Assembly (NCBI GenBank): GCA_019059635.1
Contig: JAGVRJ010000002.1
Span: forward strand, 2,046,001-2,110,000
DNA from: Proales similis
Lineage: Eukaryota > Rotifera > Eurotatoria > Ploima > Proalidae
Length of the DNA stretch: 64,000 nucleotides
Direction: 5' to 3'
The notes below the pieces were generated by a model. The model ran no database searches, was not told the origin of the DNA, and saw only the letters and a list, made by a program, of their open reading frames with translations. The position numbers and the translations under genes were made by a program. Shown piece after piece: positions 1 to 64,000 of the stretch. Positions within the stretch are counted from its first letter, which is position 1; every line of letters begins with the position of its first letter.

Positions 1-9
1 TTAGCTCAC

Positions 10-389
10 CTCCAAAGTAGATTTTGCTCGGCTCCTGGACAAAGAAACCGTTCATACTTCGCCAGGCGGAGAGGCCCTGTGTTCAAAATGCACTTTTGTG
101 AGTTATAAGCAAACCATTCAAGTGTGGAAGAGGAGATTACTTTGAAAGAATCGTCAAAATAGAGATCCGAATGGTATTTGTGTGCCGTGCTGTTTGATAT
201 CCATCGCAATAGCTCGGAATTTAGGTGCTGGGTGCTGAGAGCGCTTCCGTTGTAAAGTTGACGACAAATTTTGAATGCCTTGTAGCGCGGTATCTCAAAG
301 CTTAAATTTCTTAGCACGACGCCGTCTATGGACGCGGCTGTCTGTAAATAGCAGACGAATGCAAGAAATGCGAAAAGAACTGACGCCAT
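10..389 (-). CDS. secreted C-type-lectin-like protein, first exon (gene cut by window start)
   Basis: The first exon starts at an ATG at 389 and opens with a hydrophobic signal peptide (about residues 1–20). The spacing of Cys, Trp and hydrophobic residues afterwards (ICRQLYNGSALSTQHLN, then LLRWIS, then WFAYNSQKC) resembles the first half of a C-type lectin-like domain. There are N-glycosylation sites (NLS, NGS, NST). The open frame meets a stop at 6–8, but that stop lies just past an exon-end GAG followed by GTGAGC, a good splice donor. The exon therefore most likely ends at 10 and the gene continues beyond the window. The lectin assignment rests on weak pattern similarity; the secreted nature is firmer. 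Confidence 0.5.
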
Positions 390-573
390 TTTTTTAGCAG
401 TAGACTCAAACTGAGCCCAGCAAAGAAGCTAGTTATTCAGTCAGTCGATTCCCCAAGGATGCGTTGAGGCTGTACAAAGTGAAATATGGATTGATTGTTG
501 TCAATCATCAATTTGATTTATTTACACATTTCTTGCGTCGAGTCTATTCATGAAAAAAAAAATGCTTTAAGAA

Positions 574-1290
574 CTAATTATCGTCGATTTTTTCGCCGCA
601 CTCTTCTTCAGCCACCTGCTCCTCCTCTTCGCCGTGGTCCATTTGTTCAGTTTCGTTGTTCTCGTCGTCTTCGATCACATCGACTTTTTCGTCCTCTTCA
701 ATCTCGACAACATCTTCTTGTTCGCTCTCTTCGCCGTTTTCCATCTTTTCATCTGGCTTTTCCTCGCCGTTTTTGTCCTCCGCGCTGCTTTGATCCTTTT
801 TGGCTTTTGATTTTTTTGAAGTTTCGGAAACGTTTTCCTTGCGAGCTACAAATGCAGCGAGAATATTCGAAACATTCCGCCACGACCACAAGGAAGAAGC
901 TTACTCTTCAATATCTCGCCCAATGGCTCGATAAACTCCTCGAACTCCATATCTTTTAAAGCCGATAGGATGTCATTTACGGCCAGGGTCTTTCGCTTTG
1001 ACTTGTTGGCCATCGTTATGGCACTAAATTTGGCATTAAAATGACAAGGTTCGATTGAGTTGAGACAGCGTTTACATTACCAAGCAGTCAGGTAGAGAAC
1101 AAAGACACTTGACGCGCGGCAAATGCTCTGCCGAGCCTCTTTGGAGATTATAATTCCATCTGGAAGCTTGAGAGAAAAATAACTGTGAAGGAATCTCAAG
1201 TGAACTGCTCCTGCTGCTGCTTACGGCCTCTTTGACAATTCGCTGCACCACTGAAATTGGCAGATTAAGATCCTCTGGTCGTTCGGCCAT
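574..1290 (-). CDS. POLE3: DNA polymerase epsilon subunit 3 / CHRAC histone-fold protein
   Basis: Four exons on the minus strand: 1225–1290, 1081–1166, 905–1023 and 574–845. They join in phase into 180 residues. Introns are 58, 57 and 59 nt with GT–AG ends. The start MAERPEDLNLP and the following VVQRIVKEALPDG, ISKEAR and SVFVLYLTA match the POLE3 histone fold, and KRKTL with NDILSALKDMEFEEF completes it. The C-terminal third is a Lys-rich then Asp/Glu-rich tail, as in the animal orthologue. By family knowledge it pairs with POLE4 in Pol epsilon and with CHRAC15 in chromatin remodelling, acting in the nucleus. A minus-strand AATAAA near 520 is the likely poly(A) signal. The second exon is what restores the conserved LPDG, so the spliced model is well supported. 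Confidence 0.92.
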
Positions 1291-1881
1291 TGTTCAGTTG
1301 ATCTTTTGCTCGTTCTCTGTCCAAATGAATTAAACTAAATAGAAAGAAGCAGAATTAAATGAGCAAACAGATTGAAAGCGAATTTTGTGAGACAGTGAGC
1401 ATCGCCGCATCATGCAAATGTGCTTGGAACTAGATTGACACTGTAAAAGTAGGCACAATCGCTCAGATACGGCGACGAGCACTTGCAGGAATCGGCGAGA
1501 TTCAACTAATCCAGTCTCGAATAGATGATTGTTATCTAAGCGATGCCTCACGTTCCCAATGAACAAAGACAATCGATAAAGCCCGCTGCCGCTTATTTGC
1601 ACCCGTAGTGCGCTCAAGGACACACGACCAGAGTGAATTGTCTTGAAAAAGTTAAGAATCAAAGGTTTTCTCCAGTCCAACTGTCTCAAGTCCAACTGGC
1701 GGTGCGCTGGCTAGATTTGCTTTGCTCTCAAAGGTGAGCCGGACCCAGCATCCGGACAAACTACGGGTCGATGCTAATTAAGTAAATTCGCACCAAGAAA
1801 TGTGTTATTTCCTACAAACACAGAAATTCAAAGTCACAAGCAAAGCACAGCTCAAATAGAGTTTTTGATTTTTATTTCAAA
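1291..1881. other. 591-nt gap with protein-like fragments; possible small spliced plus-strand gene
   Basis: This stretch separates divergent POLE3 and XRN2. On the plus strand an ATG at 1359 begins MSKQIESEF. Further open pieces follow: one around 1434–1550 reads QIRRRALAGIGEIQLIQSR, and another lies after a possible acceptor near 1604. A 57-nt intron starting GTTCCC and ending CCGTAG would fit the local intron size, but the donor is weak. I recognise no family and cannot fix the exon structure. The longest minus-strand frame (1330–1695) has no ATG near its start. Part of the stretch must also contain the XRN2 5' leader. Confidence 0.25.
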
Positions 1882-4839
1882 ATGGGAGTACCGGCATTTT
1901 TCAGATGGCTCTGCAAAAAGTATCCATCGATCGTGGTTCACACAAAAGAGCAAAGTCCTGTGGTGGACCCCAACACCGGCGAGAAGTATCCACCCGACAC
2001 GTCTCAGCCGAACCCGAACGGTGTCGAGTTCGACAATTTGTACCTCGACATGAACGGCATCATACACCCTTGCACGCATCCGGAAGATCGGCCTGCGCCA
2101 AAGAATGAAGACGAGATGATGGTGATTATATTTGAATTCATCGATCGAATATTCGCCATTGTTCGGCCAAGAAAGCTGTTGTACATGGCAATCGACGGAG
2201 TAGCTCCAAGGGCCAAAATGAACCAACAGCGATCAAGACGCTTCCGAGCGGCCAAGGACAGCAGCGAGAAAGAGGCCGAGCTCAAAAGATTGAGGGAACA
2301 GATATTGGCGAACGGAGGCCAGTTGCCGCCCGAACGCCGAGAGGAGGACAAATTCGACAGCAATTGCATTACCCCGGGCACGCCGTTCATGAACAAGCTT
2401 GCCGAATGTCTGAGATACTACATACACGTTCGCTTGAACAACGATCCCGGATGGAAGAACATAAATGTCATCCTATCGGACGCAAGTGTTCCGGGCGAAG
2501 GTGAACACAAGATAATGGACTTTATCCGACGGCAACGTGCAATGCCCGATCATGACCCGAACACGCATCACGTTCTTTGCGGCGCAGATGCCGACCTGAT
2601 CATGCTGGGCCTGGCCACTCATGAGCCCAACTTTACGATTATTCGCGAAGAGTTCAGGCCAGACCGGGCACGTCCGTGCGAGATCTGCAGCCAGTATGGC
2701 CATGACACCAAGGAGTGCACGGGTCTTGCTCGCCAGAAATCGGGAGCTCATGACGAATTCGCCGACTCTTTCCGGCCAACCGAGCAAAAGTACATATTTC
2801 TGCGATTATCGATACTGCGCGAGTACCTTGAGAAAGAGCTATTTATCGAGAATCTGCCGTTCAAGTTCGATCTGGAGCGCGCCATTGACGACTGGGTGTT
2901 TTTATGCTTCTTCGTCGGCAATGATTTCTTGCCGCATTTGCCGTCGTTGGAGATTCGCGAAGGCGCCATCGATCGTCTCATTGGCCTCTACAAATCGCTA
3001 ATGGTCAGATCGGACGGCTATTTGACCAACAGCGGCGAAGTGAACCTGCACCGCGTTCAGTTGATACTTCAAGGAATCGGCCAAGTCGAGGACGACATTT
3101 TCAAAAAGAGACAGCGCAATGAAATTGAATATCAGCGAAGGCTGAAAGAGAAGAATAGAAGATCGCGAATGGGCGACGACCTTCCCTCTCAGATGCCCGA
3201 ATGGATGAAAACAGGCCCTTATACGCCGGTGCCACTCGGCAGGCCCGTGTCCTCCAACTCGGTCAACACTTCGAATCGGTTCAACGCCCTTTTGATTAAG
3301 GAAGAGCTGAGTGGCAACAGCGAGGATCCTGGCCGCGGAGTTAAGCGTCACAAAGAGCCAGAGGACGCCAGTCAGCCCAAGAAGGTTATTGTCGAGCCGA
3401 CCATGGCTGACAAGCCGGTCGTAGAAAAACCGCCCGCCGAAGTCAAAGACATTGGCGAAGATGAAGAAGATGAAGAGGATTTTTCCAACGATCCGGTTCG
3501 CCTCTGGGAAGACGGATGGAAGCAGCGATATTACAAAGTCAAGTTCAACGTGGAAGAAGACGACCTCGACTTTCGAATTCACGTGGCCAAGCACTACGCA
3601 ATCGGCCTGCAGTGGGTCCTCAAATACTACTATCAAGGAGTGCCATCGTGGAACTGGTACTTTCCGTTCCACTACGCGCCGTTTGCATCCGATTTCTTGG
3701 AACTCACCGACATTGAGCACAACTTTGAAGACGGCTCGCAGCCGTTTACTCCGTTCGAGCAGCTCATGGCCGTCTTTCCGGCCGCCAGTCGAAAGCATTT
3801 GCCGCAACCGTGGCAAGAGCTCATGACTGATCGAGACTCGCCCATAATCGACTTCTACCCCGAAGACTTTCAAATTGACCTCAACGGTAAGAAGGCATCT
3901 TGGCAGGGCGTGGCATTGCTGCCGTTTGTCGACGAGACACGTCTGCGTGAAACGGTCAAGCAATATTTTGACAAGCTAAGCGCCGAGGAGAAAAAGCGAA
4001 ACAGTCGAGGAAATGATCGCCTGTTTGCTAGGAAGGGAAACACGCTGTACGATTTTCTCATTTCGCTCTACAGTGATCCGGACAAGTGCAAAGACCTGGA
4101 GAGCGCGGCAGTCATAGATCCGGCAATGTGCCACGGCATGTCCGGCCTGGTCTGGTGCGATGAGCTGGCCGTGCTTGAGGGCGACATAGTCTCTTCGCCG
4201 CTCAGATTCTCGTGTCCAGACGTCGAATACAATCAGGCCATTAGTGTCTACTATCGCGATCCGATGTTCGACTCCGATCACATATTCAAGGCGCACATGC
4301 TGGACGGAGCCGTCATTCCTGACAAAGTGCTAAAGCACGAGGACCACCCGTCCAATAGGCGCTACAGACCCAATCTAGGATTTAATCGAAACAACGACTA
4401 TCGGCCAGGTGGCAACAACCCGCACGCTGCCAACCGTATGATAAACAACAGCTTGGGCGGCTGGCAGAACCAGCAAAGAAACACCAACCAATATGCGGCA
4501 GACTATTCCAATCAAGGATATCAGTCGCATGGGAACGGCGGATATCGGCGAAATAACAACGACTGGAACAACCGACCCCATCAGCAGAACTATCACAGTC
4601 AGCGTGGCCATTATCAATCGAACCAGCAGTACAATCAGCGCGTGCCTCATCCGCAAAGCAATGACAGAAGTGGCCAATCTTATCGAGGTTACAACCAGGA
4701 CCGCAATTCTGCAAACCGATTTCCACCGCAGTCTCTCATGTCATTGGACGTGCCCGATCAAGGTCAGGTCTATGGCGCATACCGCTCATCAAATCAAAAC
4801 AACTCGAATGGCAACTATAGAAGAAGGAACAACAATTGA
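1882..4839 (+). CDS. XRN2: 5'-3' exoribonuclease 2 (Rat1/XRN2)
   Basis: A single uninterrupted exon of 985 residues starting with the invariant MGVPAFFRWL. XRN family landmarks appear in order: LYLDMNGIIHPC near 53–64, IDGVAPRAKMNQQRSRRF near 104–121, DASVPGEGEHKIMDFIR near 207–223, CGADADLIMLGLATHEPN near 235–252, a CCHC knuckle CEICSQYGHDTKEC near 266–279 (typical of XRN2, absent from XRN1) and VGNDFLPHLPSLEI near 350. The C-terminal ~160 residues are low-complexity Asn/Gln/Arg/Tyr-rich. It degrades 5'-monophosphate RNA in the nucleus and releases Pol II in torpedo termination. Its size is close to human XRN2 (~950). Lack of introns is notable because its neighbours are split; whether the gene is ancestrally intronless or retro-derived cannot be told here. 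Confidence 0.97.
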   Translation: MGVPAFFRWLCKKYPSIVVHTKEQSPVVDPNTGEKYPPDTSQPNPNGVEFDNLYLDMNGIIHPCTHPEDRPAPKNEDEMMVIIFEFIDRIFAIVRPRKLLYMAIDGVAPRAKMNQQRSRRFRAAKDSSEKEAELKRLREQILANGGQLPPERREEDKFDSNCITPGTPFMNKLAECLRYYIHVRLNNDPGWKNINVILSDASVPGEGEHKIMDFIRRQRAMPDHDPNTHHVLCGADADLIMLGLATHEPNFTIIREEFRPDRARPCEICSQYGHDTKECTGLARQKSGAHDEFADSFRPTEQKYIFLRLSILREYLEKELFIENLPFKFDLERAIDDWVFLCFFVGNDFLPHLPSLEIREGAIDRLIGLYKSLMVRSDGYLTNSGEVNLHRVQLILQGIGQVEDDIFKKRQRNEIEYQRRLKEKNRRSRMGDDLPSQMPEWMKTGPYTPVPLGRPVSSNSVNTSNRFNALLIKEELSGNSEDPGRGVKRHKEPEDASQPKKVIVEPTMADKPVVEKPPAEVKDIGEDEEDEEDFSNDPVRLWEDGWKQRYYKVKFNVEEDDLDFRIHVAKHYAIGLQWVLKYYYQGVPSWNWYFPFHYAPFASDFLELTDIEHNFEDGSQPFTPFEQLMAVFPAASRKHLPQPWQELMTDRDSPIIDFYPEDFQIDLNGKKASWQGVALLPFVDETRLRETVKQYFDKLSAEEKKRNSRGNDRLFARKGNTLYDFLISLYSDPDKCKDLESAAVIDPAMCHGMSGLVWCDELAVLEGDIVSSPLRFSCPDVEYNQAISVYYRDPMFDSDHIFKAHMLDGAVIPDKVLKHEDHPSNRRYRPNLGFNRNNDYRPGGNNPHAANRMINNSLGGWQNQQRNTNQYAADYSNQGYQSHGNGGYRRNNNDWNNRPHQQNYHSQRGHYQSNQQYNQRVPHPQSNDRSGQSYRGYNQDRNSANRFPPQSLMSLDVPDQGQVYGAYRSSNQNNSNGNYRRRNNN

Positions 4840-5050
4840 ACAGATTATTTGTAAACTAGGTGTGGTTGAACTTGAGCTCTTTGTTTGTTGCGTGAGAGAC
4901 CATGCGTGTTTAATTGACTTACGGCAAAAATAATTCATTTTGTTCGAAAAGAAACTGTCATTGAGAAAAGTCAAATTTTATTTTCTCGGCGGGCTAAAGC
5001 AATTCCACGCACTCTGTGTTGCATCATTGAGGGAAGCAGCAGGGAAGCGT

Positions 5051-5829
5051 TCAATTCATCAACTTGGAGGCCCGATCCAAGATGGCATCGCATCGATTTA
5101 TGTTTTTCTACGCCAAAATTAACTTAAATGAATCGATAAAACGAGAAAGAAAACGTTCAACTAACTTGAATCTTGAGCACGGTTCGCTCGTGGTTGCGTT
5201 TAATGTCGGCGGCGATGTTTGATTCGATCGGAAGCTCGTTGATTACCTTGAGAAAGGTCTCCAGATCTTTTCTATAGCCATTGGTCTTTCTCTCAACTTG
5301 AGGCAGATATTCGTTTATCATTTGCCGGTCCATCTCCTCCTTTCACAAATCGTTTATTCTTTGGTCGACATAAACCATTGACAAGAGCGTTTTATACGTT
5401 TTCCATTGCGCTCAGCTCAGCGCTGGTTTCATCGATTGTCTTTTCGATCAGGCCGATGTCCTTGCCGATGCCCAGAACTCGGCGGAAAATGGCGTCCTGT
5501 TCGGCCTCAAGTTTAGGACCGATCATCATTATCTTGTTGCCGTTGAACACGCCGAATTTGCTGATCGGCCAATCAGCGTTCAAGTGCAGCTTTTGGCCTT
5601 TGAATATAAGCTGGATGGTGGATAGTGGCACCCGGGTCTTTCTTTCCAGTTCCTCTAGGAGCTCTTGAACCGTCGGAGGGCTGTAGGAGTACAGGCTCAC
5701 TTCGTGTCTATCCGAGCCTGCCAAATGTGCCAAAGAGCTAGAAATTTATTTTCGAATTAGCAGTCCACTCAACTGACCATGAGATACTTCTACTCTCAAA
5801 TTGTAGAGCTGCTTGAATGGGCTGGACAT
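5051..5829 (-). CDS. BAG1: BAG family molecular chaperone regulator 1
   Basis: Four exons on the minus strand: 5778–5829, 5398–5717, 5166–5339 and 5051–5107, joined in phase into 200 residues. The product starts MSSPFKQLYNLRVEVSHGSD. A ubiquitin-like domain follows (about 10–85), including LIFKGQKL and GNKIMMIGPK. A helical BAG domain ends near KNINRCDAILDRASKLMN. In the BAG1 family the BAG domain binds the Hsp70 nucleotide-binding domain and speeds nucleotide exchange. The gene is convergent with XRN2; about 210 nt separate the two stops, and a minus-strand AATAAA near 4980 is the likely poly(A) signal. Introns are about 58–60 nt. The last exon adds only 18 codons but restores the expected final BAG helix. 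Confidence 0.88.
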
Positions 5830-6016
5830 GGTACTTGGTTCTCTTCTTCTTCTCCTTCTAAATTCGTCGACTTAAGTGGATGAACTAAGCGCGTAATTGT
5901 AGAACGTTTAGATGCGATCACCATGACGACCAAAAATAAACGCGAGTTTTTAATTTCATTAGCTGCCGAATTCTGTCAGAAAGAGAATCTTGCACTCTGG
6001 AGTAGACTGCCGCAGA

Positions 6017-6701
6017 ATGAATGAACAGTTCCTTGCTGCATGCGAGCAGGGAAGATTAAGCGTCTGCTCAAAGGCGCTCAGAATGGGATTAGACGTTAAT
6101 ACTCGAGATGATATGGGCACTAACGGTCTAATGAAAGTAAATTTGAATTAGCACGCTTTTCTCTCACGAACCGGCTCAACTTTGTCAAAAGGCATGTCTC
6201 AATGGCCAATACGAAGTGGTCAAGTTTTTGCTTGCCTCGTTTGCCGATGTCGAATGCGTTGATCGACGCGGTCAAAACGCATTGCATTACGCTGTGCGAG
6301 GCAAAAACGAAAGGATTTGCAAGCTTTTGTGCCATTTCAAAGCAGACATGCAGCAAAGATCGAATAGAAACGGACTCAATCCGTTTGAGCATTCTCTGCC
6401 GGCAGTCGGTCAGCGAGCGTCATATAGGATGCCGGAAAACAATTACTTGATGGAGGCCGAACAGATTCGGAGAGCAGAAGAGGCCGACTTAGCCAAGAGG
6501 GTGGAGACTGACGAATGCAGAGAAGATCGCATTTACAACATCTTGCTGAGATACGAACGCATGGAGCTGAGCGATATAGAGTCAGACGACCAAGACGATG
6601 CTGCCAAAGGAGAGGTCTACAAAAAGGCCAAAAAAGCCAAAAAGAAAAAAGGAGGCAAGAAAAAGGCAAAGAGCGGCGGCAAGAAGAAAAAGAAAAAATA
6701 G
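6017..6701 (+). CDS. small ankyrin-repeat protein with a poly-lysine tail
   Basis: Two exons, 6017–6136 and 6192–6701, join in phase (AAA|GCA) around a 55-nt GT–AG intron and give 209 residues. Two to three ankyrin repeats occupy about residues 2–115: a short first unit, then NGQYEVVKFLLASFADVECV and RRGQNALHYAVRGKNERICK. A charged helical stretch follows, and the C-terminus is extremely basic, alternating Lys/Ala/Gly and ending in six lysines. There is no signal peptide or membrane segment, so it is probably cytosolic or nuclear. The basic tail could bind nucleic acid or microtubules, which is inference only. I do not recognise a specific orthologue. The start is the first ATG with good repeat homology right after it. 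Confidence 0.75.
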
Positions 6702-6763
6702 CTGCGATTTGCATGCAACAGAAAGGCTTTATTCGAAACAGTCAAGTTTTCGTTGGTAAACTC

Positions 6764-7400
6764 TCAGGCAAACTTGGCGGATTCTTTCATTGGACAGTTT
6801 ATGACCTTGTGGCAGAACTTGTGAGATAAAAGGGAACTGAAGGTGTTGACGGGACTTGGGTTCCACTGCTTGATGGGACTTGGCTCAAGCTTAAGCTTGT
6901 ACCATCAGTCGAACTGGCGGGGTCTGGCAGCCGAGACATGGTCGACTGAGTGGTTGTTAATGACAAACTTGATGTCGAACTGCTGCAAACGCACATTGGG
7001 ATGCCATTCTGAAGAGCGCAGAAGCTGGCTTGTTCGAGTTACTTTTGCAAAAAAAAAACTGCAGCGCGCTCAGTCAATAGACTCTGACTCTGAGCACAGA
7101 ACACTCTCAGTTCCATCGCTATTCCAATCGTACGCTTCAGAGACGGTCTCGTTGGCGCAAACTTTACAAGACGGAAAGTAGACTTGAATGCAGGCCCGAC
7201 AACTCTCCTGTCCTTGACAGAGCTGCGAACACGTTTAGAGAGCCCTCTGAAAATTCAAAAGTTTGCACGAGTAAATGCGATATTCTGGCCGAGTTGAACT
7301 CCGGCCCAGAAATCACCGAATTAAGAATTGCAATGAAAATCACCAAGAGCTCTCGAGAATAGAATCTTCACCTTGATTAGCAGCGAGTGCCGAGAAGAAC
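6764..7400 (-). CDS. unresolved minus-strand gene, cysteine-rich exon plus 3' exon with an in-frame TGA
   Basis: The limits are approximate. A likely 3' exon (7008 down to 6764) reads WHPNVRLQQFDIKFV and then VSAARPRQFD, meets TGA at 6905–6907, and stays open for 47 more codons (WYKLKLEPSPIKQW onward) to TGA at 6764–6766. A poly(A) signal AATAAA lies only about 30 nt beyond, at 6728–6733. Upstream, an exon around 7090–7222 encodes a cysteine-rich piece with CRACIQVYFPSCKVC. A donor GTGTTC near 7100 would join it in phase to the 3' exon. The start is not found. Options are a normal stop with a longer 3' UTR, a selenocysteine or readthrough codon, another intron, or a degenerating gene. No family recognised. 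Confidence 0.4.
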
Positions 7401-7553
7401 AATCGACCAAGTTAGTTCTCTTATCGGCTTTAGGCGGGCGAGCAGCTTATCTAAACAAAGTTAAATTTAATTTTGCCAATTTGCCGAAACAAAAATTGAT
7501 TTCAGCCACAGTTGGCCGGATTCAGCCAGGAGCAGTGGCAAATTGAAAAAACA

Positions 7554-9994
7554 ATGTTCTTGGCCAAACTAAGCGAAGAACTCGAGTGCCTGCACTCGGC
7601 CGGCTATTCGGATCTCGCCTCCTCTCATCTGTTCGAGGAGTTCAAAATCTGCTTGAACGAGAGCTTGCTGCCCAGTCTGCTCGACAACTTCAATCATCTG
7701 ATCGAGACAATCGATGCGAGCAAGTCGCTGCGAATTCTCTCGCTCAACGATCAGCAGAATGAGGAGAACATGTCGAATAGTTCGATGCTGAGCGAGCATT
7801 CGCTGAGCCTGTTCAAATCGCTCCTCATCGAACTGCTGCCTCGCCTGTGCCAGATCTTCCAAGACTATCGAGAGAGCTGCCATGCGTTTGTGAAGCTGGG
7901 CAATAGATTCACACCGAGCGACCCGAAGCAGGGCGCCAGTTTCATAAACTATCAGCGAGCCATACTGGTCAGCAGATTGAGCATGAAACACTTTGAGTTG
8001 TTGAGCTTACTCCTGCAGAGTGTGTTTGACATTTACCTGAACGAGGAGCGAGAAGACGACGAGCCAGACGAGCGGCAAGCTCTTGATCGAGACCAGATAC
8101 TCGGCAAGTTTCGGCTCATAAACGCCATTTGGTAAATTCTCGGCGCACCCGATTAGGAGGTCCTTCGAATCTCAAGTTTCTAATGATCGTCAAATAAAAG
8201 GTTTGAGCTCGATCTGTTCGATCACATGTGCGGCGACATATTGGTCGAAGCGGTCGAGAACAAGATTAGACGCCACATTGAAAACACGTCGTTGGACAAC
8301 TATCAGCAATCGTTCATTGAGATTTTCGAAAACGTAAGCCAAGCCAAACAGTCAAGCATGCAATCGATTGACTCAATCGACTCTCTATCAAGTGGCTGAG
8401 CACGCACATCGTCGGCTGGCTCCGGTTTGTCTACACCACGTCGGCACAAACGAGCCGACTCGATTCCTACATCGATGGATATAAAAATCAATTGTCGCAT
8501 CTGATGTACTCTCACTTTGCTCACATTCGAATCAAGCGCCTGTTTGACATAGTGATTGACTATCCGGACTCGAAGAGCGCGATCGAAGATCTGAAGCGAT
8601 GCCTTCAAAAGACCAATCTTCGAATGCACGTCATTCAAAGTCTGAGGGCCTCATTCTCGCAACGGCTGCTTCATCCGGGCGTGAAGACCACCGACATACT
8701 GACAGCGTATGTGGCGGCGATCAAAGCTCTCCTCTCGCTCGACTCGAGCGGCGTGATCATGGAGAACGTGTGCGAGCCGTTGAAGAAATATCTGAGAAAC
8801 AGGGACGACACTGTGCGCTGTATAGTGAGCAACCTGATCGACGACGAAGGCGACATGTCCAACGATCTGATGGAAGAGTTTTGCAAAGATCTGTATTCAG
8901 ATGACGAGGACGGACAAGGCGAAGAGGGCTCGGCGGCAAAGAAGCTCAAATGGCAGCATTGGACACCGGAGCCAATCGAAGCGCTCTACATGGACTTGAG
9001 CTCGAGCTCAGAGGCCAAGAACAACATCATTAGCATGCTGGTTAGCATCTACGGAAGCAAGGACATGTTTGTCAATGAGTACAAATCGCTCATGGCCGAC
9101 AGGCTACTCACCAACTTCTCGTTCAACATGGTCAAAGAACTGCGCAATCTGGAGCTTCTGAAGCTTCGATTTGGAGAGTCAATACTGTTCACTTGCGAGG
9201 CCATGCTCAAGGACATCAGTGAGTCGAAGCGAATCAACTCCAACATTATCGAACAGCTCAAAGAGAACAAGACAATCGGCACGGTGCCTGTCGCCGGCGA
9301 GACGCTCAAATGTCTCATTCTGAGCGAACAGTTCTGGCCCAAGCTCAAAGAGGAGCAAATCGAAATGCCCAGCGAACTCAAAGAGGTGCAGGAGCGATTC
9401 ACCAAAACCTATGAGAAGTTCAAAGGAAATCGAACTCTCATCTGGAAGCATGGACTCGGCCAAGTCGACCTTGACTTGGAAATAAACGGCAAGACTCAGT
9501 CGTTTTCGGTCACGCCCGTGCAGGCTGCGGTCATATTGAAATTTCAAGAAAAGGACTCGTGGTCAATTCAAGAGCTGAGCCAAAGTCTTAAAATGTGCTC
9601 GATCGCTTTGAAGCGAAAGCTCAACTATTGGATCTCGCAAGGCATTGTACAAGCTCCGGACGAGGACAGAAACGACAGCGAGCCGATTTACACTTTGGTC
9701 AGAGCGAGCCCTTCGAAGCCTGCCAAACGCCGTGTTCTTGTCGAGGAGGAGGACGAAGCGCGCACAAGCAAACCAAGCGCTTTGCTCAAAGACGAAGAGC
9801 AAGCGCTCTACTGGAATTTCACTCAGGGAATGCTGAGAGGATGCGGCTGTCTGCCCATAGACCGCATTCATCAATGGCTCAAACTCTACGCAAATCCGAA
9901 CTTGAATTTCGAACAAGTCAAGTATCTTCTAGAGCTCAAAGTAAAGGAGCAGCTACTTGTCTACAACGCCGGCCTGTACCGTCTAAATAAATAA
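7554..9994 (+). CDS. ANAPC2: anaphase-promoting complex subunit 2 (cullin-like)
   Basis: Three exons, 7554–8131, 8201–8333 and 8393–9994, join in phase into 770 residues. Conserved APC2 features include RLLHPGVKTTDILTAY, VSIYGSKDMFVNEYKSL, LELLKLRFGES, the cullin-homology stretch around TLIWKHGLGQVDLDLEINGK and VTPVQAAVILKFQ, and the C-terminal winged helix ending QLLVYNAGLYRL. It is the cullin-type scaffold that carries the RING subunit APC11 in the APC/C ubiquitin ligase. The frame is open upstream of the first ATG only to a TGA just before an acceptor-like TTTCAG at 7505. ATG 7554 is therefore the first usable start, though a spliced upstream coding exon is possible because vertebrate APC2 has a longer N-terminus. 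AATAAA overlaps the stop region. Confidence 0.93.
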
Positions 9995-10170
9995 AATTTT
10001 CAATAATTTGAATTTGCTCGCCTGAAACGTGGAAAACAAAAGAATAAATCTCGATTTCGTACAAAACCCGACACGGATGTCAACTGTTTCGCTTTTATTC
10101 CAAGTAAGCGGATCGGGGATGATAAGGATGCGATTGCTGTGAGGACCAGGGCCATAGTCAGGTGAGAGGA

Positions 10171-11754
10171 TTAGGAATTTTCACGCTCAGAATCGTCTTC
10201 TTGGTCGTGTGTTGCTCTGGCCTTGTGCCGTTTGATTCTGAATGTGAAATAGAGCTCAATGAAAAGGTCGATCAGCTCGACAAAGCTCAGAATGCTCACG
10301 CCGGTATAAAGAGCCAGATTGCCGCCCACAGAGCCGAGCAGAGCGTCCGAGTCCATTTCGGGCACTTCTTTCACCGTCCGTTCGACCAGAGAGTCAAAGA
10401 AAACATTTATGACGACCACATTCTTGGTAACGTTGCGGTCGTCGTAATACGCAAAGTCTCCGTGGTCAATGTCGTTCAGCTTGGAGAGAATGTCCAACGC
10501 CTCGACCATGTATTCGTAGTAGTAAGTTGTCGGATAGCGCGAGTAAGAGATGGACATTTCAAACTCTTCAGAGTCGCATTCGCGCGGGCATTTGAGCTCG
10601 CACGCGTCGAGGAGCTCTTTCTTTTCGAAGTAGCGAGTCGTCTCGTTGCCAATGCATTCGATTTTCTCCAACGACGCGCAGTATCCGCCCGAGTCGTAGA
10701 TGTTCGGAAGCGAGCCGTCTAAACACCCGCACTGTTCTCTGATGTGCTCTTGCAGGCACAACTGCTGACAGTTTCGCTGCCTGTACCTTTTAAGACCAAG
10801 CGACTCGAAAATTGCTTCGAAAAACTCGGACTGGTAGCCGCTCTTGGAATATATGTCTCTCACGCAGTTGCTGTAGGGCTTTTCCAGCTTTCTGAACCAT
10901 GACTTGCTCAAGCTTATCTGCGTCAAGTAGCCGACCGGACAGTCAATGGCCTCGTTTTTCAGAATCGGATTTATGCTTTGATTGTGAACGCCCACGCGCA
11001 AGCCAGAATTGAGGATGAAGTCGCTTTGAAAGTATTCGTCTCCGAGAAAGAGGGCCAGTCTCAAACTCGCCTCTGAGCCAGACTCATACACCTTCCTCAC
11101 TTTGGCCTTCTGGCCGTGCTCAGTTCGTCCGCTGTTGAATGTGTAGCAGTTGCCGTAATTGAAATCATGCAGCCAGACAAAGTCGCTTTGATTGCATTCG
11201 AGTCCGTTGAACTCGCACTTCAATAGCATGTAGTCAAGACTGAAGCCCATGTTCTTGAGAAGCTGCCCGGTTAGGCTGCGATCGTTCTTCACAGAACTTT
11301 TTAGCAGTCTGTTTATCAAGCTCGGATGTATGTCGGTCTGATTTATGTCTCGGACATGACTCAGATTGTTGTCCTTGAGAACTTGTGTGATGTAGGGTCG
11401 GGCGACTCGGCGATCGAAAGGATTCAGGTTGCAGACGGTCACGGCCGGAAACTCCATACTCGGCCGGTTGTTCATGCTGATCTGAACGAAAACCTTGTAC
11501 TCGAAGAATTTGATCAGAAGCGAGCTGATTGTCATTATGGCCACGCCGATCAACGCGATCATGAACACGATCCAAACGGCTGCTATGAATCGACTCTTGG
11601 TGCGGACGATGTTTGAAACGCCGTGCGCTGTGCACGACTTGCCAAATTCAGACAATAGCTCTCTATAATTGTCAAAGAACTTTCTGGGCGGCCGCTTTTG
11701 AATCTTGCGCTTGCTTTGTTTTTTTTCAGTCTTTGGCTCATCCACATTGGCCAT
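10171..11754 (-). CDS. DEG/ENaC-family sodium channel subunit
   Basis: Single exon; the first ATG at 11754 (GCCATGGCC context) gives 527 residues. The open frame extends 12 codons further 5' without an ATG. The layout is a basic cytosolic N-terminus, TM1 about 56–82, FPAVTVCNLNP at 102–112 just after TM1 (a hallmark of degenerin/ENaC/ASIC channels), a large Cys-rich extracellular loop with CQQLCLQEHIREQCGCLDG and CPRECDSEEFEMSISYSRYP, then the pore and TM2 stretch GSVGGNLALYTGVSILSFVE. The short C-terminal tail is cytosolic. Members form trimeric amiloride-sensitive Na+ channels gated by acid, peptides or mechanical force; which applies here cannot be told. The ORF is intronless while neighbours are split. 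Confidence 0.92.
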   Translation of the reverse strand: MANVDEPKTEKKQSKRKIQKRPPRKFFDNYRELLSEFGKSCTAHGVSNIVRTKSRFIAAVWIVFMIALIGVAIMTISSLLIKFFEYKVFVQISMNNRPSMEFPAVTVCNLNPFDRRVARPYITQVLKDNNLSHVRDINQTDIHPSLINRLLKSSVKNDRSLTGQLLKNMGFSLDYMLLKCEFNGLECNQSDFVWLHDFNYGNCYTFNSGRTEHGQKAKVRKVYESGSEASLRLALFLGDEYFQSDFILNSGLRVGVHNQSINPILKNEAIDCPVGYLTQISLSKSWFRKLEKPYSNCVRDIYSKSGYQSEFFEAIFESLGLKRYRQRNCQQLCLQEHIREQCGCLDGSLPNIYDSGGYCASLEKIECIGNETTRYFEKKELLDACELKCPRECDSEEFEMSISYSRYPTTYYYEYMVEALDILSKLNDIDHGDFAYYDDRNVTKNVVVINVFFDSLVERTVKEVPEMDSDALLGSVGGNLALYTGVSILSFVELIDLFIELYFTFRIKRHKARATHDQEDDSERENS

Positions 11755-12063
11755 GGCCTTTCTCCGACTTTGATTTTTTTTTCTCAACAACCAGGTGAAA
11801 TGTTAAAATTGGCCAATTTCCTGATTTTAAGGCGAATTTTGTCGTTCTTTTATATAATTATCATCATCTGAATAAATAATAAAGTGTTCAAATCAAATCA
11901 AGTGTTGACTGTCAATCAAAATCGATCGCTACACTCTCACTTCTGCGGCTGCTGCTGTAAGCAAACGCAAATATAAATCCAAAAGTGTTCAATTCAAGGC
12001 GAATAAATAATTTATTTAGAAAAGCGAATGCCAAATTGGATTACTGTTCGAGTTGCTAAAAAT
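11755..12063. other. 309-nt gap between two minus-strand genes
   Basis: It contains the 5' flank of the DEG/ENaC gene and the short 3' flank of the HIT-like gene. It is A/T-rich, with several AATAAA-like words around 11,872 and 12,002. I see no coding sequence. Confidence 0.5.
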
Positions 12064-13474
12064 TCATGTTAGCACAACAAAGTCCCTTATTTGCTTAAAG
12101 CTACTCAAAAATTCATCACGAGCCGGATGGATGTGATAAAAAAAATCGACGCCCAGCATCATAAACCCGTAGAGTGGGTCGCCAGGGTCGAGCGACAAGC
12201 AAATGTGTGCGCCGTCAATGCAGTTTGTCGACGAGAAAAAGTTCCATCGCTCGGCGACAGACAACATCCCATCCAAAAGGCGGCATTTATCATTGAGCAA
12301 ATTGTCAGTCGGCGTTTTCAAATAAAACTTGAGCTTCGGCTCGCGGTTGTCAAACTCCACACTGAGCTCACGTAGGTCGGAAAACTCTTTCCAAATCACC
12401 CGGTTTCGCCTAAGATTTTCTAAATCTTGCCGAACAAACTCGCACTGGATTCTGGTTTTGCGCTCTTTGTAATTGAGCACATTTCGCCTATAAAGCTCTT
12501 TTTTGTGTATTTTGTCATCCCAAATGGTCCATTGTTTGGTCGGCTTGAAACTGTTCAAATTCATTTTCTTGCTCTCCCAGAACTTCAAGTATTCTTGGGC
12601 GTTCGGGCAGCAAATGTGAGCGTGAAAGTGATCGGCGGTTTTCTTGAATTAGCAAGAAATCAAGAGACAAAGCTCGAGAATGAAGAGGTCAGTCCGATCT
12701 TACCCATTTTCCAGTATGAAACGATAGCACCAGTCCTTTGGGGTCATAGACAGCCGCAAACTCGTCAATCAGACTCAAAATAGACTTTTTTTCCCATTGT
12801 GTGAGACTGTTTATATTACATCCAAACGGTCTGTTTTTAGTCACGATAAAATGAGGTCGAGGCGTGAGAACGTCGAATTTGATCGAAAATAGCTCATTTC
12901 TCATGAAGGAACTATTCCTTTTGCAAGTTGGATATTAAGAAGCTGGCGCCCAGTCCGCAATCATTCGAATCACTTACCAGCCAAAATATGCTTGTCTTTT
13001 GAACCCGTTTGACTGTGCTAGAACCACGGGGTTTCTCCTCTTCTCATTATCCACCTGATTATTAGACTTGACGGCTTCGCTCTCTATTGACTTTGTTCCG
13101 ATTCCGAGCAACGCTTTCAAAAGCGACTCCAGCTCGACTACAGGAGAGAACGGCTCTTTTGTCATCAAGTCTTTTGTCGCTGCCGGTTTTTCCAATGGCT
13201 TCTCGGCCTCGCTTTTTGCTGCTTTCAACTCATTCGATCTATTTTTTCCTTGCCCACTGGTCACTTGGTCTATTTTGGGCGCCTTTGTCCTATTCCTCCT
13301 TTTCTTAGTACTTTTCACAGTTTGTTGAGCTGGTAATTGAGCATTCACAGTCTGATCAGATGGTTCCAGACGGGGCGAATTCTTCTTTTTCGAGCTTTTA
13401 TTTGCCATTCCTTTTTTGTTGTTGAGAATCTTTTTGATGAATCCGCTCGATGACAAGTCTTTTATGGACTGCAT
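12064..13474 (-). CDS. HIT-like (histidine triad) domain protein with lysine-rich N-terminus
   Basis: Three exons on the minus strand: 12978–13474, 12704–12917 and 12064–12642, joined in phase into 429 residues from the first in-frame ATG (MQSIKDLSSSG). Residues 1–165 are Lys/Ser/Asn-rich and look disordered. Residues 165–265 contain FSIKFDVLTPRPHFIVTKN, QWEKKSILSLIDEF and LSFHTGKWKTADHFHAHICC. The HFHAHICC stretch fits the H-phi-H-phi-H-phi-phi histidine triad of nucleotide hydrolases/transferases such as aprataxin and DcpS, and it appears only when exons 2 and 3 are joined. The remainder has no domain I recognise. Substrate and pathway are unknown; a basic N-terminus beside a HIT domain could suit nucleic-acid repair or decapping, which is speculation. 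Confidence 0.65.
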
Positions 13475-13874
13475 ACATGCAATAGAAACGCGCAATTCAG
13501 GAGCCGAATGACGCAAATGTTTACGCACATCATCAGCTCGTTTGTCTCGAGTTATCTGTGGCCGTTTGATAAGCCGATCATTTTTCGCAATTTAATTCGA
13601 ATCGAACAACGGAATAAGCCACGAGCGGCCTAGATACTTTTGGCCTTGAATAAGAAGTCCCTGTTAAGCCAAGTTAAGACGCTCTTTCAAAACGCTACAT
13701 TCTAGACGCTTCAATATTTGCCGAGCATGTTTAAGTCTTCAGATGCACAATTCTTGAAAATTTCACGAATGTTTGCAAAAAGATTTGGCCAACCTTGAAG
13801 GCATCAGCCATTTTGGGTATAAATATGGAACAGACCCGACTAAACTAAAATAAAACTGTTTTATTGATCTAAAA
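13475..13874. other. 400-nt promoter-containing gap
   Basis: It lies between divergent genes (HIT-like on minus, coiled-coil secreted on plus). The right end holds a clear TATA box listed separately. No coding sequence was seen. Confidence 0.5.
13818..13824 (+). promoter_or_regulatory. TATA box of the secreted coiled-coil gene
   Basis: TATAAAT lies 57 nt upstream of the ATG at 13875. Initiation about 30 nt downstream would give a very short 5' leader. This suits a strongly expressed secreted product. Confidence 0.7.
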
Positions 13875-14606
13875 ATGAAATTCTTGGCCCTAGCCGTAAT
13901 CTCACTTGTTGGTAAGGAGCCACATTTTGATTAAAAGGTGCTGCCTAAAGCTCATGTCTTCGTTCATTGAGTAGTGGTTCAAGCTTTCGCTCAAACCGGT
14001 TTCCCTGATGTAGAGGCCACCGAGGGCAGTGGAAGCAGCAGCTCCTCTACTGTGTCGACCACAAGTGCGTTGCCGATCGATGACCTTCTGGCTCGATACG
14101 AACGACTTGGTCGTCTGTTGGAGAGACTCGAGGAGAGAAGAGAGAGACTGACCGAGAACATCGACTCGCGAATCGAACGATTGAGAAAACGCTTGGAAGA
14201 GGTCTCTGACAAGCGCGGCCGAATCCCTGAGCTCAAAGAAGAGCTGAGCGAACGCTTCAACGAGAAGAGAGAAAAACTCGAAGAGTCGAGAGATCAGATC
14301 AACCAAGAAATCGCCACTCTCGAGTCGACTGAAGAAGCACTGAGCCCACAAGAAACGCGTCAACTGGCCCGTCTGCGAAACCAGCTGCGAAGAATCGAAA
14401 GACAGATCGACTCTCTCGAGCGAAGACAAACCAATCGATTGGACCTGCTAGACAAACTTGTCGAGCGACTGGACAACCGACAGGAGCGCATCAAAGAACG
14501 ACTGGCCGCTCTGGAAGATAGACGAAATTTAGAGAAACTTAACGACAGAATCGAAGCTGTCCAAGCGGAACGCGACGAGATCGCCGAAATCCTGAACCTT
14601 CCGTAA
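13875..14606 (+). CDS. secreted, almost entirely coiled-coil protein
   Basis: Two exons, 13875–13911 and 13975–14606, join in phase around a 63-nt intron to give 222 residues. Exon 1 encodes most of the signal peptide (MKFLALAVISLV; cleavage probably after AFAQ). A short Ser/Thr-rich linker follows, then from about residue 48 to the end a nearly continuous heptad-like coil rich in Arg, Glu and Leu (for example RLLERLEERRERLTENIDSR). There are no cysteines and no further domain. The TATA box and compact leader suggest high regulated expression. An extracellular structural or glue-like role is possible but unproven. I recognise no family. AATAAA follows about 38 nt after the stop. Confidence 0.8.
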
Positions 14607-14719
14607 ACCACAAACCAGACCATGATTGTTGACCGCATTTAGAATAAAATTTAGCTCCTTCGCCTTCGTTTTGGTTTCATTGTTGTTTATTCTCATTCGA
14701 TCGCGCGGATGAATTGAAT

Positions 14720-17700
14720 TCAGAGAATTTGTAAATAATTGCTCAGGTCGACGCGACCAGCAGTTGTGTCGTTTGGCGGCTCGTAGAGCCAATTGTATCT
14801 GCTCGGCTCTGAGTTGGGCATTATAAGGCAAACGAACATGTTCTGCTTGCTGAGGTTTTTAGGAAAAAGACAGACGGGCGAAAAGGGCCGGTTCTCTTCC
14901 ACATAGCTGCAAAGATCGCGATAGATTTTCGGATACTTCGACTCCAGACAAATGCCACGCCTTTGGAACTCGTTCAGCACGTTGGCCAAAAATAGACGAC
15001 GCTCATGTCCACTCTTGGTGCTCGAATCTACTGAAGTAGAAGTTAGAATGAGAGCGGCCGGCATCGGCTCGGTGGCCTCAAGGTTGATTTGTTCTGTGCT
15101 CGAGCGGCAGCTTAGCTTGGTGCAGATTCCTTGCTCGGCTGTTGCGTCTAAATGCGGCACTAGCAAGTACTTGAGTACGTACATTGGCTGATTGCGGTGC
15201 TCCTCTCGTCTCGCTCTCATGTCCGGATGGATGTCGCTTTGCTCAATGCGAACGCTCACCAGCAGCACAAAATGCTTCAGTGGATCGTAGGTTTGGCATA
15301 GAGCAGTGAACTTGTTGAAATCGTGGTCGTTGCGTTTCATTTCACTTTTTAGAGCGGGAAATCGATATTTGGGAAAGAGCTGATCGAGAACAGTTTTGTG
15401 CAGCATCGGGTCGAGCAGATTGGTGATTTCATCCGCTTCCGATATGACAAGCTCTGAATCGCGCGCAAACTCTTTGCTGCTGTCCGAAAAGCAAACGTAC
15501 TTGGGCAGGGTGTTGTCGCCGAAGAACAAGAGGAAGTCGGATCCCTTGTAGACGTCCACTCGCTTGGACATGAACTGCTCGGCCTCGTTGGCGCTGTGAA
15601 AATCGAGCCAAACAAATCCGCGCTGGCCCGTGTTCGAGTAGGCCGAGCGGCTAAGTTTGCTGAGCTCAACTCGCAGCTGGGCAGTGCGACCAACTCTCAC
15701 CAGCAGTTTCTTGCATATGCTGCTCAATCGACCGTAGTAGCATATTCTCTGCTTATGATTGGGCCAGTCTAGCTGCCGGCACTGCCACGAACAGTAGAAC
15801 GTGAAGCAGTAATGACACGATTTAAAGCAGGCGAGGTCCTTGCGCGAGCATTTAGCGTAGCTACATTCGGCCGGACCGATACCTTCGATCTTAGTCGACA
15901 TAAGCATGAAAAGAATCAAGAGCTTGCTGGTTAAAAGAGCAATCAAGCATTATTCTTTTAGAAGAATATGAAAAAAAAAGAGCGCGATTGTATTATTTTA
16001 TCCGAGCTTTATTCTCAATTGGTTATGAACTAGCGAATGAGCTTGTTTCAGTCGGCCTAGAGTGCAGTTAAGAGCTGCGCGACGAAATTGCGTCTAGATT
16101 AGCGAGCAAGCCATGGTGAGTGTGTGTACAAGAGCCAGTGTTTGAACAAATAGAGAGCCAAGAGCAGAGAGGAAAGAGCTCGATTTCTGTGTTTTTTTTT
16201 TCGAAAAGCAGCCAAGAGCATCGAAACGTAGAAAAGTTTGCGGCCTTTTCTACAATTCTCTTTTAAGACTTCTTTTCCTATTTACTTTGTGTTGCATTCA
16301 TTCTCTCTCTCCCTCTCTGGTTGTGTCTGTTTTTTAGCGCTGAATTGCACAAACTTAGCCGATTCGGATGCTGTTTACCACACCGACAATTCAATTTGAT
16401 CAACTGCATAAACATCAAAGATAAACAAGAGTCGTGTGTGTGTGTGTGTGTTCAGGACGCTTGGTATGACGCATTCAAGAACGCAATTTAAAAAATAAAA
16501 AAGACAAATTCCAATAACGATTCTAATCGAGCAGTGTGCGATCGTTGAGGAGTAGCATAAAAAGGAAACAAAGTTCAATTTTTCAATGTCGCAAAAACAC
16601 AACAAAATAGTAGAAAAGTGATGGAGCGGCGGAATGACAGAGGTTTCGACATAAAAAAACAAAAGCATTAAACCAGTTCTGTTTAAAAAGATGGGAGCGG
16701 AAGGTTAGTTGCTCTCAAAGTTCTGTTTCTTTCTTTACACGCTTGTAGCGGCCGTCTGCAGACGAAGTTGTTACGGGCTTGTAAGAATTGGACGAGTTTC
16801 TGGCCGCCATGTTCACTTCCTAAGTTTTTGTGTAAACAAATCGGCGTTTAGTGTTTTAGTCGATCAAAACGTTCAAAATGAAATAAGGAGACTGGTTAGC
16901 GCCAAGACGGTGCAGGTGATCGCAAACCGCAAACAAATGAAAAAAGTGCAGAAATGCGGGAAATTACCTGTTTGACTTTGATGGCCTCGTAGGGTCGTGG
17001 AGGGGGTCGCATTTTGGGCGGCGTAGGCGTTGCTTCGACTGGTCTGGTCACTTGCGTATGCTGCTTATCTTGCACGTGTTTGGGCGTGTTGTGTAATATG
17101 CTGTCGAGCAGAGCATCTTCGTCGTATCGAGTCGAGCTGTATTGACTCACAGTTGTCTCTTGTCTCTGTCTTATTTCGTATTTATTCGGCAGAGAGACTC
17201 GGCTCTGTCTCGGCTTTGGTTGCTCTCGTTCGGCTCTGATCACTTTCTCGCTGCCGAACGAATCGCTGAGAGTGTTGGCGTATTGCCTCAGATCGCCGCC
17301 TCGGATTTTCCTCTCCGCAGGAGCTTGAACAGGTGCCGTCAATGAAGATTGTGGCATCCGCTGCTCAAAGCCGGCCAGCGTCTGCGATTTGATGATCGGC
17401 CGTCTCTGCTCAGGCTGGTAACAGTCTGCGGCTGGTAACGCCGAGCCTGGTGCTGGCGGCTTGACAATTTGAGACGGAGAAAACGAATTTGAAACGAAGA
17501 GCTTCATGTCCTTGATCGACTTGGATAGAGTCATTGTCTTGCTATTTAGCGCAATTATGTTGCTTATGTCTCTCTGCGAGTCAAGATCAATTTTTTTTAT
17601 CAACAGCTCCTTTCTGCTCGAGTCGAGCTGATCGTGAGACTTGGCTAGTTGCACGTTTCGGAAGCTCAGATTTTTTTCGTTCAGTTGAGCCAAATTGTGC

Positions 17701-20700
17701 GTTGACTTGCTTGCTTCTTTCGAATCATTCGAACGAGGCGAGATGGAGGCCGAAGAAGGAGACGAGGTCGACGGTGTATTCTTGTCCAGTTGTGCGTTGA
17801 CTGGTCGCCGTTGCTGCTCGTCGGCTTCCGGCGGCTGCACTTGTCGCTGACTTGCTGACTTTTGTTGAGCAGATAATGGAGAGTTGGCTCCTATTGTGCT
17901 CTTTGCAGGCGATGAGCTCTCGTAGTCGGGACTCGCCCGTGTCGATGAATACGAAGACGACGAAGAGGAGGTGCACGAGTTGTAAGAGGGAGTCGATTCG
18001 CCTGAATAGTCGGTGCTGGCCAATCGACCGCAAAAATGCCGCGAGCTTGGTATTCGGAATCTGTTTTCCTCGGCGTCTTCTTCGCGAACCGTGACCGCTT
18101 GCTGCTGAAGTCGCATGAGTTGTTTCTCAACACTTTGGCTGGTCGCTACTCTCGGCTTCTCCACTTTGGCCTGAGGTCTGCATGTCTCGACCTGAGGTAG
18201 ATCGGTGCCACAGAGTTTGGCCAGATCGCACGACGAACGGGTCGGAGCGAGGTTAAGCAGACTTGCAGAGTCAGCAGCGGCCAATTGAAGAAAACGATCA
18301 ACAGATTTCTTGTCCAATTTGCCACTGGAGCGTCCCACACTTCGGCTCCGCTCATTCAGAGTGTTTCGGCCAGCTTCATGAAAAGAGCGGCTTTTTACAA
18401 TATACTCGGTTGCGTACGTGGTATCGAGCTGCTCGAACGAATGTGACTCAACCACTTCGTAGTGTCGGCCGCTAGGCTCGAGCAAGTCTCTTGACGGCGT
18501 CCTTATTACTGGCACGACGACTTCATCTTGACAAATGGTCATGTCGTTAAGACTCTCTGCGGCCTGCACGGGCTCGACCGAGTTGTTCATGAGCGTCTGC
18601 CAGCTCTCGGCCGGAGTCAAATATGCTTGGCTCGTGGTGTCGTTCTTGTTTGTGGCCGTCGAGCGCTCTTGCGACAAATACTGCGTCAAGTCTTCATCGT
18701 TTTCGCCATCTTCCTCCTCTTCTTCTTCTTCTTGTTTGAGCTGGTCCTGCTCAAGCGCGAGCTCGTCCATTTCCTGTTCGTGAAGAATTTCACTTATGTA
18801 AGCCAAGTCTTCGAACGCTTCCTCTTTCAATTTGCTTATTTCGTTTCTAACTTGAGCCAGATTGCGCTCGAGCGACGAGTAATAGTCCATGAGCTCCTGT
18901 CGGCTCTTGACAGATTGATCGCCCGACTCCTTTTGAATCAAACTTTGGACCAGTGGCGCCTTGTCCTCGACCTGAGCGATTTGCGAGTCGAGCTCGTCGA
19001 TTTTCACCTTGTTCACGCTGATCTTTGTTATCTCGTTGACCAGGTATTTGGCAATGTCGTTCAGCTGCTGCTCATAGTCCTTGGCCTCTTCAACTTCGAC
19101 TGGCCGTTCGCTCATCAGAACAGAACTGTTCATTTCGTCACTGAAGCGCTTTAGCTTCTCCTTGTTCAAGTCTCGCTCTATCTCACTCATTTTGGCGCTC
19201 TGATTTGAGTTCTTGATTATCAAATTGTACAATTGATTATTCCTGTTCTCGAGCAGATTTTCAATGTCGTCGCGTTCGCCGATCAGCACAATCTCCTCTT
19301 TTATCTTATTCTCCTGTTCGAGGCTGTCGTCGACCGCCATATTTGGAACACTGAGTCTTGTCTCGAATTCGTTTATGCTCAACGCAGTGATAACAGAAGC
19401 TCCGCTTGGCTGCTCGTTTATGTCAAACTGTTCATGCTGCGCGTAGAGCGATTTGGTTAATAGATATTTTCCCTCAGCGCCAGGCTCAGATGTCAGTTGG
19501 CCTTTGTGCTGCTCGCTCAGCCGGTTGAGCAAGTAGGCAAGAATGGCGTCTGGCTCTTCCTCTTTCTCGTCTGTGCCGAGCTCGCTCAGTTTGGGCGAGA
19601 CACGAACAAGCTTGGCGTTTTTCTCTCCTGTGCTCTCCAGCTTGTACTTGGCCGCCGGCTGGTCGTACGCCGAGCTCAAGTTGTACACTCGCTTGCGCAC
19701 CGACGACTCGTAGTTGGTTGAGCTCGAGCTCAGCTGCTGTTCAATGTTCTGGTACAAGCTGTTCACTTGCTCGCCCAGTTTGAGCATCTCGCGGTAGTTC
19801 TCGGCGCTCACCTCTTCCTCGTCCTCTTCAATTATATTGCTGAGTCTGTTTACATACATGAAAGCAGATGCGTCTTCGTCCTCTTCTTCCTCTTCTTGTT
19901 CACAGTCGCCTTCTTCTTCTTCTTCTTCAAATTCTCCGACTGCTTTGGAATACGGTGAGCCGATTAAGAAGAATTCGTCTTCGTTTGAAATTGAATTGGC
20001 GTGCAAATCGTCATAATTTCGCAGCTCGTTCTCTTCCTCGAAATCTTCGCTCACTTGATGTGGCTGCTGCTCCAGTGAAAGATTATTTATGGATGTATCG
20101 CCCTGATCGACAATAAACGGCCGCATATTAGATGAACGTTCGAAATCTTCCTCTGCGTGGATCTCGCTCAAATTATTCACGTCTTCGTCTAGCTCGTCGC
20201 CCTGATCAATCACGTACGAGGTTTCAATATTGTCGTAGCTTTCCTCGTTAATTGTCGCCTGTTTGTCTTCGGTTAGAGATTGACTTTCGTCCATGTCGGG
20301 CGGGTCGTGGCGAAAACCGAGCCGGCTCTGTAGGTACTGCTCGCGACCAGAAGCGTCGCATACTCGCAATTCACTTTCGCCTCCTTTCGGATTGAATATG
20401 GCCGTGGATGCTTCGGAAGAGGAGAGCGATGAGCTAGAGGCGGCGCGCGCCATTCCTTCCTCGCCTTTGTTCACGTCCATTTGTGGCTCAGTTAACAGCA
20501 GCTCTTTGTCGCATTCGTGCGTCGATTTTTGAACTTGAAGGAAAAATAATAAAAAGCATAAATTAGAATTGATTTAACGCCCGGGTTCGATTGGTCTGAG
20601 GAGCGCACGAGAAGAAAAAAGGGAACCATGAACGAATGAATAAATGGACCACTGGGTTGACCTCGTTAGGCCTGAATACGTCTACCTGCAAGTTTCTTTA

Positions 20701-20709
20701 CGAGTGTGC

Positions 20710-20757
<48 letters not shown>

Positions 20758-22297
20758 GTGAGCATATGAGGCAGCGTATGTGTGGCAGAGTACTCCGTTC
20801 GAGTCAAGTGCAACTCGATTACATTTTAATGAAAGTCATTTGCTAAAGCCTTTCAAATAAACTCATTTATATATATGTGTGTGTGTGTGTGTGTATGTGT
20901 GGAATAAGGTCTCGTTGGTAGGTCTGAGGGACGAGCCTCGGTCTGAGAGGGATGTTTGCCATGGAGGATTGAATTTGAACATAAATTAGGAAGCTCAATC
21001 GGAGCAAGCGAACGAACCAGCCAACGAGTGATTTGGAAGAAAAAAAAATGATGAACTTGTAGAGAAGAAGAGAAAGAGAAGCCGATTCACTTAATTATTG
21101 ATTTTTTCTTGCTGCTGCTGCTTCGTCTACTCGTCACCAACCAGGTTAATTCAATAATCATTGTAATAATTGGAAACATTGTAGCCTCTCTCTCTCTGGC
21201 CCTCTCACTCCATCTCACACTCACGTACACGAGCCAATGTGCAGACCTGACTCAAACGAGAAACAGAGCTGCGACCGCTCGTCCGCGAAAGGTGAGCGGG
21301 ACAACCACAATTCATAAATAATTATAATGATTGCCATTTTCTCCCCCGACAACAACTGCCTCGGAGATCGGGAGGAAACAACGCGCTCGCGCAGCCAGCC
21401 TTAACTGCAACTAGTAGTGCTCTTGCTGCATAAGCTTTCACTAAGATGAGGCGTTGCTGATGAAATTGACGATCCGATCGTCTTGGCCAAATGCACGATC
21501 GAATTACGTAACCGTGAGTGTGGTTGTCGTGGACTTGAAACTCTCAAAATAGAAAAAGAAGAAGAGGCTTTAAATTTACCGTTTGGCGGTAGTTGCAAGC
21601 ACTTTGGTTTGTACCACGCACTTGAGCAGCTGCCTAAGGAGCTGTTTGAATTAAACAAGGGCTTCAGGCTGTTGGATGAACGGTTGTAATAGCTTCTTGT
21701 GAAAAGCCCTGACGACCGTTCACTACTCAAATGCGAGAAAGATTTTGAGTTTTTCATCTGCTCGCACAACTGCTCGCCTGAACACGCGGCGTTCATTCGG
21801 TGACTGCTTGCAAACAAATTGTAGCCGAGCGATGAATTGAGCATCCGACTGCGCTGCCTAATGCGGTCATATTTGTTCTTTGTTGTCCAAACTGACGCCC
21901 TTCGTTCGTTTTCCTCTTCTCCATCTCCATCTTCGTCGTCGTCGTCGTCTTTGTCGTCGTCGTTTTCATCGTCCACTTCATTCTCATTTGCCACATTGTC
22001 ACGCTCATAATTTTGGCCCAGCTTCTCTCGCGTAACTGACCTTATCAAACCGTGTCGCTGGTTCTTTTCCTCGGTCAATATCGGCGTGGACTTTTGATAA
22101 TTAAAATAATTCTTCCTCAACTTGGACGATGATCTGTCCACCGAATTTGACTCTTTCTCATCGTTGTGTTTGCTCACCAACCAATCGGGCGGAGTGAGTT
22201 TACTCAACGAGCTCTTGAAACGTGACTCGTACTTGTCGACCGAATAGTTGCGCCAGTAGCTATTCTCGGTTGTCTCCTCTCCTGGTGCTTGACTCAT
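14720..22297 (-). CDS. AJM1: apical junction molecule 1-like protein (large, three exons)
   Basis: Exons on the minus strand: 21580–22297, 16968–20533 and 14720–15889. Phases match at both junctions (AAC G|TT CAA and CAG|ATC) and give about 1,817 residues. The last exon carries the diagnostic part: a zinc-finger-like Cys cluster (CSYAKCSRKDLACFKSCHYC, then FYCSWQCRQLDWPNHKQRIC and YGRLSSICKKLL), then a globular domain ending with YPKIYRDLCSYVEENRPFSP and MFVCLIMPNSEP. This closely resembles the C-terminus of vertebrate AJM1 as I know it. The middle exon is long, acidic and disordered, with coiled-coil stretches; the first has WRNYSVDKYESRF and a poly-Asp/Glu run. By family it localises to apical epithelial junctions. 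The two introns are about 1.05 and 1.08 kb, roughly 20 times the local norm. An acceptor-like AATCAG upstream of the ATG suggests 5' non-coding exons. The C-terminal exon assignment is strong; linkage of all three exons rests on phase and order. Confidence 0.78.
16434..16450. repeat. (TG)n microsatellite in the AJM1-like second intron
   Basis: About eight uninterrupted TG units, within intron 15,890–16,967. Confidence 0.85.
20713..20760. repeat. (TG)n microsatellite in the AJM1-like first intron
   Basis: About 20 TG units with one TGCG interruption near the end, inside intron 20,534–21,579. Confidence 0.9.
20875..20900. repeat. second (GT)n microsatellite in the same intron
   Basis: A GT tract next to ATATATAT, interrupted by one TATG. 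Both tracts make this intron prone to length polymorphism. Confidence 0.8.
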
Positions 22298-23660
22298 GTT
22301 GGCCGGACGCTTGTCTATCTGATTTACACCCAAAAAGAGTCTTCAATGGCGGAAAACCTGTCGCGGCGGACCCTAAACACTCATCTATAGACTAAGAGTC
22401 AGATTGAGGTTAAAAACGTGCATCACACTTGAATTTCGCCCGGCACTGACACACACACATACACTCACGCACAGACTCGGCGCCGCCTGACTCACCAAGA
22501 CGCTCACGACTAATGGAGCTAGGGCAATTAAAATCAATAGGAAAAGGCCGAAATAGATGTGACGGGCTTGCAGATGGCGTGTAAAGCCTACGTGCTTATC
22601 TCGGCATGGCCTAAATTATATATGCGAAACAGCTTCCTCTCAATCTAAAAAATTCGAGCTCATGTGAGTGCACAACTCGTTCGAGCGCCTTGAAATCTGT
22701 TTGAGAATATTTTAGCCCTGCAGCTTCTTCTTCAAGTGACGGCGAGGCGAGGAGCGGCGCTTCACGCCAGACTGAAAATTGAAAAGCTTAAATCGGCGCC
22801 AATCGAAACAAAAAAGAACGGCGGCCGATCTTGCTTGATCGCTTCAATCTTCTGCCCTCTGTCCCATGCTCGTGCATTAAAAAACAAAGGCAAATAGCTA
22901 AACGCTTAATCATAGAGAAAAATGCCGCAAATTAATGAGCTAGCAAACAAGTTCTAGCCTGCTGGGCCTGATGAATCAGGTTGAGGCAAAACACGCGGAC
23001 GCGCATGCACGCGCAACTCACAGAATTCAATGTATTGTTGGAGACAGAGTTTAACTGTTTGAGGCGACAATAAGTCGCTTAAATCGTGTCTGGGCCGCGA
23101 TTTTCGTTTGAAATGAAGTTCTTATCGATTATGAGATGCCATCTGGACGATTAGATTTAAGCGACTTGATTTGGCATCTTGGCGTTGGTAAACTAAAATA
23201 ATCGACTGGAAGTTGGGCGCTCAAGCGATTTCTAATCTTGAAATTGCTCGAAAGAGGGATTGCTTTTGTTTTTTGTTTGCAATTTGTTGAGAGTTGAGTC
23301 AAGTCTCGTCAAATGCCAGGTGAGATTGAACTCGGAAAACAACACGAATCGGCGTGAAAAAGGATCCGCGCGCGGAGCTAATTTGAATGGCGGCCAAGAA
23401 TCGAATAACGCACATATAACCGACCGGCGTTTGCGGCCAAGTCGTATGGTCGCGAGCGAGGAAAATAAGAAGGAAAATGGAGCAGCAGATGACGAAGCAA
23501 AGAGAGGATAGAGGCGGCGATAGGCCCAACTGACCCACCTGTGTTTGTGTGTAGTCGGGCGTGCGCACGGTCAACCCTGCAATGGGATAGTGAGAGTGTA
23601 GGAGCGAGAAGAGAGATCGACAGAGCGAGATTCATTTAGAATAGCATCTCATACAAATAC

Positions 23661-23690
23661 GCACACACACACAAACACACACACACACGT
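23661..23690. repeat. (CA)n microsatellite
   Basis: A CA tract with one AAAC interruption, intergenic. Confidence 0.85.
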
Positions 23691-23791
23691 TGAAATGGCA
23701 AGATAAACATAATCTTCTAGATGGTGGACAAAGAGTCGCTGCTTGCGACCGGTCACCAATCGGACCACTGGCTATTTATTCATTCCTCTTC

Positions 23792-23814
23792 CTGTGTGTG
23801 TGTGTGTGTGTGTG
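23792..23814. repeat. (TG)n microsatellite
   Basis: About eleven TG units, intergenic. Confidence 0.85.
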
Positions 23815-26800
23815 CGAGTGGGTGTGTTTGCACGCATTGGCACACACGACATGAATGAACGCTCGCACGTGAAGAAGTAATGGCGCGGCTTGGGCGATTA
23901 GAGTCGAGAAATAGAAGCTCGCTTTGATTGTGCTTCAAATCGACGATTATTTTGAGTTGAATCTAATCCGTTTGGCAGGAAAATAGACTCACGACGGTGA
24001 ATTAATAAAGCGATTCAGAAGCTGCTGGACATAATAGAAGAAACGATTTGTCCGACGTTTGGTCCGAGTGTGCACTTTCACCGGAGGATATTTGACGCGT
24101 TGAGCCACTGCCTGCCTGGTCGTTCGGCGCGTGGCTTTTGTTTACTGGACGCGATCGATAACTATTTTGTTGACACTCGACCGCCCTCGCAGCGGCGCAA
24201 GCCGTTCTCAAACAAGGGTCATTCAGTTTTGAATGAACATTTTCATCCACCTGTGTCGATCGAAACACGACCATGCACGACGCGCTCGCCGCCAAGCGCT
24301 AAATCAAGCGCAAACAAAAAGCGACCACTATCGACAGGAAGTCGTTAATTTCGATGAATTATGGGCTTTAATTTGCGCGCGCGCGCTCACGCTACAAGGT
24401 GGCGGTCGGTCAAGTGCCGCTATTATCCGCCCGCACACGCCCGTACTGGAAGTTATCTACAATTTGAAATTGTCCACTCGATGAACCAGACACTCGCAAA
24501 TAATGGCCTAATTAGTAACCGCTGCAATCATCTCTTGTTCTACTCCTCCGTTCTCTGCTTTTCTTTTTTTTTTCTTTCGCAATCGAGTGCAAATATTTAA
24601 TATTGAATTGTAATTTGCGCCATAACAAAGTGTGCGTGTGTGTGTGCGCGCACGAGGCGACGGGCGACGACAAAGATTCAGTTTTAATTGAAACTTGCTG
24701 GAGAATGATCGTCTGGATAGGCGGACTTGTGATACTCGAGCCAAAGCTGAAGTGGCGCCGGTTAGTTCAACTTTGATCGCCAGCGAAATAGAGCAGAGCA
24801 GTGCTAATCGAATACAATATGAATATAATGAAACAAACGATCGTCATTTTACAATGCAAACCGCTCATATGGTCTCTATGTGTTGTTGTTGTTGTCGACG
24901 ACGTTGTTGGGGTGTGTGGATATGAGCGCACGATCATGTGTCGATAAAACTCGAGAATTTGATATAAACAACAACAACAACGCCGCCGACCCAAGTACAC
25001 AATGCTTATCTACTAACGAATTCAAATCGTTTTACGATAAAAAAAAATTTGGGCCGGCCGGCAAAGCATTGCACTCGGGCTTTGCATTCGGACGAGTTGA
25101 TTGATTGATTAGAGCGAGCGTCATTTGCTGCTCGTCATCGCCACGCAAAGCCAAAGGGGCGGGGGTCAGTCAAATTGAACGCGGTGAAGCGAAACCGGCC
25201 CGGATGTGGTCATATCCTAATCGCATTCGGATGCGGTCTTCTCAATCAACAGCCTTGACCAAGTAGTCAGGCCAATATTTTGTTCGCCTCCATGTTGCAC
25301 CTTATTTTCGCTTTTACCGACTTGGTTTTAAGTTGAATCGCAGAACTGAATCGTTTCCTCCAAAAACGGCTGCGTTCTAATCGAAGTAATAATAATAATA
25401 AAGAATCAAATTAATAGAGAACGTTTGCATCTGAGTGCGTGAATCAATGCCTTAAATTAAAGCGTTTCATTCTATTTGAACACCGGCGTGCTTTATTGAG
25501 CGTGAAAGCTTCGACAATCCAATCGTGATCGGCGCCGTCTTAGAAGGAAAACTATTTGGAGTCGACAGATGTCCTCAGCAGTTAATCTGCAATCAACCTA
25601 TTGCACCGGCTCTGGTTGGCGACAGCACGAAGATGACGTGCGCCGCATTATATTTGCAAAAGCGATTATAAGAGTAAAAGTGTCTAATGCGCACAAACAA
25701 GAGCCAAGTGAAGGGGATCGGTGAAAACTGAGCTGAATTAGGACGCGGATGTGCTCCATAGCAACTCTGTACTCCAATGTCCCATTCTGAAGTTCGTGCT
25801 CGATGTTTGTCGAAAAAGTAAACACAAAAAGTTGAAATCGAGACGGAAGCCGGGCAAAATTGGCCGAAAGAGGCAACTACTAGAGAAAGCTAAAAACAAA
25901 TATAGAAGAGAGGCAAGTCTCAAGTTGAGCATTAATCATGTGAATTCACTGCTGTCTCAAAGTGACCTCTTTTCTATTGTGGATGTCGAATGGCAAATAT
26001 TTAATGCTGGGAACTTGCCGAAGAGCTCTTGATGGGCGCGATTAAGACATTCTCAGCGCGGCTACGACGCTCGGCCACAGCCATCGCGTAAATGTTTGCC
26101 GTCTTTATTTGGTTTTACATCGTTCTCGTTTGTTTTCTATTTGGCGCCATTCTCAAACTCGTCGGGCGCGCACCAACACATGCACGCGCAGACAGGCCAC
26201 AAACTAGCCGATGCTCGCTTACACTCGTAGACGCACATTGTCAATTGTGGTCGTAAACGTAGCCGGTGTCGTCTAAATACGGGCGCACTAATTAATTTTA
26301 TCGCTCGCCATACTTTCGCTCTCGATTAGATACGAGCCTCAGATTTTCTTTATAGTTTTTGCTATTAAACTGAATTAAATAAGCCCGCGCCAAAGTAGGC
26401 AAGATAAGCCAGGCCGTCGACATATTTACCTGATTCTCAGGCATTTAAGTTTGTTGAAGCAAGCTGAATGCGCGCCTAAGAGGCCAAGCCTCATTCCCCT
26501 CTGAATGCTGCTCTCACAATCTCGCAGTCGCTCTGCAAATAGGAGAAAATCAAGCGGTCAATGGTCGTTTGCGTAATGGTTGTAGAAAATGTAGAATTAC
26601 GCGCGACGTTTGAGAAGAATGCGATGCATCATGAGCGCTTAAGAGGGTATCAGCCTGTCTTTGTTGTGTTAATGTGCTCGCATCTTGCATAGCCGCAAAT
26701 GTCAACAACATCAGTTTTATTTTGCAGTGAAATGCGAGGCGAAAAAAGCAATTTATTTTAAAATAGCAAGAATATGATGAGATGATGCCATGTGCAAAAT

Positions 26801-27547
26801 GCGCGGTTGTGTGTGTGTGTGCAGGAATCCGAAAAAAGCGTGAGGAAAAGAAGATGAGACCAAAGAAGAGAGCGCATTTGTTGTCATTTCAATTTAGTAG
26901 GCCTCGTTAGGCTAAAGTGTGGCTGGCTCAAATAATAACAAGTTTAAACATAGAAGCAATGCTTGCCGAACGAGCCTGCACTCTTCTAAACAAGTCTTTA
27001 GGAGCATTAGGCAAGAGAGGAAGAGAAACAAGACTGCGACTGCCGCTATTGAATGTGATATAATCTATGAATTAACTTCGCTCTGAGTTTCCCCCCTCCT
27101 CACTCCCATAATCGCATCCATCTCGGTTTGTTGGCTCTAATGCATATTGGTTTTGGCTAAATATGCGGAAATGGGCGCTGCGAACACAATTAATTCAAGA
27201 AGTTGGCCACAAGTGGCTAAGCGCCAAGAGAGGAAAAAAAGAGCGAGCAAAATTAGCCGACCCAAGCGATTTGTCTAGGGCAGACTTGGTGCGTCCCCGG
27301 GCGTGATCATACGGTTCATCCGAGTGCCTCTGACTTTGAATAAACGCCGGCCCGTTGAACATGGCGAAATTAGAATGACAAGGGTCGTGCGAAATTGTTT
27401 CGGTTGCGCTTCCTCAAGTATGCTCGCACTTGGTGATGCACTTACTCTCGATTCTGTTTGACATACAGAGCGGTTTACAATTCAACAGAGTTTTATTCAA
27501 CAGAGAAGAGTCTCTGTGAGTCGAGCAACTTAATCACAAAGCATCAA

Positions 27548-28640
27548 TTATCGTGAGCCAGAATATTTGGCTGAAGCTGATTGAGCGGTCGCCGAGGCTG
27601 CTGCGCTGCTCATTCCTCCCTCTGTGCGGTATTGAAGGCTGTTGGTGCCTACGCCGACTTTGTTCTCATGGTCGGCAGGCGTTTCAAATCGATTTTTCTT
27701 CACCACTCCTTTCCATGTACGAGATGCAAGCTACAGCTTCAGATAAGAGAGCTGTCTTTGGCAGAGTCCAAACAGCATACAGCCGCTTACCTTGTTGTTG
27801 AACGACTTCCAGCTGTTTTTCTCTTTCTCATGCATCTCCTCAATGGCCCTTATCTTTTCCTCGTACTTTTCTCTTTTGCGTTTTTTGGCTTCTTTCATCT
27901 TTTGGTCGTGTTCCTTCCTGCCAATCGGACCTCTCTTAGCAACTAGAATTGAAATTCTAAACTCGTTCACACTGACTTGGTCGAAGCTTTTTGATGTGGC
28001 ACAGCATTTCCTTTGGTTTCGCTCGTTGTAATCGGTTTGGAGTTTTTCGTTCTCACCATCAGCTGATCGATCTAACACACAAACACGGATAAAAAGAAGC
28101 CTCGACTTGTGTTCACTTTTCCCACCTGAGCAACTTCAGCACTCGTAAAGCCGTCGAATATAACTGTACATGTGCCATCCTCGCGAATCTGATCGATGGT
28201 CGCAGAGTAATATCTTTTGGCATTTATCTCTTTTACTTTGTCTGTTTTCATCGCTTAATCACAAAGGAGCCTACTTTCCGTCTACTCGCCAGACGGCCAT
28301 GCATTTGTCGCCTGATTTCCATGTGGTTGAGGTTTTGGTTTTCGAGCTGCGCTCATTTAATTCGTCTTTAAGTAAATCTTTAGTCAAATTGATTACCTCC
28401 TTAAAGCATAAAAAAATGAAATTCCCGTTGCAAACCAAAGCAGAGCAGACGTGAACAAAAGCTTACAATTAAATCAGTTTTTAATTTCTGAAGTTCTTCA
28501 TTATCAGGATCTGACTTGAGGGCGATTTCAACCTTTTAAATGAAATAGATTGAGATTTATCCGCTTCGGCTTTTCCTGCTCTTTACCTGTTGCAGCTGAA
28601 TCTCGTATTCGGTAAGAGTGGCCTCCGTGTCAGTATCCAT
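27548..28640 (-). CDS. SMNDC1: survival motor neuron domain-containing splicing factor 30 (SPF30)
   Basis: Seven small exons on the minus strand: 28587–28640, 28467–28532, 28275–28399, 28126–28213, 27977–28071, 27791–27932 and 27548–27730, giving 250 residues. The N-terminal helix EYEIQLQQVEIALKSD and the Tudor domain (TWKSGDKCMAVWRVDGKYY, then DGTCTVIFDGFTSAEVAQ) match SMNDC1. So do the basic coiled region, WKSFNNK and VGVGTNSLQYRTEGG near the end. The Tudor domain of this family binds symmetrically dimethylated arginine on Sm proteins and helps tri-snRNP join the spliceosome in the nucleus. Introns are 44–63 nt. The junction between exons 5 and 6 is ambiguous: a 44-nt intron (used here) or one a few bases different. 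The overall identification is secure. Confidence 0.9.
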
Positions 28641-29681
28641 TCTGATTTACTTAGAATTAAGAGTCAACTCTGTCGGGCTTTGTTGATTGTACATTCGCAT
28701 TCGATTCTTTGAAAAAATCTCCCATTTGCAAAATAAACATGACATTTGCTCGGGTTTAGATCGTTTATTCAATAATTTCATTCTCAAACAATTCAAAGGG
28801 GCCAAGTCGGCAGAATGCGTTAGAAATTCTGCTTTTTCAGTTTTTTTTTTATTTAATCGTTCAATTGGTCTATGGGATACACAAACAATGACCAGTTAGG
28901 CCTTTTTCTTTGCAAAATCAATAAACAGTTGGCAATTGGTCATTGGTCTATTTTTTTCGAACCCGGACGCTTTTAATCATTGTTTGACAGGCTCCGCTCT
29001 GACTCGAGTTAATCAGATAAGACTTAAATGGTGATGAATAGCGAGAGGCCCAATTGACGGACACGAGGGTAAACTGTCGAGTTGTGTTTGCGCTGTGAAG
29101 CAGTCACCAGCCTACTTATCTCAAGCCTGATGAAGCCATTTGACTCTTATCAACAAATGTCATTTGGGCCAGCGGGCGATTCCAAGTCGCCTCACTTCCG
29201 CAAACAATAGCGCTCTCTTATCTCTTTTCTCGAAGGCTTGAGATGACGGACTGCTCTCTCTCTCTCTCTATGTCTCACCCTCTCTCTGGCTGTGATTAAT
29301 GCGGCGGGTGCCCTATTCAATTTTTCTTTATTAGCTCTCAGAAAAGCACTTGGTATATTCGCTACTCAGGGAATTCCCTTGCCGATGTAAATTTCCGCAT
29401 CAGATAGACAGTTTATTGCAGAGAGAGAGCCTCGAGTCCGGCCAAAAGCGCTTCGTGAACTTTCGTGAACTGTCAGATCGTCTGTAAGAGCCATCATCGC
29501 TTCTCATTCGTTCGTTGGTTATTCATTTGTTTATTATTATTATTATTCTATTTAATACGAACGGACGGCGGTTGCTTCTGCTTATTTGAATTAGACTGTT
29601 TATTCATGCAGAACACATTCAGATGGACACAAAACGTACGGAAGGAGTAGAAAAGAGAAGGAAAGGAGACGGATAGAGAGC

Positions 29682-29702
29682 CAGAGAGAGAGAGAGAGAG
29701 AG
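29682..29702. repeat. (AG)n microsatellite
   Basis: About ten AG units, intergenic, inside a longer purine-rich tract. Confidence 0.85.
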
Positions 29703-30221
29703 CACATTAAAGCCTTGAGTGCAGGCCTTCTTCTTTCGATTCGCATGAACGCATCGGCATGGCTCTTGAGCACTAATTACACAGCGGAGTCCAAGCCCAT
29801 CATTCGACGGCAGCGGGCTCATTTTTCAAATCGAGTCCAGGTGTTTGCGTCTGCACCACATGAGTGAATGAGTGGCTAAGCGTGTGTGTATTGTGTCGAT
29901 TGAGCAAGCAAGCGAGCGAGCGAGCAAAAGAGAGAGATTTGGACAGAGCGTGTCGATAAGGGCGAGAGATTTGAAAATATGAGATTTTAATCGGCCGTGT
30001 GAAGAGTAAGAGAGAACTATTGAGGGATTAGAGGTGGAGAGAGAGAGCACAAGATTAATCGAGGGCATCGATTTCTGGACATTGTGATGTGAGACGTCGG
30101 CGGCCTCGCAGAGATAACATTTGAAAGAGATAAATTGTGACATTTCTATTCTCGCACATTTACAAACGACCGAATGAGCGAGCGATCAGTCGACTGGTCT
30201 GTTGGCGGCCAGGCCGACTGC

Positions 30222-30228
30222 TATAAAA
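30222..30228 (+). promoter_or_regulatory. candidate TATA box for the membrane-protein gene
   Basis: TATAAAA in a GC-rich setting, 729 nt upstream of the ATG at 30,951. The distance requires a long or spliced 5' leader, so the link to that gene is inferred. Confidence 0.5.
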
Positions 30229-30950
30229 GCTGCTCGCCAACATTTTACGAAGCTCTTAGAGGCGGGCTCATTGTTTTAGAGTATGTGTGTGTGTGTGTTT
30301 ATTTATTTTGTGAATAGAGTCCGACTGCGAGTGAATCATCATCAATTCGTCCATTCATTCATTAATCAATGTGCACGGGCGTCAAAGCATCGTTTGATTG
30401 CACACAGCCGTGGTCGTTGTCGATAGAAGGCAAACAAATTTCGCCTTGTTCTCTATTTGCCTCTTTTTAATTGATTGCTGCCTGCGCGTCCATGCCCAGT
30501 CTTCATTCACAGTCGACACTCACTCAACATGTTTCTATTCAAATTTGGTCGTATCATGTTTCACGCTTGGTCCGAGCTTGTCGAATTACAATGCTCATGA
30601 TGGATCGACCTCAGTGATCATCGCTCGCGCCATTTTCTTCTTCATTTTTTTGTCAACTCTTTCATTTCTGCTCAGCTCGGCCACTCTCTCCATTTCACTT
30701 GCTTGTCGTCCGCTCACTCGCTCGCTCCCTCCCTCACACCAGCGCTCGGCTCCTCTTTCTCTCGCTCTCAACGCGAATGTGTTACGGCTTTTAAAACGCC
30801 GCTCATATGTCGAGTGCATGTATTTTGTTTAAATCGGCTTAGAACAAGTTTGTTGCTTCTCGAGCTTTTTTTTTCCTCAACCGTCAACCATTTGTTATCG
30901 AAATCCTCATTCGAGTTGGCTAGAAATTCGCATTGAAAAAGCGCACAAAC

Positions 30951-31700
30951 ATGTTGGGCCCTGCACTGTGGATCGCGTTGCTGCTCACTTTGAGCGCTGG
31001 AGATGAACTTAAGCCGTTCAATGAGACCAATATACCCGAGGGATTCTTTCCCAGTCCGAAAGAGTTCGGCAAAGAGCTGCCCATAGTTACCAACACGACC
31101 AAGGCGAACCTCACCGTGCCTGAGAACTCGGCCGTTCATTCAAACAATTCAATCGGCCGCATGATCTCGAGCTCGGAGAACATTCAAGAAACGCCAGCCA
31201 TCACCACCAACCCAGCCACGATGCCGTTCACAATTATATTGATCGCCGTGGCTGTGATCGCCGCCATCATTGCTGTGATCTTGTCGGCGCTGTTTGTGAT
31301 GAGACGTCGCTTCAATGTGTGGCGTTTGGGCGGCGAGAATCGAACTGAGGATGGCGAGGGCCACGGAGTGCTCAAGAATGCGAGCAGCACTGAGAACACC
31401 TCAAATGGACCAAATGGAGACCAAGTCGAGGAAGTAAACGAACAGCAGAATGAGTCCATCAAAGCAGTTGAGAACAAAGATGCTGATATGGGACAAATTA
31501 ATCCGACTGCCGAGGAGGCAGCCGCCACCGACTCACCAACTGAGCAGCAGTCTAAGCCGCTCAACGAGGTAAACGATGCACGTGTTTCCTCTTCGACGCT
31601 TGTTGCCAATGTTTTAAACGATTTAAGTGAGTCGGTCGCTGCTCGACTGGCTACTAAATCGCCAGCAAAATCGAACACTGCCGAGCAGGCAGCAAACTAG
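30951..31700 (+). CDS. single-pass type I membrane protein, family unknown
   Basis: One exon, 249 residues from ATG 30951; the frame extends upstream but without an ATG. A signal peptide occupies about 1–17 (MLGPALWIALLLTLSA). The extracellular part, about 18–92, is short, Asn/Thr/Ser-rich, with several N-glycosylation sites and no cysteines. One membrane segment follows (about 93–116, TIILIAVAVIAAIIAVILSA) with a stop-transfer MRRR. The cytosolic tail of about 130 residues is Asn/Glu/Ser-rich and looks disordered. The layout resembles a small mucin-like or adhesion-type protein, but no family is recognisable. Codon use and GC content match clearly coding neighbours, which supports a real gene. 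Confidence 0.7.
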   Translation: MLGPALWIALLLTLSAGDELKPFNETNIPEGFFPSPKEFGKELPIVTNTTKANLTVPENSAVHSNNSIGRMISSSENIQETPAITTNPATMPFTIILIAVAVIAAIIAVILSALFVMRRRFNVWRLGGENRTEDGEGHGVLKNASSTENTSNGPNGDQVEEVNEQQNESIKAVENKDADMGQINPTAEEAAATDSPTEQQSKPLNEVNDARVSSSTLVANVLNDLSESVAARLATKSPAKSNTAEQAAN

Positions 31701-32958
31701 CACAGCCGCTAGATTCTCCATTTTGTTGATGTAAATTTCAAACTCGTTTTACCTCACACGTCCTCCTCCTCCTTCGCTATCAGAATCCCATATTCCGTCA
31801 AACACACACAGACACAAATAGAGCCCACAAAAAGAGCGCCTCTCGAACTTTCATTTCGACTCAACTTGTTTCCACTTGGTCATGCGACAAGATGTCCGAA
31901 TTCAGTATTAGATTGGGACCGTAGGGCAGTCAATATCATGACCCCCCTCTCACTTTGATGCTAAAGAGTTCACTGCAGCAGATTTTTATCGAGAGGCTCG
32001 CTCGCTTGTCACATCAATCTTAATTCGAAAAAATTATTTCATTTTTCTTGTCTTCATTTTTCATGAATCTGCAATATCTGTTCGATTATTAAACGAATGA
32101 ATGAGAATAATAATAATAATAATAAAACAATTTTATCTGACACAAAGCAAGAAATCGTTCGATTCTTCAGAGACGAATTCGTTTGGTCCGGGCTGCTTTA
32201 GGTTCACTGGGTATGACCTGTATGGCGTGTTCAACCCGGCGGCATGATCAAATAGTCCGGGCAATTATTGCCAACATAAACACGTTGTTTGACTTTACAG
32301 CCGGTTGAAATTAAATCCAGAGATGATATCGACACCTTGCGGCTAATTAGTCGCACAAGCTGGCGCTCGCTTTGAAGCCCTCTCTTGGCTTTCTGGCTTT
32401 AATACTCAATTTGAGCCAAATTCTACTCTGATTGCTTTCAATCGCCGAAATGAAAAACGCCGAACAAATCCGATCGTGTATCTGTTGTCTCTATTTATTC
32501 GAACAATCTGAATGATGCCCTGTGGCTTAAATTTGCCTCCTCGTCCACCCGAAAATTCGATAAACGTCTTCAACACAAAAGCCTTTAAATGCTGCCATTA
32601 GATGAACAAGAGAGTTAAATCACATTATTCCGGTTGCTCCAGTCGTATTTAAAAATTTATCCTCATATTTATCGTTATCGTCAGAAATAGTCACAAATCG
32701 ATATTTTTCGGCTGCGCACGCACACACGGTCTCCAATAGCCCTCCCCTCAGCAAATTTCCAACATTATGGGACCAAACAAGCCCAGCCCAAGTGGCTTTT
32801 GAGTTTGGAGTAGGCGGTTACTGTAAATCGCTACTCCTTCTCGCCTCCCAGAAAGTATCCTTGAACTTTGCTCGTCAAGCCCCCTGCCTGCCCTTGCTAA
32901 CCTGTATAAAAGAGGCGCGGACTCGCAGTGCAAGAACACAAGTTAAAAATAAAAAACG
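31701..32958. other. 1.26-kb intergenic region
   Basis: Contains a short (AAT)n tract around 32,108–32,126, A/T-rich sequence, and at the right end a TATA box for the CBM14-containing gene. No coding sequence seen. Confidence 0.5.
32905..32912 (+). promoter_or_regulatory. TATA box of the CBM14-containing gene
   Basis: TATAAAAG lies 54 nt upstream of the ATG at 32,959. Spacing and leader length are almost the same as for the secreted coiled-coil gene at 13,875. Confidence 0.75.
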
Positions 32959-34548
32959 ATGAACCATTCAATCAAATTCCTGTTGGCGTCGCTGTGTTTC
33001 GCAGTTGGATCGGCGCTGAACTACGATCTATGCAGCACAGTCGGCTTGACAAGACTGCATCCATTCCAAGAGAGCTCATATGAGAGGCTGTTCTTCCCGC
33101 CCGCCAACGTCATTCTGATTCACAATGACTACGTAAGGGCCAGCATTCATCACGAGAATTTCAACCAAAGCCGAATATTCGTCGAATTTTTCGACGGAGA
33201 TGGCCTGGACTTGAAGTCGTTCCCGGTCGGACTGTTTTCAAGCGACCAGCTCAACTTTCAGCTCGTCTACCACGAATTCAAATTTGGCTTCAACGACTCG
33301 CTGACCGCCATGAAGAGATATCAACAAGGCACGGACGTGGTTTACATTCGATTCGAAAAGGCCAACATGACACTTTACTTGCGCAAGAGTCACCAGGGTT
33401 TCAACTTTGGCATTCGAACTCCATCTATGCCATCCACTGGCGTGTGTGCGTTCAATTCTGAGCCAAGAATCGACCAAGACAGATTAAAATGCTTGGAGGA
33501 ACAAAACTCCAAGATTGGCGAGCGAGTTTGTGAACATGTCCTTGAAGATCTCTTCCCAATCACCGAATACAATCGAGACGAATTGATAAATGCGTGTGCC
33601 AGTGATGTGTCTTATTTCCAAGATATCAGAGCAGCTCTTGACCATCGCTGGAATTTGATCGATCAAGACTACATTCAAGACTTCGAGCGAATCAATCAAA
33701 AGTATTTCCGCTTCATAAACATGGACCAACTCTACTCCAAATTCAACGAAATGGTTGACAAGAGCGATTCATGCGAATCGGAATCGTCCGAGAATGGAGG
33801 CCAAAATCAAAACCAAACCCAACCTGAATTCTATTACGTCAGGGGAATATGCTTTGAGTCGGCAAACAAATCAGGAAACTCAAGCAGCAAAAATCAAACA
33901 ATGGAATGTGCCATTGACTCACAAATGGAGCCAATTAGCTGTCTGTGCAACAAGGACGCTCTTGCTTTACTTGTTGTCTGCCGAGAGAACCAGACCGTCC
34001 AAGATTATTTGCGATGCGTCGATAAAAACCAAACCAGTTCCAACCCGTCCTCTTCGGGCAATCGTTCCGATAGTGGTCGTCAGCAGGGTCAACAACGAAG
34101 CATGCCTGGCAGTGGCAGGTCTTCAGGCCGACAGTCCAATCAGGACAAGTCAATAAAAATGAAGATGAAAATAAATACGGGTGGTAAAAACGAAAATGGG
34201 CAATCGTCAGATTCAAACGAAGACAATTCAAATTCAGGATCGGGAAGCGATTCCAACCAGTCTTCGCAGGAGAAAAAATCCGGTCCCGTTGGCAAAGCAA
34301 AAGGCCTTTTCCTGTTTGACATGACCTGGCAGCGAAGAAAGCGAGACTCTGCGAGCCGAGTGCCTCAGTTCGACCACATTTGCGCAACTCAGCAAATAAG
34401 TTATCAAAGCGCACTTCTCAGCTATCTACCGCATCCCACAAATCGTTCTCTGTTCATTCAGTGCGACGAGCAGCTCAAAGCTCATTTGGGCCAGTGTCCG
34501 AACGGCACCATATTCTCAGAGAATCTAAGATGTGAAAGGGACCAATGA
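32959..34548 (+). CDS. secreted protein with C-terminal peritrophin-like (CBM14) domain
   Basis: One exon, 529 residues. A signal peptide covers about 1–19 (MNHSIKFLLASLCFAVGSA). The N-terminal half has VWD/C8-like traits: a beta-rich stretch, then RVCEHVLEDLFPITEYNRDE and LINACASDVSYF, which recall the Cys-module after VWD domains. A Cys-containing segment follows (GICFESANKS), then a long Ser/Asn/Gln/Gly-rich linker (about 355–440) and a dibasic RRKRD site that could be cleaved by furin-type proteases. The last ~55 residues have a CBM14-like cysteine pattern with YLPHPTNRSLFIQC and LGQCPNGTIFSENLRC, typical of chitin-binding peritrophins. A role in cuticle, mucus or an extracellular matrix is likely. 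N-terminal family membership is tentative. Confidence 0.72.
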   Translation: MNHSIKFLLASLCFAVGSALNYDLCSTVGLTRLHPFQESSYERLFFPPANVILIHNDYVRASIHHENFNQSRIFVEFFDGDGLDLKSFPVGLFSSDQLNFQLVYHEFKFGFNDSLTAMKRYQQGTDVVYIRFEKANMTLYLRKSHQGFNFGIRTPSMPSTGVCAFNSEPRIDQDRLKCLEEQNSKIGERVCEHVLEDLFPITEYNRDELINACASDVSYFQDIRAALDHRWNLIDQDYIQDFERINQKYFRFINMDQLYSKFNEMVDKSDSCESESSENGGQNQNQTQPEFYYVRGICFESANKSGNSSSKNQTMECAIDSQMEPISCLCNKDALALLVVCRENQTVQDYLRCVDKNQTSSNPSSSGNRSDSGRQQGQQRSMPGSGRSSGRQSNQDKSIKMKMKINTGGKNENGQSSDSNEDNSNSGSGSDSNQSSQEKKSGPVGKAKGLFLFDMTWQRRKRDSASRVPQFDHICATQQISYQSALLSYLPHPTNRSLFIQCDEQLKAHLGQCPNGTIFSENLRCERDQ

Positions 34549-34949
34549 GGTTTATGAGAAATACTTTCATGAGCGAACCCAATGACTCGATTTTTTTGAT
34601 TTTATCTTATAAGTCTTATTAATAAATCTGTAGTTGTAGCTGACCCAAATGGTTTAAATATTTAAAACACATGGTATTCTATATGATAGTTTTTTGGGAA
34701 AATTGTTAAGCAAGAAGATGAATCCAAGATGATAATCACATTGACTTTGCTATTGAAGAGGTTGTGCTAAATTCCATCCAAAAGATATAAGAAATTTCTT
34801 AAAAGAAAAGAAAAGATGTATCGTCGGAGAAAATCGAAAAATTATTTTCCTCCCCTCGAATCCCGTCGAAGACGGATAAACGCTCTAGTACTAAAATAAT
34901 TTCTTACTCTTTGCTTATTCAAGTTTCATTTATAAAAAAAATTTAAATT
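34549..34949. other. 401-nt A/T-rich convergent gap
   Basis: Lies between the stops of the CBM14-containing gene and the divergent 7TM gene. Includes one copy (34,866–34,899) of a 34-nt imperfect repeat whose partner lies beyond the other end of the 7TM gene. Confidence 0.5.
34866..34899. repeat. copy 1 of a 34-nt imperfect direct repeat flanking the divergent 7TM gene
   Basis: Begins TCGAAGACGG and contains CGCTCTAGT. About 27 of 34 positions match 37,752–37,785 in the same orientation. The origin is unknown. Confidence 0.55.
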
Positions 34950-37328
34950 TTATCTATTTAAGTATTTGCCGCTAAATCTTTTCTTCAAAGATTCTACAAA
35001 CTCAGAATTGAATAAAACGAAGAGGAAAAATTCTAAAGTTGTTCTCAAGCCTAGCAAAGTTTCTGTAGCCGTATAAATGTTAAGACATGTAGAAGAGAGA
35101 ATAGCCCTCGGAAAGATGCATATCGATTGCTCCTTTCGATGTCCATTGTAATAAAACTGGTCATAAGTCCTATACATGCTTATAAGGGTATGAGGTGTCC
35201 TCAAGATCAGATCGACTAATCCATTGAATACAATAAATTTGGTTAATTTTTTCTCCGAGCCCTCCTTTTTGTTTTTAGTATTCGATAATGAGCTTTGTTT
35301 GAGGTGAGCTTTTATAAACAGAAGCAAACGAAAGTCCAGCAAGAAGCATAGAAGCGGCAAAAGCAAATCATTCAAGATAAGCAAAAATATGTAGATGAAG
35401 ACGGGGGCAGGATCCTCCTCGAAAAATTCTATTCTTAAATCGAAAATGAAAAAATCATAGCGAGGCTCATCTGCAAGAGTATCAACCGTTTCTTGGTCAT
35501 TATAGAACAAGCAGCAGACATTTAACCCAAATGCCAACAAGACCGATAAAGCCATCACTCGCTTTGGCCTTTGTTTCATAAAAAAATTTGAAAAAGCCTC
35601 GAAGCCCTTCGAGACTTGGTTCATTGAGAAACGAAAAACTGTGAACGCCAGGAAAGATAGATTTGCGCACATCCTGATGGATGCGGCAAAATACTGGGCG
35701 TTGATCAACATGAACAGCCGAACCGAGTTATTGGCAAACCAAGGCGAACAGTAGATACCGCCGAACTCAATGCAATCGCCGAGAAGACGCGGCAACAGTG
35801 AGAGATTGTATATTACTCCGAATAAGGCATTTACCTGCATGTATTCGAATAGATTTCCCTTTTTCTTTGCCAGCAGCTGGTCACTGAACTTTTTAGCTTG
35901 CATCTTCATATCCTTCAAGACTAAGTAAGTGAGAATACCAAAGATCACTCCAGCTAAGGATATGATAGGTTTAAGGGCTATCGAAATGATAAATTTAACC
36001 ATTTGAATGGAAATTATAATGTTGTAAATGTTGAAATAATATTCAATTTTAGTATGATTAGCTTCGGGCAGGTCACATAAAGCCAATCTCTGTGAAAAGT
36101 AACAATGATTATTGAATTTTGAAAACTCTTCTGAGTTCTGAAGTATTTCAAAGAGAGTAATATTATTGGCGATCCATTTGGAGATTCTATCACGCTCCTG
36201 ATTTAAGTTATAAAAGTCCTTCCACTTCTTTTTAAGCCAAAAGGCTGTGCAAGTCAGATTTACGGAAAAGTCGTTTTGGAGTAAAAATAATACATTTTCC
36301 TCTTCGACCGGATAGTTACGGAAAAGACAAAAATCTTCATCTGGATAATAGTAAATTGGGTTGAAATCAAAAGCTGCAGGTAGTCCGGATTCTAATTTCT
36401 TCGATTCGAACTTCTTTTGCTGGATGAAAATAATTGATATCCTATTCGACGAATAACCTTGTAACCACTGGGGGTTGAGTTGGACAAACTTGCGCAAGTT
36501 GTGCACCCTAAAGAGAAGTTGTCCGATTTTAACAAATCTTAGAAAACCCGGTTCAACCTGACCAATATGGCCTCTTATTTGAATTGAGTAAATGTAGGAA
36601 CTAAAAACCTGGGGATGAAAAAGGTTTGTGGAGAGACGTGCCATATAAACATTATGAAAATGAAGCTGCTCTAAATCGAAATTAAGTTCTAATACATTTT
36701 TTCCCGCAGTAAGATACTTAAAACCGAGCATATTCACTTTAAGAAAGCTTTGAGTTAAATCATTGTACTTGAGCTCATGTATTGTGAGGTTCAAAAAGAG
36801 GATCGGACAAGTATTCTCATTGTAGATATTGTATCTTTGAAATCTAAGATTCACCCTCAACTGTGTTTTTGGTCTATATTCATCAGCAACCAAATCTCTA
36901 AGATCACACTTTTCAAATATTTCCCATTTCTGATTATCCGTTCTTCTCATAACTTGAAATCTGCTGAAATCGAAATTAAAATCTATAATGTAGCTGCCAA
37001 TATAGTTGGTAGAAAACAGTTCATGATCAAACCCGAAAAATCCGAGTAAATCGAACTCCGGCTTGAGATAATAGATATCGGCTATTCTTATAAATATCAA
37101 CTCAAGGTCTTGGTTAGTAAATACTAAGTTATTTGATTCGCTCACAATGTCAAAGATAGAGTCATTCAATAGAATACTTCTGTTGAATTGTTGGTTCCAT
37201 TCGTCAAAACTTGAAATAATGCATTCAGCTTCAGTAGAATTTTCCCAATAAATACACCTTGCTGAGACAGCTGCTAATGCAAACAGAAAGTAGGTAAAAA
37301 TACAGAAAAAGTACTGCGAATAGATCAT
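34950..37328 (-). CDS. divergent member of the orphan 7TM receptor family
   Basis: One exon, 792 residues. A signal peptide (about 1–23) precedes a ~430-residue ectodomain and then seven hydrophobic segments. Relatedness to the tandem plus-strand family shows in the shared order of features: YYPDEDFCLFRNYPVEEENV (compare FPVEDICIFRNLLSDGKHYF), CTAFWLKK before a Cys-containing module ending LALCDLPEANHT (compare AKCDLNQST), CIEFGGIYCSPWF between membrane segments 2 and 3, and KKLTKFIVFNGLVDLILRTP in the sixth. It lacks the GC-rich near-identical core of the array and is A/T-rich throughout, so it has not been homogenised with it. A ligand is not predictable; chemoreceptor or peptide receptor are both possible. 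Confidence 0.78.
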   Translation of the reverse strand: MIYSQYFFCIFTYFLFALAAVSARCIYWENSTEAECIISSFDEWNQQFNRSILLNDSIFDIVSESNNLVFTNQDLELIFIRIADIYYLKPEFDLLGFFGFDHELFSTNYIGSYIIDFNFDFSRFQVMRRTDNQKWEIFEKCDLRDLVADEYRPKTQLRVNLRFQRYNIYNENTCPILFLNLTIHELKYNDLTQSFLKVNMLGFKYLTAGKNVLELNFDLEQLHFHNVYMARLSTNLFHPQVFSSYIYSIQIRGHIGQVEPGFLRFVKIGQLLFRVHNLRKFVQLNPQWLQGYSSNRISIIFIQQKKFESKKLESGLPAAFDFNPIYYYPDEDFCLFRNYPVEEENVLFLLQNDFSVNLTCTAFWLKKKWKDFYNLNQERDRISKWIANNITLFEILQNSEEFSKFNNHCYFSQRLALCDLPEANHTKIEYYFNIYNIIISIQMVKFIISIALKPIISLAGVIFGILTYLVLKDMKMQAKKFSDQLLAKKKGNLFEYMQVNALFGVIYNLSLLPRLLGDCIEFGGIYCSPWFANNSVRLFMLINAQYFAASIRMCANLSFLAFTVFRFSMNQVSKGFEAFSNFFMKQRPKRVMALSVLLAFGLNVCCLFYNDQETVDTLADEPRYDFFIFDLRIEFFEEDPAPVFIYIFLLILNDLLLPLLCFLLDFRLLLFIKAHLKQSSLSNTKNKKEGSEKKLTKFIVFNGLVDLILRTPHTLISMYRTYDQFYYNGHRKEQSICIFPRAILSSTCLNIYTATETLLGLRTTLEFFLFVLFNSEFVESLKKRFSGKYLNR

Positions 37329-37817
37329 GACGCGATTTTACAATTCCCAAGATGGATTAGTAAGGTTTTGGTGAAAAAAAAATGGCGAAATTCCTTAAAT
37401 ACGATTATCAAATCATCATCGTCATCGTCATATATATAATATTTATGACAGGTTTAGGTTTACCCAATTTAGGTTCAGGTATCTTTAATATCATAAATGG
37501 TGAAGAATATACAAGATATATTGCATCTATCATTTTCATTAATCCGCTTTACCTAATAGCATGATGTTTGCCTGAAGGTAAAGACAGTCGTCAATAATAA
37601 ACAACTACCAAACGAAAGGAGTTAGAACGGTCGATAATAAATGGCACAAAGCGTGCGAGACAACCGTCCATAAAGAGGGCGCCACGTCAGAGGCTTCGAG
37701 TGCCATCAATGCACCGAAAAGAAACACGGCGAACGCGCATCGCCAAAGATGTCGAAGACGGGTCACCGCTCTAGTTCTTGAATAAATTGACTCAATAAAA
37801 TGGTATTCAGCAGTGAT
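37329..37817. other. 489-nt gap between two minus-strand genes
   Basis: Contains the second copy of the 34-nt repeat and a 60-codon plus-strand frame (37,382–37,564) that is hydrophobic and of doubtful reality, because it overlaps the expected promoter of the divergent 7TM gene. Otherwise unremarkable. Confidence 0.4.
37752..37785. repeat. copy 2 of the 34-nt imperfect direct repeat
   Basis: Begins TCGAAGACGG, contains CGCTCTAGT, and lies 424 nt upstream of the start of the divergent 7TM gene. See copy 1. Confidence 0.55.
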
Positions 37818-39569
37818 TTAATGGCAAAGAAGCAACATCTCTCGTAAGCGATTAATCGTCCGATACAACTTGGATAAAATCTTGCCCTGGTCGGCGTTCG
37901 GTCTCAAGTGGGGAATTTTATTGTCTGCCAAACTTACAATAAATGACGAATTGCTTTCATTTGTGCAGTTTAGTTTATTTTGATGATCATTTGAGTAGAT
38001 TCGAACACATTTAAGTCGAATGGTTTGGATTGATTCTGTTTGAGAGTCTTGATTTTCAATTGAAAATTCACAATTGAACTTTTCTTTTTTGTTTGTTGAC
38101 AATACGCAAGTCGTCTCGTGCCATGCACAAAGCCGCATAGATTGACAGTTATCGCAATTTTTAATCAGACTACAAGCTTGTTGGTTAAGTCTTTCCAGAT
38201 CGTACTGGAATATTCTTTTCTTTGTTGCAACGATGAGGGAGTTGTTATAGGGCAGGAGTTCGTTGATTTTATCCGTTCGCTCAACGAGTTGAAAACTCCA
38301 AATGGGCAAATCAAATCGATCAAGGCTGGAGTAAGAAACGCGACCATCACTGTAAGCGATGAATATTTCTGGTCGAGGTGCGTGGTGATAGTGAACGGCC
38401 TCTACCTTTTGACCGACTCTTCCAATTCTTCTGGCTTCTATTTGTCCTTCTAGTTGATAGAGATTAGGTAAAAGCTGAAGAAAACTTTCTTCCACAGCTT
38501 CAGTGCCATCGCATTTTACTTGGTCTCTCGAGTATTCAAACGCGCCAATAAACGACTTGTTTTCAAAACTGATCGATTCGGTGCTCAATTCGCACAAGTG
38601 TCGCCCAATTTCTTCATCCAGTCTTGTGAACAAGAGAAACAACTTTTCGGCCGAATGTGCCGCAAATTCAAGTTGATCCAAGACAACCGGCCCATCTAGG
38701 CATACAAGGTCGATTTTCCTGAAACTCGACCAAATTCGAGCTGGACCTTCCCCGTCCTGGTATGCAAAGCCTGGGTCAGATTTGCACACTCGTGCGAGTC
38801 TTGCGCGTCGTTGTGTTGAGTTGGACAGGTTGGAGTGGACCAGTTCGGTGAACACAAACTGCACCGTGTCGTGAGTCTCGAAAATAGAAAGAAACCTCGG
38901 CTGTATGAGCCATGTGTTGAGCGTGTGTAGAAAGTAGCGGTTGAATTCCATCTCACGGCGATAAACACCCGGATGAGCAGAAGCCAACGCAGAGTAGATG
39001 AGACCGTTTTGAGCCTTCGGAAAGTGACGTCTATCTTTACTCAGAAGAGTCACGCTAAGCCCGTCCGGTGAGCAAATCAAGCGCCCGTTGTACTCTATCA
39101 AGTAGGAGAGATCGGATTGCTTGAGATCAAGAACATGCGGACGGCCATGGTTGCTCGCACAGATCAGAAGGTCATCGGTTGCCTCCCTAATCTCCATGAA
39201 TTGAATTCGATTCTCATGCTCGCTTAATAGCGAAGCATTTTTGTGGCTCGGGTCTATCCACTGCTCGACTCGAGCCGATTTGTCTGAAATGTTGCTGGCG
39301 CTTAACTTGAATACATAGTTTACACCTGAAGCGAATAGAACTTGATTTCGAACCCGCAAATGCTTGAAATCAAAACTGCTCGAGTGAGAGAACTGCCCCA
39401 GGAGAGACGAAGACGACAGGTCAAAGCTGCCTGAAGTGGCCAAGAGAAGCAGAAAAACTGAAATGCGGAGTCTTGTCGAAGCAGAATAGAAAAGCGTTTC
39501 CATTTGAATCTGCTGCTCTGAGAAACCTAAACCTCTGACGGCTGGCAGGCTAGCATGAGGAAGGCTCAT
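37818..39569 (-). CDS. secreted semaphorin (Sema + PSI domains)
   Basis: One exon, 583 residues from ATG 39569; a second ATG at 39503 sits right before the hydrophobic signal stretch (RISVFLLLLATSGS) and may be the true start. The Sema beta-propeller spans roughly residues 50–465. Conserved pieces include NRIQFMEIREATDDLLICAS, YRREMEFNRYFLHTLNTWLI, FETHDTVQFVFTELV and RARLARVCKSDPGF. A PSI module with CSLIKNCDNCQSMRLCAW follows at about 465–490. There is no transmembrane segment or immunoglobulin domain that I can see, and the tail is short. Semaphorins are guidance ligands for plexins. The assignment rests on the order of Sema landmarks and the PSI cysteines. Divergence from textbook semaphorins is considerable. 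Confidence 0.78.
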   Translation of the reverse strand: MSLPHASLPAVRGLGFSEQQIQMETLFYSASTRLRISVFLLLLATSGSFDLSSSSLLGQFSHSSSFDFKHLRVRNQVLFASGVNYVFKLSASNISDKSARVEQWIDPSHKNASLLSEHENRIQFMEIREATDDLLICASNHGRPHVLDLKQSDLSYLIEYNGRLICSPDGLSVTLLSKDRRHFPKAQNGLIYSALASAHPGVYRREMEFNRYFLHTLNTWLIQPRFLSIFETHDTVQFVFTELVHSNLSNSTQRRARLARVCKSDPGFAYQDGEGPARIWSSFRKIDLVCLDGPVVLDQLEFAAHSAEKLFLLFTRLDEEIGRHLCELSTESISFENKSFIGAFEYSRDQVKCDGTEAVEESFLQLLPNLYQLEGQIEARRIGRVGQKVEAVHYHHAPRPEIFIAYSDGRVSYSSLDRFDLPIWSFQLVERTDKINELLPYNNSLIVATKKRIFQYDLERLNQQACSLIKNCDNCQSMRLCAWHETTCVLSTNKKEKFNCEFSIENQDSQTESIQTIRLKCVRIYSNDHQNKLNCTNESNSSFIVSLADNKIPHLRPNADQGKILSKLYRTINRLREMLLLCH

Positions 39570-39602
39570 GGTTTCGGCCGCCCCATTAATAACCGCTCTG
39601 CG

Positions 39603-39815
39603 TCAGGTCGAATTTGACGCAACATAAAACAAAGAGGCGAACGAAGAATTGACAACAAAATAGGACAGAATGCCGAGTAAGATGCCGATTGCAATTAATT
39701 CACATAAATTTGGTTTATGTTGTCCGATATGTGGCACATCATGCAACAGTGCAAGCGCCCTAACGCGTATGCGAATCTTCTCCTGTGTCGATTGCTCTTG
39801 TTGCATAAGACACAT
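39603..39815 (-). CDS. possible 70-residue single-pass membrane protein
   Basis: An ATG-started frame just upstream of the semaphorin on the same strand. The first 38 residues are polar and basic, followed by one hydrophobic segment (LIAIGILLGILSYFVV). It could be a genuine small membrane protein, an upstream ORF in a long semaphorin leader, or chance. It ends 33 nt before the semaphorin ATG. No homologue recognised. Confidence 0.3.
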   Translation of the reverse strand: MCLMQQEQSTQEKIRIRVRALALLHDVPHIGQHKPNLCELIAIGILLGILSYFVVNSSFASLFYVASNST

Positions 39816-39976
39816 TTTGCTAACTAGTATTTAGTTGAACGCATGGCAAGCTTGCGATGAGCAGCCATCACTAAATGGCTTTAAATTGCGTTGTACACAC
39901 TTTAGACTGTTTCTTCTTTGCTAATAGAGTTACACACTAAGCTAATAATCTTGCGCGAGAATAAGAAAAAAAAAAC

Positions 39977-40586
39977 ATGAACATCGAACCGGTAAGTTTA
40001 ACGCAGCATCATCAATTGTGTTTACCACCAGTCTAAATTACGTCGTTTCTTCAACAACGAAAAAACAACAACAACAGAAAGACTTCAATCTCAATCCGAA
40101 TGCCACCGAGTTTGTGCCAAGTTTCATGGTTCAACCGCCGACGCAATCGACTGCAACGTACGACGAATCGGAACAGGTAGTTGGATTTTTTTTTAATTGC
40201 GCTGATATGAAAATAACCGCGAATTAAAGTACGACGACCAGGACGGCTACTACGACGAGGAAGCGTATCAGCAGGAGTATCAGCGCGGCGATAACAACAA
40301 CAACCACTATGATCCAATGGTAGACGGTGAAATTCTCGAAGATGAAGAGGCCGAGTTTTGTGAAATGATGGCCATGCAAGAAGAGTGCCGACTCGAAATG
40401 ATGAAGTTCTACATCCAATCTCAAAATCCGGACCTTTTCGAAGAGATGTACCACAAGATGAGCTACCCGCAGGCGGACATCAAAGACGAGAATCCGCGCG
40501 AGCCTCGTTCAAATGGCGAAAGCAAGCAGCAAGTCGGCGCCGACGTACAGAGCAAACTTGAAAACCTTGACATCAACTCGAAATGA
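39977..40586 (+). CDS. small PAM2-motif protein (poly(A)-binding-protein interactor)
   Basis: Three exons: 39977–39991 (MNIEP), 40078–40176 and 40230–40586, in phase, 156 residues. Exon 2 opens with KDFNLNPNATEFVPSFMVQP, a clear PAM2 motif (L-N-x-x-A-x-E-F-x-P) that binds the MLLE domain of cytoplasmic poly(A)-binding protein. After it come a Tyr/Asp/Gln-rich stretch and an acidic helix (DEEAEFCEMMAMQEEC). The combination recalls PAIP2, but in PAIP2 the PAM2 motif is C-terminal and the acidic PABP-binding region precedes it, so the order is reversed. A role in controlling PABP, hence translation or mRNA decay, is likely. The exon 1 junction is the weakest part because the intron ends in a CAA-rich tract. 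Confidence 0.7.
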
Positions 40587-41631
40587 TGCGCGGCTCAAGC
40601 TTGCTCTGTAAATAGCGCCTAAGAGGGCTTCTCAAACATTTTTTTTTCTATTCAGTTCATATTGATCAATTGGCAAAACAAAAAACAGCACCAAAAAAAA
40701 AAGAAGCAAAATGAATTTAAAGCAAAAAATAATGGTCAAATACTGTGTGAAACTAAGCAATCATCTCCTTCATTCGTCAAACAAAAATACAGAAACAAAC
40801 AAATGAACAGACAAACAAGCAGTGGCCCCAACTACTCTACAAACTAAATCGGTGTGTCGAGCCCTCGTAGATTGATCATCTCTTGCTCTCTCCAATTTTT
40901 CCTTTTCTATTTTATTTCCTGACGCCTTTGGTTCTTGGTTCTTTTCGTTGTTGCTGTTCTCGCTGTTCGATCCACGGTTTGAAAAGTTCTCTTCTGAGCT
41001 TTGCCTCGTCTCAATTTCCATCTCCTTTGCTCTTTCTCGCATTCTCTTAGCCCTGTCTGTTCATTCTCAATCCTTTTATCGTTCTTTATTCTTCTTATAT
41101 ATATATATATTCATTTATATTCTTTTTTGGGCAGCTAATCCAATTCTGCAATTCTGCGTTACTTGGAATAAAAGTTAAGAATACTAGAATCGAAAAGTCA
41201 AGCAAGCGTCATTTGAAGACTTAGCCGCTCAAGTCGGCAAGAAATACACGTAGCTGCATTCTGAGCCTCATTCTGGCCCATAAATCACCATCGCAATGTT
41301 TGGCACGGTTCCATGGCAGCATGAAACACCAGATTAAATGGGGAAAAAATTAGCCAGAGTAGTGCAAACTTTAAAGAAAATTTTCTGTCTCTTTAGGTGG
41401 GTGGCCAGATTCTAAAGTAAAGAATAAAATTTTAACAAGCAGACGCATTCACTCTGGCATGAATTTTATTTCTTGAATGATTACGCAAGTTGCCTGGATT
41501 CCAGTCAGAGTTCGTCTCGCATTTTACTTTTGGCTGCATAATGCCAGAATTTCTTACCTTTCCCTCTTACGTTCAGAGTTGAAATTTTGTTCTAAGAGAC
41601 CTACGACAACTACGTCAACTCAACTGGTAAC
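40587..41631. other. 1.05-kb gap: long 3' UTR and upstream region
   Basis: A/T-rich. The AATAAA near 41,168 may serve the PAM2-motif gene, which would give it a ~600-nt 3' UTR, long for this genome and plausible for a translation regulator. A (TA)n tract lies near 41,098–41,109. No convincing coding frame. Confidence 0.4.
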
Positions 41632-44270
41632 ATGCTATCGGCAAGCGATCGCGAGATCCTATTCCAGCGGACTGAGGCGAAGAAAAATGCAAAAAAACTG
41701 CGGATAATACACTTTAACGATGTTTACAACATTGAGGGTCACACATCTGAGCCAGTTGGCGGCGCTGCCAGGTTCAAACGAGCGATAGACTCGCTGCTGC
41801 GATCAGGTCCGGCTTTAATTTTCTTTTCGGGAGATGCAGTTAGCCCAAGCTCTTGTAAATCATTTTCTTCTTTTCTTCAATCAGGTGTCATTTACTTTTC
41901 GTTGATCGCTAGTGAGCCTATTTGCCAAAGGACAGCAAATGATTGACACATTGAACGGATTCAACATCACTGCGGCCGTCATTGGTAGGCAACACAATTT
42001 AATATTTACCGTCAGTGGTCAATCTTAATCTCGTTTGTTTCACTCAAGGCAACCACGAGTTTGGTATTGATTTAGCTTTGAGTGCTCTTCTCAGCAATTA
42101 GCATCACTCATCTATTCGATCATAGACATGGGCGTAGACGTTCTAGAAGAGTTGATCAAACGCTCAGAGTTTCCATGGTTGTTCAGCAACGTGCTCGACA
42201 GAGAAACAAACAAGCCCTTCTTGAACCTCAAAGCCAAACATGTGGTTGAATTCGACGGCATTAGAGTAAGTCCAGCCAAGCCTTGAATTGCTCAAGAAGC
42301 TTTTCGATTGAATTAAGATCGGCGTTATTGGCCTCGTTGAGAAAGAATGGATGAAGTCGCTGGCTGCGCTTGATTTTGACGCAGTTAAATTCGAGACGTA
42401 TATGGAAACGGCCAACTCACTTGCCAAAGAGCTCAGACAAGTCGATGTACGTTAAATACGTGTTTTTTGAATGAAAATCGTCTAAAATATTCTTGCTTTT
42501 TGGCCAAACCCAGAACTGTCAGTTAATTATTGGTAAGCGATAACCTGCTCAAATAATTTGCTTGCGTTTCGCGTTCTCAAATGCAAATCAAACAGCTTTA
42601 ACTCATATGCGATGGCACAACGATGAAAAGCTGGCCCGTCGCTGCCATGGCATCGATCTCATTCTGGGCGGTCATGATCACGACTACGAGATAAAAGAGG
42701 TTCGCTATTAAAATTAGCTGTGCAAACCGATTTTCCGTTCAAAAATCTTTTAGGTCAACAAACGCTGGATAATCAAGAGTGGAACAGGTACCTAGAGAAG
42801 ACTCATTCAGACTCAAGTTAAACTGGCACTCATTGTCTCAACACAGACTTTAGGGAGTTCTCTTATCTCGAACTTGCTCAACAACACAATCAGCACTTCC
42901 AGGTAGAACGCATCGAAAAGATCACGGTTAGCTCGTCGATCGGCGAGGACCCGTACACCAAGGGCATTGTCCAAAAATACGTTGTGCTCGCGACTGAAAA
43001 ACTTGACGAAGAAATCGGGCACTTGAATGTGCCTTTGGACGGCCGCACTCGAATGGTGCGATCACAAGAGACCAACTTGGGCAATTTCCTCTGCGACATA
43101 ATTCTCGAATCGGTGGCGGCCGACTGTTCACTTCTGAACGGTGGCTCACTTCGAAGTGATCAGATCCATCCGGCCGGGCCGTTCAAGCGACGAGATCTGA
43201 GGAACATTTTGCCGTACGAGAGCGAGCTTGTCGTTCTTGAACTCACTGGTAAGAAGCAGCTGGACGACTACAGTTGAAAACTGCAACTATCAATTAAACG
43301 CGTCTAGGTGAAGATATTTATAATTTGTTGGAGAGCTGTTTGTCAAAATATGAAACCATGGGAGGCAAGTAGACACGCCGTTTTAGAAAGCGAAAAGCCG
43401 ACGTCTTAACAAAGCTGCTGGAATTAGGTCGGTTCCCTCAAGTTTCAGGCATCTTTTTTACTTATGAGCCCAGCAAAGCTCCAATGCAGAGAGTGAACGC
43501 GTCACTTGTTAAAATTCAAAACGAATATGTCGATTTCAAAAAGGTAAATTGCAAATTTCGATTACACGTGCAATCAGAGCCTAATCGGCATTTTCTGATC
43601 TCAAGAAATACAAACTGGCCACCAATTGTTTCATGAAAAGTGTTGACGAAATATTGAAAAACAGCCCAGTTCTGGTAGGCACAAGCAAAATTCAGACTCA
43701 TTTAATAGTGTTCTAACGAACAACCATAGATTCCGTCGGAAAACATTCCTTGCTTGTGGATGTTGGTCGAAATTCACCTTAAAGCTGTAGAGAAGTTTAG
43801 AAAAGAGCAGCGAGTGGTTAAAGGCCAACATAAGTTCAAGTTTCCTTCGCTTGTTCCTCTGGTCGTCGCAAATAACATAATGATCAAGCTGGCCAAAGAC
43901 CTTGAGATCATAAAGTGTGATCTAAACCGAGGCCAGAGAAAACTGAAATTCCGCACCGCAGTGATGATTGTGATGGCATCCAGGCGCCAGAGTTCTGTTC
44001 TCTTTGCCAGAGATCGAATCAAAATAAAATCAAGTGAAAAGTTCCAGCGCATATTGGCGCCTTATCAGCAGAAATCACTCGAATGCTCGCCTCAGATCGA
44101 AGGACGAAGCATTCTTGTCGACGAAACAAACGAGAAGGTTCGTATCCGTTTTCTATCTCATCCAGAAATGCACTCCGTCTGATATGAATCTAATTAATCC
44201 ATTTCTACAGTACTACAACAAATTGGTCCAAGAACGAACAGATTTCGACTTGACAAACCACCGGTGCTGA
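41632..44270 (+). CDS. 5'-nucleotidase-family metallophosphoesterase, intracellular
   Basis: Fourteen exons: 41632–41854, 41913–41984, 42049–42063, 42126–42265, 42318–42446, 42514–42532, 42596–42699, 42754–42787, 42847–43248, 43308–43364, 43428–43543, 43606–43674, 43730–44137, 44211–44270, giving 615 residues in one frame. Metallophosphatase motifs: RIIHFNDVYNIE, FFSGDAVSPS, VIGNHEFDMGVDVL (assembled across a 15-nt exon), ALTHMRWHND and GGHDHDY. The C-terminal nucleotidase domain shows TNLGNFLCDIILESVAADC, LLNGGSLRSD and LPYESELVVLELTG. There is no signal peptide or GPI signal, unlike CD73, so it is probably cytosolic. One intron (43,365–43,427) starts with GC instead of GT. Likely substrates are nucleotides or similar phosphoesters. 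Confidence 0.88.
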
Positions 44271-44661
44271 ATCACGCTTAACCAGAAAATAAACGAAATG
44301 AACATGCGATCGATGTGATTATCTTTAAAATGGCAAGCCGTTCTGAAACAAGATAAAATCAACTGGCTAAATCGGCATGTTTGAAACCACCAAATAGAAG
44401 ACGTATTCTCAAATAGCTACGAATAGTTAGATAAAACCGGCTGGCTACATGGATATCCTAACGCTCAAGTCAAGGCAAAGCTAGGGTGTCAGGTTTCAGT
44501 CGGGAAAAAACCGAGAAGCGATACGGGCGAAGGCAAAAGATCATGTAGATCAATAGAATCTCTGGCAAGCAGACTTAATACATTTTGTCGATGAGTAGCG
44601 GCGAAAATTGAGCGACCGATCATTTTTGATTTTAACCAAAGCAAAGGGCTGTGATTAAGAA
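44271..44661. other. 391-nt 5' flank of the first array gene
   Basis: Contains a block (about 44,490–44,560) that resembles the 5' flanks of the second and fifth array genes: a GGTTTCAGTCGGG-like start, then AAGATCATGTAGATCAAT. No TATA box or coding sequence seen. Confidence 0.45.
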
Positions 44662-47088
44662 ATGAGATTTTTTTTTGTGGTCTTACTCACTCTGGCCGTC
44701 AGAGTAGATTCTCAAGCATGTTGTTTCGACAAAAAGATTCTTGTCGGCCGACTTTCCCTTCATCTTGCTTGTCAGATAATGGACGACTTTTCGGAATTGA
44801 TGAAACCAACCGCAACAGTTCCATCAGCCATTAGTGGATTTTTTGTAACGAAGCAAATGAGCATTTATCCATTACGAGCGCTCATCCTCGATGAATGCCT
44901 GACGCTGGCGGAGTACTTTAATTCATTGCTTAGAAATAATCTAACCACCGATGAACCGGAATTTGGATATCGACCCAGGCTTTGGGTTGATTTAATAAGA
45001 ATGATAAACATTAAAGGAATGGACATAAACCACTCTTACTCAATCATCGGGACTAAAAGCGGTTCCCAAGGTAAACTAAAGATTGAGTATGATTTCTCTC
45101 ACTTTCGGCCATATTCAAACGGGCGAGCCCTCTTGAGTGATTGCGATATGCAAGAATTTGATTCGAAATATTTAGCCAACCTGATAGCATTAACGCTCGA
45201 AGAATTAACATTTAAAACGAATACTCGCTATTACAAACACGTTTGCTCAGTATTGTTTAAGAACGCTGATATCTCACGAATGGAACTGCACGGAATCGGC
45301 TCGTCTTTCCTAATCGACAACAGGCTAACATTCGATTACTTCACCGAGAATGGAACTGTTGTCGAATTGAATGCCTCAATTCAGCATCTAGTCTTGGACT
45401 TGTATCTTGATAAAATCGATAAAGGGCTTCTCAATGATCAAGTTCTGCAGAAAACCGAGATCATAAAAATATACGGAAAACTGGATAGAATAGAGCCGTG
45501 CATATTCGAATCATACAGCCGGGTCTATCTGCACCTGGTCAATCTCAAGGTATTTCTTCACTCGGGCATCAAATGGTGCCCAATCAATCAACCGAATGGC
45601 CGGGAGTTTTTCTTAAAAATTGAAAATCCGAGTCATACTAGCAGGCAAAGTTTAAATAGCATGAAAAACAAATACATGTTTCCGGTAGAAGACATTTGCA
45701 TCTTCAGAAATCTCCTCTCGGACGGGAAGCACTATTTTTTGCTCGAGGAATTCTCAGTAGACGAATGCAGCTGCTCTATTTTCTGGCTCGTGCATAACTA
45801 CAACCAGAATCCAAGCCACGAACTGCTTCATGAGCTTTACTCGGCATATGACATGTTTTCGATCTGCACAGAGAACAAGACATACGATGAGTGGATGGAG
45901 GAGTGCGACTTTGATTCCCGCTTCGCCAAGTGCGACCTAAACCAGAGCACTCGAGCAGAGGCAGAGTGGACAGCGTTCGACACGGCTTTCTTGGTGGCGG
46001 GATTCAAGTACGCCTTCGCTGTGGTTCTTCTTCCGATCGTGTGTGTGATTGGCCTGGTGACCAGTTGCCTGCAGATCACAGTGCTGCGCAAGATGATCGC
46101 CAAGCTTGCTGAGAAGCCGCACGACGACACGAGCAAGCGCTCCCGGCTGATGTACTCCTACCTGCTGCAGCATGCAGTGGGCTCGGCGGCCGTCTGCGCC
46201 CTGTTCGCGTTCAAGCCGCTCACCGAGTGCGTTATGTTCGGCGGCATATTCTGCTCGCCTGTCTACACCTCGTGGCACACTCGGCTGTTCGAGGCCATCG
46301 GAGTGAACATGCTGGGCACAGCCCTCAAGCTTCACACTACTACAACCGCCCTGCTGTTCTCGTTGGCTCGTCTGGCCATAAATGTGAAGAACAAGAAGCG
46401 ACCCTGGATTCGCATCTTCTCCAAGATGCGACCAGCCTATGTGTCACTCGCCTGCTTCCTTGTTTCTCTGTTATTGAGCAGTGTCAAGCTTTTCACCTCA
46501 AACGATTACAGTGTATTGAGCTGGAAAGGTGACATCTTCATATCTTTCAAGATTCCCAGCTTCTCTACTTTTCAGATCTACTATTCAAACTTTATTACTT
46601 CTGAAGCGTTCTATTATCTGAACCTTTTTCTCGAAATCATACTTGATCTATTTATTCCTCTTCTGACTGTTCTTTTTGACCTTGTTTTACTCAAAATAAT
46701 GCGTCAGCAGAATGCCAACAGGTACAAAATGAGCAAGCAATTGCAGACCAAGAGCGAAGAGAACGAGAAGCAGTTCACCAAGATGATCATATTGAATGGT
46801 GTGTTCAACTTCATTTTCAGGATTCCAGTTTTGACCTCCAACATTCTTGAATTTATTGTTTTCCGAGAACATACTTTTGCTTTTTTTCACTTTTTTTTTT
46901 GCCAGTTTGATGACTACACTCTTTTCTCATTTTGTCCTTCACTAATGACCCTTTCATATTTTTTTCTTCAAACGGGCTACATTATCGATTTTTTCCTGCT
47001 TATTAAATTTAATAATGATTTCCGAACCCTTAATAGACACATTTTCCAAATTCTTTTTGTTGAAAAATTCAAACCTTTCACTTATTGA
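44662..47088 (+). CDS. orphan 7TM receptor, array copy 1
   Basis: One exon, 808 residues. Signal peptide about 1–17 (MRFFFVVLLTLAVRVDS). The ectodomain, ~380 residues, has paired Cys and LRR-like stretches such as LVLDLYLDKIDKGLLNDQ and IYGKLDRIEPCIFESYSRVY. From residue 398 the shared core begins (MFSICTENKTYDEWMEECDF, AKCDLNQSTRAEAEWTAF). Membrane segments lie at about 440–465, 490–510, 525–560, 590–615, 645–680, 708–735 and 760–785. The core is GC-rich while the ends are A/T-rich. Residues ~245–400 are almost identical to copy 2, and the C-terminal part after the core resembles copies 3 and 5. Rhodopsin-class-like topology, but no DRY or NPxxY motif is recognisable, so coupling is unknown. 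Confidence 0.85.
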   Translation: MRFFFVVLLTLAVRVDSQACCFDKKILVGRLSLHLACQIMDDFSELMKPTATVPSAISGFFVTKQMSIYPLRALILDECLTLAEYFNSLLRNNLTTDEPEFGYRPRLWVDLIRMINIKGMDINHSYSIIGTKSGSQGKLKIEYDFSHFRPYSNGRALLSDCDMQEFDSKYLANLIALTLEELTFKTNTRYYKHVCSVLFKNADISRMELHGIGSSFLIDNRLTFDYFTENGTVVELNASIQHLVLDLYLDKIDKGLLNDQVLQKTEIIKIYGKLDRIEPCIFESYSRVYLHLVNLKVFLHSGIKWCPINQPNGREFFLKIENPSHTSRQSLNSMKNKYMFPVEDICIFRNLLSDGKHYFLLEEFSVDECSCSIFWLVHNYNQNPSHELLHELYSAYDMFSICTENKTYDEWMEECDFDSRFAKCDLNQSTRAEAEWTAFDTAFLVAGFKYAFAVVLLPIVCVIGLVTSCLQITVLRKMIAKLAEKPHDDTSKRSRLMYSYLLQHAVGSAAVCALFAFKPLTECVMFGGIFCSPVYTSWHTRLFEAIGVNMLGTALKLHTTTTALLFSLARLAINVKNKKRPWIRIFSKMRPAYVSLACFLVSLLLSSVKLFTSNDYSVLSWKGDIFISFKIPSFSTFQIYYSNFITSEAFYYLNLFLEIILDLFIPLLTVLFDLVLLKIMRQQNANRYKMSKQLQTKSEENEKQFTKMIILNGVFNFIFRIPVLTSNILEFIVFREHTFAFFHFFFCQFDDYTLFSFCPSLMTLSYFFLQTGYIIDFFLLIKFNNDFRTLNRHIFQILFVEKFKPFTY
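45853..46511 (+). repeat. homogenised GC-rich core repeat, array copy 1
   Basis: About 660 bp from the ATG of MFSICTENK to SVKLFTSNDYS. It recurs nearly unchanged at 49,025–49,683, 52,060–52,718, 55,613–56,271, 58,577–59,235 and from 63,583 on. It covers the cysteine module, membrane segments 1–4 and their loops, and is visibly richer in G+C than the flanking coding DNA. Confidence 0.85.
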
Positions 47089-47845
47089 AATTCTTTCATC
47101 TCTTATCTTCATGCTCGGTTTTCTTCATATTCGGAAATTTGTTTGGCTCAGCTGATAACTTAGATAAATCAAAAGACCTCAAACCGCAATGTTTCTTTCT
47201 TTTTAGCAGAAAAGCTTTCTATTCTATCAGGCTCTTATTTTCAACCAATTTCGTCATTTAAAAGAAAAAGTAAAAAAAATCCTAAAAAAAATTCTTCGCG
47301 CTTTATACAATATCCAGTGTACTTTTCGTGTCAAATCCAAGCAAAGTTAAGGTAAAGGCGCCGATCGATTTCAATGCGACCACCAGAAATCTGTTTTTAA
47401 AAAAGAAGAATTCTGTGGAAATTGACATAAACAAAAGAGAGAACTGGAGCCATCTCAAATTGCAGCGAACGATCAAGACTGCTTGCTGTCCAGATTTTCC
47501 AAGCGCCAATTGAGAGCATTAAGATGTGAACGTCTCAGGTTTCGATGAATAAGATTGAAGAAGGACGTGGAAAAAACACAAAGGCGGAAGATATCTTGTA
47601 GATCAGTTGAATCATTGATTTCTTAACGCAACAAATATTGTCTTGAGATTTTGCAAAAACCGATTTCAATTTCTTTCTGAGAAAAAAGCGCTGAAAAATT
47701 CAATAAGCAGGAGCAGGGTGAGAAAAAGGATGTTTTTGGATAGTTTTGACTGTTTAAGATTCAAATATTCACAGAAGAGGAAAAAATAAAAAAGGCCTTG
47801 AACAAACAGAACAGGGAAAGAACAAGAGAAGTGGACCGGATAAAA
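47089..47845. other. 757-nt spacer between array copies 1 and 2
   Basis: The left half (about 47,205–47,340) resembles the spacer after copy 2 (about 50,505–50,655): AGAAAGCTTTCTATT-like words, then a TTATACAAT word followed by a TGT-rich stretch. The right half (from about 47,538) carries the conserved 5' block seen before copies 1 and 5. The duplicated unit therefore included flanking DNA on both sides. The frame of copy 2 is open 48 nt upstream of its ATG but has no earlier ATG. Confidence 0.5.
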
Positions 47846-50284
47846 ATGAAAGGCCTGATATTAATTTTTCTTGCTATAATTGTCGGAAGAAAATCCGAAA
47901 CGTGCAGTTTTGACTTGGAGCCAGCACCAAAGGAAAAATCATTAGTTTATCTTTCTTGTAGGATAGAGAGCAGCTTCGAGGAAATAATGAAACCGTCTTC
48001 AACCAAGCCTTCCAAGTTTGCTTATCCCTTGACTGCGAAGAATATGTATTTTTACCTTGATCAGCCGCAAATCCTGGACAATAATTTGCTGATCGAAAAA
48101 TATTTCCAACTATTAATAGAAAATGGTCTAATTAAGACAGAATACGATTTTAGAATGGGCCCAATAATAACAATTGATTTTATAAGTTTCACAAACATTA
48201 TAGGAATGGACATAGACCACTCCTGTACAGACTTGGGTCGATCTGGTTATCAGTCAAGACTAAGAATTAATTACGATTTCTCTCACTTTCGGCCATTTTC
48301 AAACGGACGGGCACTTATAAATGATTGCGACATTAAAGGCATTGAAACGAATCAAACATCACTCGTACTAGATCAGTTATTATTCGGGGTAAGCACCCGC
48401 TATTACAAAAACTTTTGCACGATATTTTTCAAAAATGCGATCGTGAAAACAATCGAGTTGCATGGAATCAGCTCGTCATTACTTGGCGATAACAGACTAA
48501 CGTTTGACTACTTAACAAAGAACGGAACTATTTTTACTTTGAACGCCTCGATAACCACCCTAGTGTTGGACTTGTATCTTGATAAAATCGATAAAGGGCT
48601 TCTCAATGATCAAGTTCTGCAGAAAACCGAGATCATAAAAATATACGGAAAACTGGATAGAATAGAGCCGTGCATATTCGAATCATACAGCCGGGTCTAT
48701 CTGCACCTGGTCAATCTCAAGGTATTTCTTCACTCGGGCATCAGATGGTGCCCAATCAATCAACCGAATGGCCGGGAGTTTTTCTTAAAAATTGAAAATC
48801 CGAGTCATACTAGCAGGCAAAGTTTAAATAGCATGAAAAACAAATACATGTTTCCGGTAGAAGACATTTGCATCTTCAGAAATCTCCTCTCGGACGGGAA
48901 GCACTATTTTTTGCTCGAGGAATTCTCAGTAGACGAATGCAGCTGCTCTATTTTCTGGCTCGTGCATAACTACAACCAGAATCCAAGCCACCAACTGCTT
49001 CATGAGCTTTACTCGGCATATGACATGTTTTCGATCTGCACAGAGAACAAGACATACGACGAGTGGATGGAAGAGTGCGACTTTGACAACCGCTTCGCCA
49101 AGTGCGACCTAAACCAGAGCACTCGAGCAGAGGCGGAGTGGACAGCGTTCGACACAGCTTTCTTGGTGGCGGGATTCAAGTATGCCTTCGCTGTGGTTCT
49201 TCTTCCGATCGTGTGTGTGATTGGGCTGGTGACCAGCTGCCTGCAGATCACAGTGCTGCGCAAGATGATCGCCAAGCTTGCTGAGAAGCCGCACGACGAC
49301 ACGAGCAAGCGCTCCCGGCTGATGTACTCTTACCTGCTGCAGCATGCAGTGGGCTCGGCGGCCGTCTGCGCCCTGTTCGCGTTCAAGCCGCTCACCGAGT
49401 GCGTTAGCTATGCTGGTATTTACTGCTCGCCTGTCTACATCTCGTGGCACACTCGGCTGTTCGAGGCCATCGGCCTAAATCTGCTTGGCACAGCTCTTAA
49501 GCTTCACACTACTTCAACCGCCCTGCTGTTCTCGTTGGCTCGTCTGGCCATCAATGTGAAGAACAAGAAGCGGCGCTCGATTCGCATCTTCTCCAAGATG
49601 CAGCCAGCCTATGTGTCACTCGTCTGCTTCCTTTTTTCTTTGTTATTGAGCAGTGTCAAGCTGTTCACATCGAATGATTACAGCGCATTCAGCTGGACAG
49701 GGGACATTTTCATATCTTTCAAGATTCCGAGTCTGACCACTTTTTTTATCTATTATTCCAACTTCGTTGGTTCTGATGCCTTCTACTTTCTGAACATCAG
49801 CCTTGAAGTCTTACTTGACTTATTTATTCCTTTAATGAATGTTGTTATCGACATTATTTTACTCAGAGTGATGCATGAACAAAACGCCAACCGGTCGAAT
49901 TTGTCCCAACAGCTTCAGGCACTGAGCGAGAAAAAGGAAAAGCAATTTACAAAAATGATCATCTTGAATGGAATCTCTAATTTTATTTTCAGGATTCCAG
50001 TTTTGATTTCCAACATTCTTGAATTTATTGTATTGACCAATTTTCATTTTTCCCTGGGTGGCCTCTTTATCTTTAGCTTTCAATTCTGCCAATTCGACGA
50101 TTATCCGTTCCTCTCGTTATGTCCAGCGATCCTTTCGATCTCAAATCTGTTTCTCCAACTCGGTTACATAGTCGATTTCGTTCTGTTGGTGCGATTCAAC
50201 AATTCTTTTCAGACAACTCTCAAGGAGCAAGCATTTATTCGACGTTTTATTCGAAAATCCAAAAATGACGATTCTTTAACTTGA
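47846..50284 (+). CDS. orphan 7TM receptor, array copy 2
   Basis: One exon, 812 residues from the ATG that begins a good signal peptide (MKGLILIFLAIIVGRKSETC). Ectodomain residues 1–240 diverge from copy 1. From 48,566 to about 49,060 the DNA is nearly identical to copy 1 at 45,394–45,890; I saw only two or three differences. The core begins at residue 394 and carries FDNRFAKCDLNQS instead of FDSRFAKCDLNQS. After the core the C-terminal third departs from the others: ITTFFIYY-like A/T-rich sequence, a distinct last loop (NFHFSLGGLFIFSFQFC) and tail. Seven membrane segments remain. Intact frame, no disabling change. Confidence 0.85.
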   Translation: MKGLILIFLAIIVGRKSETCSFDLEPAPKEKSLVYLSCRIESSFEEIMKPSSTKPSKFAYPLTAKNMYFYLDQPQILDNNLLIEKYFQLLIENGLIKTEYDFRMGPIITIDFISFTNIIGMDIDHSCTDLGRSGYQSRLRINYDFSHFRPFSNGRALINDCDIKGIETNQTSLVLDQLLFGVSTRYYKNFCTIFFKNAIVKTIELHGISSSLLGDNRLTFDYLTKNGTIFTLNASITTLVLDLYLDKIDKGLLNDQVLQKTEIIKIYGKLDRIEPCIFESYSRVYLHLVNLKVFLHSGIRWCPINQPNGREFFLKIENPSHTSRQSLNSMKNKYMFPVEDICIFRNLLSDGKHYFLLEEFSVDECSCSIFWLVHNYNQNPSHQLLHELYSAYDMFSICTENKTYDEWMEECDFDNRFAKCDLNQSTRAEAEWTAFDTAFLVAGFKYAFAVVLLPIVCVIGLVTSCLQITVLRKMIAKLAEKPHDDTSKRSRLMYSYLLQHAVGSAAVCALFAFKPLTECVSYAGIYCSPVYISWHTRLFEAIGLNLLGTALKLHTTSTALLFSLARLAINVKNKKRRSIRIFSKMQPAYVSLVCFLFSLLLSSVKLFTSNDYSAFSWTGDIFISFKIPSLTTFFIYYSNFVGSDAFYFLNISLEVLLDLFIPLMNVVIDIILLRVMHEQNANRSNLSQQLQALSEKKEKQFTKMIILNGISNFIFRIPVLISNILEFIVLTNFHFSLGGLFIFSFQFCQFDDYPFLSLCPAILSISNLFLQLGYIVDFVLLVRFNNSFQTTLKEQAFIRRFIRKSKNDDSLT
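49025..49683 (+). repeat. homogenised core repeat, array copy 2
   Basis: Second copy of the ~660-bp core. Local differences include GACAACCGC for GATTCCCGC and a SYAGIYCSP variant of the FGGIFCSP loop. Confidence 0.85.
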
Positions 50285-50865
50285 AAGGAGTGATCTCTAA
50301 GAAATTCAGATTTAATGTTCTTGTCTTCTTGGTTTTTTTGTTTCAAGGAAATAGGTTTTTACACGAAACTTTTTTTTGCTTAATGGCTAGGAAAAAGAAT
50401 ATTTTAGACAAAATGGAGCATGGAAACATTTTGTTGATTTTAATTTTATTGCCTCAAGCATGCAAACCTAAGCGTCTAAAGATTTTTGTCAAATTTTTCT
50501 ATCTGAGAAAGCTTTCTATTTTATGAGGTTTTTGCCTCAGACCAATGCAATTTGTTATTTAAAAACGCCCGATTCAATAGAAAATATCTTTTGCGTGCGG
50601 CACGACTCTTGGGGCTCTTATACAATTGTCAGTATGCTTTTGTGTTAAATTGACGCAACGTGTCGGCTAATGCGTTTCAATTGCTTCTAGAAAAGGATGT
50701 GAGAAATTTTTGTGGGAAACAAAGGATACCAGCAGACTGGCGAACATAAATCCACAGAGAGATGATTATCAAATGAAACATTGCATTTGTGAATCAGTTT
50801 TATGACGAAAGAATAAAAAAAATTTTAAAAATAAAATCATTTAGTCCAAAGTGGTCAAGTAAAAT
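50285..50865. other. 581-nt spacer between array copies 2 and 3
   Basis: A/T-rich. Its left part resembles the spacer after copy 1 (see there). A plus frame continuing past the copy 2 stop (50,281–50,526) is probably chance. No TATA box identified with confidence. Confidence 0.45.
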
Positions 50866-53286
50866 ATGAGATGTATCATTCTTATTGTGTTGGCTGTGAT
50901 TACCGAGTCGAAATCCGAAACATGCAGCTTCGACAAAAAGTCGGTATCAATGCAGAGACCGAACATTTACCTGTCCTGCAGAATAGGCAACCATTTTACC
51001 GAGATAATGGAACAGTCTTCGACGAGGCCTTCAAAATATGGCTTTTTCTACACCGTGCAGGAAATGTATTTTTACGTTGGTCGAGCTCTAATCCTTGACG
51101 AAAGTCTGTCCCTCAAAGCCTATTTGGAATCGTTGATAATGAATAATCTAACAATTGATATTTTCCATTTCGGAGATTTGCCTTGGCTGTCGCTTAAATC
51201 GATAAGTTTGATAAACATAAAGGGAATAGACATAGATCACTCTTACTCAATCATCGGCAATCTAAGCGGATCCCAAAATCAGCTTACAATTGAGTTCGAT
51301 TACTCCCATTTTCTGCCGTTCTCAAATAATCGAAAACTTTTGGGTCATTGCGAGAAGGAATCCTTCGGAACGAGCTACTTGTCCGAACTCGTTTCGCTCG
51401 AATTACGAAGATTAGTATTTAAAACCGGAAATCGCTATTACAGGAATGTTTGCTCGATATTCTTTAAGAATGCAGCCATCTTCCAATTGGAACTAAAAGG
51501 AATCGGCTCATCATTCCTGGGCGACAACAGCCTCACGTTTGACTACTTCACCGAGAATGGAACTAATGCTGGATTGAACGCCTCCATTCGGAACCTTGTC
51601 TTGAACTTGTACCTAGATAGGATTGATTCAGGAATTCTGAATGATCAAGTCCTTGAGAATATGCAAAGCATTCAAATATACGGAAAGCTGAATAAGATAG
51701 AGCCATGCTTATTCCAATTTTACAATCGGATTTATCTGCACATTGTTAATCTCAAAGAATTTATTCACTCAGGTATAAAATGGTGCTTGGATAGAGACTC
51801 GAAGAATGAGGTTTTTTTCATTAACATCAATAAAATAGGAACGGAAAAAATAAATAAACGCTTGTCAGAGAGTGAAAACACATACACGTTTCCGATAGAA
51901 GATATCTGCCTTTACAGGTCTCTCTTTTCTGATGGAAGGCATTATTTTTTATTTGAAACTTTTCAAAATGAGAAGTGCAGCTGTTCTATTTTCTGGCTCG
52001 TACACAATTACAAGAATGGTAGCGACGAACTAAGCGGAGAGCTTTACACGGCAAATGACATGTTTTCGATCTGCACAGAGAACAAGACATACGACGAGTG
52101 GATGGAGGAGTGCGACTTTGATTCCCGCTTCGCCAAGTGCGACCTAAACCAGAGCACTCGAGCAGAGGCAGAGTGGACAGCGTTCGACACGGCTTTCTTG
52201 GTGGCGGGATTCAAGTACGCCTTCGCTGTGGTTCTTCTTCCGATCGTGTGTGTGATTGGCCTGGTGACCAGCTGCCTGTCGATCGCAGTGCTGCGCAAGA
52301 TGATCGCCAAGCTTGCAGAGAAGCGCTACGACGACACGAGCAAGCGCTCTCGGCTGATGTACTCCTACCTGCTGCAGCATGCAGTGGGCTCGGCGGCCGT
52401 CTGCGCCCTGTTCACTTTCAAGCCACTCACCGATTGTGTGAGCTTCGGCGGCATTTTCTGCTCGCCTGTCTACACATCTTGGCACACTCGGCTGTTCGAG
52501 GCCATCGGGCTTAATCTGCTTGGCACCGCTCTTAAGCTTCACACAACTACAACCGCCCTGTTGTTCTCATTGGCTCGTCTGGCCATCAATGTGAAGAACA
52601 AGAAGCGGCGCTCGATCCGCGTCTTCTCCAAGATGCGGCCAGCATATGTGTCACTCGCCTGCTTCCTTGTTTCCCTGTTATTGAGCAGTGTCAAGCTTTT
52701 CACCTCAAACGATTACAGCGTACTGAGCTGGACAGGTGACATTTTCATATCTTTCAAGATTCCCAGTTTCTCTACTTTTCAGATCTACTATTCTAACTTT
52801 ATTGCCTCAGAAGCGTTCTATTATCTGAACCTTGGCCTCGAAATCATCCTTGACCTATTAATTCCTTTGCTGACTGTTCTGATTGACCTTGTTTTACTCA
52901 AAGTAATGCGTCAGCAGAATGTCAATAGGTCCAAAATGAGCAAGCAATTGCAGACCAAGAGTGAAGAGAACGAGAAGCAGTTCACCAAGATGATCATATT
53001 CAATGGTGTGTTCAACTTCATTTTCAGGATTCCGGTTCTGACCTCCAACATTCTTGAATTCATTGTTTTCAACCAGTTTGGGTTCTACTTTTATAACTTT
53101 CAATCTTGCCAATTCGATGATTATCCTCTTCTCTCGTTGTGTCCGTCAATTCTTTCGATATCAAACATGCTTCTTAAACTCGGATATTTAATCGACTTTT
53201 GCTTACTTGTCAAGTTTAACAAAGATTTCCGGACCATTTTGCTAGAATATTTGCAAGTTATTTTTCCCACAAGAAAGCAATCTTGA
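50866..53286 (+). CDS. orphan 7TM receptor, array copy 3
   Basis: One exon, 806 residues. Signal peptide about 1–18 (MRCIILIVLAVITESKS), followed by ETCSFDKK as in copy 5. DNA of 51,489–51,766 is almost identical to copy 4 at 55,043–55,325. Then about 110 nt differ. Identity with copy 4 resumes at 51,886–52,060 and runs on into the shared core (from residue 399). The core carries LSIAVLRKMIAKLAEKRYDD and a FTFKPLTDC variant. The segment after the core (SWTGDIFISFKIPSFSTFQ onward) matches copies 1 and 5, and the last loop FNQFGFYFYNFQSCQFDDYP matches copy 5. It is thus a clear mosaic of its neighbours while remaining an intact 7TM frame. Confidence 0.85.
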   Translation: MRCIILIVLAVITESKSETCSFDKKSVSMQRPNIYLSCRIGNHFTEIMEQSSTRPSKYGFFYTVQEMYFYVGRALILDESLSLKAYLESLIMNNLTIDIFHFGDLPWLSLKSISLINIKGIDIDHSYSIIGNLSGSQNQLTIEFDYSHFLPFSNNRKLLGHCEKESFGTSYLSELVSLELRRLVFKTGNRYYRNVCSIFFKNAAIFQLELKGIGSSFLGDNSLTFDYFTENGTNAGLNASIRNLVLNLYLDRIDSGILNDQVLENMQSIQIYGKLNKIEPCLFQFYNRIYLHIVNLKEFIHSGIKWCLDRDSKNEVFFININKIGTEKINKRLSESENTYTFPIEDICLYRSLFSDGRHYFLFETFQNEKCSCSIFWLVHNYKNGSDELSGELYTANDMFSICTENKTYDEWMEECDFDSRFAKCDLNQSTRAEAEWTAFDTAFLVAGFKYAFAVVLLPIVCVIGLVTSCLSIAVLRKMIAKLAEKRYDDTSKRSRLMYSYLLQHAVGSAAVCALFTFKPLTDCVSFGGIFCSPVYTSWHTRLFEAIGLNLLGTALKLHTTTTALLFSLARLAINVKNKKRRSIRVFSKMRPAYVSLACFLVSLLLSSVKLFTSNDYSVLSWTGDIFISFKIPSFSTFQIYYSNFIASEAFYYLNLGLEIILDLLIPLLTVLIDLVLLKVMRQQNVNRSKMSKQLQTKSEENEKQFTKMIIFNGVFNFIFRIPVLTSNILEFIVFNQFGFYFYNFQSCQFDDYPLLSLCPSILSISNMLLKLGYLIDFCLLVKFNKDFRTILLEYLQVIFPTRKQS
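52060..52718 (+). repeat. homogenised core repeat, array copy 3
   Basis: Third copy. From about 52,310 onward it shares AAGCGCTACGACG and other synonymous choices with copy 4 only. Confidence 0.85.
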
Positions 53287-54427
53287 TATTTTAAACAAGC
53301 TTTTAGAATTTGATTACATCACTTTTCAAAGAATAAATTTTAATTATTTTGCATAAAAATCCCGAGTACTCTCCGAAGGTTATTGGCTAATTTTTTCTTT
53401 TCATGTTTTGACATGTTAGGGATTGAAGAAAATTAAGCGGCCTTACTAAATTGCACCTTTTTGAGTCTTTACTGTTTTTAAACTTGGTCATGAGAATCAG
53501 CCTTGAACGCGCAAGGATTAGGACCTTTTTGATCAATCAAGGCCTAGAGAAAAGAGTCATTTGTTTTGGTCGGTGGGACAAAGTGTTCACACGGGTCGAG
53601 ATAACCAAGAAGAAAGGAAGAGAGGGGAAGAAACGACAATGGGCCAAACGTAAGCCGTATAAGATTGTGGCGGCTTTGTGCAGTTCTAGTAGAATTGATT
53701 GGGAATGCTGGTTTGTGGATGAACGAACGGCGCTCCATCACGATTTTTGAATCAAATTATTATTGTTCTAGTCAAATTCACAATTAAGATTTTCTAAGCC
53801 AACTGCTGCATCTTTTTTAAGCGATCAGAACTCTTTTTTTTCTTATAAAATAAAATCACTCCAAATGAAAAAAAACAAATATGATGGCAAAAGTCTGCAA
53901 TAAAAGCCAAGAATATCCCATGTTGCAAATTTGAATGAGTATGAGATGGGCTTAAGCTAGATAAAGATATGTTGTTCTGCATCTTGTTCTTTATGAATTT
54001 TGCGATATTTCAAAAATTCGAAATTATTTTTTTTGAGTGCAGCCATAGAGTGAAAATGGAATAAGATAGACCATAATTTTACCTTTGATCTTGCCTGGTA
54101 CAATAAGAATCAAACGATCGAAAGAAAAGAAAATCAATAAATCTCAGATGGCAAGAAGACGTTTGCTCGATTCTCATGTCAACAAGTTGAGCTGCAATGA
54201 CGCTAAGAATTAAACGTAATCACAACAACCTCGGATGGTGCCGACTGATTCCACGAATATCGGATAGATCAAAACAGCTATCTTTGTTTTCAAACAGATC
54301 TCTTCTCTTTACTATCGGCGCAAAAAAATAATTAAACAGGATCGAGATTGGCGTAAAATAGACATATCCGCTGGTTTCCAGACATGAAAATAATCTTATT
54401 TACAAAAGTGATAAACTGAAGTAGACC
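53287..54427. other. 1.14-kb spacer between array copies 3 and 4
   Basis: A/T-rich, with two short frames: plus 53,451–53,750 (Arg/Lys-rich) and minus 53,794–53,982 (one hydrophobic stretch). I do not trust either. It is the longest spacer between consecutive copies apart from the one containing the TGF-beta receptor gene. Confidence 0.4.
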
Positions 54428-56836
54428 ATGAACGCATTTGTAGTTTTCCTTTTCACTCTGGTGAGCAAAGTCAGATTGGAGGCCTGTAGCTTTGAAAAGG
54501 TGCCGGAAATGAGTGCCAACAAACTCTACCTATCTTGCCGCTTAAAAAACGATTTTTCGGATATAATGGCGACCGATTCCACGGCACAATCTAATTATGG
54601 CGGCTTCTTCGCCGTAAGGGAAATGCATATCTATCCATATCAGCAGTTGTTACTGGATGGGCGTCTAAAGCTTGAAAATTACTTTGAAATGATCATCAAA
54701 AGAAATCTTTCAAACGCAGATTATCAATTTGGAGACGAACCAACATTGCGGATAAGATTAATCAGTTTGACAAACATAAAAGGAATGGACATCGACCACT
54801 CGTACACACATTTGGGTCAGGCCGGATCCCAAGATCAACTGACGATTGAGTACGACTACTCCCACTTTGTGCCATTTTCGAACGGACTGAGTCTTGTGAA
54901 CAAGTGCGACATGCGCGACTTTGAATCAGACTATTTGCTCAATCTGACATCGCTTGAGCTTTATGAATTGGTGTTCCAAACAAGCACTCGCTACTACAGA
55001 CACGTATGCTCGGTATTCTTTAGAAACGCTCAGATTCAAACACTGGAACTAAAAGGAATCGGCTCATCATTCCTGGGCGACAACAGCCTCACGTTTGACT
55101 ACTTCACCGAGAATGGAACTAATGCTGGATTGAACGCCTCCATTCGGAACCTTGTCTTGAACTTGTACCTAGATAGGATTGATTCAGGAATTCTGAATGA
55201 TCAAGTCCTTGAGAATATGCAAAGCATTCAAATATACGGAAAGCTGAATAAGATAGAGCCATGCTTATTCCAATTTTACAATCGGATTTATCTGCACATT
55301 GCTAATCTCAAAGAATTTATTCACTCCGCCATAGAATGGTGCGTAAATAAGCGTTTGACGAATGACACTTTTTACATAAGAATCGGCCATTTTGTTTCGG
55401 AGCAAAAAACAAAATTATCTTACATTCAAAACCAATACACGTTTCCGATAGAAGATATCTGCCTTTACAGGTCTCTCTTTTCTGATGGAAGGCATTATTT
55501 TTTATTTGAAACTTTTCAAAATGAGAAGTGCAGCTGTTCTATTTTCTGGCTCGTACACAATTACAAGAATGGTAGCGACGAACTAAGCGAAGAGCTTTAC
55601 ACGGCAAATGACATGTTTTCGATCTGCACAGAGAACAAGACATACGACGAGTGGATGGAGGAGTGCGACTTTGATTCCCGCTTCGCCAAGTGCGACCTAA
55701 ACCAGAGCACTCGAGCAGAGGCAGAGTGGACGGCATTCGACACAGCTTTCTTGGTGGCAGGACTCAAGTACGCACTCGCTGTGGTTCTTCTTCCGATCGT
55801 GTGTGTGATTGGGCTGGTGACCAGCTGTTTGTCAATCGCAGTGCTGCGCAAGATGATCGCCAAGCTTGCAGAGAAGCGCTACGACGACACGAGCAAGCGC
55901 TCTCGGCTGATGTACTCCTACCTGCTGCAGCATGCAGTGGGCTCGGCGGCCGTCTGCGCCCTGTTCGCGTTCAAGCCGCTCACCGAGTGCGTGATGTTCG
56001 GCGGCATTTACTGCTCGCCTGTCTACACATCTTGGCACACTCGGCTGTTCGAGGCCATCGGGCTTAATCTGCTTGGCACCGCTCTTAAGCTTCACACAAC
56101 TACAACCGCCCTGTTGTTCTCATTGGCTCGTCTGGCCATCAATGTGAAGAACAAGAAGCGGCGCTCGATCCGCGTCTTCTCCAAGATGCGGCCAGCATAT
56201 GTGTCACTCGCCTGCTTCCTTGTTTCCCTGTTATTGAGCAGTGTCAAGCTTTTCACCTCAAACGACTACAGCGCTATCAGTTTCGATTATGATGCTTTAA
56301 AAGCCTTTAAAGTACCTTGGTTTTCCTCTTTTTTTACATTTAATGCTAATTTGTATAGTTTCTCTCCTTTATACCATTTAAATCTTTGTCTTGAAATCTT
56401 CCTCGATTTTTTCGTTCCTTTGCTGACCGTTCTGATTGATTTTCTACTTCTTTCTCTGATGCGTCAGCAGAATGCCAATCGATCCAAAATGAGCAAGCAA
56501 TTACAGACCAAGAGCGAAGAGAACGAGAAGCAGTTTACCAAATTGATTGTATTGAATGGAGCATTCAATTTCATATTCCGTACTCCTGTCTTAGCCTCTA
56601 ACGTAAGTGAGTTTGTTGTATCCAAGGACTTTGGCGTCTTTTCGTTTCATCATCTCCCGTTGTGTGTATTCGAAGACTATCCCCTTTTTTCGATTTGTCC
56701 ATCTTTTTTATCTATTTCAAGTATATTTCTTCAACTAGGTTACATAGTTGATTTCTTTCTTTTGGCGAAATTCAATGATACTTTTAGGGCTTTTATGTTT
56801 GATTTTTCATTTTTAAATATCATTTTTAGAAGATAG
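54428..56836 (+). CDS. orphan 7TM receptor, array copy 4
   Basis: One exon, 802 residues. Signal peptide about 1–19 (MNAFVVFLFTLVSKVRLEAC). DNA of about 54,790–55,215 nearly equals copy 5 at 57,750–58,175, with about five differences seen. Part of this (from 55,043) also equals copy 3. The core begins at residue 396 with an alanine-leucine variant in the first membrane segment (LVAGLKYALAVVLLPIVCVI). After the core it departs from the others (ISFDYDALKAFKVPWFSSFF) for ~60 residues, returns to the shared MRQQNANRSKMSKQLQTKSE, then has a private C-terminus (SKDFGVFSFHHLPLCVFEDY). Intact, seven membrane segments. Confidence 0.85.
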   Translation: MNAFVVFLFTLVSKVRLEACSFEKVPEMSANKLYLSCRLKNDFSDIMATDSTAQSNYGGFFAVREMHIYPYQQLLLDGRLKLENYFEMIIKRNLSNADYQFGDEPTLRIRLISLTNIKGMDIDHSYTHLGQAGSQDQLTIEYDYSHFVPFSNGLSLVNKCDMRDFESDYLLNLTSLELYELVFQTSTRYYRHVCSVFFRNAQIQTLELKGIGSSFLGDNSLTFDYFTENGTNAGLNASIRNLVLNLYLDRIDSGILNDQVLENMQSIQIYGKLNKIEPCLFQFYNRIYLHIANLKEFIHSAIEWCVNKRLTNDTFYIRIGHFVSEQKTKLSYIQNQYTFPIEDICLYRSLFSDGRHYFLFETFQNEKCSCSIFWLVHNYKNGSDELSEELYTANDMFSICTENKTYDEWMEECDFDSRFAKCDLNQSTRAEAEWTAFDTAFLVAGLKYALAVVLLPIVCVIGLVTSCLSIAVLRKMIAKLAEKRYDDTSKRSRLMYSYLLQHAVGSAAVCALFAFKPLTECVMFGGIYCSPVYTSWHTRLFEAIGLNLLGTALKLHTTTTALLFSLARLAINVKNKKRRSIRVFSKMRPAYVSLACFLVSLLLSSVKLFTSNDYSAISFDYDALKAFKVPWFSSFFTFNANLYSFSPLYHLNLCLEIFLDFFVPLLTVLIDFLLLSLMRQQNANRSKMSKQLQTKSEENEKQFTKLIVLNGAFNFIFRTPVLASNVSEFVVSKDFGVFSFHHLPLCVFEDYPLFSICPSFLSISSIFLQLGYIVDFFLLAKFNDTFRAFMFDFSFLNIIFRR
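55613..56271 (+). repeat. homogenised core repeat, array copy 4
   Basis: Fourth copy, closest to copy 3 in its second half. Its first half carries the LKYALAV variant shared with copy 6. Confidence 0.85.
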
Positions 56837-57382
56837 GGTTCCCATCACTAGTTTGTTGAGTAACAAGTTTAAGTCGCAATAAATTGAGAGCTTTAGTCAG
56901 AAATATTCATAAGGAGCTTAAAATCATTTGGAAAAACAGATTATGAAAAGCCTGTGGTAGCTTTAATCGATAAGACCCCGATTTTAATCAAGTAAGCTTG
57001 TTTTTTCAGAAAAAAAAAACAAAACAACGCGAAATCGAGACGATCGACAAGGATCTGGTATAAAACACCTTGTCCGATGAGAATTAAGCCCTATCATGTT
57101 TCATCGGGAAAGAATAAGAGAAGATGTAGAAAATATGAAGAGATCTTTTAGATCAATCAGTTTTCTAATGATTAAAAATATTTAATTTTGTCGGATGATT
57201 TCGCAAAAACATGCTTGCAATTCCTGTAGAAAAGGCCGGCGGGACATTAAGGAGGAAATTTTTTTTGACAAGCTCTGTCTCTTGGTCTTTCATACCTTTA
57301 AAAGAAGAATACTACACAAACGATTTTAAATTTGAAAATAATTCGAATGCGAAATAAATAAAAGGCAAGTGAACAGGAGAAA
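56837..57382. other. 546-nt spacer between array copies 4 and 5
   Basis: Contains TATAAAA at 57,059–57,065, about 320 nt before the ATG, and the conserved 5' block: TGTTTCATCGGG near 57,098, AGATCTTTTAGATCAATCAG near 57,140 and a TTTCGCAAAAAC word near 57,202. No coding sequence seen. Confidence 0.45.
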
Positions 57383-59824
57383 ATGAATTGGTTCATATTA
57401 ATTGTGCTTTCTTTTATTGATGAAACAAAATGCGAAACGTGTAGTTTTGACAAGAAGCAAGTATCAATGCAAAGACCAATGTTGTACTTGTCATGTAGGA
57501 TAGAAAGCAGCTTTACAGAATTGTTGAGAAATTATTCAACCACTCGATCAAAATATGGTCGTTTTTTTATAGTGCCGCAAATTTATTTTTACCTTGCTAG
57601 GCCTAATGTTGTAGACAAAAATCTACTTCTAGAGGACTATTTAGAATCATTAATTAGAGACAATTTGACAACTATAGAATTCGATTTCAAACGAGGTCCA
57701 ACCCTTTCGATACAGTTGATAAGTTTTACGAACATAAAAGGAATAGACATCGATCATTCGTACACACATTTGGGTCGGGCCGGATCCCAAGATCAACTGA
57801 CGATTGAGTACGACTACTCCCACTTTGTGCCATTTTCGAACGGACTGAGTCTTGTGAACAAGTGCGACATGCGCGACTTTGAATCAGACTATTTGCTCAA
57901 TCTGGCATCGCTTGAGCTTAGTGAATTGGTGTTCCAAACAAGCACTCGCTACTACAGACACGTATGCTCGGTATTCTTTAGAAACGCTCAGATTCAAACA
58001 CTGGAACTAAAAGGAATCGGCTCATCATTCCTGGGCGACAACAGCCTCACGTTTGACTACTTCACCGAGAATGGAACCAATGCTGGATTGAACGCCTCCA
58101 TTCGGAACCTTGTCTTGAACTTGTACCTAGATAGGATTGATTCAGGAATTCTGAATGATCAAGTCCTTGAGAACATCCTAAGCGTTGAAATATACGGAAA
58201 GCTGAATAAGATAGAGCCGTGCATTTTCGAGTCGTACAATCGAATTTTTCTTAGGTTGGTTAATCTCCAAACTTTTTTCCACTCTGGAATAGAATGGTGT
58301 AAAAGCAACAAACTGAGCAGACTAGATTTTTTTTTCAAAATTCAAAATCATCATTTAAATGGAAAGAAAGAATTATCAAATATAAAGATGCATTACACGT
58401 TTCCGATTGAAGACATTTGCGTTTTCAAAAATCTCCTCTCGCATGAAAAGCACTATTTCATCTTCAGAGATAACACGAAGTCAAAAGAGTGCAGTTGCTC
58501 TATATTCTTACTCGTGCGCAATTACATTCAGAATCCAAGCCAAGAATTGATAAATGAACTAAATTTCGAAACAAACATGTTTTCGATCTGCACAGAGAAC
58601 AAGACATACGATGAGTGGATGGAGGAGTGCGACTTTGATTCCCGCTTCGCCAAGTGCGACCTAAACCAGAGCACTCGAGCAGAGGCAGAGTGGACAGCGT
58701 TCGACACGGCTTTCTTGGTGGCAGGACTCAAGTACGCAGTCGCTGTGGTTCTTCTTCCGATGATGTGTGTGATTGGGCTGGTGACCAGCTGCCTGTCGGT
58801 TGCAGTGCTGCGCAAGATGATCGCCAAGCTTGCTGAGAAGCGGCATGACGACACGAGCAAGCGCTCCCGGCTGATGTACTCTTACCTGCTGCAGCATGCA
58901 GTGGGCTCGGCGGCCGTCTGCGCCCTGTTCGCGTTCAAGCCGCTCACCGATTGCGTTATGTTCGGCGGCATCTTCTGCTCGCCTGTCTACACCTCGTGGC
59001 ATACTCGGCTGTTCGAGGCCATCGGCCTAAATCTGCTTGGCACAGCTCTTAAGCTTCACACTACTACAACCGCCCTGCTGTTCTCGTTGGCTCGTCTGAC
59101 CATCAATGTGAAGAACAAGAAGCGACGCTCGATTCGCATCTTCTCCAAGATGCGGCCAGTCCATGTGTCTCTCGGATGCTTCCTTGTTTCTCTGTTATTG
59201 AGCAGTGTCAAGCTTTTCACCTCAAACGATTACAGTGTATTGAGCTGGAAAGGTGACATCTTCATATCTTTCAAGATTCCCACTTTCTCTACTTTTCAGA
59301 TTTACTATTCAAACTTTATTACTTCTGAAGCGTTCTATTATCTTAATCTTAGCCTCGAACTCACCCTCGACCTTGTCATTCCTTTGCTGACTGTGCTCAT
59401 TGACCTTGTTTTACTCAAAGTTATGCGTCAGCAGAATGCCAACAGGTCCAAAATGAGCAAGCAATTGCAGACCAAGAGCGAAGAGAACGAGAAGCAGTTC
59501 ACCAAGATGATCATATTTAATGGTGTGTTCAACTTCATTTTCAGGATTCCAGTTTTGACCTCCAACATTCTTGAATTCATTGTTTTCAACCAGTTTGGTT
59601 TCTACTTTTATAACTTTCAGTCTTGTCAATTCGATGATTATCCTCTTCTCTCGTTGTGTCCGTCAATTCTTTCGATATCAAATATGCTTCTCCAACTAGG
59701 CTTCATAATTGACTTCAGCCTGTTGCTCCGTTTTAATAAAGATTTCCGGGCTATTCTGAAAGAAAATTCTATCGTCCGCTTCTTAATTAGCAAACGAAGA
59801 GACGTTGAGTCTCCAACTAAATGA
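57383..59824 (+). CDS. orphan 7TM receptor, array copy 5
   Basis: One exon, 813 residues. Signal peptide about 1–18 (MNWFILIVLSFIDETKC). The first ~120 residues are private, residues ~123–265 equal copy 4, residues ~265–395 are private again (RLDFFFKIQNHHLNGKKEL), the core begins at residue 399 and the C-terminal third matches copies 1 and 3. In the core, AVAVVLLPMMCVIGLVTSCL is a local variant. The tail ends RRDVESPTK. The stop is only 92 nt from the stop of the opposite-strand TGF-beta receptor gene, and its AATAAA at 59,906–59,911 lies within 20 nt of that gene's stop. Intact 7TM frame. Confidence 0.85.
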   Translation: MNWFILIVLSFIDETKCETCSFDKKQVSMQRPMLYLSCRIESSFTELLRNYSTTRSKYGRFFIVPQIYFYLARPNVVDKNLLLEDYLESLIRDNLTTIEFDFKRGPTLSIQLISFTNIKGIDIDHSYTHLGRAGSQDQLTIEYDYSHFVPFSNGLSLVNKCDMRDFESDYLLNLASLELSELVFQTSTRYYRHVCSVFFRNAQIQTLELKGIGSSFLGDNSLTFDYFTENGTNAGLNASIRNLVLNLYLDRIDSGILNDQVLENILSVEIYGKLNKIEPCIFESYNRIFLRLVNLQTFFHSGIEWCKSNKLSRLDFFFKIQNHHLNGKKELSNIKMHYTFPIEDICVFKNLLSHEKHYFIFRDNTKSKECSCSIFLLVRNYIQNPSQELINELNFETNMFSICTENKTYDEWMEECDFDSRFAKCDLNQSTRAEAEWTAFDTAFLVAGLKYAVAVVLLPMMCVIGLVTSCLSVAVLRKMIAKLAEKRHDDTSKRSRLMYSYLLQHAVGSAAVCALFAFKPLTDCVMFGGIFCSPVYTSWHTRLFEAIGLNLLGTALKLHTTTTALLFSLARLTINVKNKKRRSIRIFSKMRPVHVSLGCFLVSLLLSSVKLFTSNDYSVLSWKGDIFISFKIPTFSTFQIYYSNFITSEAFYYLNLSLELTLDLVIPLLTVLIDLVLLKVMRQQNANRSKMSKQLQTKSEENEKQFTKMIIFNGVFNFIFRIPVLTSNILEFIVFNQFGFYFYNFQSCQFDDYPLLSLCPSILSISNMLLQLGFIIDFSLLLRFNKDFRAILKENSIVRFLISKRRDVESPTK
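58577..59235 (+). repeat. homogenised core repeat, array copy 5
   Basis: Fifth copy, with private changes giving LLPMMCVIG and LTINVKNKK, and the ATTCGCATC codon choice shared with copies 1 and 2. Confidence 0.85.
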
Positions 59825-59905
59825 ATTGTAGCCTAAACTGGTCAAATTGCTTTTTCGTTTAATATCATCTCAATATCCATTTTTCCCCTACTTAAACTTT
59901 TCATT

Positions 59906-59921
59906 AATAAAATCATTTATT
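59906..59921. terminator. back-to-back poly(A) signals of two convergent genes
   Basis: A plus-strand AATAAA at 59,906–59,911 (7TM copy 5) and a minus-strand AATAAA at 59,916–59,921 (TGF-beta receptor) sit side by side. The minus-strand one overlaps that gene's own TAA stop. Mature 3' ends of the two transcripts must overlap. Confidence 0.7.
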
Positions 59922-61489
59922 TCGATTCTAAAATGCGTTGGATTTTCTTTTTTATATTTAATGAAGTCAGCCTTGCCTGTGGTGAGTTCTGCCAGCATTC
60001 ACACGCTATTTCGATCAGCTTCGAGCAAGCCTAGAAGGAATGCATGCTCATTTTATGAAAGGAATCTTCCTATTCGTTGTCAGCTTACCTCTTGCTCATA
60101 GAGCTTGGCTCGGAAGTCGGGGCGGATGTTCTGGGAAATGACGATATTTCGCATCAGAGCAATAGAGGGATCGCCAGGTGCCAGTTGGCTGAAGGGTGGC
60201 TGATGCGGCCCGATTAATTCGTGTTGTTCAACTCTAAAGCGCGACATCATCTCCCAAAGAACGTATGAGAATGAGTAGATATCTGCTCTCTTCAAGTGCT
60301 CGGCCGACTTTATGTCAACTGTTTCGCACAAGCATTCTGGCGCCATGTACCGGGCACTTCCTTCCCTGATGCGCTGGTCTTCTTGTTGCTCAATCAGGTC
60401 CAGCCGCTCGTCGTATCGAAGCGCAAGGCCAAAGTCAGCTAGACAACATTCCAGATTGTTTTTGACCAAAATGTTTTTTGTCTTTATGTCGCGATGCACT
60501 ATTGTGGGCTTGTAAAAAGAGCCTCGAATCTCCTGGTGTAGATGGTTGAGGCCGTTTATTGTCGAATAGGCGAATTTTAAAAGAACACACTGGTCGGCTA
60601 TTTCGTTCGATTGAAGGTAATCATAAAGCGAGCCGATTGCATGATACTCCGTGACTAGCAGCATGTTTATTGTGTTTCCTTGTCCTTGAATATCTGAGGC
60701 AATAAAGCGCAGTATGTTCTCATGCTGGAGCATGCCCGACTCGTACATCTGCTTCTCGCGCATCCACGACTGCTCATGCATTGTGAAGAACTTTTTGACC
60801 GCGACCAAGTCGCCTTTCCAATGGGCACGCCACACCATTCCATAGCGTCCACGACCAACTACGCCACGTTCTTGGTCTATTCTAATGTCTTGCGATATTG
60901 TGCGCTGTACAAGCTCGGTCGGGCCGTTGCCACTTGAAACGTCACTCAACACTTCAATCGTGTCCAGCATATTGTAATTGCCTTCCTCCTCGTCCTCCTT
61001 CTCCTTCCAAATCAGACTTGTTGTCTGGTCGCGTTCAGCAAAGAGTCTTCTTTTCTTCTGATTGCCTCTAATTATTAATAACCTTGAAGTGGTTGAATGG
61101 AGAAGAATTTTATGAATCTTTTTTGAATCGAACATTTACCAACAAGCCAGTCCAATCAAGAGCAGGAGTGTAGAAATTGTCAGCAGCCAGACCAAGCTGG
61201 TGTTTGAGACTGTTCTCAGGCCAGATGTCGCGTATCTGCTATCTTCTTCGCTCAAATTACAAAAGTCATGGTCTCTACAGCAAAATACGGAAGTTGCGCG
61301 CGTGGCTCTGTTGCACAGCCTGGTCTGGGATGAATGATCGAGACAGCCGAGACAACCTTGAGAGCAGTTGCTCATGTCCACTACTCGAAAGCAAGCGTGT
61401 TGAGCTCGACACCACTCGCTGGGACCGCAATTGGTACAAGCGCAGAGCAGCTTTGTTTCATCGAAATTGCGCCCCATTGGACTCGTCAT
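59917..61489 (-). CDS. TGF-beta superfamily type I receptor (BMP/activin type, ALK1/2-like)
   Basis: Exons on the minus strand: 61140–61489 (5' end uncertain), 60089–61082 and 59917–60030. The ectodomain is a three-finger Cys pattern (LLCACTNCGPSEWC, then SVFCCRDHDFCN), followed by one membrane segment (LVWLLTISTLLLLIGLACW). A GS-box-like SSGNGPTELVQRTISQDI precedes the kinase: glycine loop GRGRYGMVW, VAVKKF lysine, catalytic HRDIKTKNILV, DFGLA, GSARYMAPECL and a final ECWQNSPQARLTSLNIKKK. FIASD before the L45 loop and EYHAIGSLYDYLQ point to the ACVR1/Saxophone branch. It is a serine/threonine kinase that phosphorylates Smads after type II receptor activation. The first in-frame ATG (61489) gives no signal peptide, so an upstream exon is missing from this model. 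Confidence 0.87.
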
Positions 61490-62382
61490 GATTGACAATG
61501 TTCTTTATGATGAATATAGCATCTCCTTTCTGATCGTTGTGAGAGAGGTTTCCCTCCGTCCTACTTAAGCATTGACGTTTATCTAATCTTATCTCTGTAG
61601 GTGTGAACATGCGCAATCCAATTAGCCTGGCTGACCGGTCCGGTGCGCAGACCAAAACATCAACAACAATTCAATTTGGCAATCAATTTTACGGTTATGC
61701 GAACCGAATACCGCTCCGAGCTGTGTTGCGCAACCAATCAATTCCGACTCTGAACCCTGGGCTTTCTGCTGGTCAAATTGAATCAAATTAACCGAAAAAT
61801 GTTCTAATTCATCTCATCTCTTGACTTAAAGGGGCCGGTGATGTGCGTCGGTCAACTCGATGTTCAGTCTAGTGGCCATCTCGACCAGTTGCACAGATAA
61901 AGACTGCTCTTGAAGTTCAAGAGTTGGATCATCAAATCAACTCGTAACTAAACGGAAGAGAATATTAACTCTGTTCATCCAGGACTCTGCTTGGGCTATT
62001 CGCTAGCACTATGTGGAAGGAAAGGAATTTATTTGATTTGATTAAGACTCGTAACGAATCATATTCAGCCAAATCGGAGAGGATATGCCCATTCTAGGCC
62101 CCTGATATATAGATGAAATTTAATACTTTCATCTATACTATGTGAAATTTAATATTTGAGTATTTCTCATCAATTAAAGGCCGTGGGACGGATCTATCAA
62201 AGGAAAAAATTAACACCTTGGCCTTGGAACTCGGTAGAAACCTCTGCGTGACTGTCCAATCTACTCTTTTCTGTTCACACCCAAAATAATCGATAAGTGC
62301 CTGGTGAAGGAAATATAAAATAAAAACTAAAGGAGCGGTCTCAAATTAAACAAAGAAACCACTGAATATTATTGAATCAAAA
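61490..62382. other. 893-nt region between the receptor-kinase gene and array copy 6
   Basis: Must hold the missing 5' exon(s) of the minus-strand receptor kinase and the promoter of copy 6. A minus frame 61,458–61,655 is open but in another frame from the receptor. Downstream, about 61,800–62,380, is A/T-rich and unremarkable. Confidence 0.4.
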
Positions 62383-64000
62383 ATGCGTATTTTTTTGCTT
62401 CTTATAACAATCGCTTCGAAAGCGCAGTGTGAGATATGCAGCTTTGAGCGAAAGTCATTTGCTATCCGCGCCTCTCTTTATGTAACTTGTCGGGTAGAAA
62501 GCAATTTTTCTGAAATGCTCATGCCAGGCTCTACCAGACCATATGAAAGCTCATCAAATGTTCTATTAGAAGACCTTGTCATCTACCCGAACCATCCACT
62601 TGTTTTGGACCAGAGTCTTGACACAATCGGGTACTTGAAGTATCTAAATGACGAAAATCTAACCGCATCGGACGAGTACTACTCTTTGACTTCAACTTAT
62701 CCTGTTCAAAGCTTGGCAAGCATTCAATTCAGCAACATAAATGGGATTGACACGAATTATTCTTACTGCCAAATCTATTCTGACATGGAGCTTCAAGATA
62801 ACATGCGCATAGAATTCACCTTCTCTCACTTCAAGCCAATCTACAACGGCCGACCGCTGCTAAATCGATGCGAATTAGACGCTGCTATGGTTGAATCCAT
62901 TAAAGAGCTTGTTCCATTGCGAGCTGCTCAGGTGGTGTTTGATACCAGCACTCGCTATTATCTCAACACTTGTTCGATCATTTTGAACAACGCCAAAATA
63001 GACTACCTTGAGCTCGCCGGCATAAGCAGTTCCTTCCTTGGTGACAACAGTCTAGGATTCGACAGCTTGCTAGAAGATGGACACGTTTATCCCTTAAATG
63101 TCTCAATAAATAATCTAGTACTGCAATTGTACACTGATTTGCTGGATAGCCGCCTTTTGAACGAGGTCCTATTCAAATCAACTGAGAAAATAGATATAAA
63201 TGGAAGGATAGACAGGTCGGAGCCGTGCTTGATGGACAAATACAAGCACATTGTTCTGAGAATTGTGAACTTGAGAACATTTCTGGGCTCTGATATAATC
63301 TGGTGTGACAATCAAAATCAAACAACTGCCTCACACTATATCACAATAGCATGGGAGCAGATGGGATTATCGCTTATGAATTTGATAAATTATTTGAATC
63401 AATTTGCATTTTTGGATGAAGATTTGTGCCTATTCAGAAAGTATCCGATTGATGATAGACACTTTTTTTTGTTCGCCACTAAACCTGTTCCCAACTGTAC
63501 TTGTTCTATTTTCTGGCTCGTGCACAATCATCGGCTAAACCTCAGCGTAGAAATAATAAATGAGGTGTATCCACGAACAAACATGTTTTCCATCTGCACA
63601 GAGAACAAGACATACGACGAGTGGATGGAGGAGTGCGACTTTGATTCCCGCTTCGCCAAGTGCGACTTAAACCAGAGCACTCGATCAGAGACAGAGTGGA
63701 CGGCATTCGAAACCACTACCTTGGTGGCAGGACTCAAATACGCACTCGCTGTGGTTCTTCTTCCGATCGTGTGTGTGATTGGGCTGGTGACCAGCTGCCT
63801 GCAGATCACAGTGCTGCGCAAGATGATCGCCAAGCTTGCTGAGAAGCCGCACGACGACACGAGCAAGCGCTCTCGGCTGATGTACTCCTACCTGCTGCAG
63901 CATGCAGTTGGATCGGCTGCCGTCTGCGCCCTGTTCGCGTTCAAGCCGCTCACCGATTGTGTGATGTTCGGCGGCATCTTCTGCTCGCCTGTCTACACCT
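62383..64000 (+). CDS. orphan 7TM receptor, array copy 6 (cut by window end)
   Basis: Open without a stop from ATG 62383 to the window end (539 codons). Signal peptide about 1–16 (MRIFLLLITIASKAQC), then EICSFERKS. The ectodomain is the most diverged of the array but keeps the landmarks: STRYYLNTCSIILNNAK, GISSSFLGDNSLGFDSLLED, EPCLMDKYKHIVLRIVNL and FLDEDLCLFRKYPIDDRHFF. That last stretch resembles the divergent gene at 34,950. At residue 401 (63,583) it switches abruptly into the near-identical GC-rich core (MFSICTENKTYDEWMEECDF), with a few private changes (QSTRSETEWTAFETTTLVAG). The rest lies outside the window. Confidence 0.83.
   Translation, partial: MRIFLLLITIASKAQCEICSFERKSFAIRASLYVTCRVESNFSEMLMPGSTRPYESSSNVLLEDLVIYPNHPLVLDQSLDTIGYLKYLNDENLTASDEYYSLTSTYPVQSLASIQFSNINGIDTNYSYCQIYSDMELQDNMRIEFTFSHFKPIYNGRPLLNRCELDAAMVESIKELVPLRAAQVVFDTSTRYYLNTCSIILNNAKIDYLELAGISSSFLGDNSLGFDSLLEDGHVYPLNVSINNLVLQLYTDLLDSRLLNEVLFKSTEKIDINGRIDRSEPCLMDKYKHIVLRIVNLRTFLGSDIIWCDNQNQTTASHYITIAWEQMGLSLMNLINYLNQFAFLDEDLCLFRKYPIDDRHFFLFATKPVPNCTCSIFWLVHNHRLNLSVEIINEVYPRTNMFSICTENKTYDEWMEECDFDSRFAKCDLNQSTRSETEWTAFETTTLVAGLKYALAVVLLPIVCVIGLVTSCLQITVLRKMIAKLAEKPHDDTSKRSRLMYSYLLQHAVGSAAVCALFAFKPLTDCVMFGGIFCSPVYT
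63583..64000 (+). repeat. homogenised core repeat, array copy 6 (partial)
   Basis: Sixth copy, truncated by the window end. It follows an ectodomain that has diverged strongly from the others. Confidence 0.8.

Follow-up and report, generated by a model that had tools for sequence, protein, structure and literature searches.

How do neighbouring receptor genes come to share one nearly identical stretch and differ strongly on both sides of it? This question is raised by a 64,000-nucleotide stretch of a Proales similis contig (the window), in which intronless genes for seven-transmembrane (7TM) receptors with large ectodomains follow one another. An earlier note on this DNA took them for a recombining receptor family with a variable outward part and a common membrane core, a reading that uneven silent divergence and conflicting trees of gene segments bear out.

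Organization of the receptor array

Open reading frames delimit five complete plus-strand genes in the window; a sixth is present there for its first two thirds (Table 1). The tandem arrangement of six head-to-tail genes described previously was thus confirmed, but only five of them are complete, as A6 is cut by the window end. On the whole contig, this array (C2) counts 10 intact genes, besides a broken copy and a fragment, and its tenth intact gene extends it up to 82121. All frames are intact inside the window, as had been claimed; the two damaged copies lie further along the contig, and the broken one carries gene positions ~1012-1294 twice. Alignment between the C2 spacers is almost absent: at E ≤1e-3, they share remnants of genes and, besides these, two matches, 32 and 39 bp long.

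Table 1. Features of the C2 array and its surroundings. Positions above 64000 lie on the contig past the window end and continue the same numbering.
Feature	Position	Strand	Description
Divergent single family member	34950..37328	-	792 aa; outside the array; 27% identity, E 2.3e-52 (family search)
Gene A1	44662..47088	+	808 aa; intronless 7TM receptor with large ectodomain; open frame and family search
A1 ectodomain tract	45573..45819	+	Identical to A2 48745-48991, 247 bp
A1 homogenised block	45856..46395	+	Hinge, TM1-TM3, ICL2
Gene A2	47846..50284	+	812 aa; open frame and family search
A2 homogenised block	49028..49567	+	
Gene A3	50866..53286	+	806 aa; open frame; query of the first family search
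A3 ectodomain tract	51488..51745	+	Identical to A4 55044-55301, 258 bp
A3 homogenised block	52063..52602	+	
Gene A4	54428..56836	+	802 aa; open frame; Pfam 7TM_GPCR_Srw 22.9 bits, cut-off 22.2
A4 ectodomain tract	54964..55119	+	Identical to A5 57922-58077, 156 bp
A4 homogenised block	55616..56155	+	
Gene A5	57383..59824	+	813 aa; open frame and family search
A5 homogenised block	58580..59119	+	
Kinase gene	60080-61135	Opposite to array	Between A5 and A6
Frame adjoining the kinase gene	61136-61489	-	Between A5 and A6
Gene A6	62383..64000	+	5' part in window; stop at 64824 outside window, 813 aa
A6 homogenised block	63586..64000	+	Cut by window end; continues to 64125
C-terminal fragment of array gene	65357-65686		Beyond window
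Broken array copy	70795-73545		Beyond window

Predicted protein architecture

The encoded proteins consist of an N-terminal part of ~430 residues and a GPCR-like bundle with seven predicted helices. This bundle appears nearest to class A GPCRs. Pfam 7TM_GPCR_Srw (PF10324) matched 5 of 19 members at E ≤0.1, with A4 just over the cut-off, and the family profile matched rhodopsin in the PDB at an E value of 0.04. When the 7TM model (pLDDT 63.1, pTM 0.65) was compared to the PDB with Foldseek, the best 50 of 842 matches (E ≤10) were all GPCR structures (probability 1.00; E 1.1e-3 to 8.7e-3, none below 1e-3), and we take the named receptors among these 50 to be class A. The best fold matches of the bundle include peptide receptors, and LGR4 and a Caenorhabditis elegans LGR also occur among its matches. 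Alignment of the whole-protein model with VIA-align, which covered residues 442-738 only, placed a TAS2R first and included Smoothened in the list.

Several sequence features bear on this assignment. An Arg closes TM3 in all 23 sequences listed, none of which has an Asp or Glu ahead of it, and the TM6 Pro is invariant. The NPxxY motif of TM7 is absent from the 23 sequences listed and replaced by F-x-x-x-x-x-[FYL]-[ND]. The Cys ahead of TM3 is present, but ECL2 is devoid of Cys in 20 of 22 sequences, contrary to the Cys3.25-ECL2 disulphide; a Cys pair in ECL3 occurs in 22 of 22.

The ectodomain matched no Pfam family in 19 members, and the quality of the whole-protein model does not permit a judgement on its fold. 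Its hydrophobic-residue spacing and C-x-C cap, which we took to recall arthropod leucine-rich repeat (LRR) proteins, raised the suspicion of an LRR domain. This candidate was not supported, as Pfam LRR models matched 0 of 19 members (E ≤10) and hhalign against a single canonical LRR protein from this genome gave 0.2%, in searches that weak or irregular repeats could escape. The array proteins match no gustatory receptor family in Pfam searches; the arthropod-type gustatory receptor model PF08395 (7tm_7) had no match in the genome, but its positive control was silent too. The family had previously been described as an unrecognised orphan, which holds for the ectodomain but less so for the 7TM part, given its proximity to class A.

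Genome-wide distribution of the family

Family loci of ≥1 kb number at least 119 in the genome assembly (15 contigs, N50 2,428,301), and 90 of them have another within 10 kb; loci are here places in the genome, with intact gene status established for some only. The count is based on all 242 search rows with a merging gap of 150 bases (118 and 114 loci with gaps of 0 and 500, respectively), and an earlier count on 138 of the 242 rows, the rest having been dropped by eye as repeats, led to identical figures (119 and 90). When prokaryote genome contigs were scanned once for relatives of A3, 37 pattern matches came up, of which 0 were confirmed. NCBIfam returned matches to bacterial families by one member each (best E 4e-4), which we read as chance. 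The gene panB, present in the tomato russet mite (intron-poor, 32.5 Mb; PMC7738191), was looked for in this genome and not found, in a search whose positive control appeared in 11 of 14 genomes, and this mite was rejected as the source of the DNA. The Pfam cuticle model PF00379 gave no match either, in a search lacking a positive control.

Silent divergence collapses in the core of each array

Four arrays on four contigs were compared, namely, C2 (ten genes), C15 (five genes), C3 (two genes), and C8 (one pair). In C2, the mean silent difference (pS) equals 0.72 in the ectodomain, 0.26 across TM1-TM3/ICL2, and 0.77 in the C-terminus; by window, it ranges over 0.64-0.80 ahead of the core (13 windows), 0.21-0.33 inside it (5 windows), and 0.68-0.83 behind it (6 windows). 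The drop recurs elsewhere, with a core pS of 0.025 versus 0.650 in the ectodomain for C15, 0.054 versus 0.462 for C3, and 0.024-0.027 in 4 core windows versus 0.55-0.95 in 8 ectodomain windows for C8. In 20-residue windows along A3 residues 441-590, pS stays at ≤0.40 in C2 and at ≤0.12 in C15, C3, and C8. An overlapping block is therefore homogenised at silent sites in four arrays. It measures ~540 bp and spans the Cys hinge, TM1-TM3, and ICL2; a homogeneous core had been proposed before, at ~660 bp and including TM4, but divergence in C2 is back up at TM4. C15 and C8 show a second pS dip at TM5-ICL3-TM6.

Between groups (409 pairs, the two members of each coming from separate arrays or single loci), the core pS is 0.698, and core protein identity is 0.306, in contrast to 0.906-0.985 within arrays. 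Given this 31% identity between groups and the silent-site homogenisation within them, every array has its own common core.

Codon usage does not account for the pattern. At identical amino acids in the core, codons differ at 0.205, 0.017, and 0.016 in C2, C15, and C3, respectively, where random draws with the same usage expect 0.522, 0.332, and 0.548. In every one of the 17 genes that make up C2, C15, and C3, the core exceeds the ectodomain in GC3 (0.778 versus 0.476); the rise is not clear in the C8 pair, and the 14 other family members show part of it.

The earlier note had the ligand-facing part diversify, and diversifying selection on the ectodomain is not shown by the counts. Among sixty-codon ectodomain windows, pN exceeds pS in 4 of 540, so positive selection on the ectodomain is not shown, and 20-codon counts for eight chosen pairs reveal no clear pN excess there among the rows listed. 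The ectodomain dN/dS moreover resembles that of the core (0.13-0.29 and 0.14-0.28, respectively, the former in windows where it was computable).

Mosaic tracts and conflicting segment trees

Among genes 1-6 (15 pairs), nucleotide identity reaches 91.9-96.7% in the core, previously described as almost identical, and 48-74% in the ectodomain. Exactly identical ectodomain runs of 247-258 bp, and a third, shorter one between A4 and A5, nevertheless interrupt this divergence (Table 1). In a permutation test that presumes equal site rates within a segment, exact-identity runs exceeded all 2,000 permutations in 6 ectodomain, 5 post-core, and 1 core pair, out of 45 each. Ectodomain tracts are thus also exchanged between genes, and short two-sided tracts are present inside the ectodomains.

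Relationships change along the genes accordingly. The nearest relative of A3 is A4 in codons 201-450 and A1 and A5 after codon 600, and A1 and A10 are far apart on either side of a similar core (pS 0.81, 0.35, and 0.73). Approximately unbiased (AU) tests rejected foreign segment trees in 12 of 12 cases. The divergent ectodomains and C-termini are therefore mosaic, in agreement with the proposed reassortment, and neither uniform divergence nor one consistent tree, both of which had been named as evidence against it, was seen.

Alternative explanations

Could the core be constant through purifying selection on signalling alone, without exchange between genes? The low core dN/dS and a family-wide mean identity somewhat higher in the core than in the ectodomain (0.306 versus 0.212) speak for it, but silent sites are homogenised too, ~70% of core amino acids differ between groups on average, the segment trees conflict, and the ectodomain dN/dS is about the same where computable. 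The contrast in core pS, low inside each array but high from group to group, refutes this highly improbable explanation, and the earlier claim of a protected signalling core is not supported in its original form. Constraint of another kind on the silent sites (codon bias, RNA structure, or an overlapping antisense gene) is very unlikely. It draws on the GC3 of 0.90-0.95 in two C15 core windows, on antisense open frames of 107-196 codons over some C2 cores, and on the codon-aligned antisense register of C15, with 0-1 stops per 169 codons in 5 of 5 cores. However, same-usage random draws predict 2.5 to >30 times more codon differences than observed, which rejects codon bias as the cause of core similarity, and cores of different groups are free to differ at silent sites. 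As for the antisense gene, it is rejected for C2, where the register has 1-4 stops in 9 of 10 cores, and the register holds 2 stops in both C3 cores and 2 in the C8 core read; in C15, it is nearly open and the test does not reject, but at high GC3 few antisense stops are expected anyway.

A tandem array with divergent ectodomains could also reflect recent duplication followed by very fast ectodomain change. This idea, whose probability we consider negligible, is refuted by an ectodomain pS of ≥0.7 in 32 of 45 C2 pairs and by spacers that hardly align, which mark most genes as old duplicates; the rarity of windows with pN above pS argues against it as well. Assembly or consensus errors classically arise where tandem genes contain near-identical blocks, a concern already voiced in the earlier note. 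Ectodomains, C-tails, and spacers are distinct between array genes, though, the block recurs in four arrays on four contigs, and the assembly is PacBio-based according to PMC11954553, which leaves an artefact hardly credible. More weight, albeit still little, goes to unequal crossing over inside the core, swapping the 5' and 3' halves of neighbours, as the main homogeniser over conversion tracts. The differing ectodomain and C-terminal partners of A3 fit such swaps, as does the doubled stretch in the broken copy, which resembles the aftermath of an unequal event. By contrast, pairs of the A1-A10 type, divergent on both sides of the core, need two breakpoints, and ectodomains contain short two-sided tracts; we regard this alternative as unlikely.

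Region-limited gene conversion as the preferred reading

Uneven silent divergence, dissimilar cores between groups, unalignable spacers, and AU conflicts together point to recurrent, region-limited gene conversion rather than to a core frozen by selection. We put the probability that such conversion operates in at least four tandem arrays of a class-A-like GPCR family, with the ectodomain drifting, at roughly 0.8. Within each array, short non-reciprocal exchanges would copy the block of hinge, TM1, ICL1, TM2, ECL1, TM3, and ICL2, and, in C15 and C8, TM5-ICL3-TM6 as well. Ectodomain, ECL2, ECL3, and C-tail would drift apart, with patchy exchange between particular pairs only. The exchange may still be going on today, and core similarity and divergence elsewhere may strengthen each other; changes that overwrite the ectodomain would be lost by selection or lack homology.

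The membrane core is probably the signalling part. The receptors may read variable external ligands, most likely in chemosensation, with one shared signalling output per array. A role in self or mate recognition or in endogenous peptide signalling, instead of chemosensation of the surroundings, is a serious if less favoured possibility, in line with the peptide receptors among the best fold matches and with a large ectodomain that could bind proteins. In our judgement, at least 119 clustered, divergent loci look more chemoreceptor-like than hormone-receptor-like when set against the 10,785 genes (PMC8878817) or 14,641 proteins (PMC11954553) listed for P. similis.

Relation to known systems and significance

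Regional gene conversion is known in cell-adhesion clusters and other families. In the clustered protocadherins of fugu and zebrafish, it is accompanied by raised GC3 in the converted region (PMC1852091). Both systems comprise tandem paralogues with one region homogenised at the nucleotide level and a divergent, presumed recognition part, but homogenisation affects the 3' region (C-terminal ectodomains included) in protocadherins and the first three membrane helices plus ICL2 in the rotifer. Protocadherins are, moreover, cadherins, unrelated to the rotifer GPCRs. With 7TM_GPCR_Srw and class A peptide-type GPCRs, the rotifer family shares seven predicted helices, the TM3-terminal Arg, and the TM6 Pro; it differs in the missing NPxxY and in an N-terminal part of ~430 residues that belongs to no recognised family. 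LGRs are alike in architecture only (large ectodomain, Cys hinge, class-A-like bundle), unlike the rotifer ectodomain, in which LRRs were not detected. The process is thus known from protocadherins, whereas the receptor family and the setting appear new. A P. similis GPCR set, reportedly of 401 GPCR genes, was described by Kim et al. in 2021 and probably overlaps with the array family.

Four unlinked clusters within a single GPCR family show homogenisation of overlapping TM1-ICL2 stretches and so are natural replicates for asking what limits conversion: homology, hotspots, or selection. The array genes are also natural chimaeras, with a similar core and different ectodomains, for ligand finding, and the family provides a candidate chemoreceptor set for a tiny marine rotifer. 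Tentatively, it may represent an undescribed, lineage-specific GPCR class that forms the main external-sensing repertoire of this animal, in which conversion would keep a TM1-ICL2 cassette (partly also TM5-ICL3-TM6) common to each cluster as ectodomains diversify and reassort, so that many ligands would lead to one output per cluster.

Organization of the receptor array

The genome searched comprises 32,716,893 bases in 15 contigs. For this marine monogonont rotifer, the available text of PMC11954553 gives a PacBio assembly of 32,722,929 bp in 15 scaffolds (N50, 2,428,301; L50, 6). The window, C2:2046001-2110000 of this assembly, carries five complete head-to-tail receptor frames of 802 to 813 codons (A1 to A5) and the beginning of a sixth (A6). 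With its extension on contig C2 beyond the window, the array totals 10 intact genes, one broken copy, and one C-terminal fragment. In the broken copy, gene positions ~1012 to 1294 are present twice in succession, an arrangement such as an unequal exchange close to the core's 5' boundary would leave; the core comprises the cysteine hinge, TM1 to TM3, and ICL2.

The kinase gene lying among the receptors matched protein kinase families only (Pfam), and we take it to resemble a TGF-beta type receptor. The cysteine block of a separate 583-codon frame is, by eye, presumably similar to the plexin/semaphorin PSI domain; a Pfam search of this frame returned no family over the cut-off.

Positions of the array's companions and of other loci mentioned in the text (window numbering unless another contig is named)
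Feature	Position	Strand	Remark
Lone divergent family relative	34950-37328	-	
583-codon frame with cysteine block	37818-39569	-	
Genes A3 and A4, with the island at codons 301-360	50866-56836		
Kinase gene and adjoining cysteine-rich frame	60080-61489	-	Inside receptor array; kinase gene between A5 and A6, strand opposite to array
Broken copy, locus L040	70795-73545		C2 extension
Family locus L031	C11:389254-391545		
Leucine-rich-repeat matches	G000 C1:385000-415000		Densely clustered

A class-A-like receptor family

The proteins consist of an N-terminal part of ~430 residues followed by seven predicted helices. Among 19 members searched against Pfam, five matched 7TM_GPCR_Srw at an E value of up to 0.1, and the ectodomain (the part before the core) matched no family. 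A family profile touches rhodopsin over TM5-TM6 (E 0.04). A model of the 7TM part, built from six window sequences, reached a pTM of 0.65; the 50 Foldseek matches listed of 842 (E up to 10) were all GPCR structures with a probability of 1.00, none with E < 1e-3. Wherever these name a receptor, we take it to be class A. In a second fold comparison, with a poor whole-protein model, a taste receptor ranked on top and Smoothened was also in the list, so the fold points to class A only tentatively. An Arg in TM3 and a Pro in TM6 are invariant, a Cys pair occurs in ECL3 of all 22 sequences, ECL2 is without Cys in 20 of the 22, and NPxxY is absent from the family sequences examined. Taken with the fold and profile matches, these motifs mark the family as class-A-like GPCRs, yet ones departing from the canonical motifs.

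Probable homogenization of the core by gene conversion

Divergence along the C2 array was profiled in 60-codon windows for 10 genes (45 pairs). Mean silent difference (pS) is 0.64 to 0.80 upstream of the core, 0.21 to 0.33 within it, and 0.68 to 0.83 downstream; transitional windows have values of 0.43 and 0.47. Amino-acid-changing difference (pN) falls from a range of 0.28 to 0.48 to one of 0.04 to 0.08 in the core. At the nucleotide level, genes 1 to 6 share 0.934 identity in the core (0.919 to 0.967, 15 pairs) versus 0.610 in the ectodomain.

Selection at the protein level is not a sufficient cause, since silent sites are themselves homogenized in the core, where silent differences are far fewer than codon usage predicts. 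Core amino-acid identity is 0.906 to 0.985 inside clusters; between groups (arrays and single members), it averages 0.306, with a mean pS of 0.698 (409 pairs). Recent duplication is opposed by spacers that are nearly unrelated, having nothing in common beyond remnants of genes and two short matches (32 and 39 bp), and by an ectodomain pS of at least 0.7 in 32 of the 45 C2 pairs. When each of four C2 gene segments was confronted with the trees of the other segments, the AU test rejected the foreign tree in 12 of 12 cases (p ≤ 0.0011). Run-length permutation within segments supported exchanges in the ectodomain (e.g., A1-A2, A3-A4, A4-A5, and A7-A8) and after the core (e.g., A1-A5 and A8-A9). 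The longest exact runs measure 247 bp (A1-A2), 258 bp (A3-A4), 156 bp (A4-A5), and 201 bp (A7-A8).

GC3 is 0.778 in array cores versus 0.476 in their ectodomains, the core being higher in 17/17 genes of the C2, C15, and C3 arrays (named by contig). Fourteen other members examined show 0.651 versus 0.525, and the C8 pair shows no clear rise (core windows, 0.51 to 0.74). Fugu protocadherins display the same signature as these cores and, in the available text of PMC1852091, are given the same interpretation.

Recurrence in other arrays

Profiles of the same kind occur in C15 (five genes), C3 (two), and C8 (two, one incomplete at the end of the sequence stretch used). On a common alignment, window pS at A3 residues 441-590 stays at or below 0.40 in C2 and 0.12 in C15, C3, and C8. 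The dip begins at about residue 381 in C15, 411 in C2 and C8, and 431 in C3. At residues 591-620, the start of TM4, pS climbs in C2, C15, and C8; in C3 it is 0.2 to 0.3 up to about residue 621. A second dip at TM5-ICL3-TM6 is found in C15 and C8, C3 dips near TM6, and the C2 array as a whole has no second dip at TM5-ICL3-TM6. Between arrays, the pS profiles have rank correlations of 0.39 to 0.70 (overlapping windows). Locus L031 shares 78 to 79% core and 35 to 36% ectodomain identity with the C15 array; its core pS of 0.43 to 0.46 hints at an older exchange or a common origin.

Limits on exchange in the ectodomain

Ectodomains overall stay far apart while containing exact tracts, and thus are not immune to exchange. 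Between A3 and A4, an island of 60 codons (pS 0.36, pN 0.24) is flanked by 80 identical codons 5' and 40 identical codons 3', and is possibly an ectodomain part kept different. Two explanations are possible: conversion may depend on similarity and so limit itself, or selection may act against changes that overwrite the ectodomains. As pN exceeds pS in just 4 of 540 ectodomain windows, diversifying selection is not demonstrated.

Family size and likely function

Whole-genome searches with four different members yielded 242 rows, which were pooled and merged into at least 122 places, at least 119 of them 1 kb or longer; this is a lower bound, because fewer than 60 candidates were scored per search. 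Places were counted, and intact gene status was established for part of them. A neighbor lies within 10 kb for 90 of the 119, and the biggest group, on contig C8, holds 48. Against published totals of 10,785 genes (available text of PMC8878817) or 14,641 proteins (that of PMC11954553), the family amounts to ~1% of genes. Apart from this family, leucine-rich-repeat matches cluster on C1, and C7 carries a long LRR frame, of which 1,060 codons were examined.

Gene conversion is a process of a known kind; novelty seems to lie in the receptor family, in the recurrent TM1-ICL2 block, and in the setting. Among the titles and abstract openings listed from open-licence papers, none gave an account of the receptor family or of rotifer GPCR conversion. 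A search run without a positive control gave no match to the 7tm_7 gustatory family. Judging from the size, clustering, and divergence of the family, chemosensation is its likeliest use, at slightly better than even odds. Because the membrane and cytoplasmic part is common and the outside variable, each cluster may respond to many ligands through a single output.
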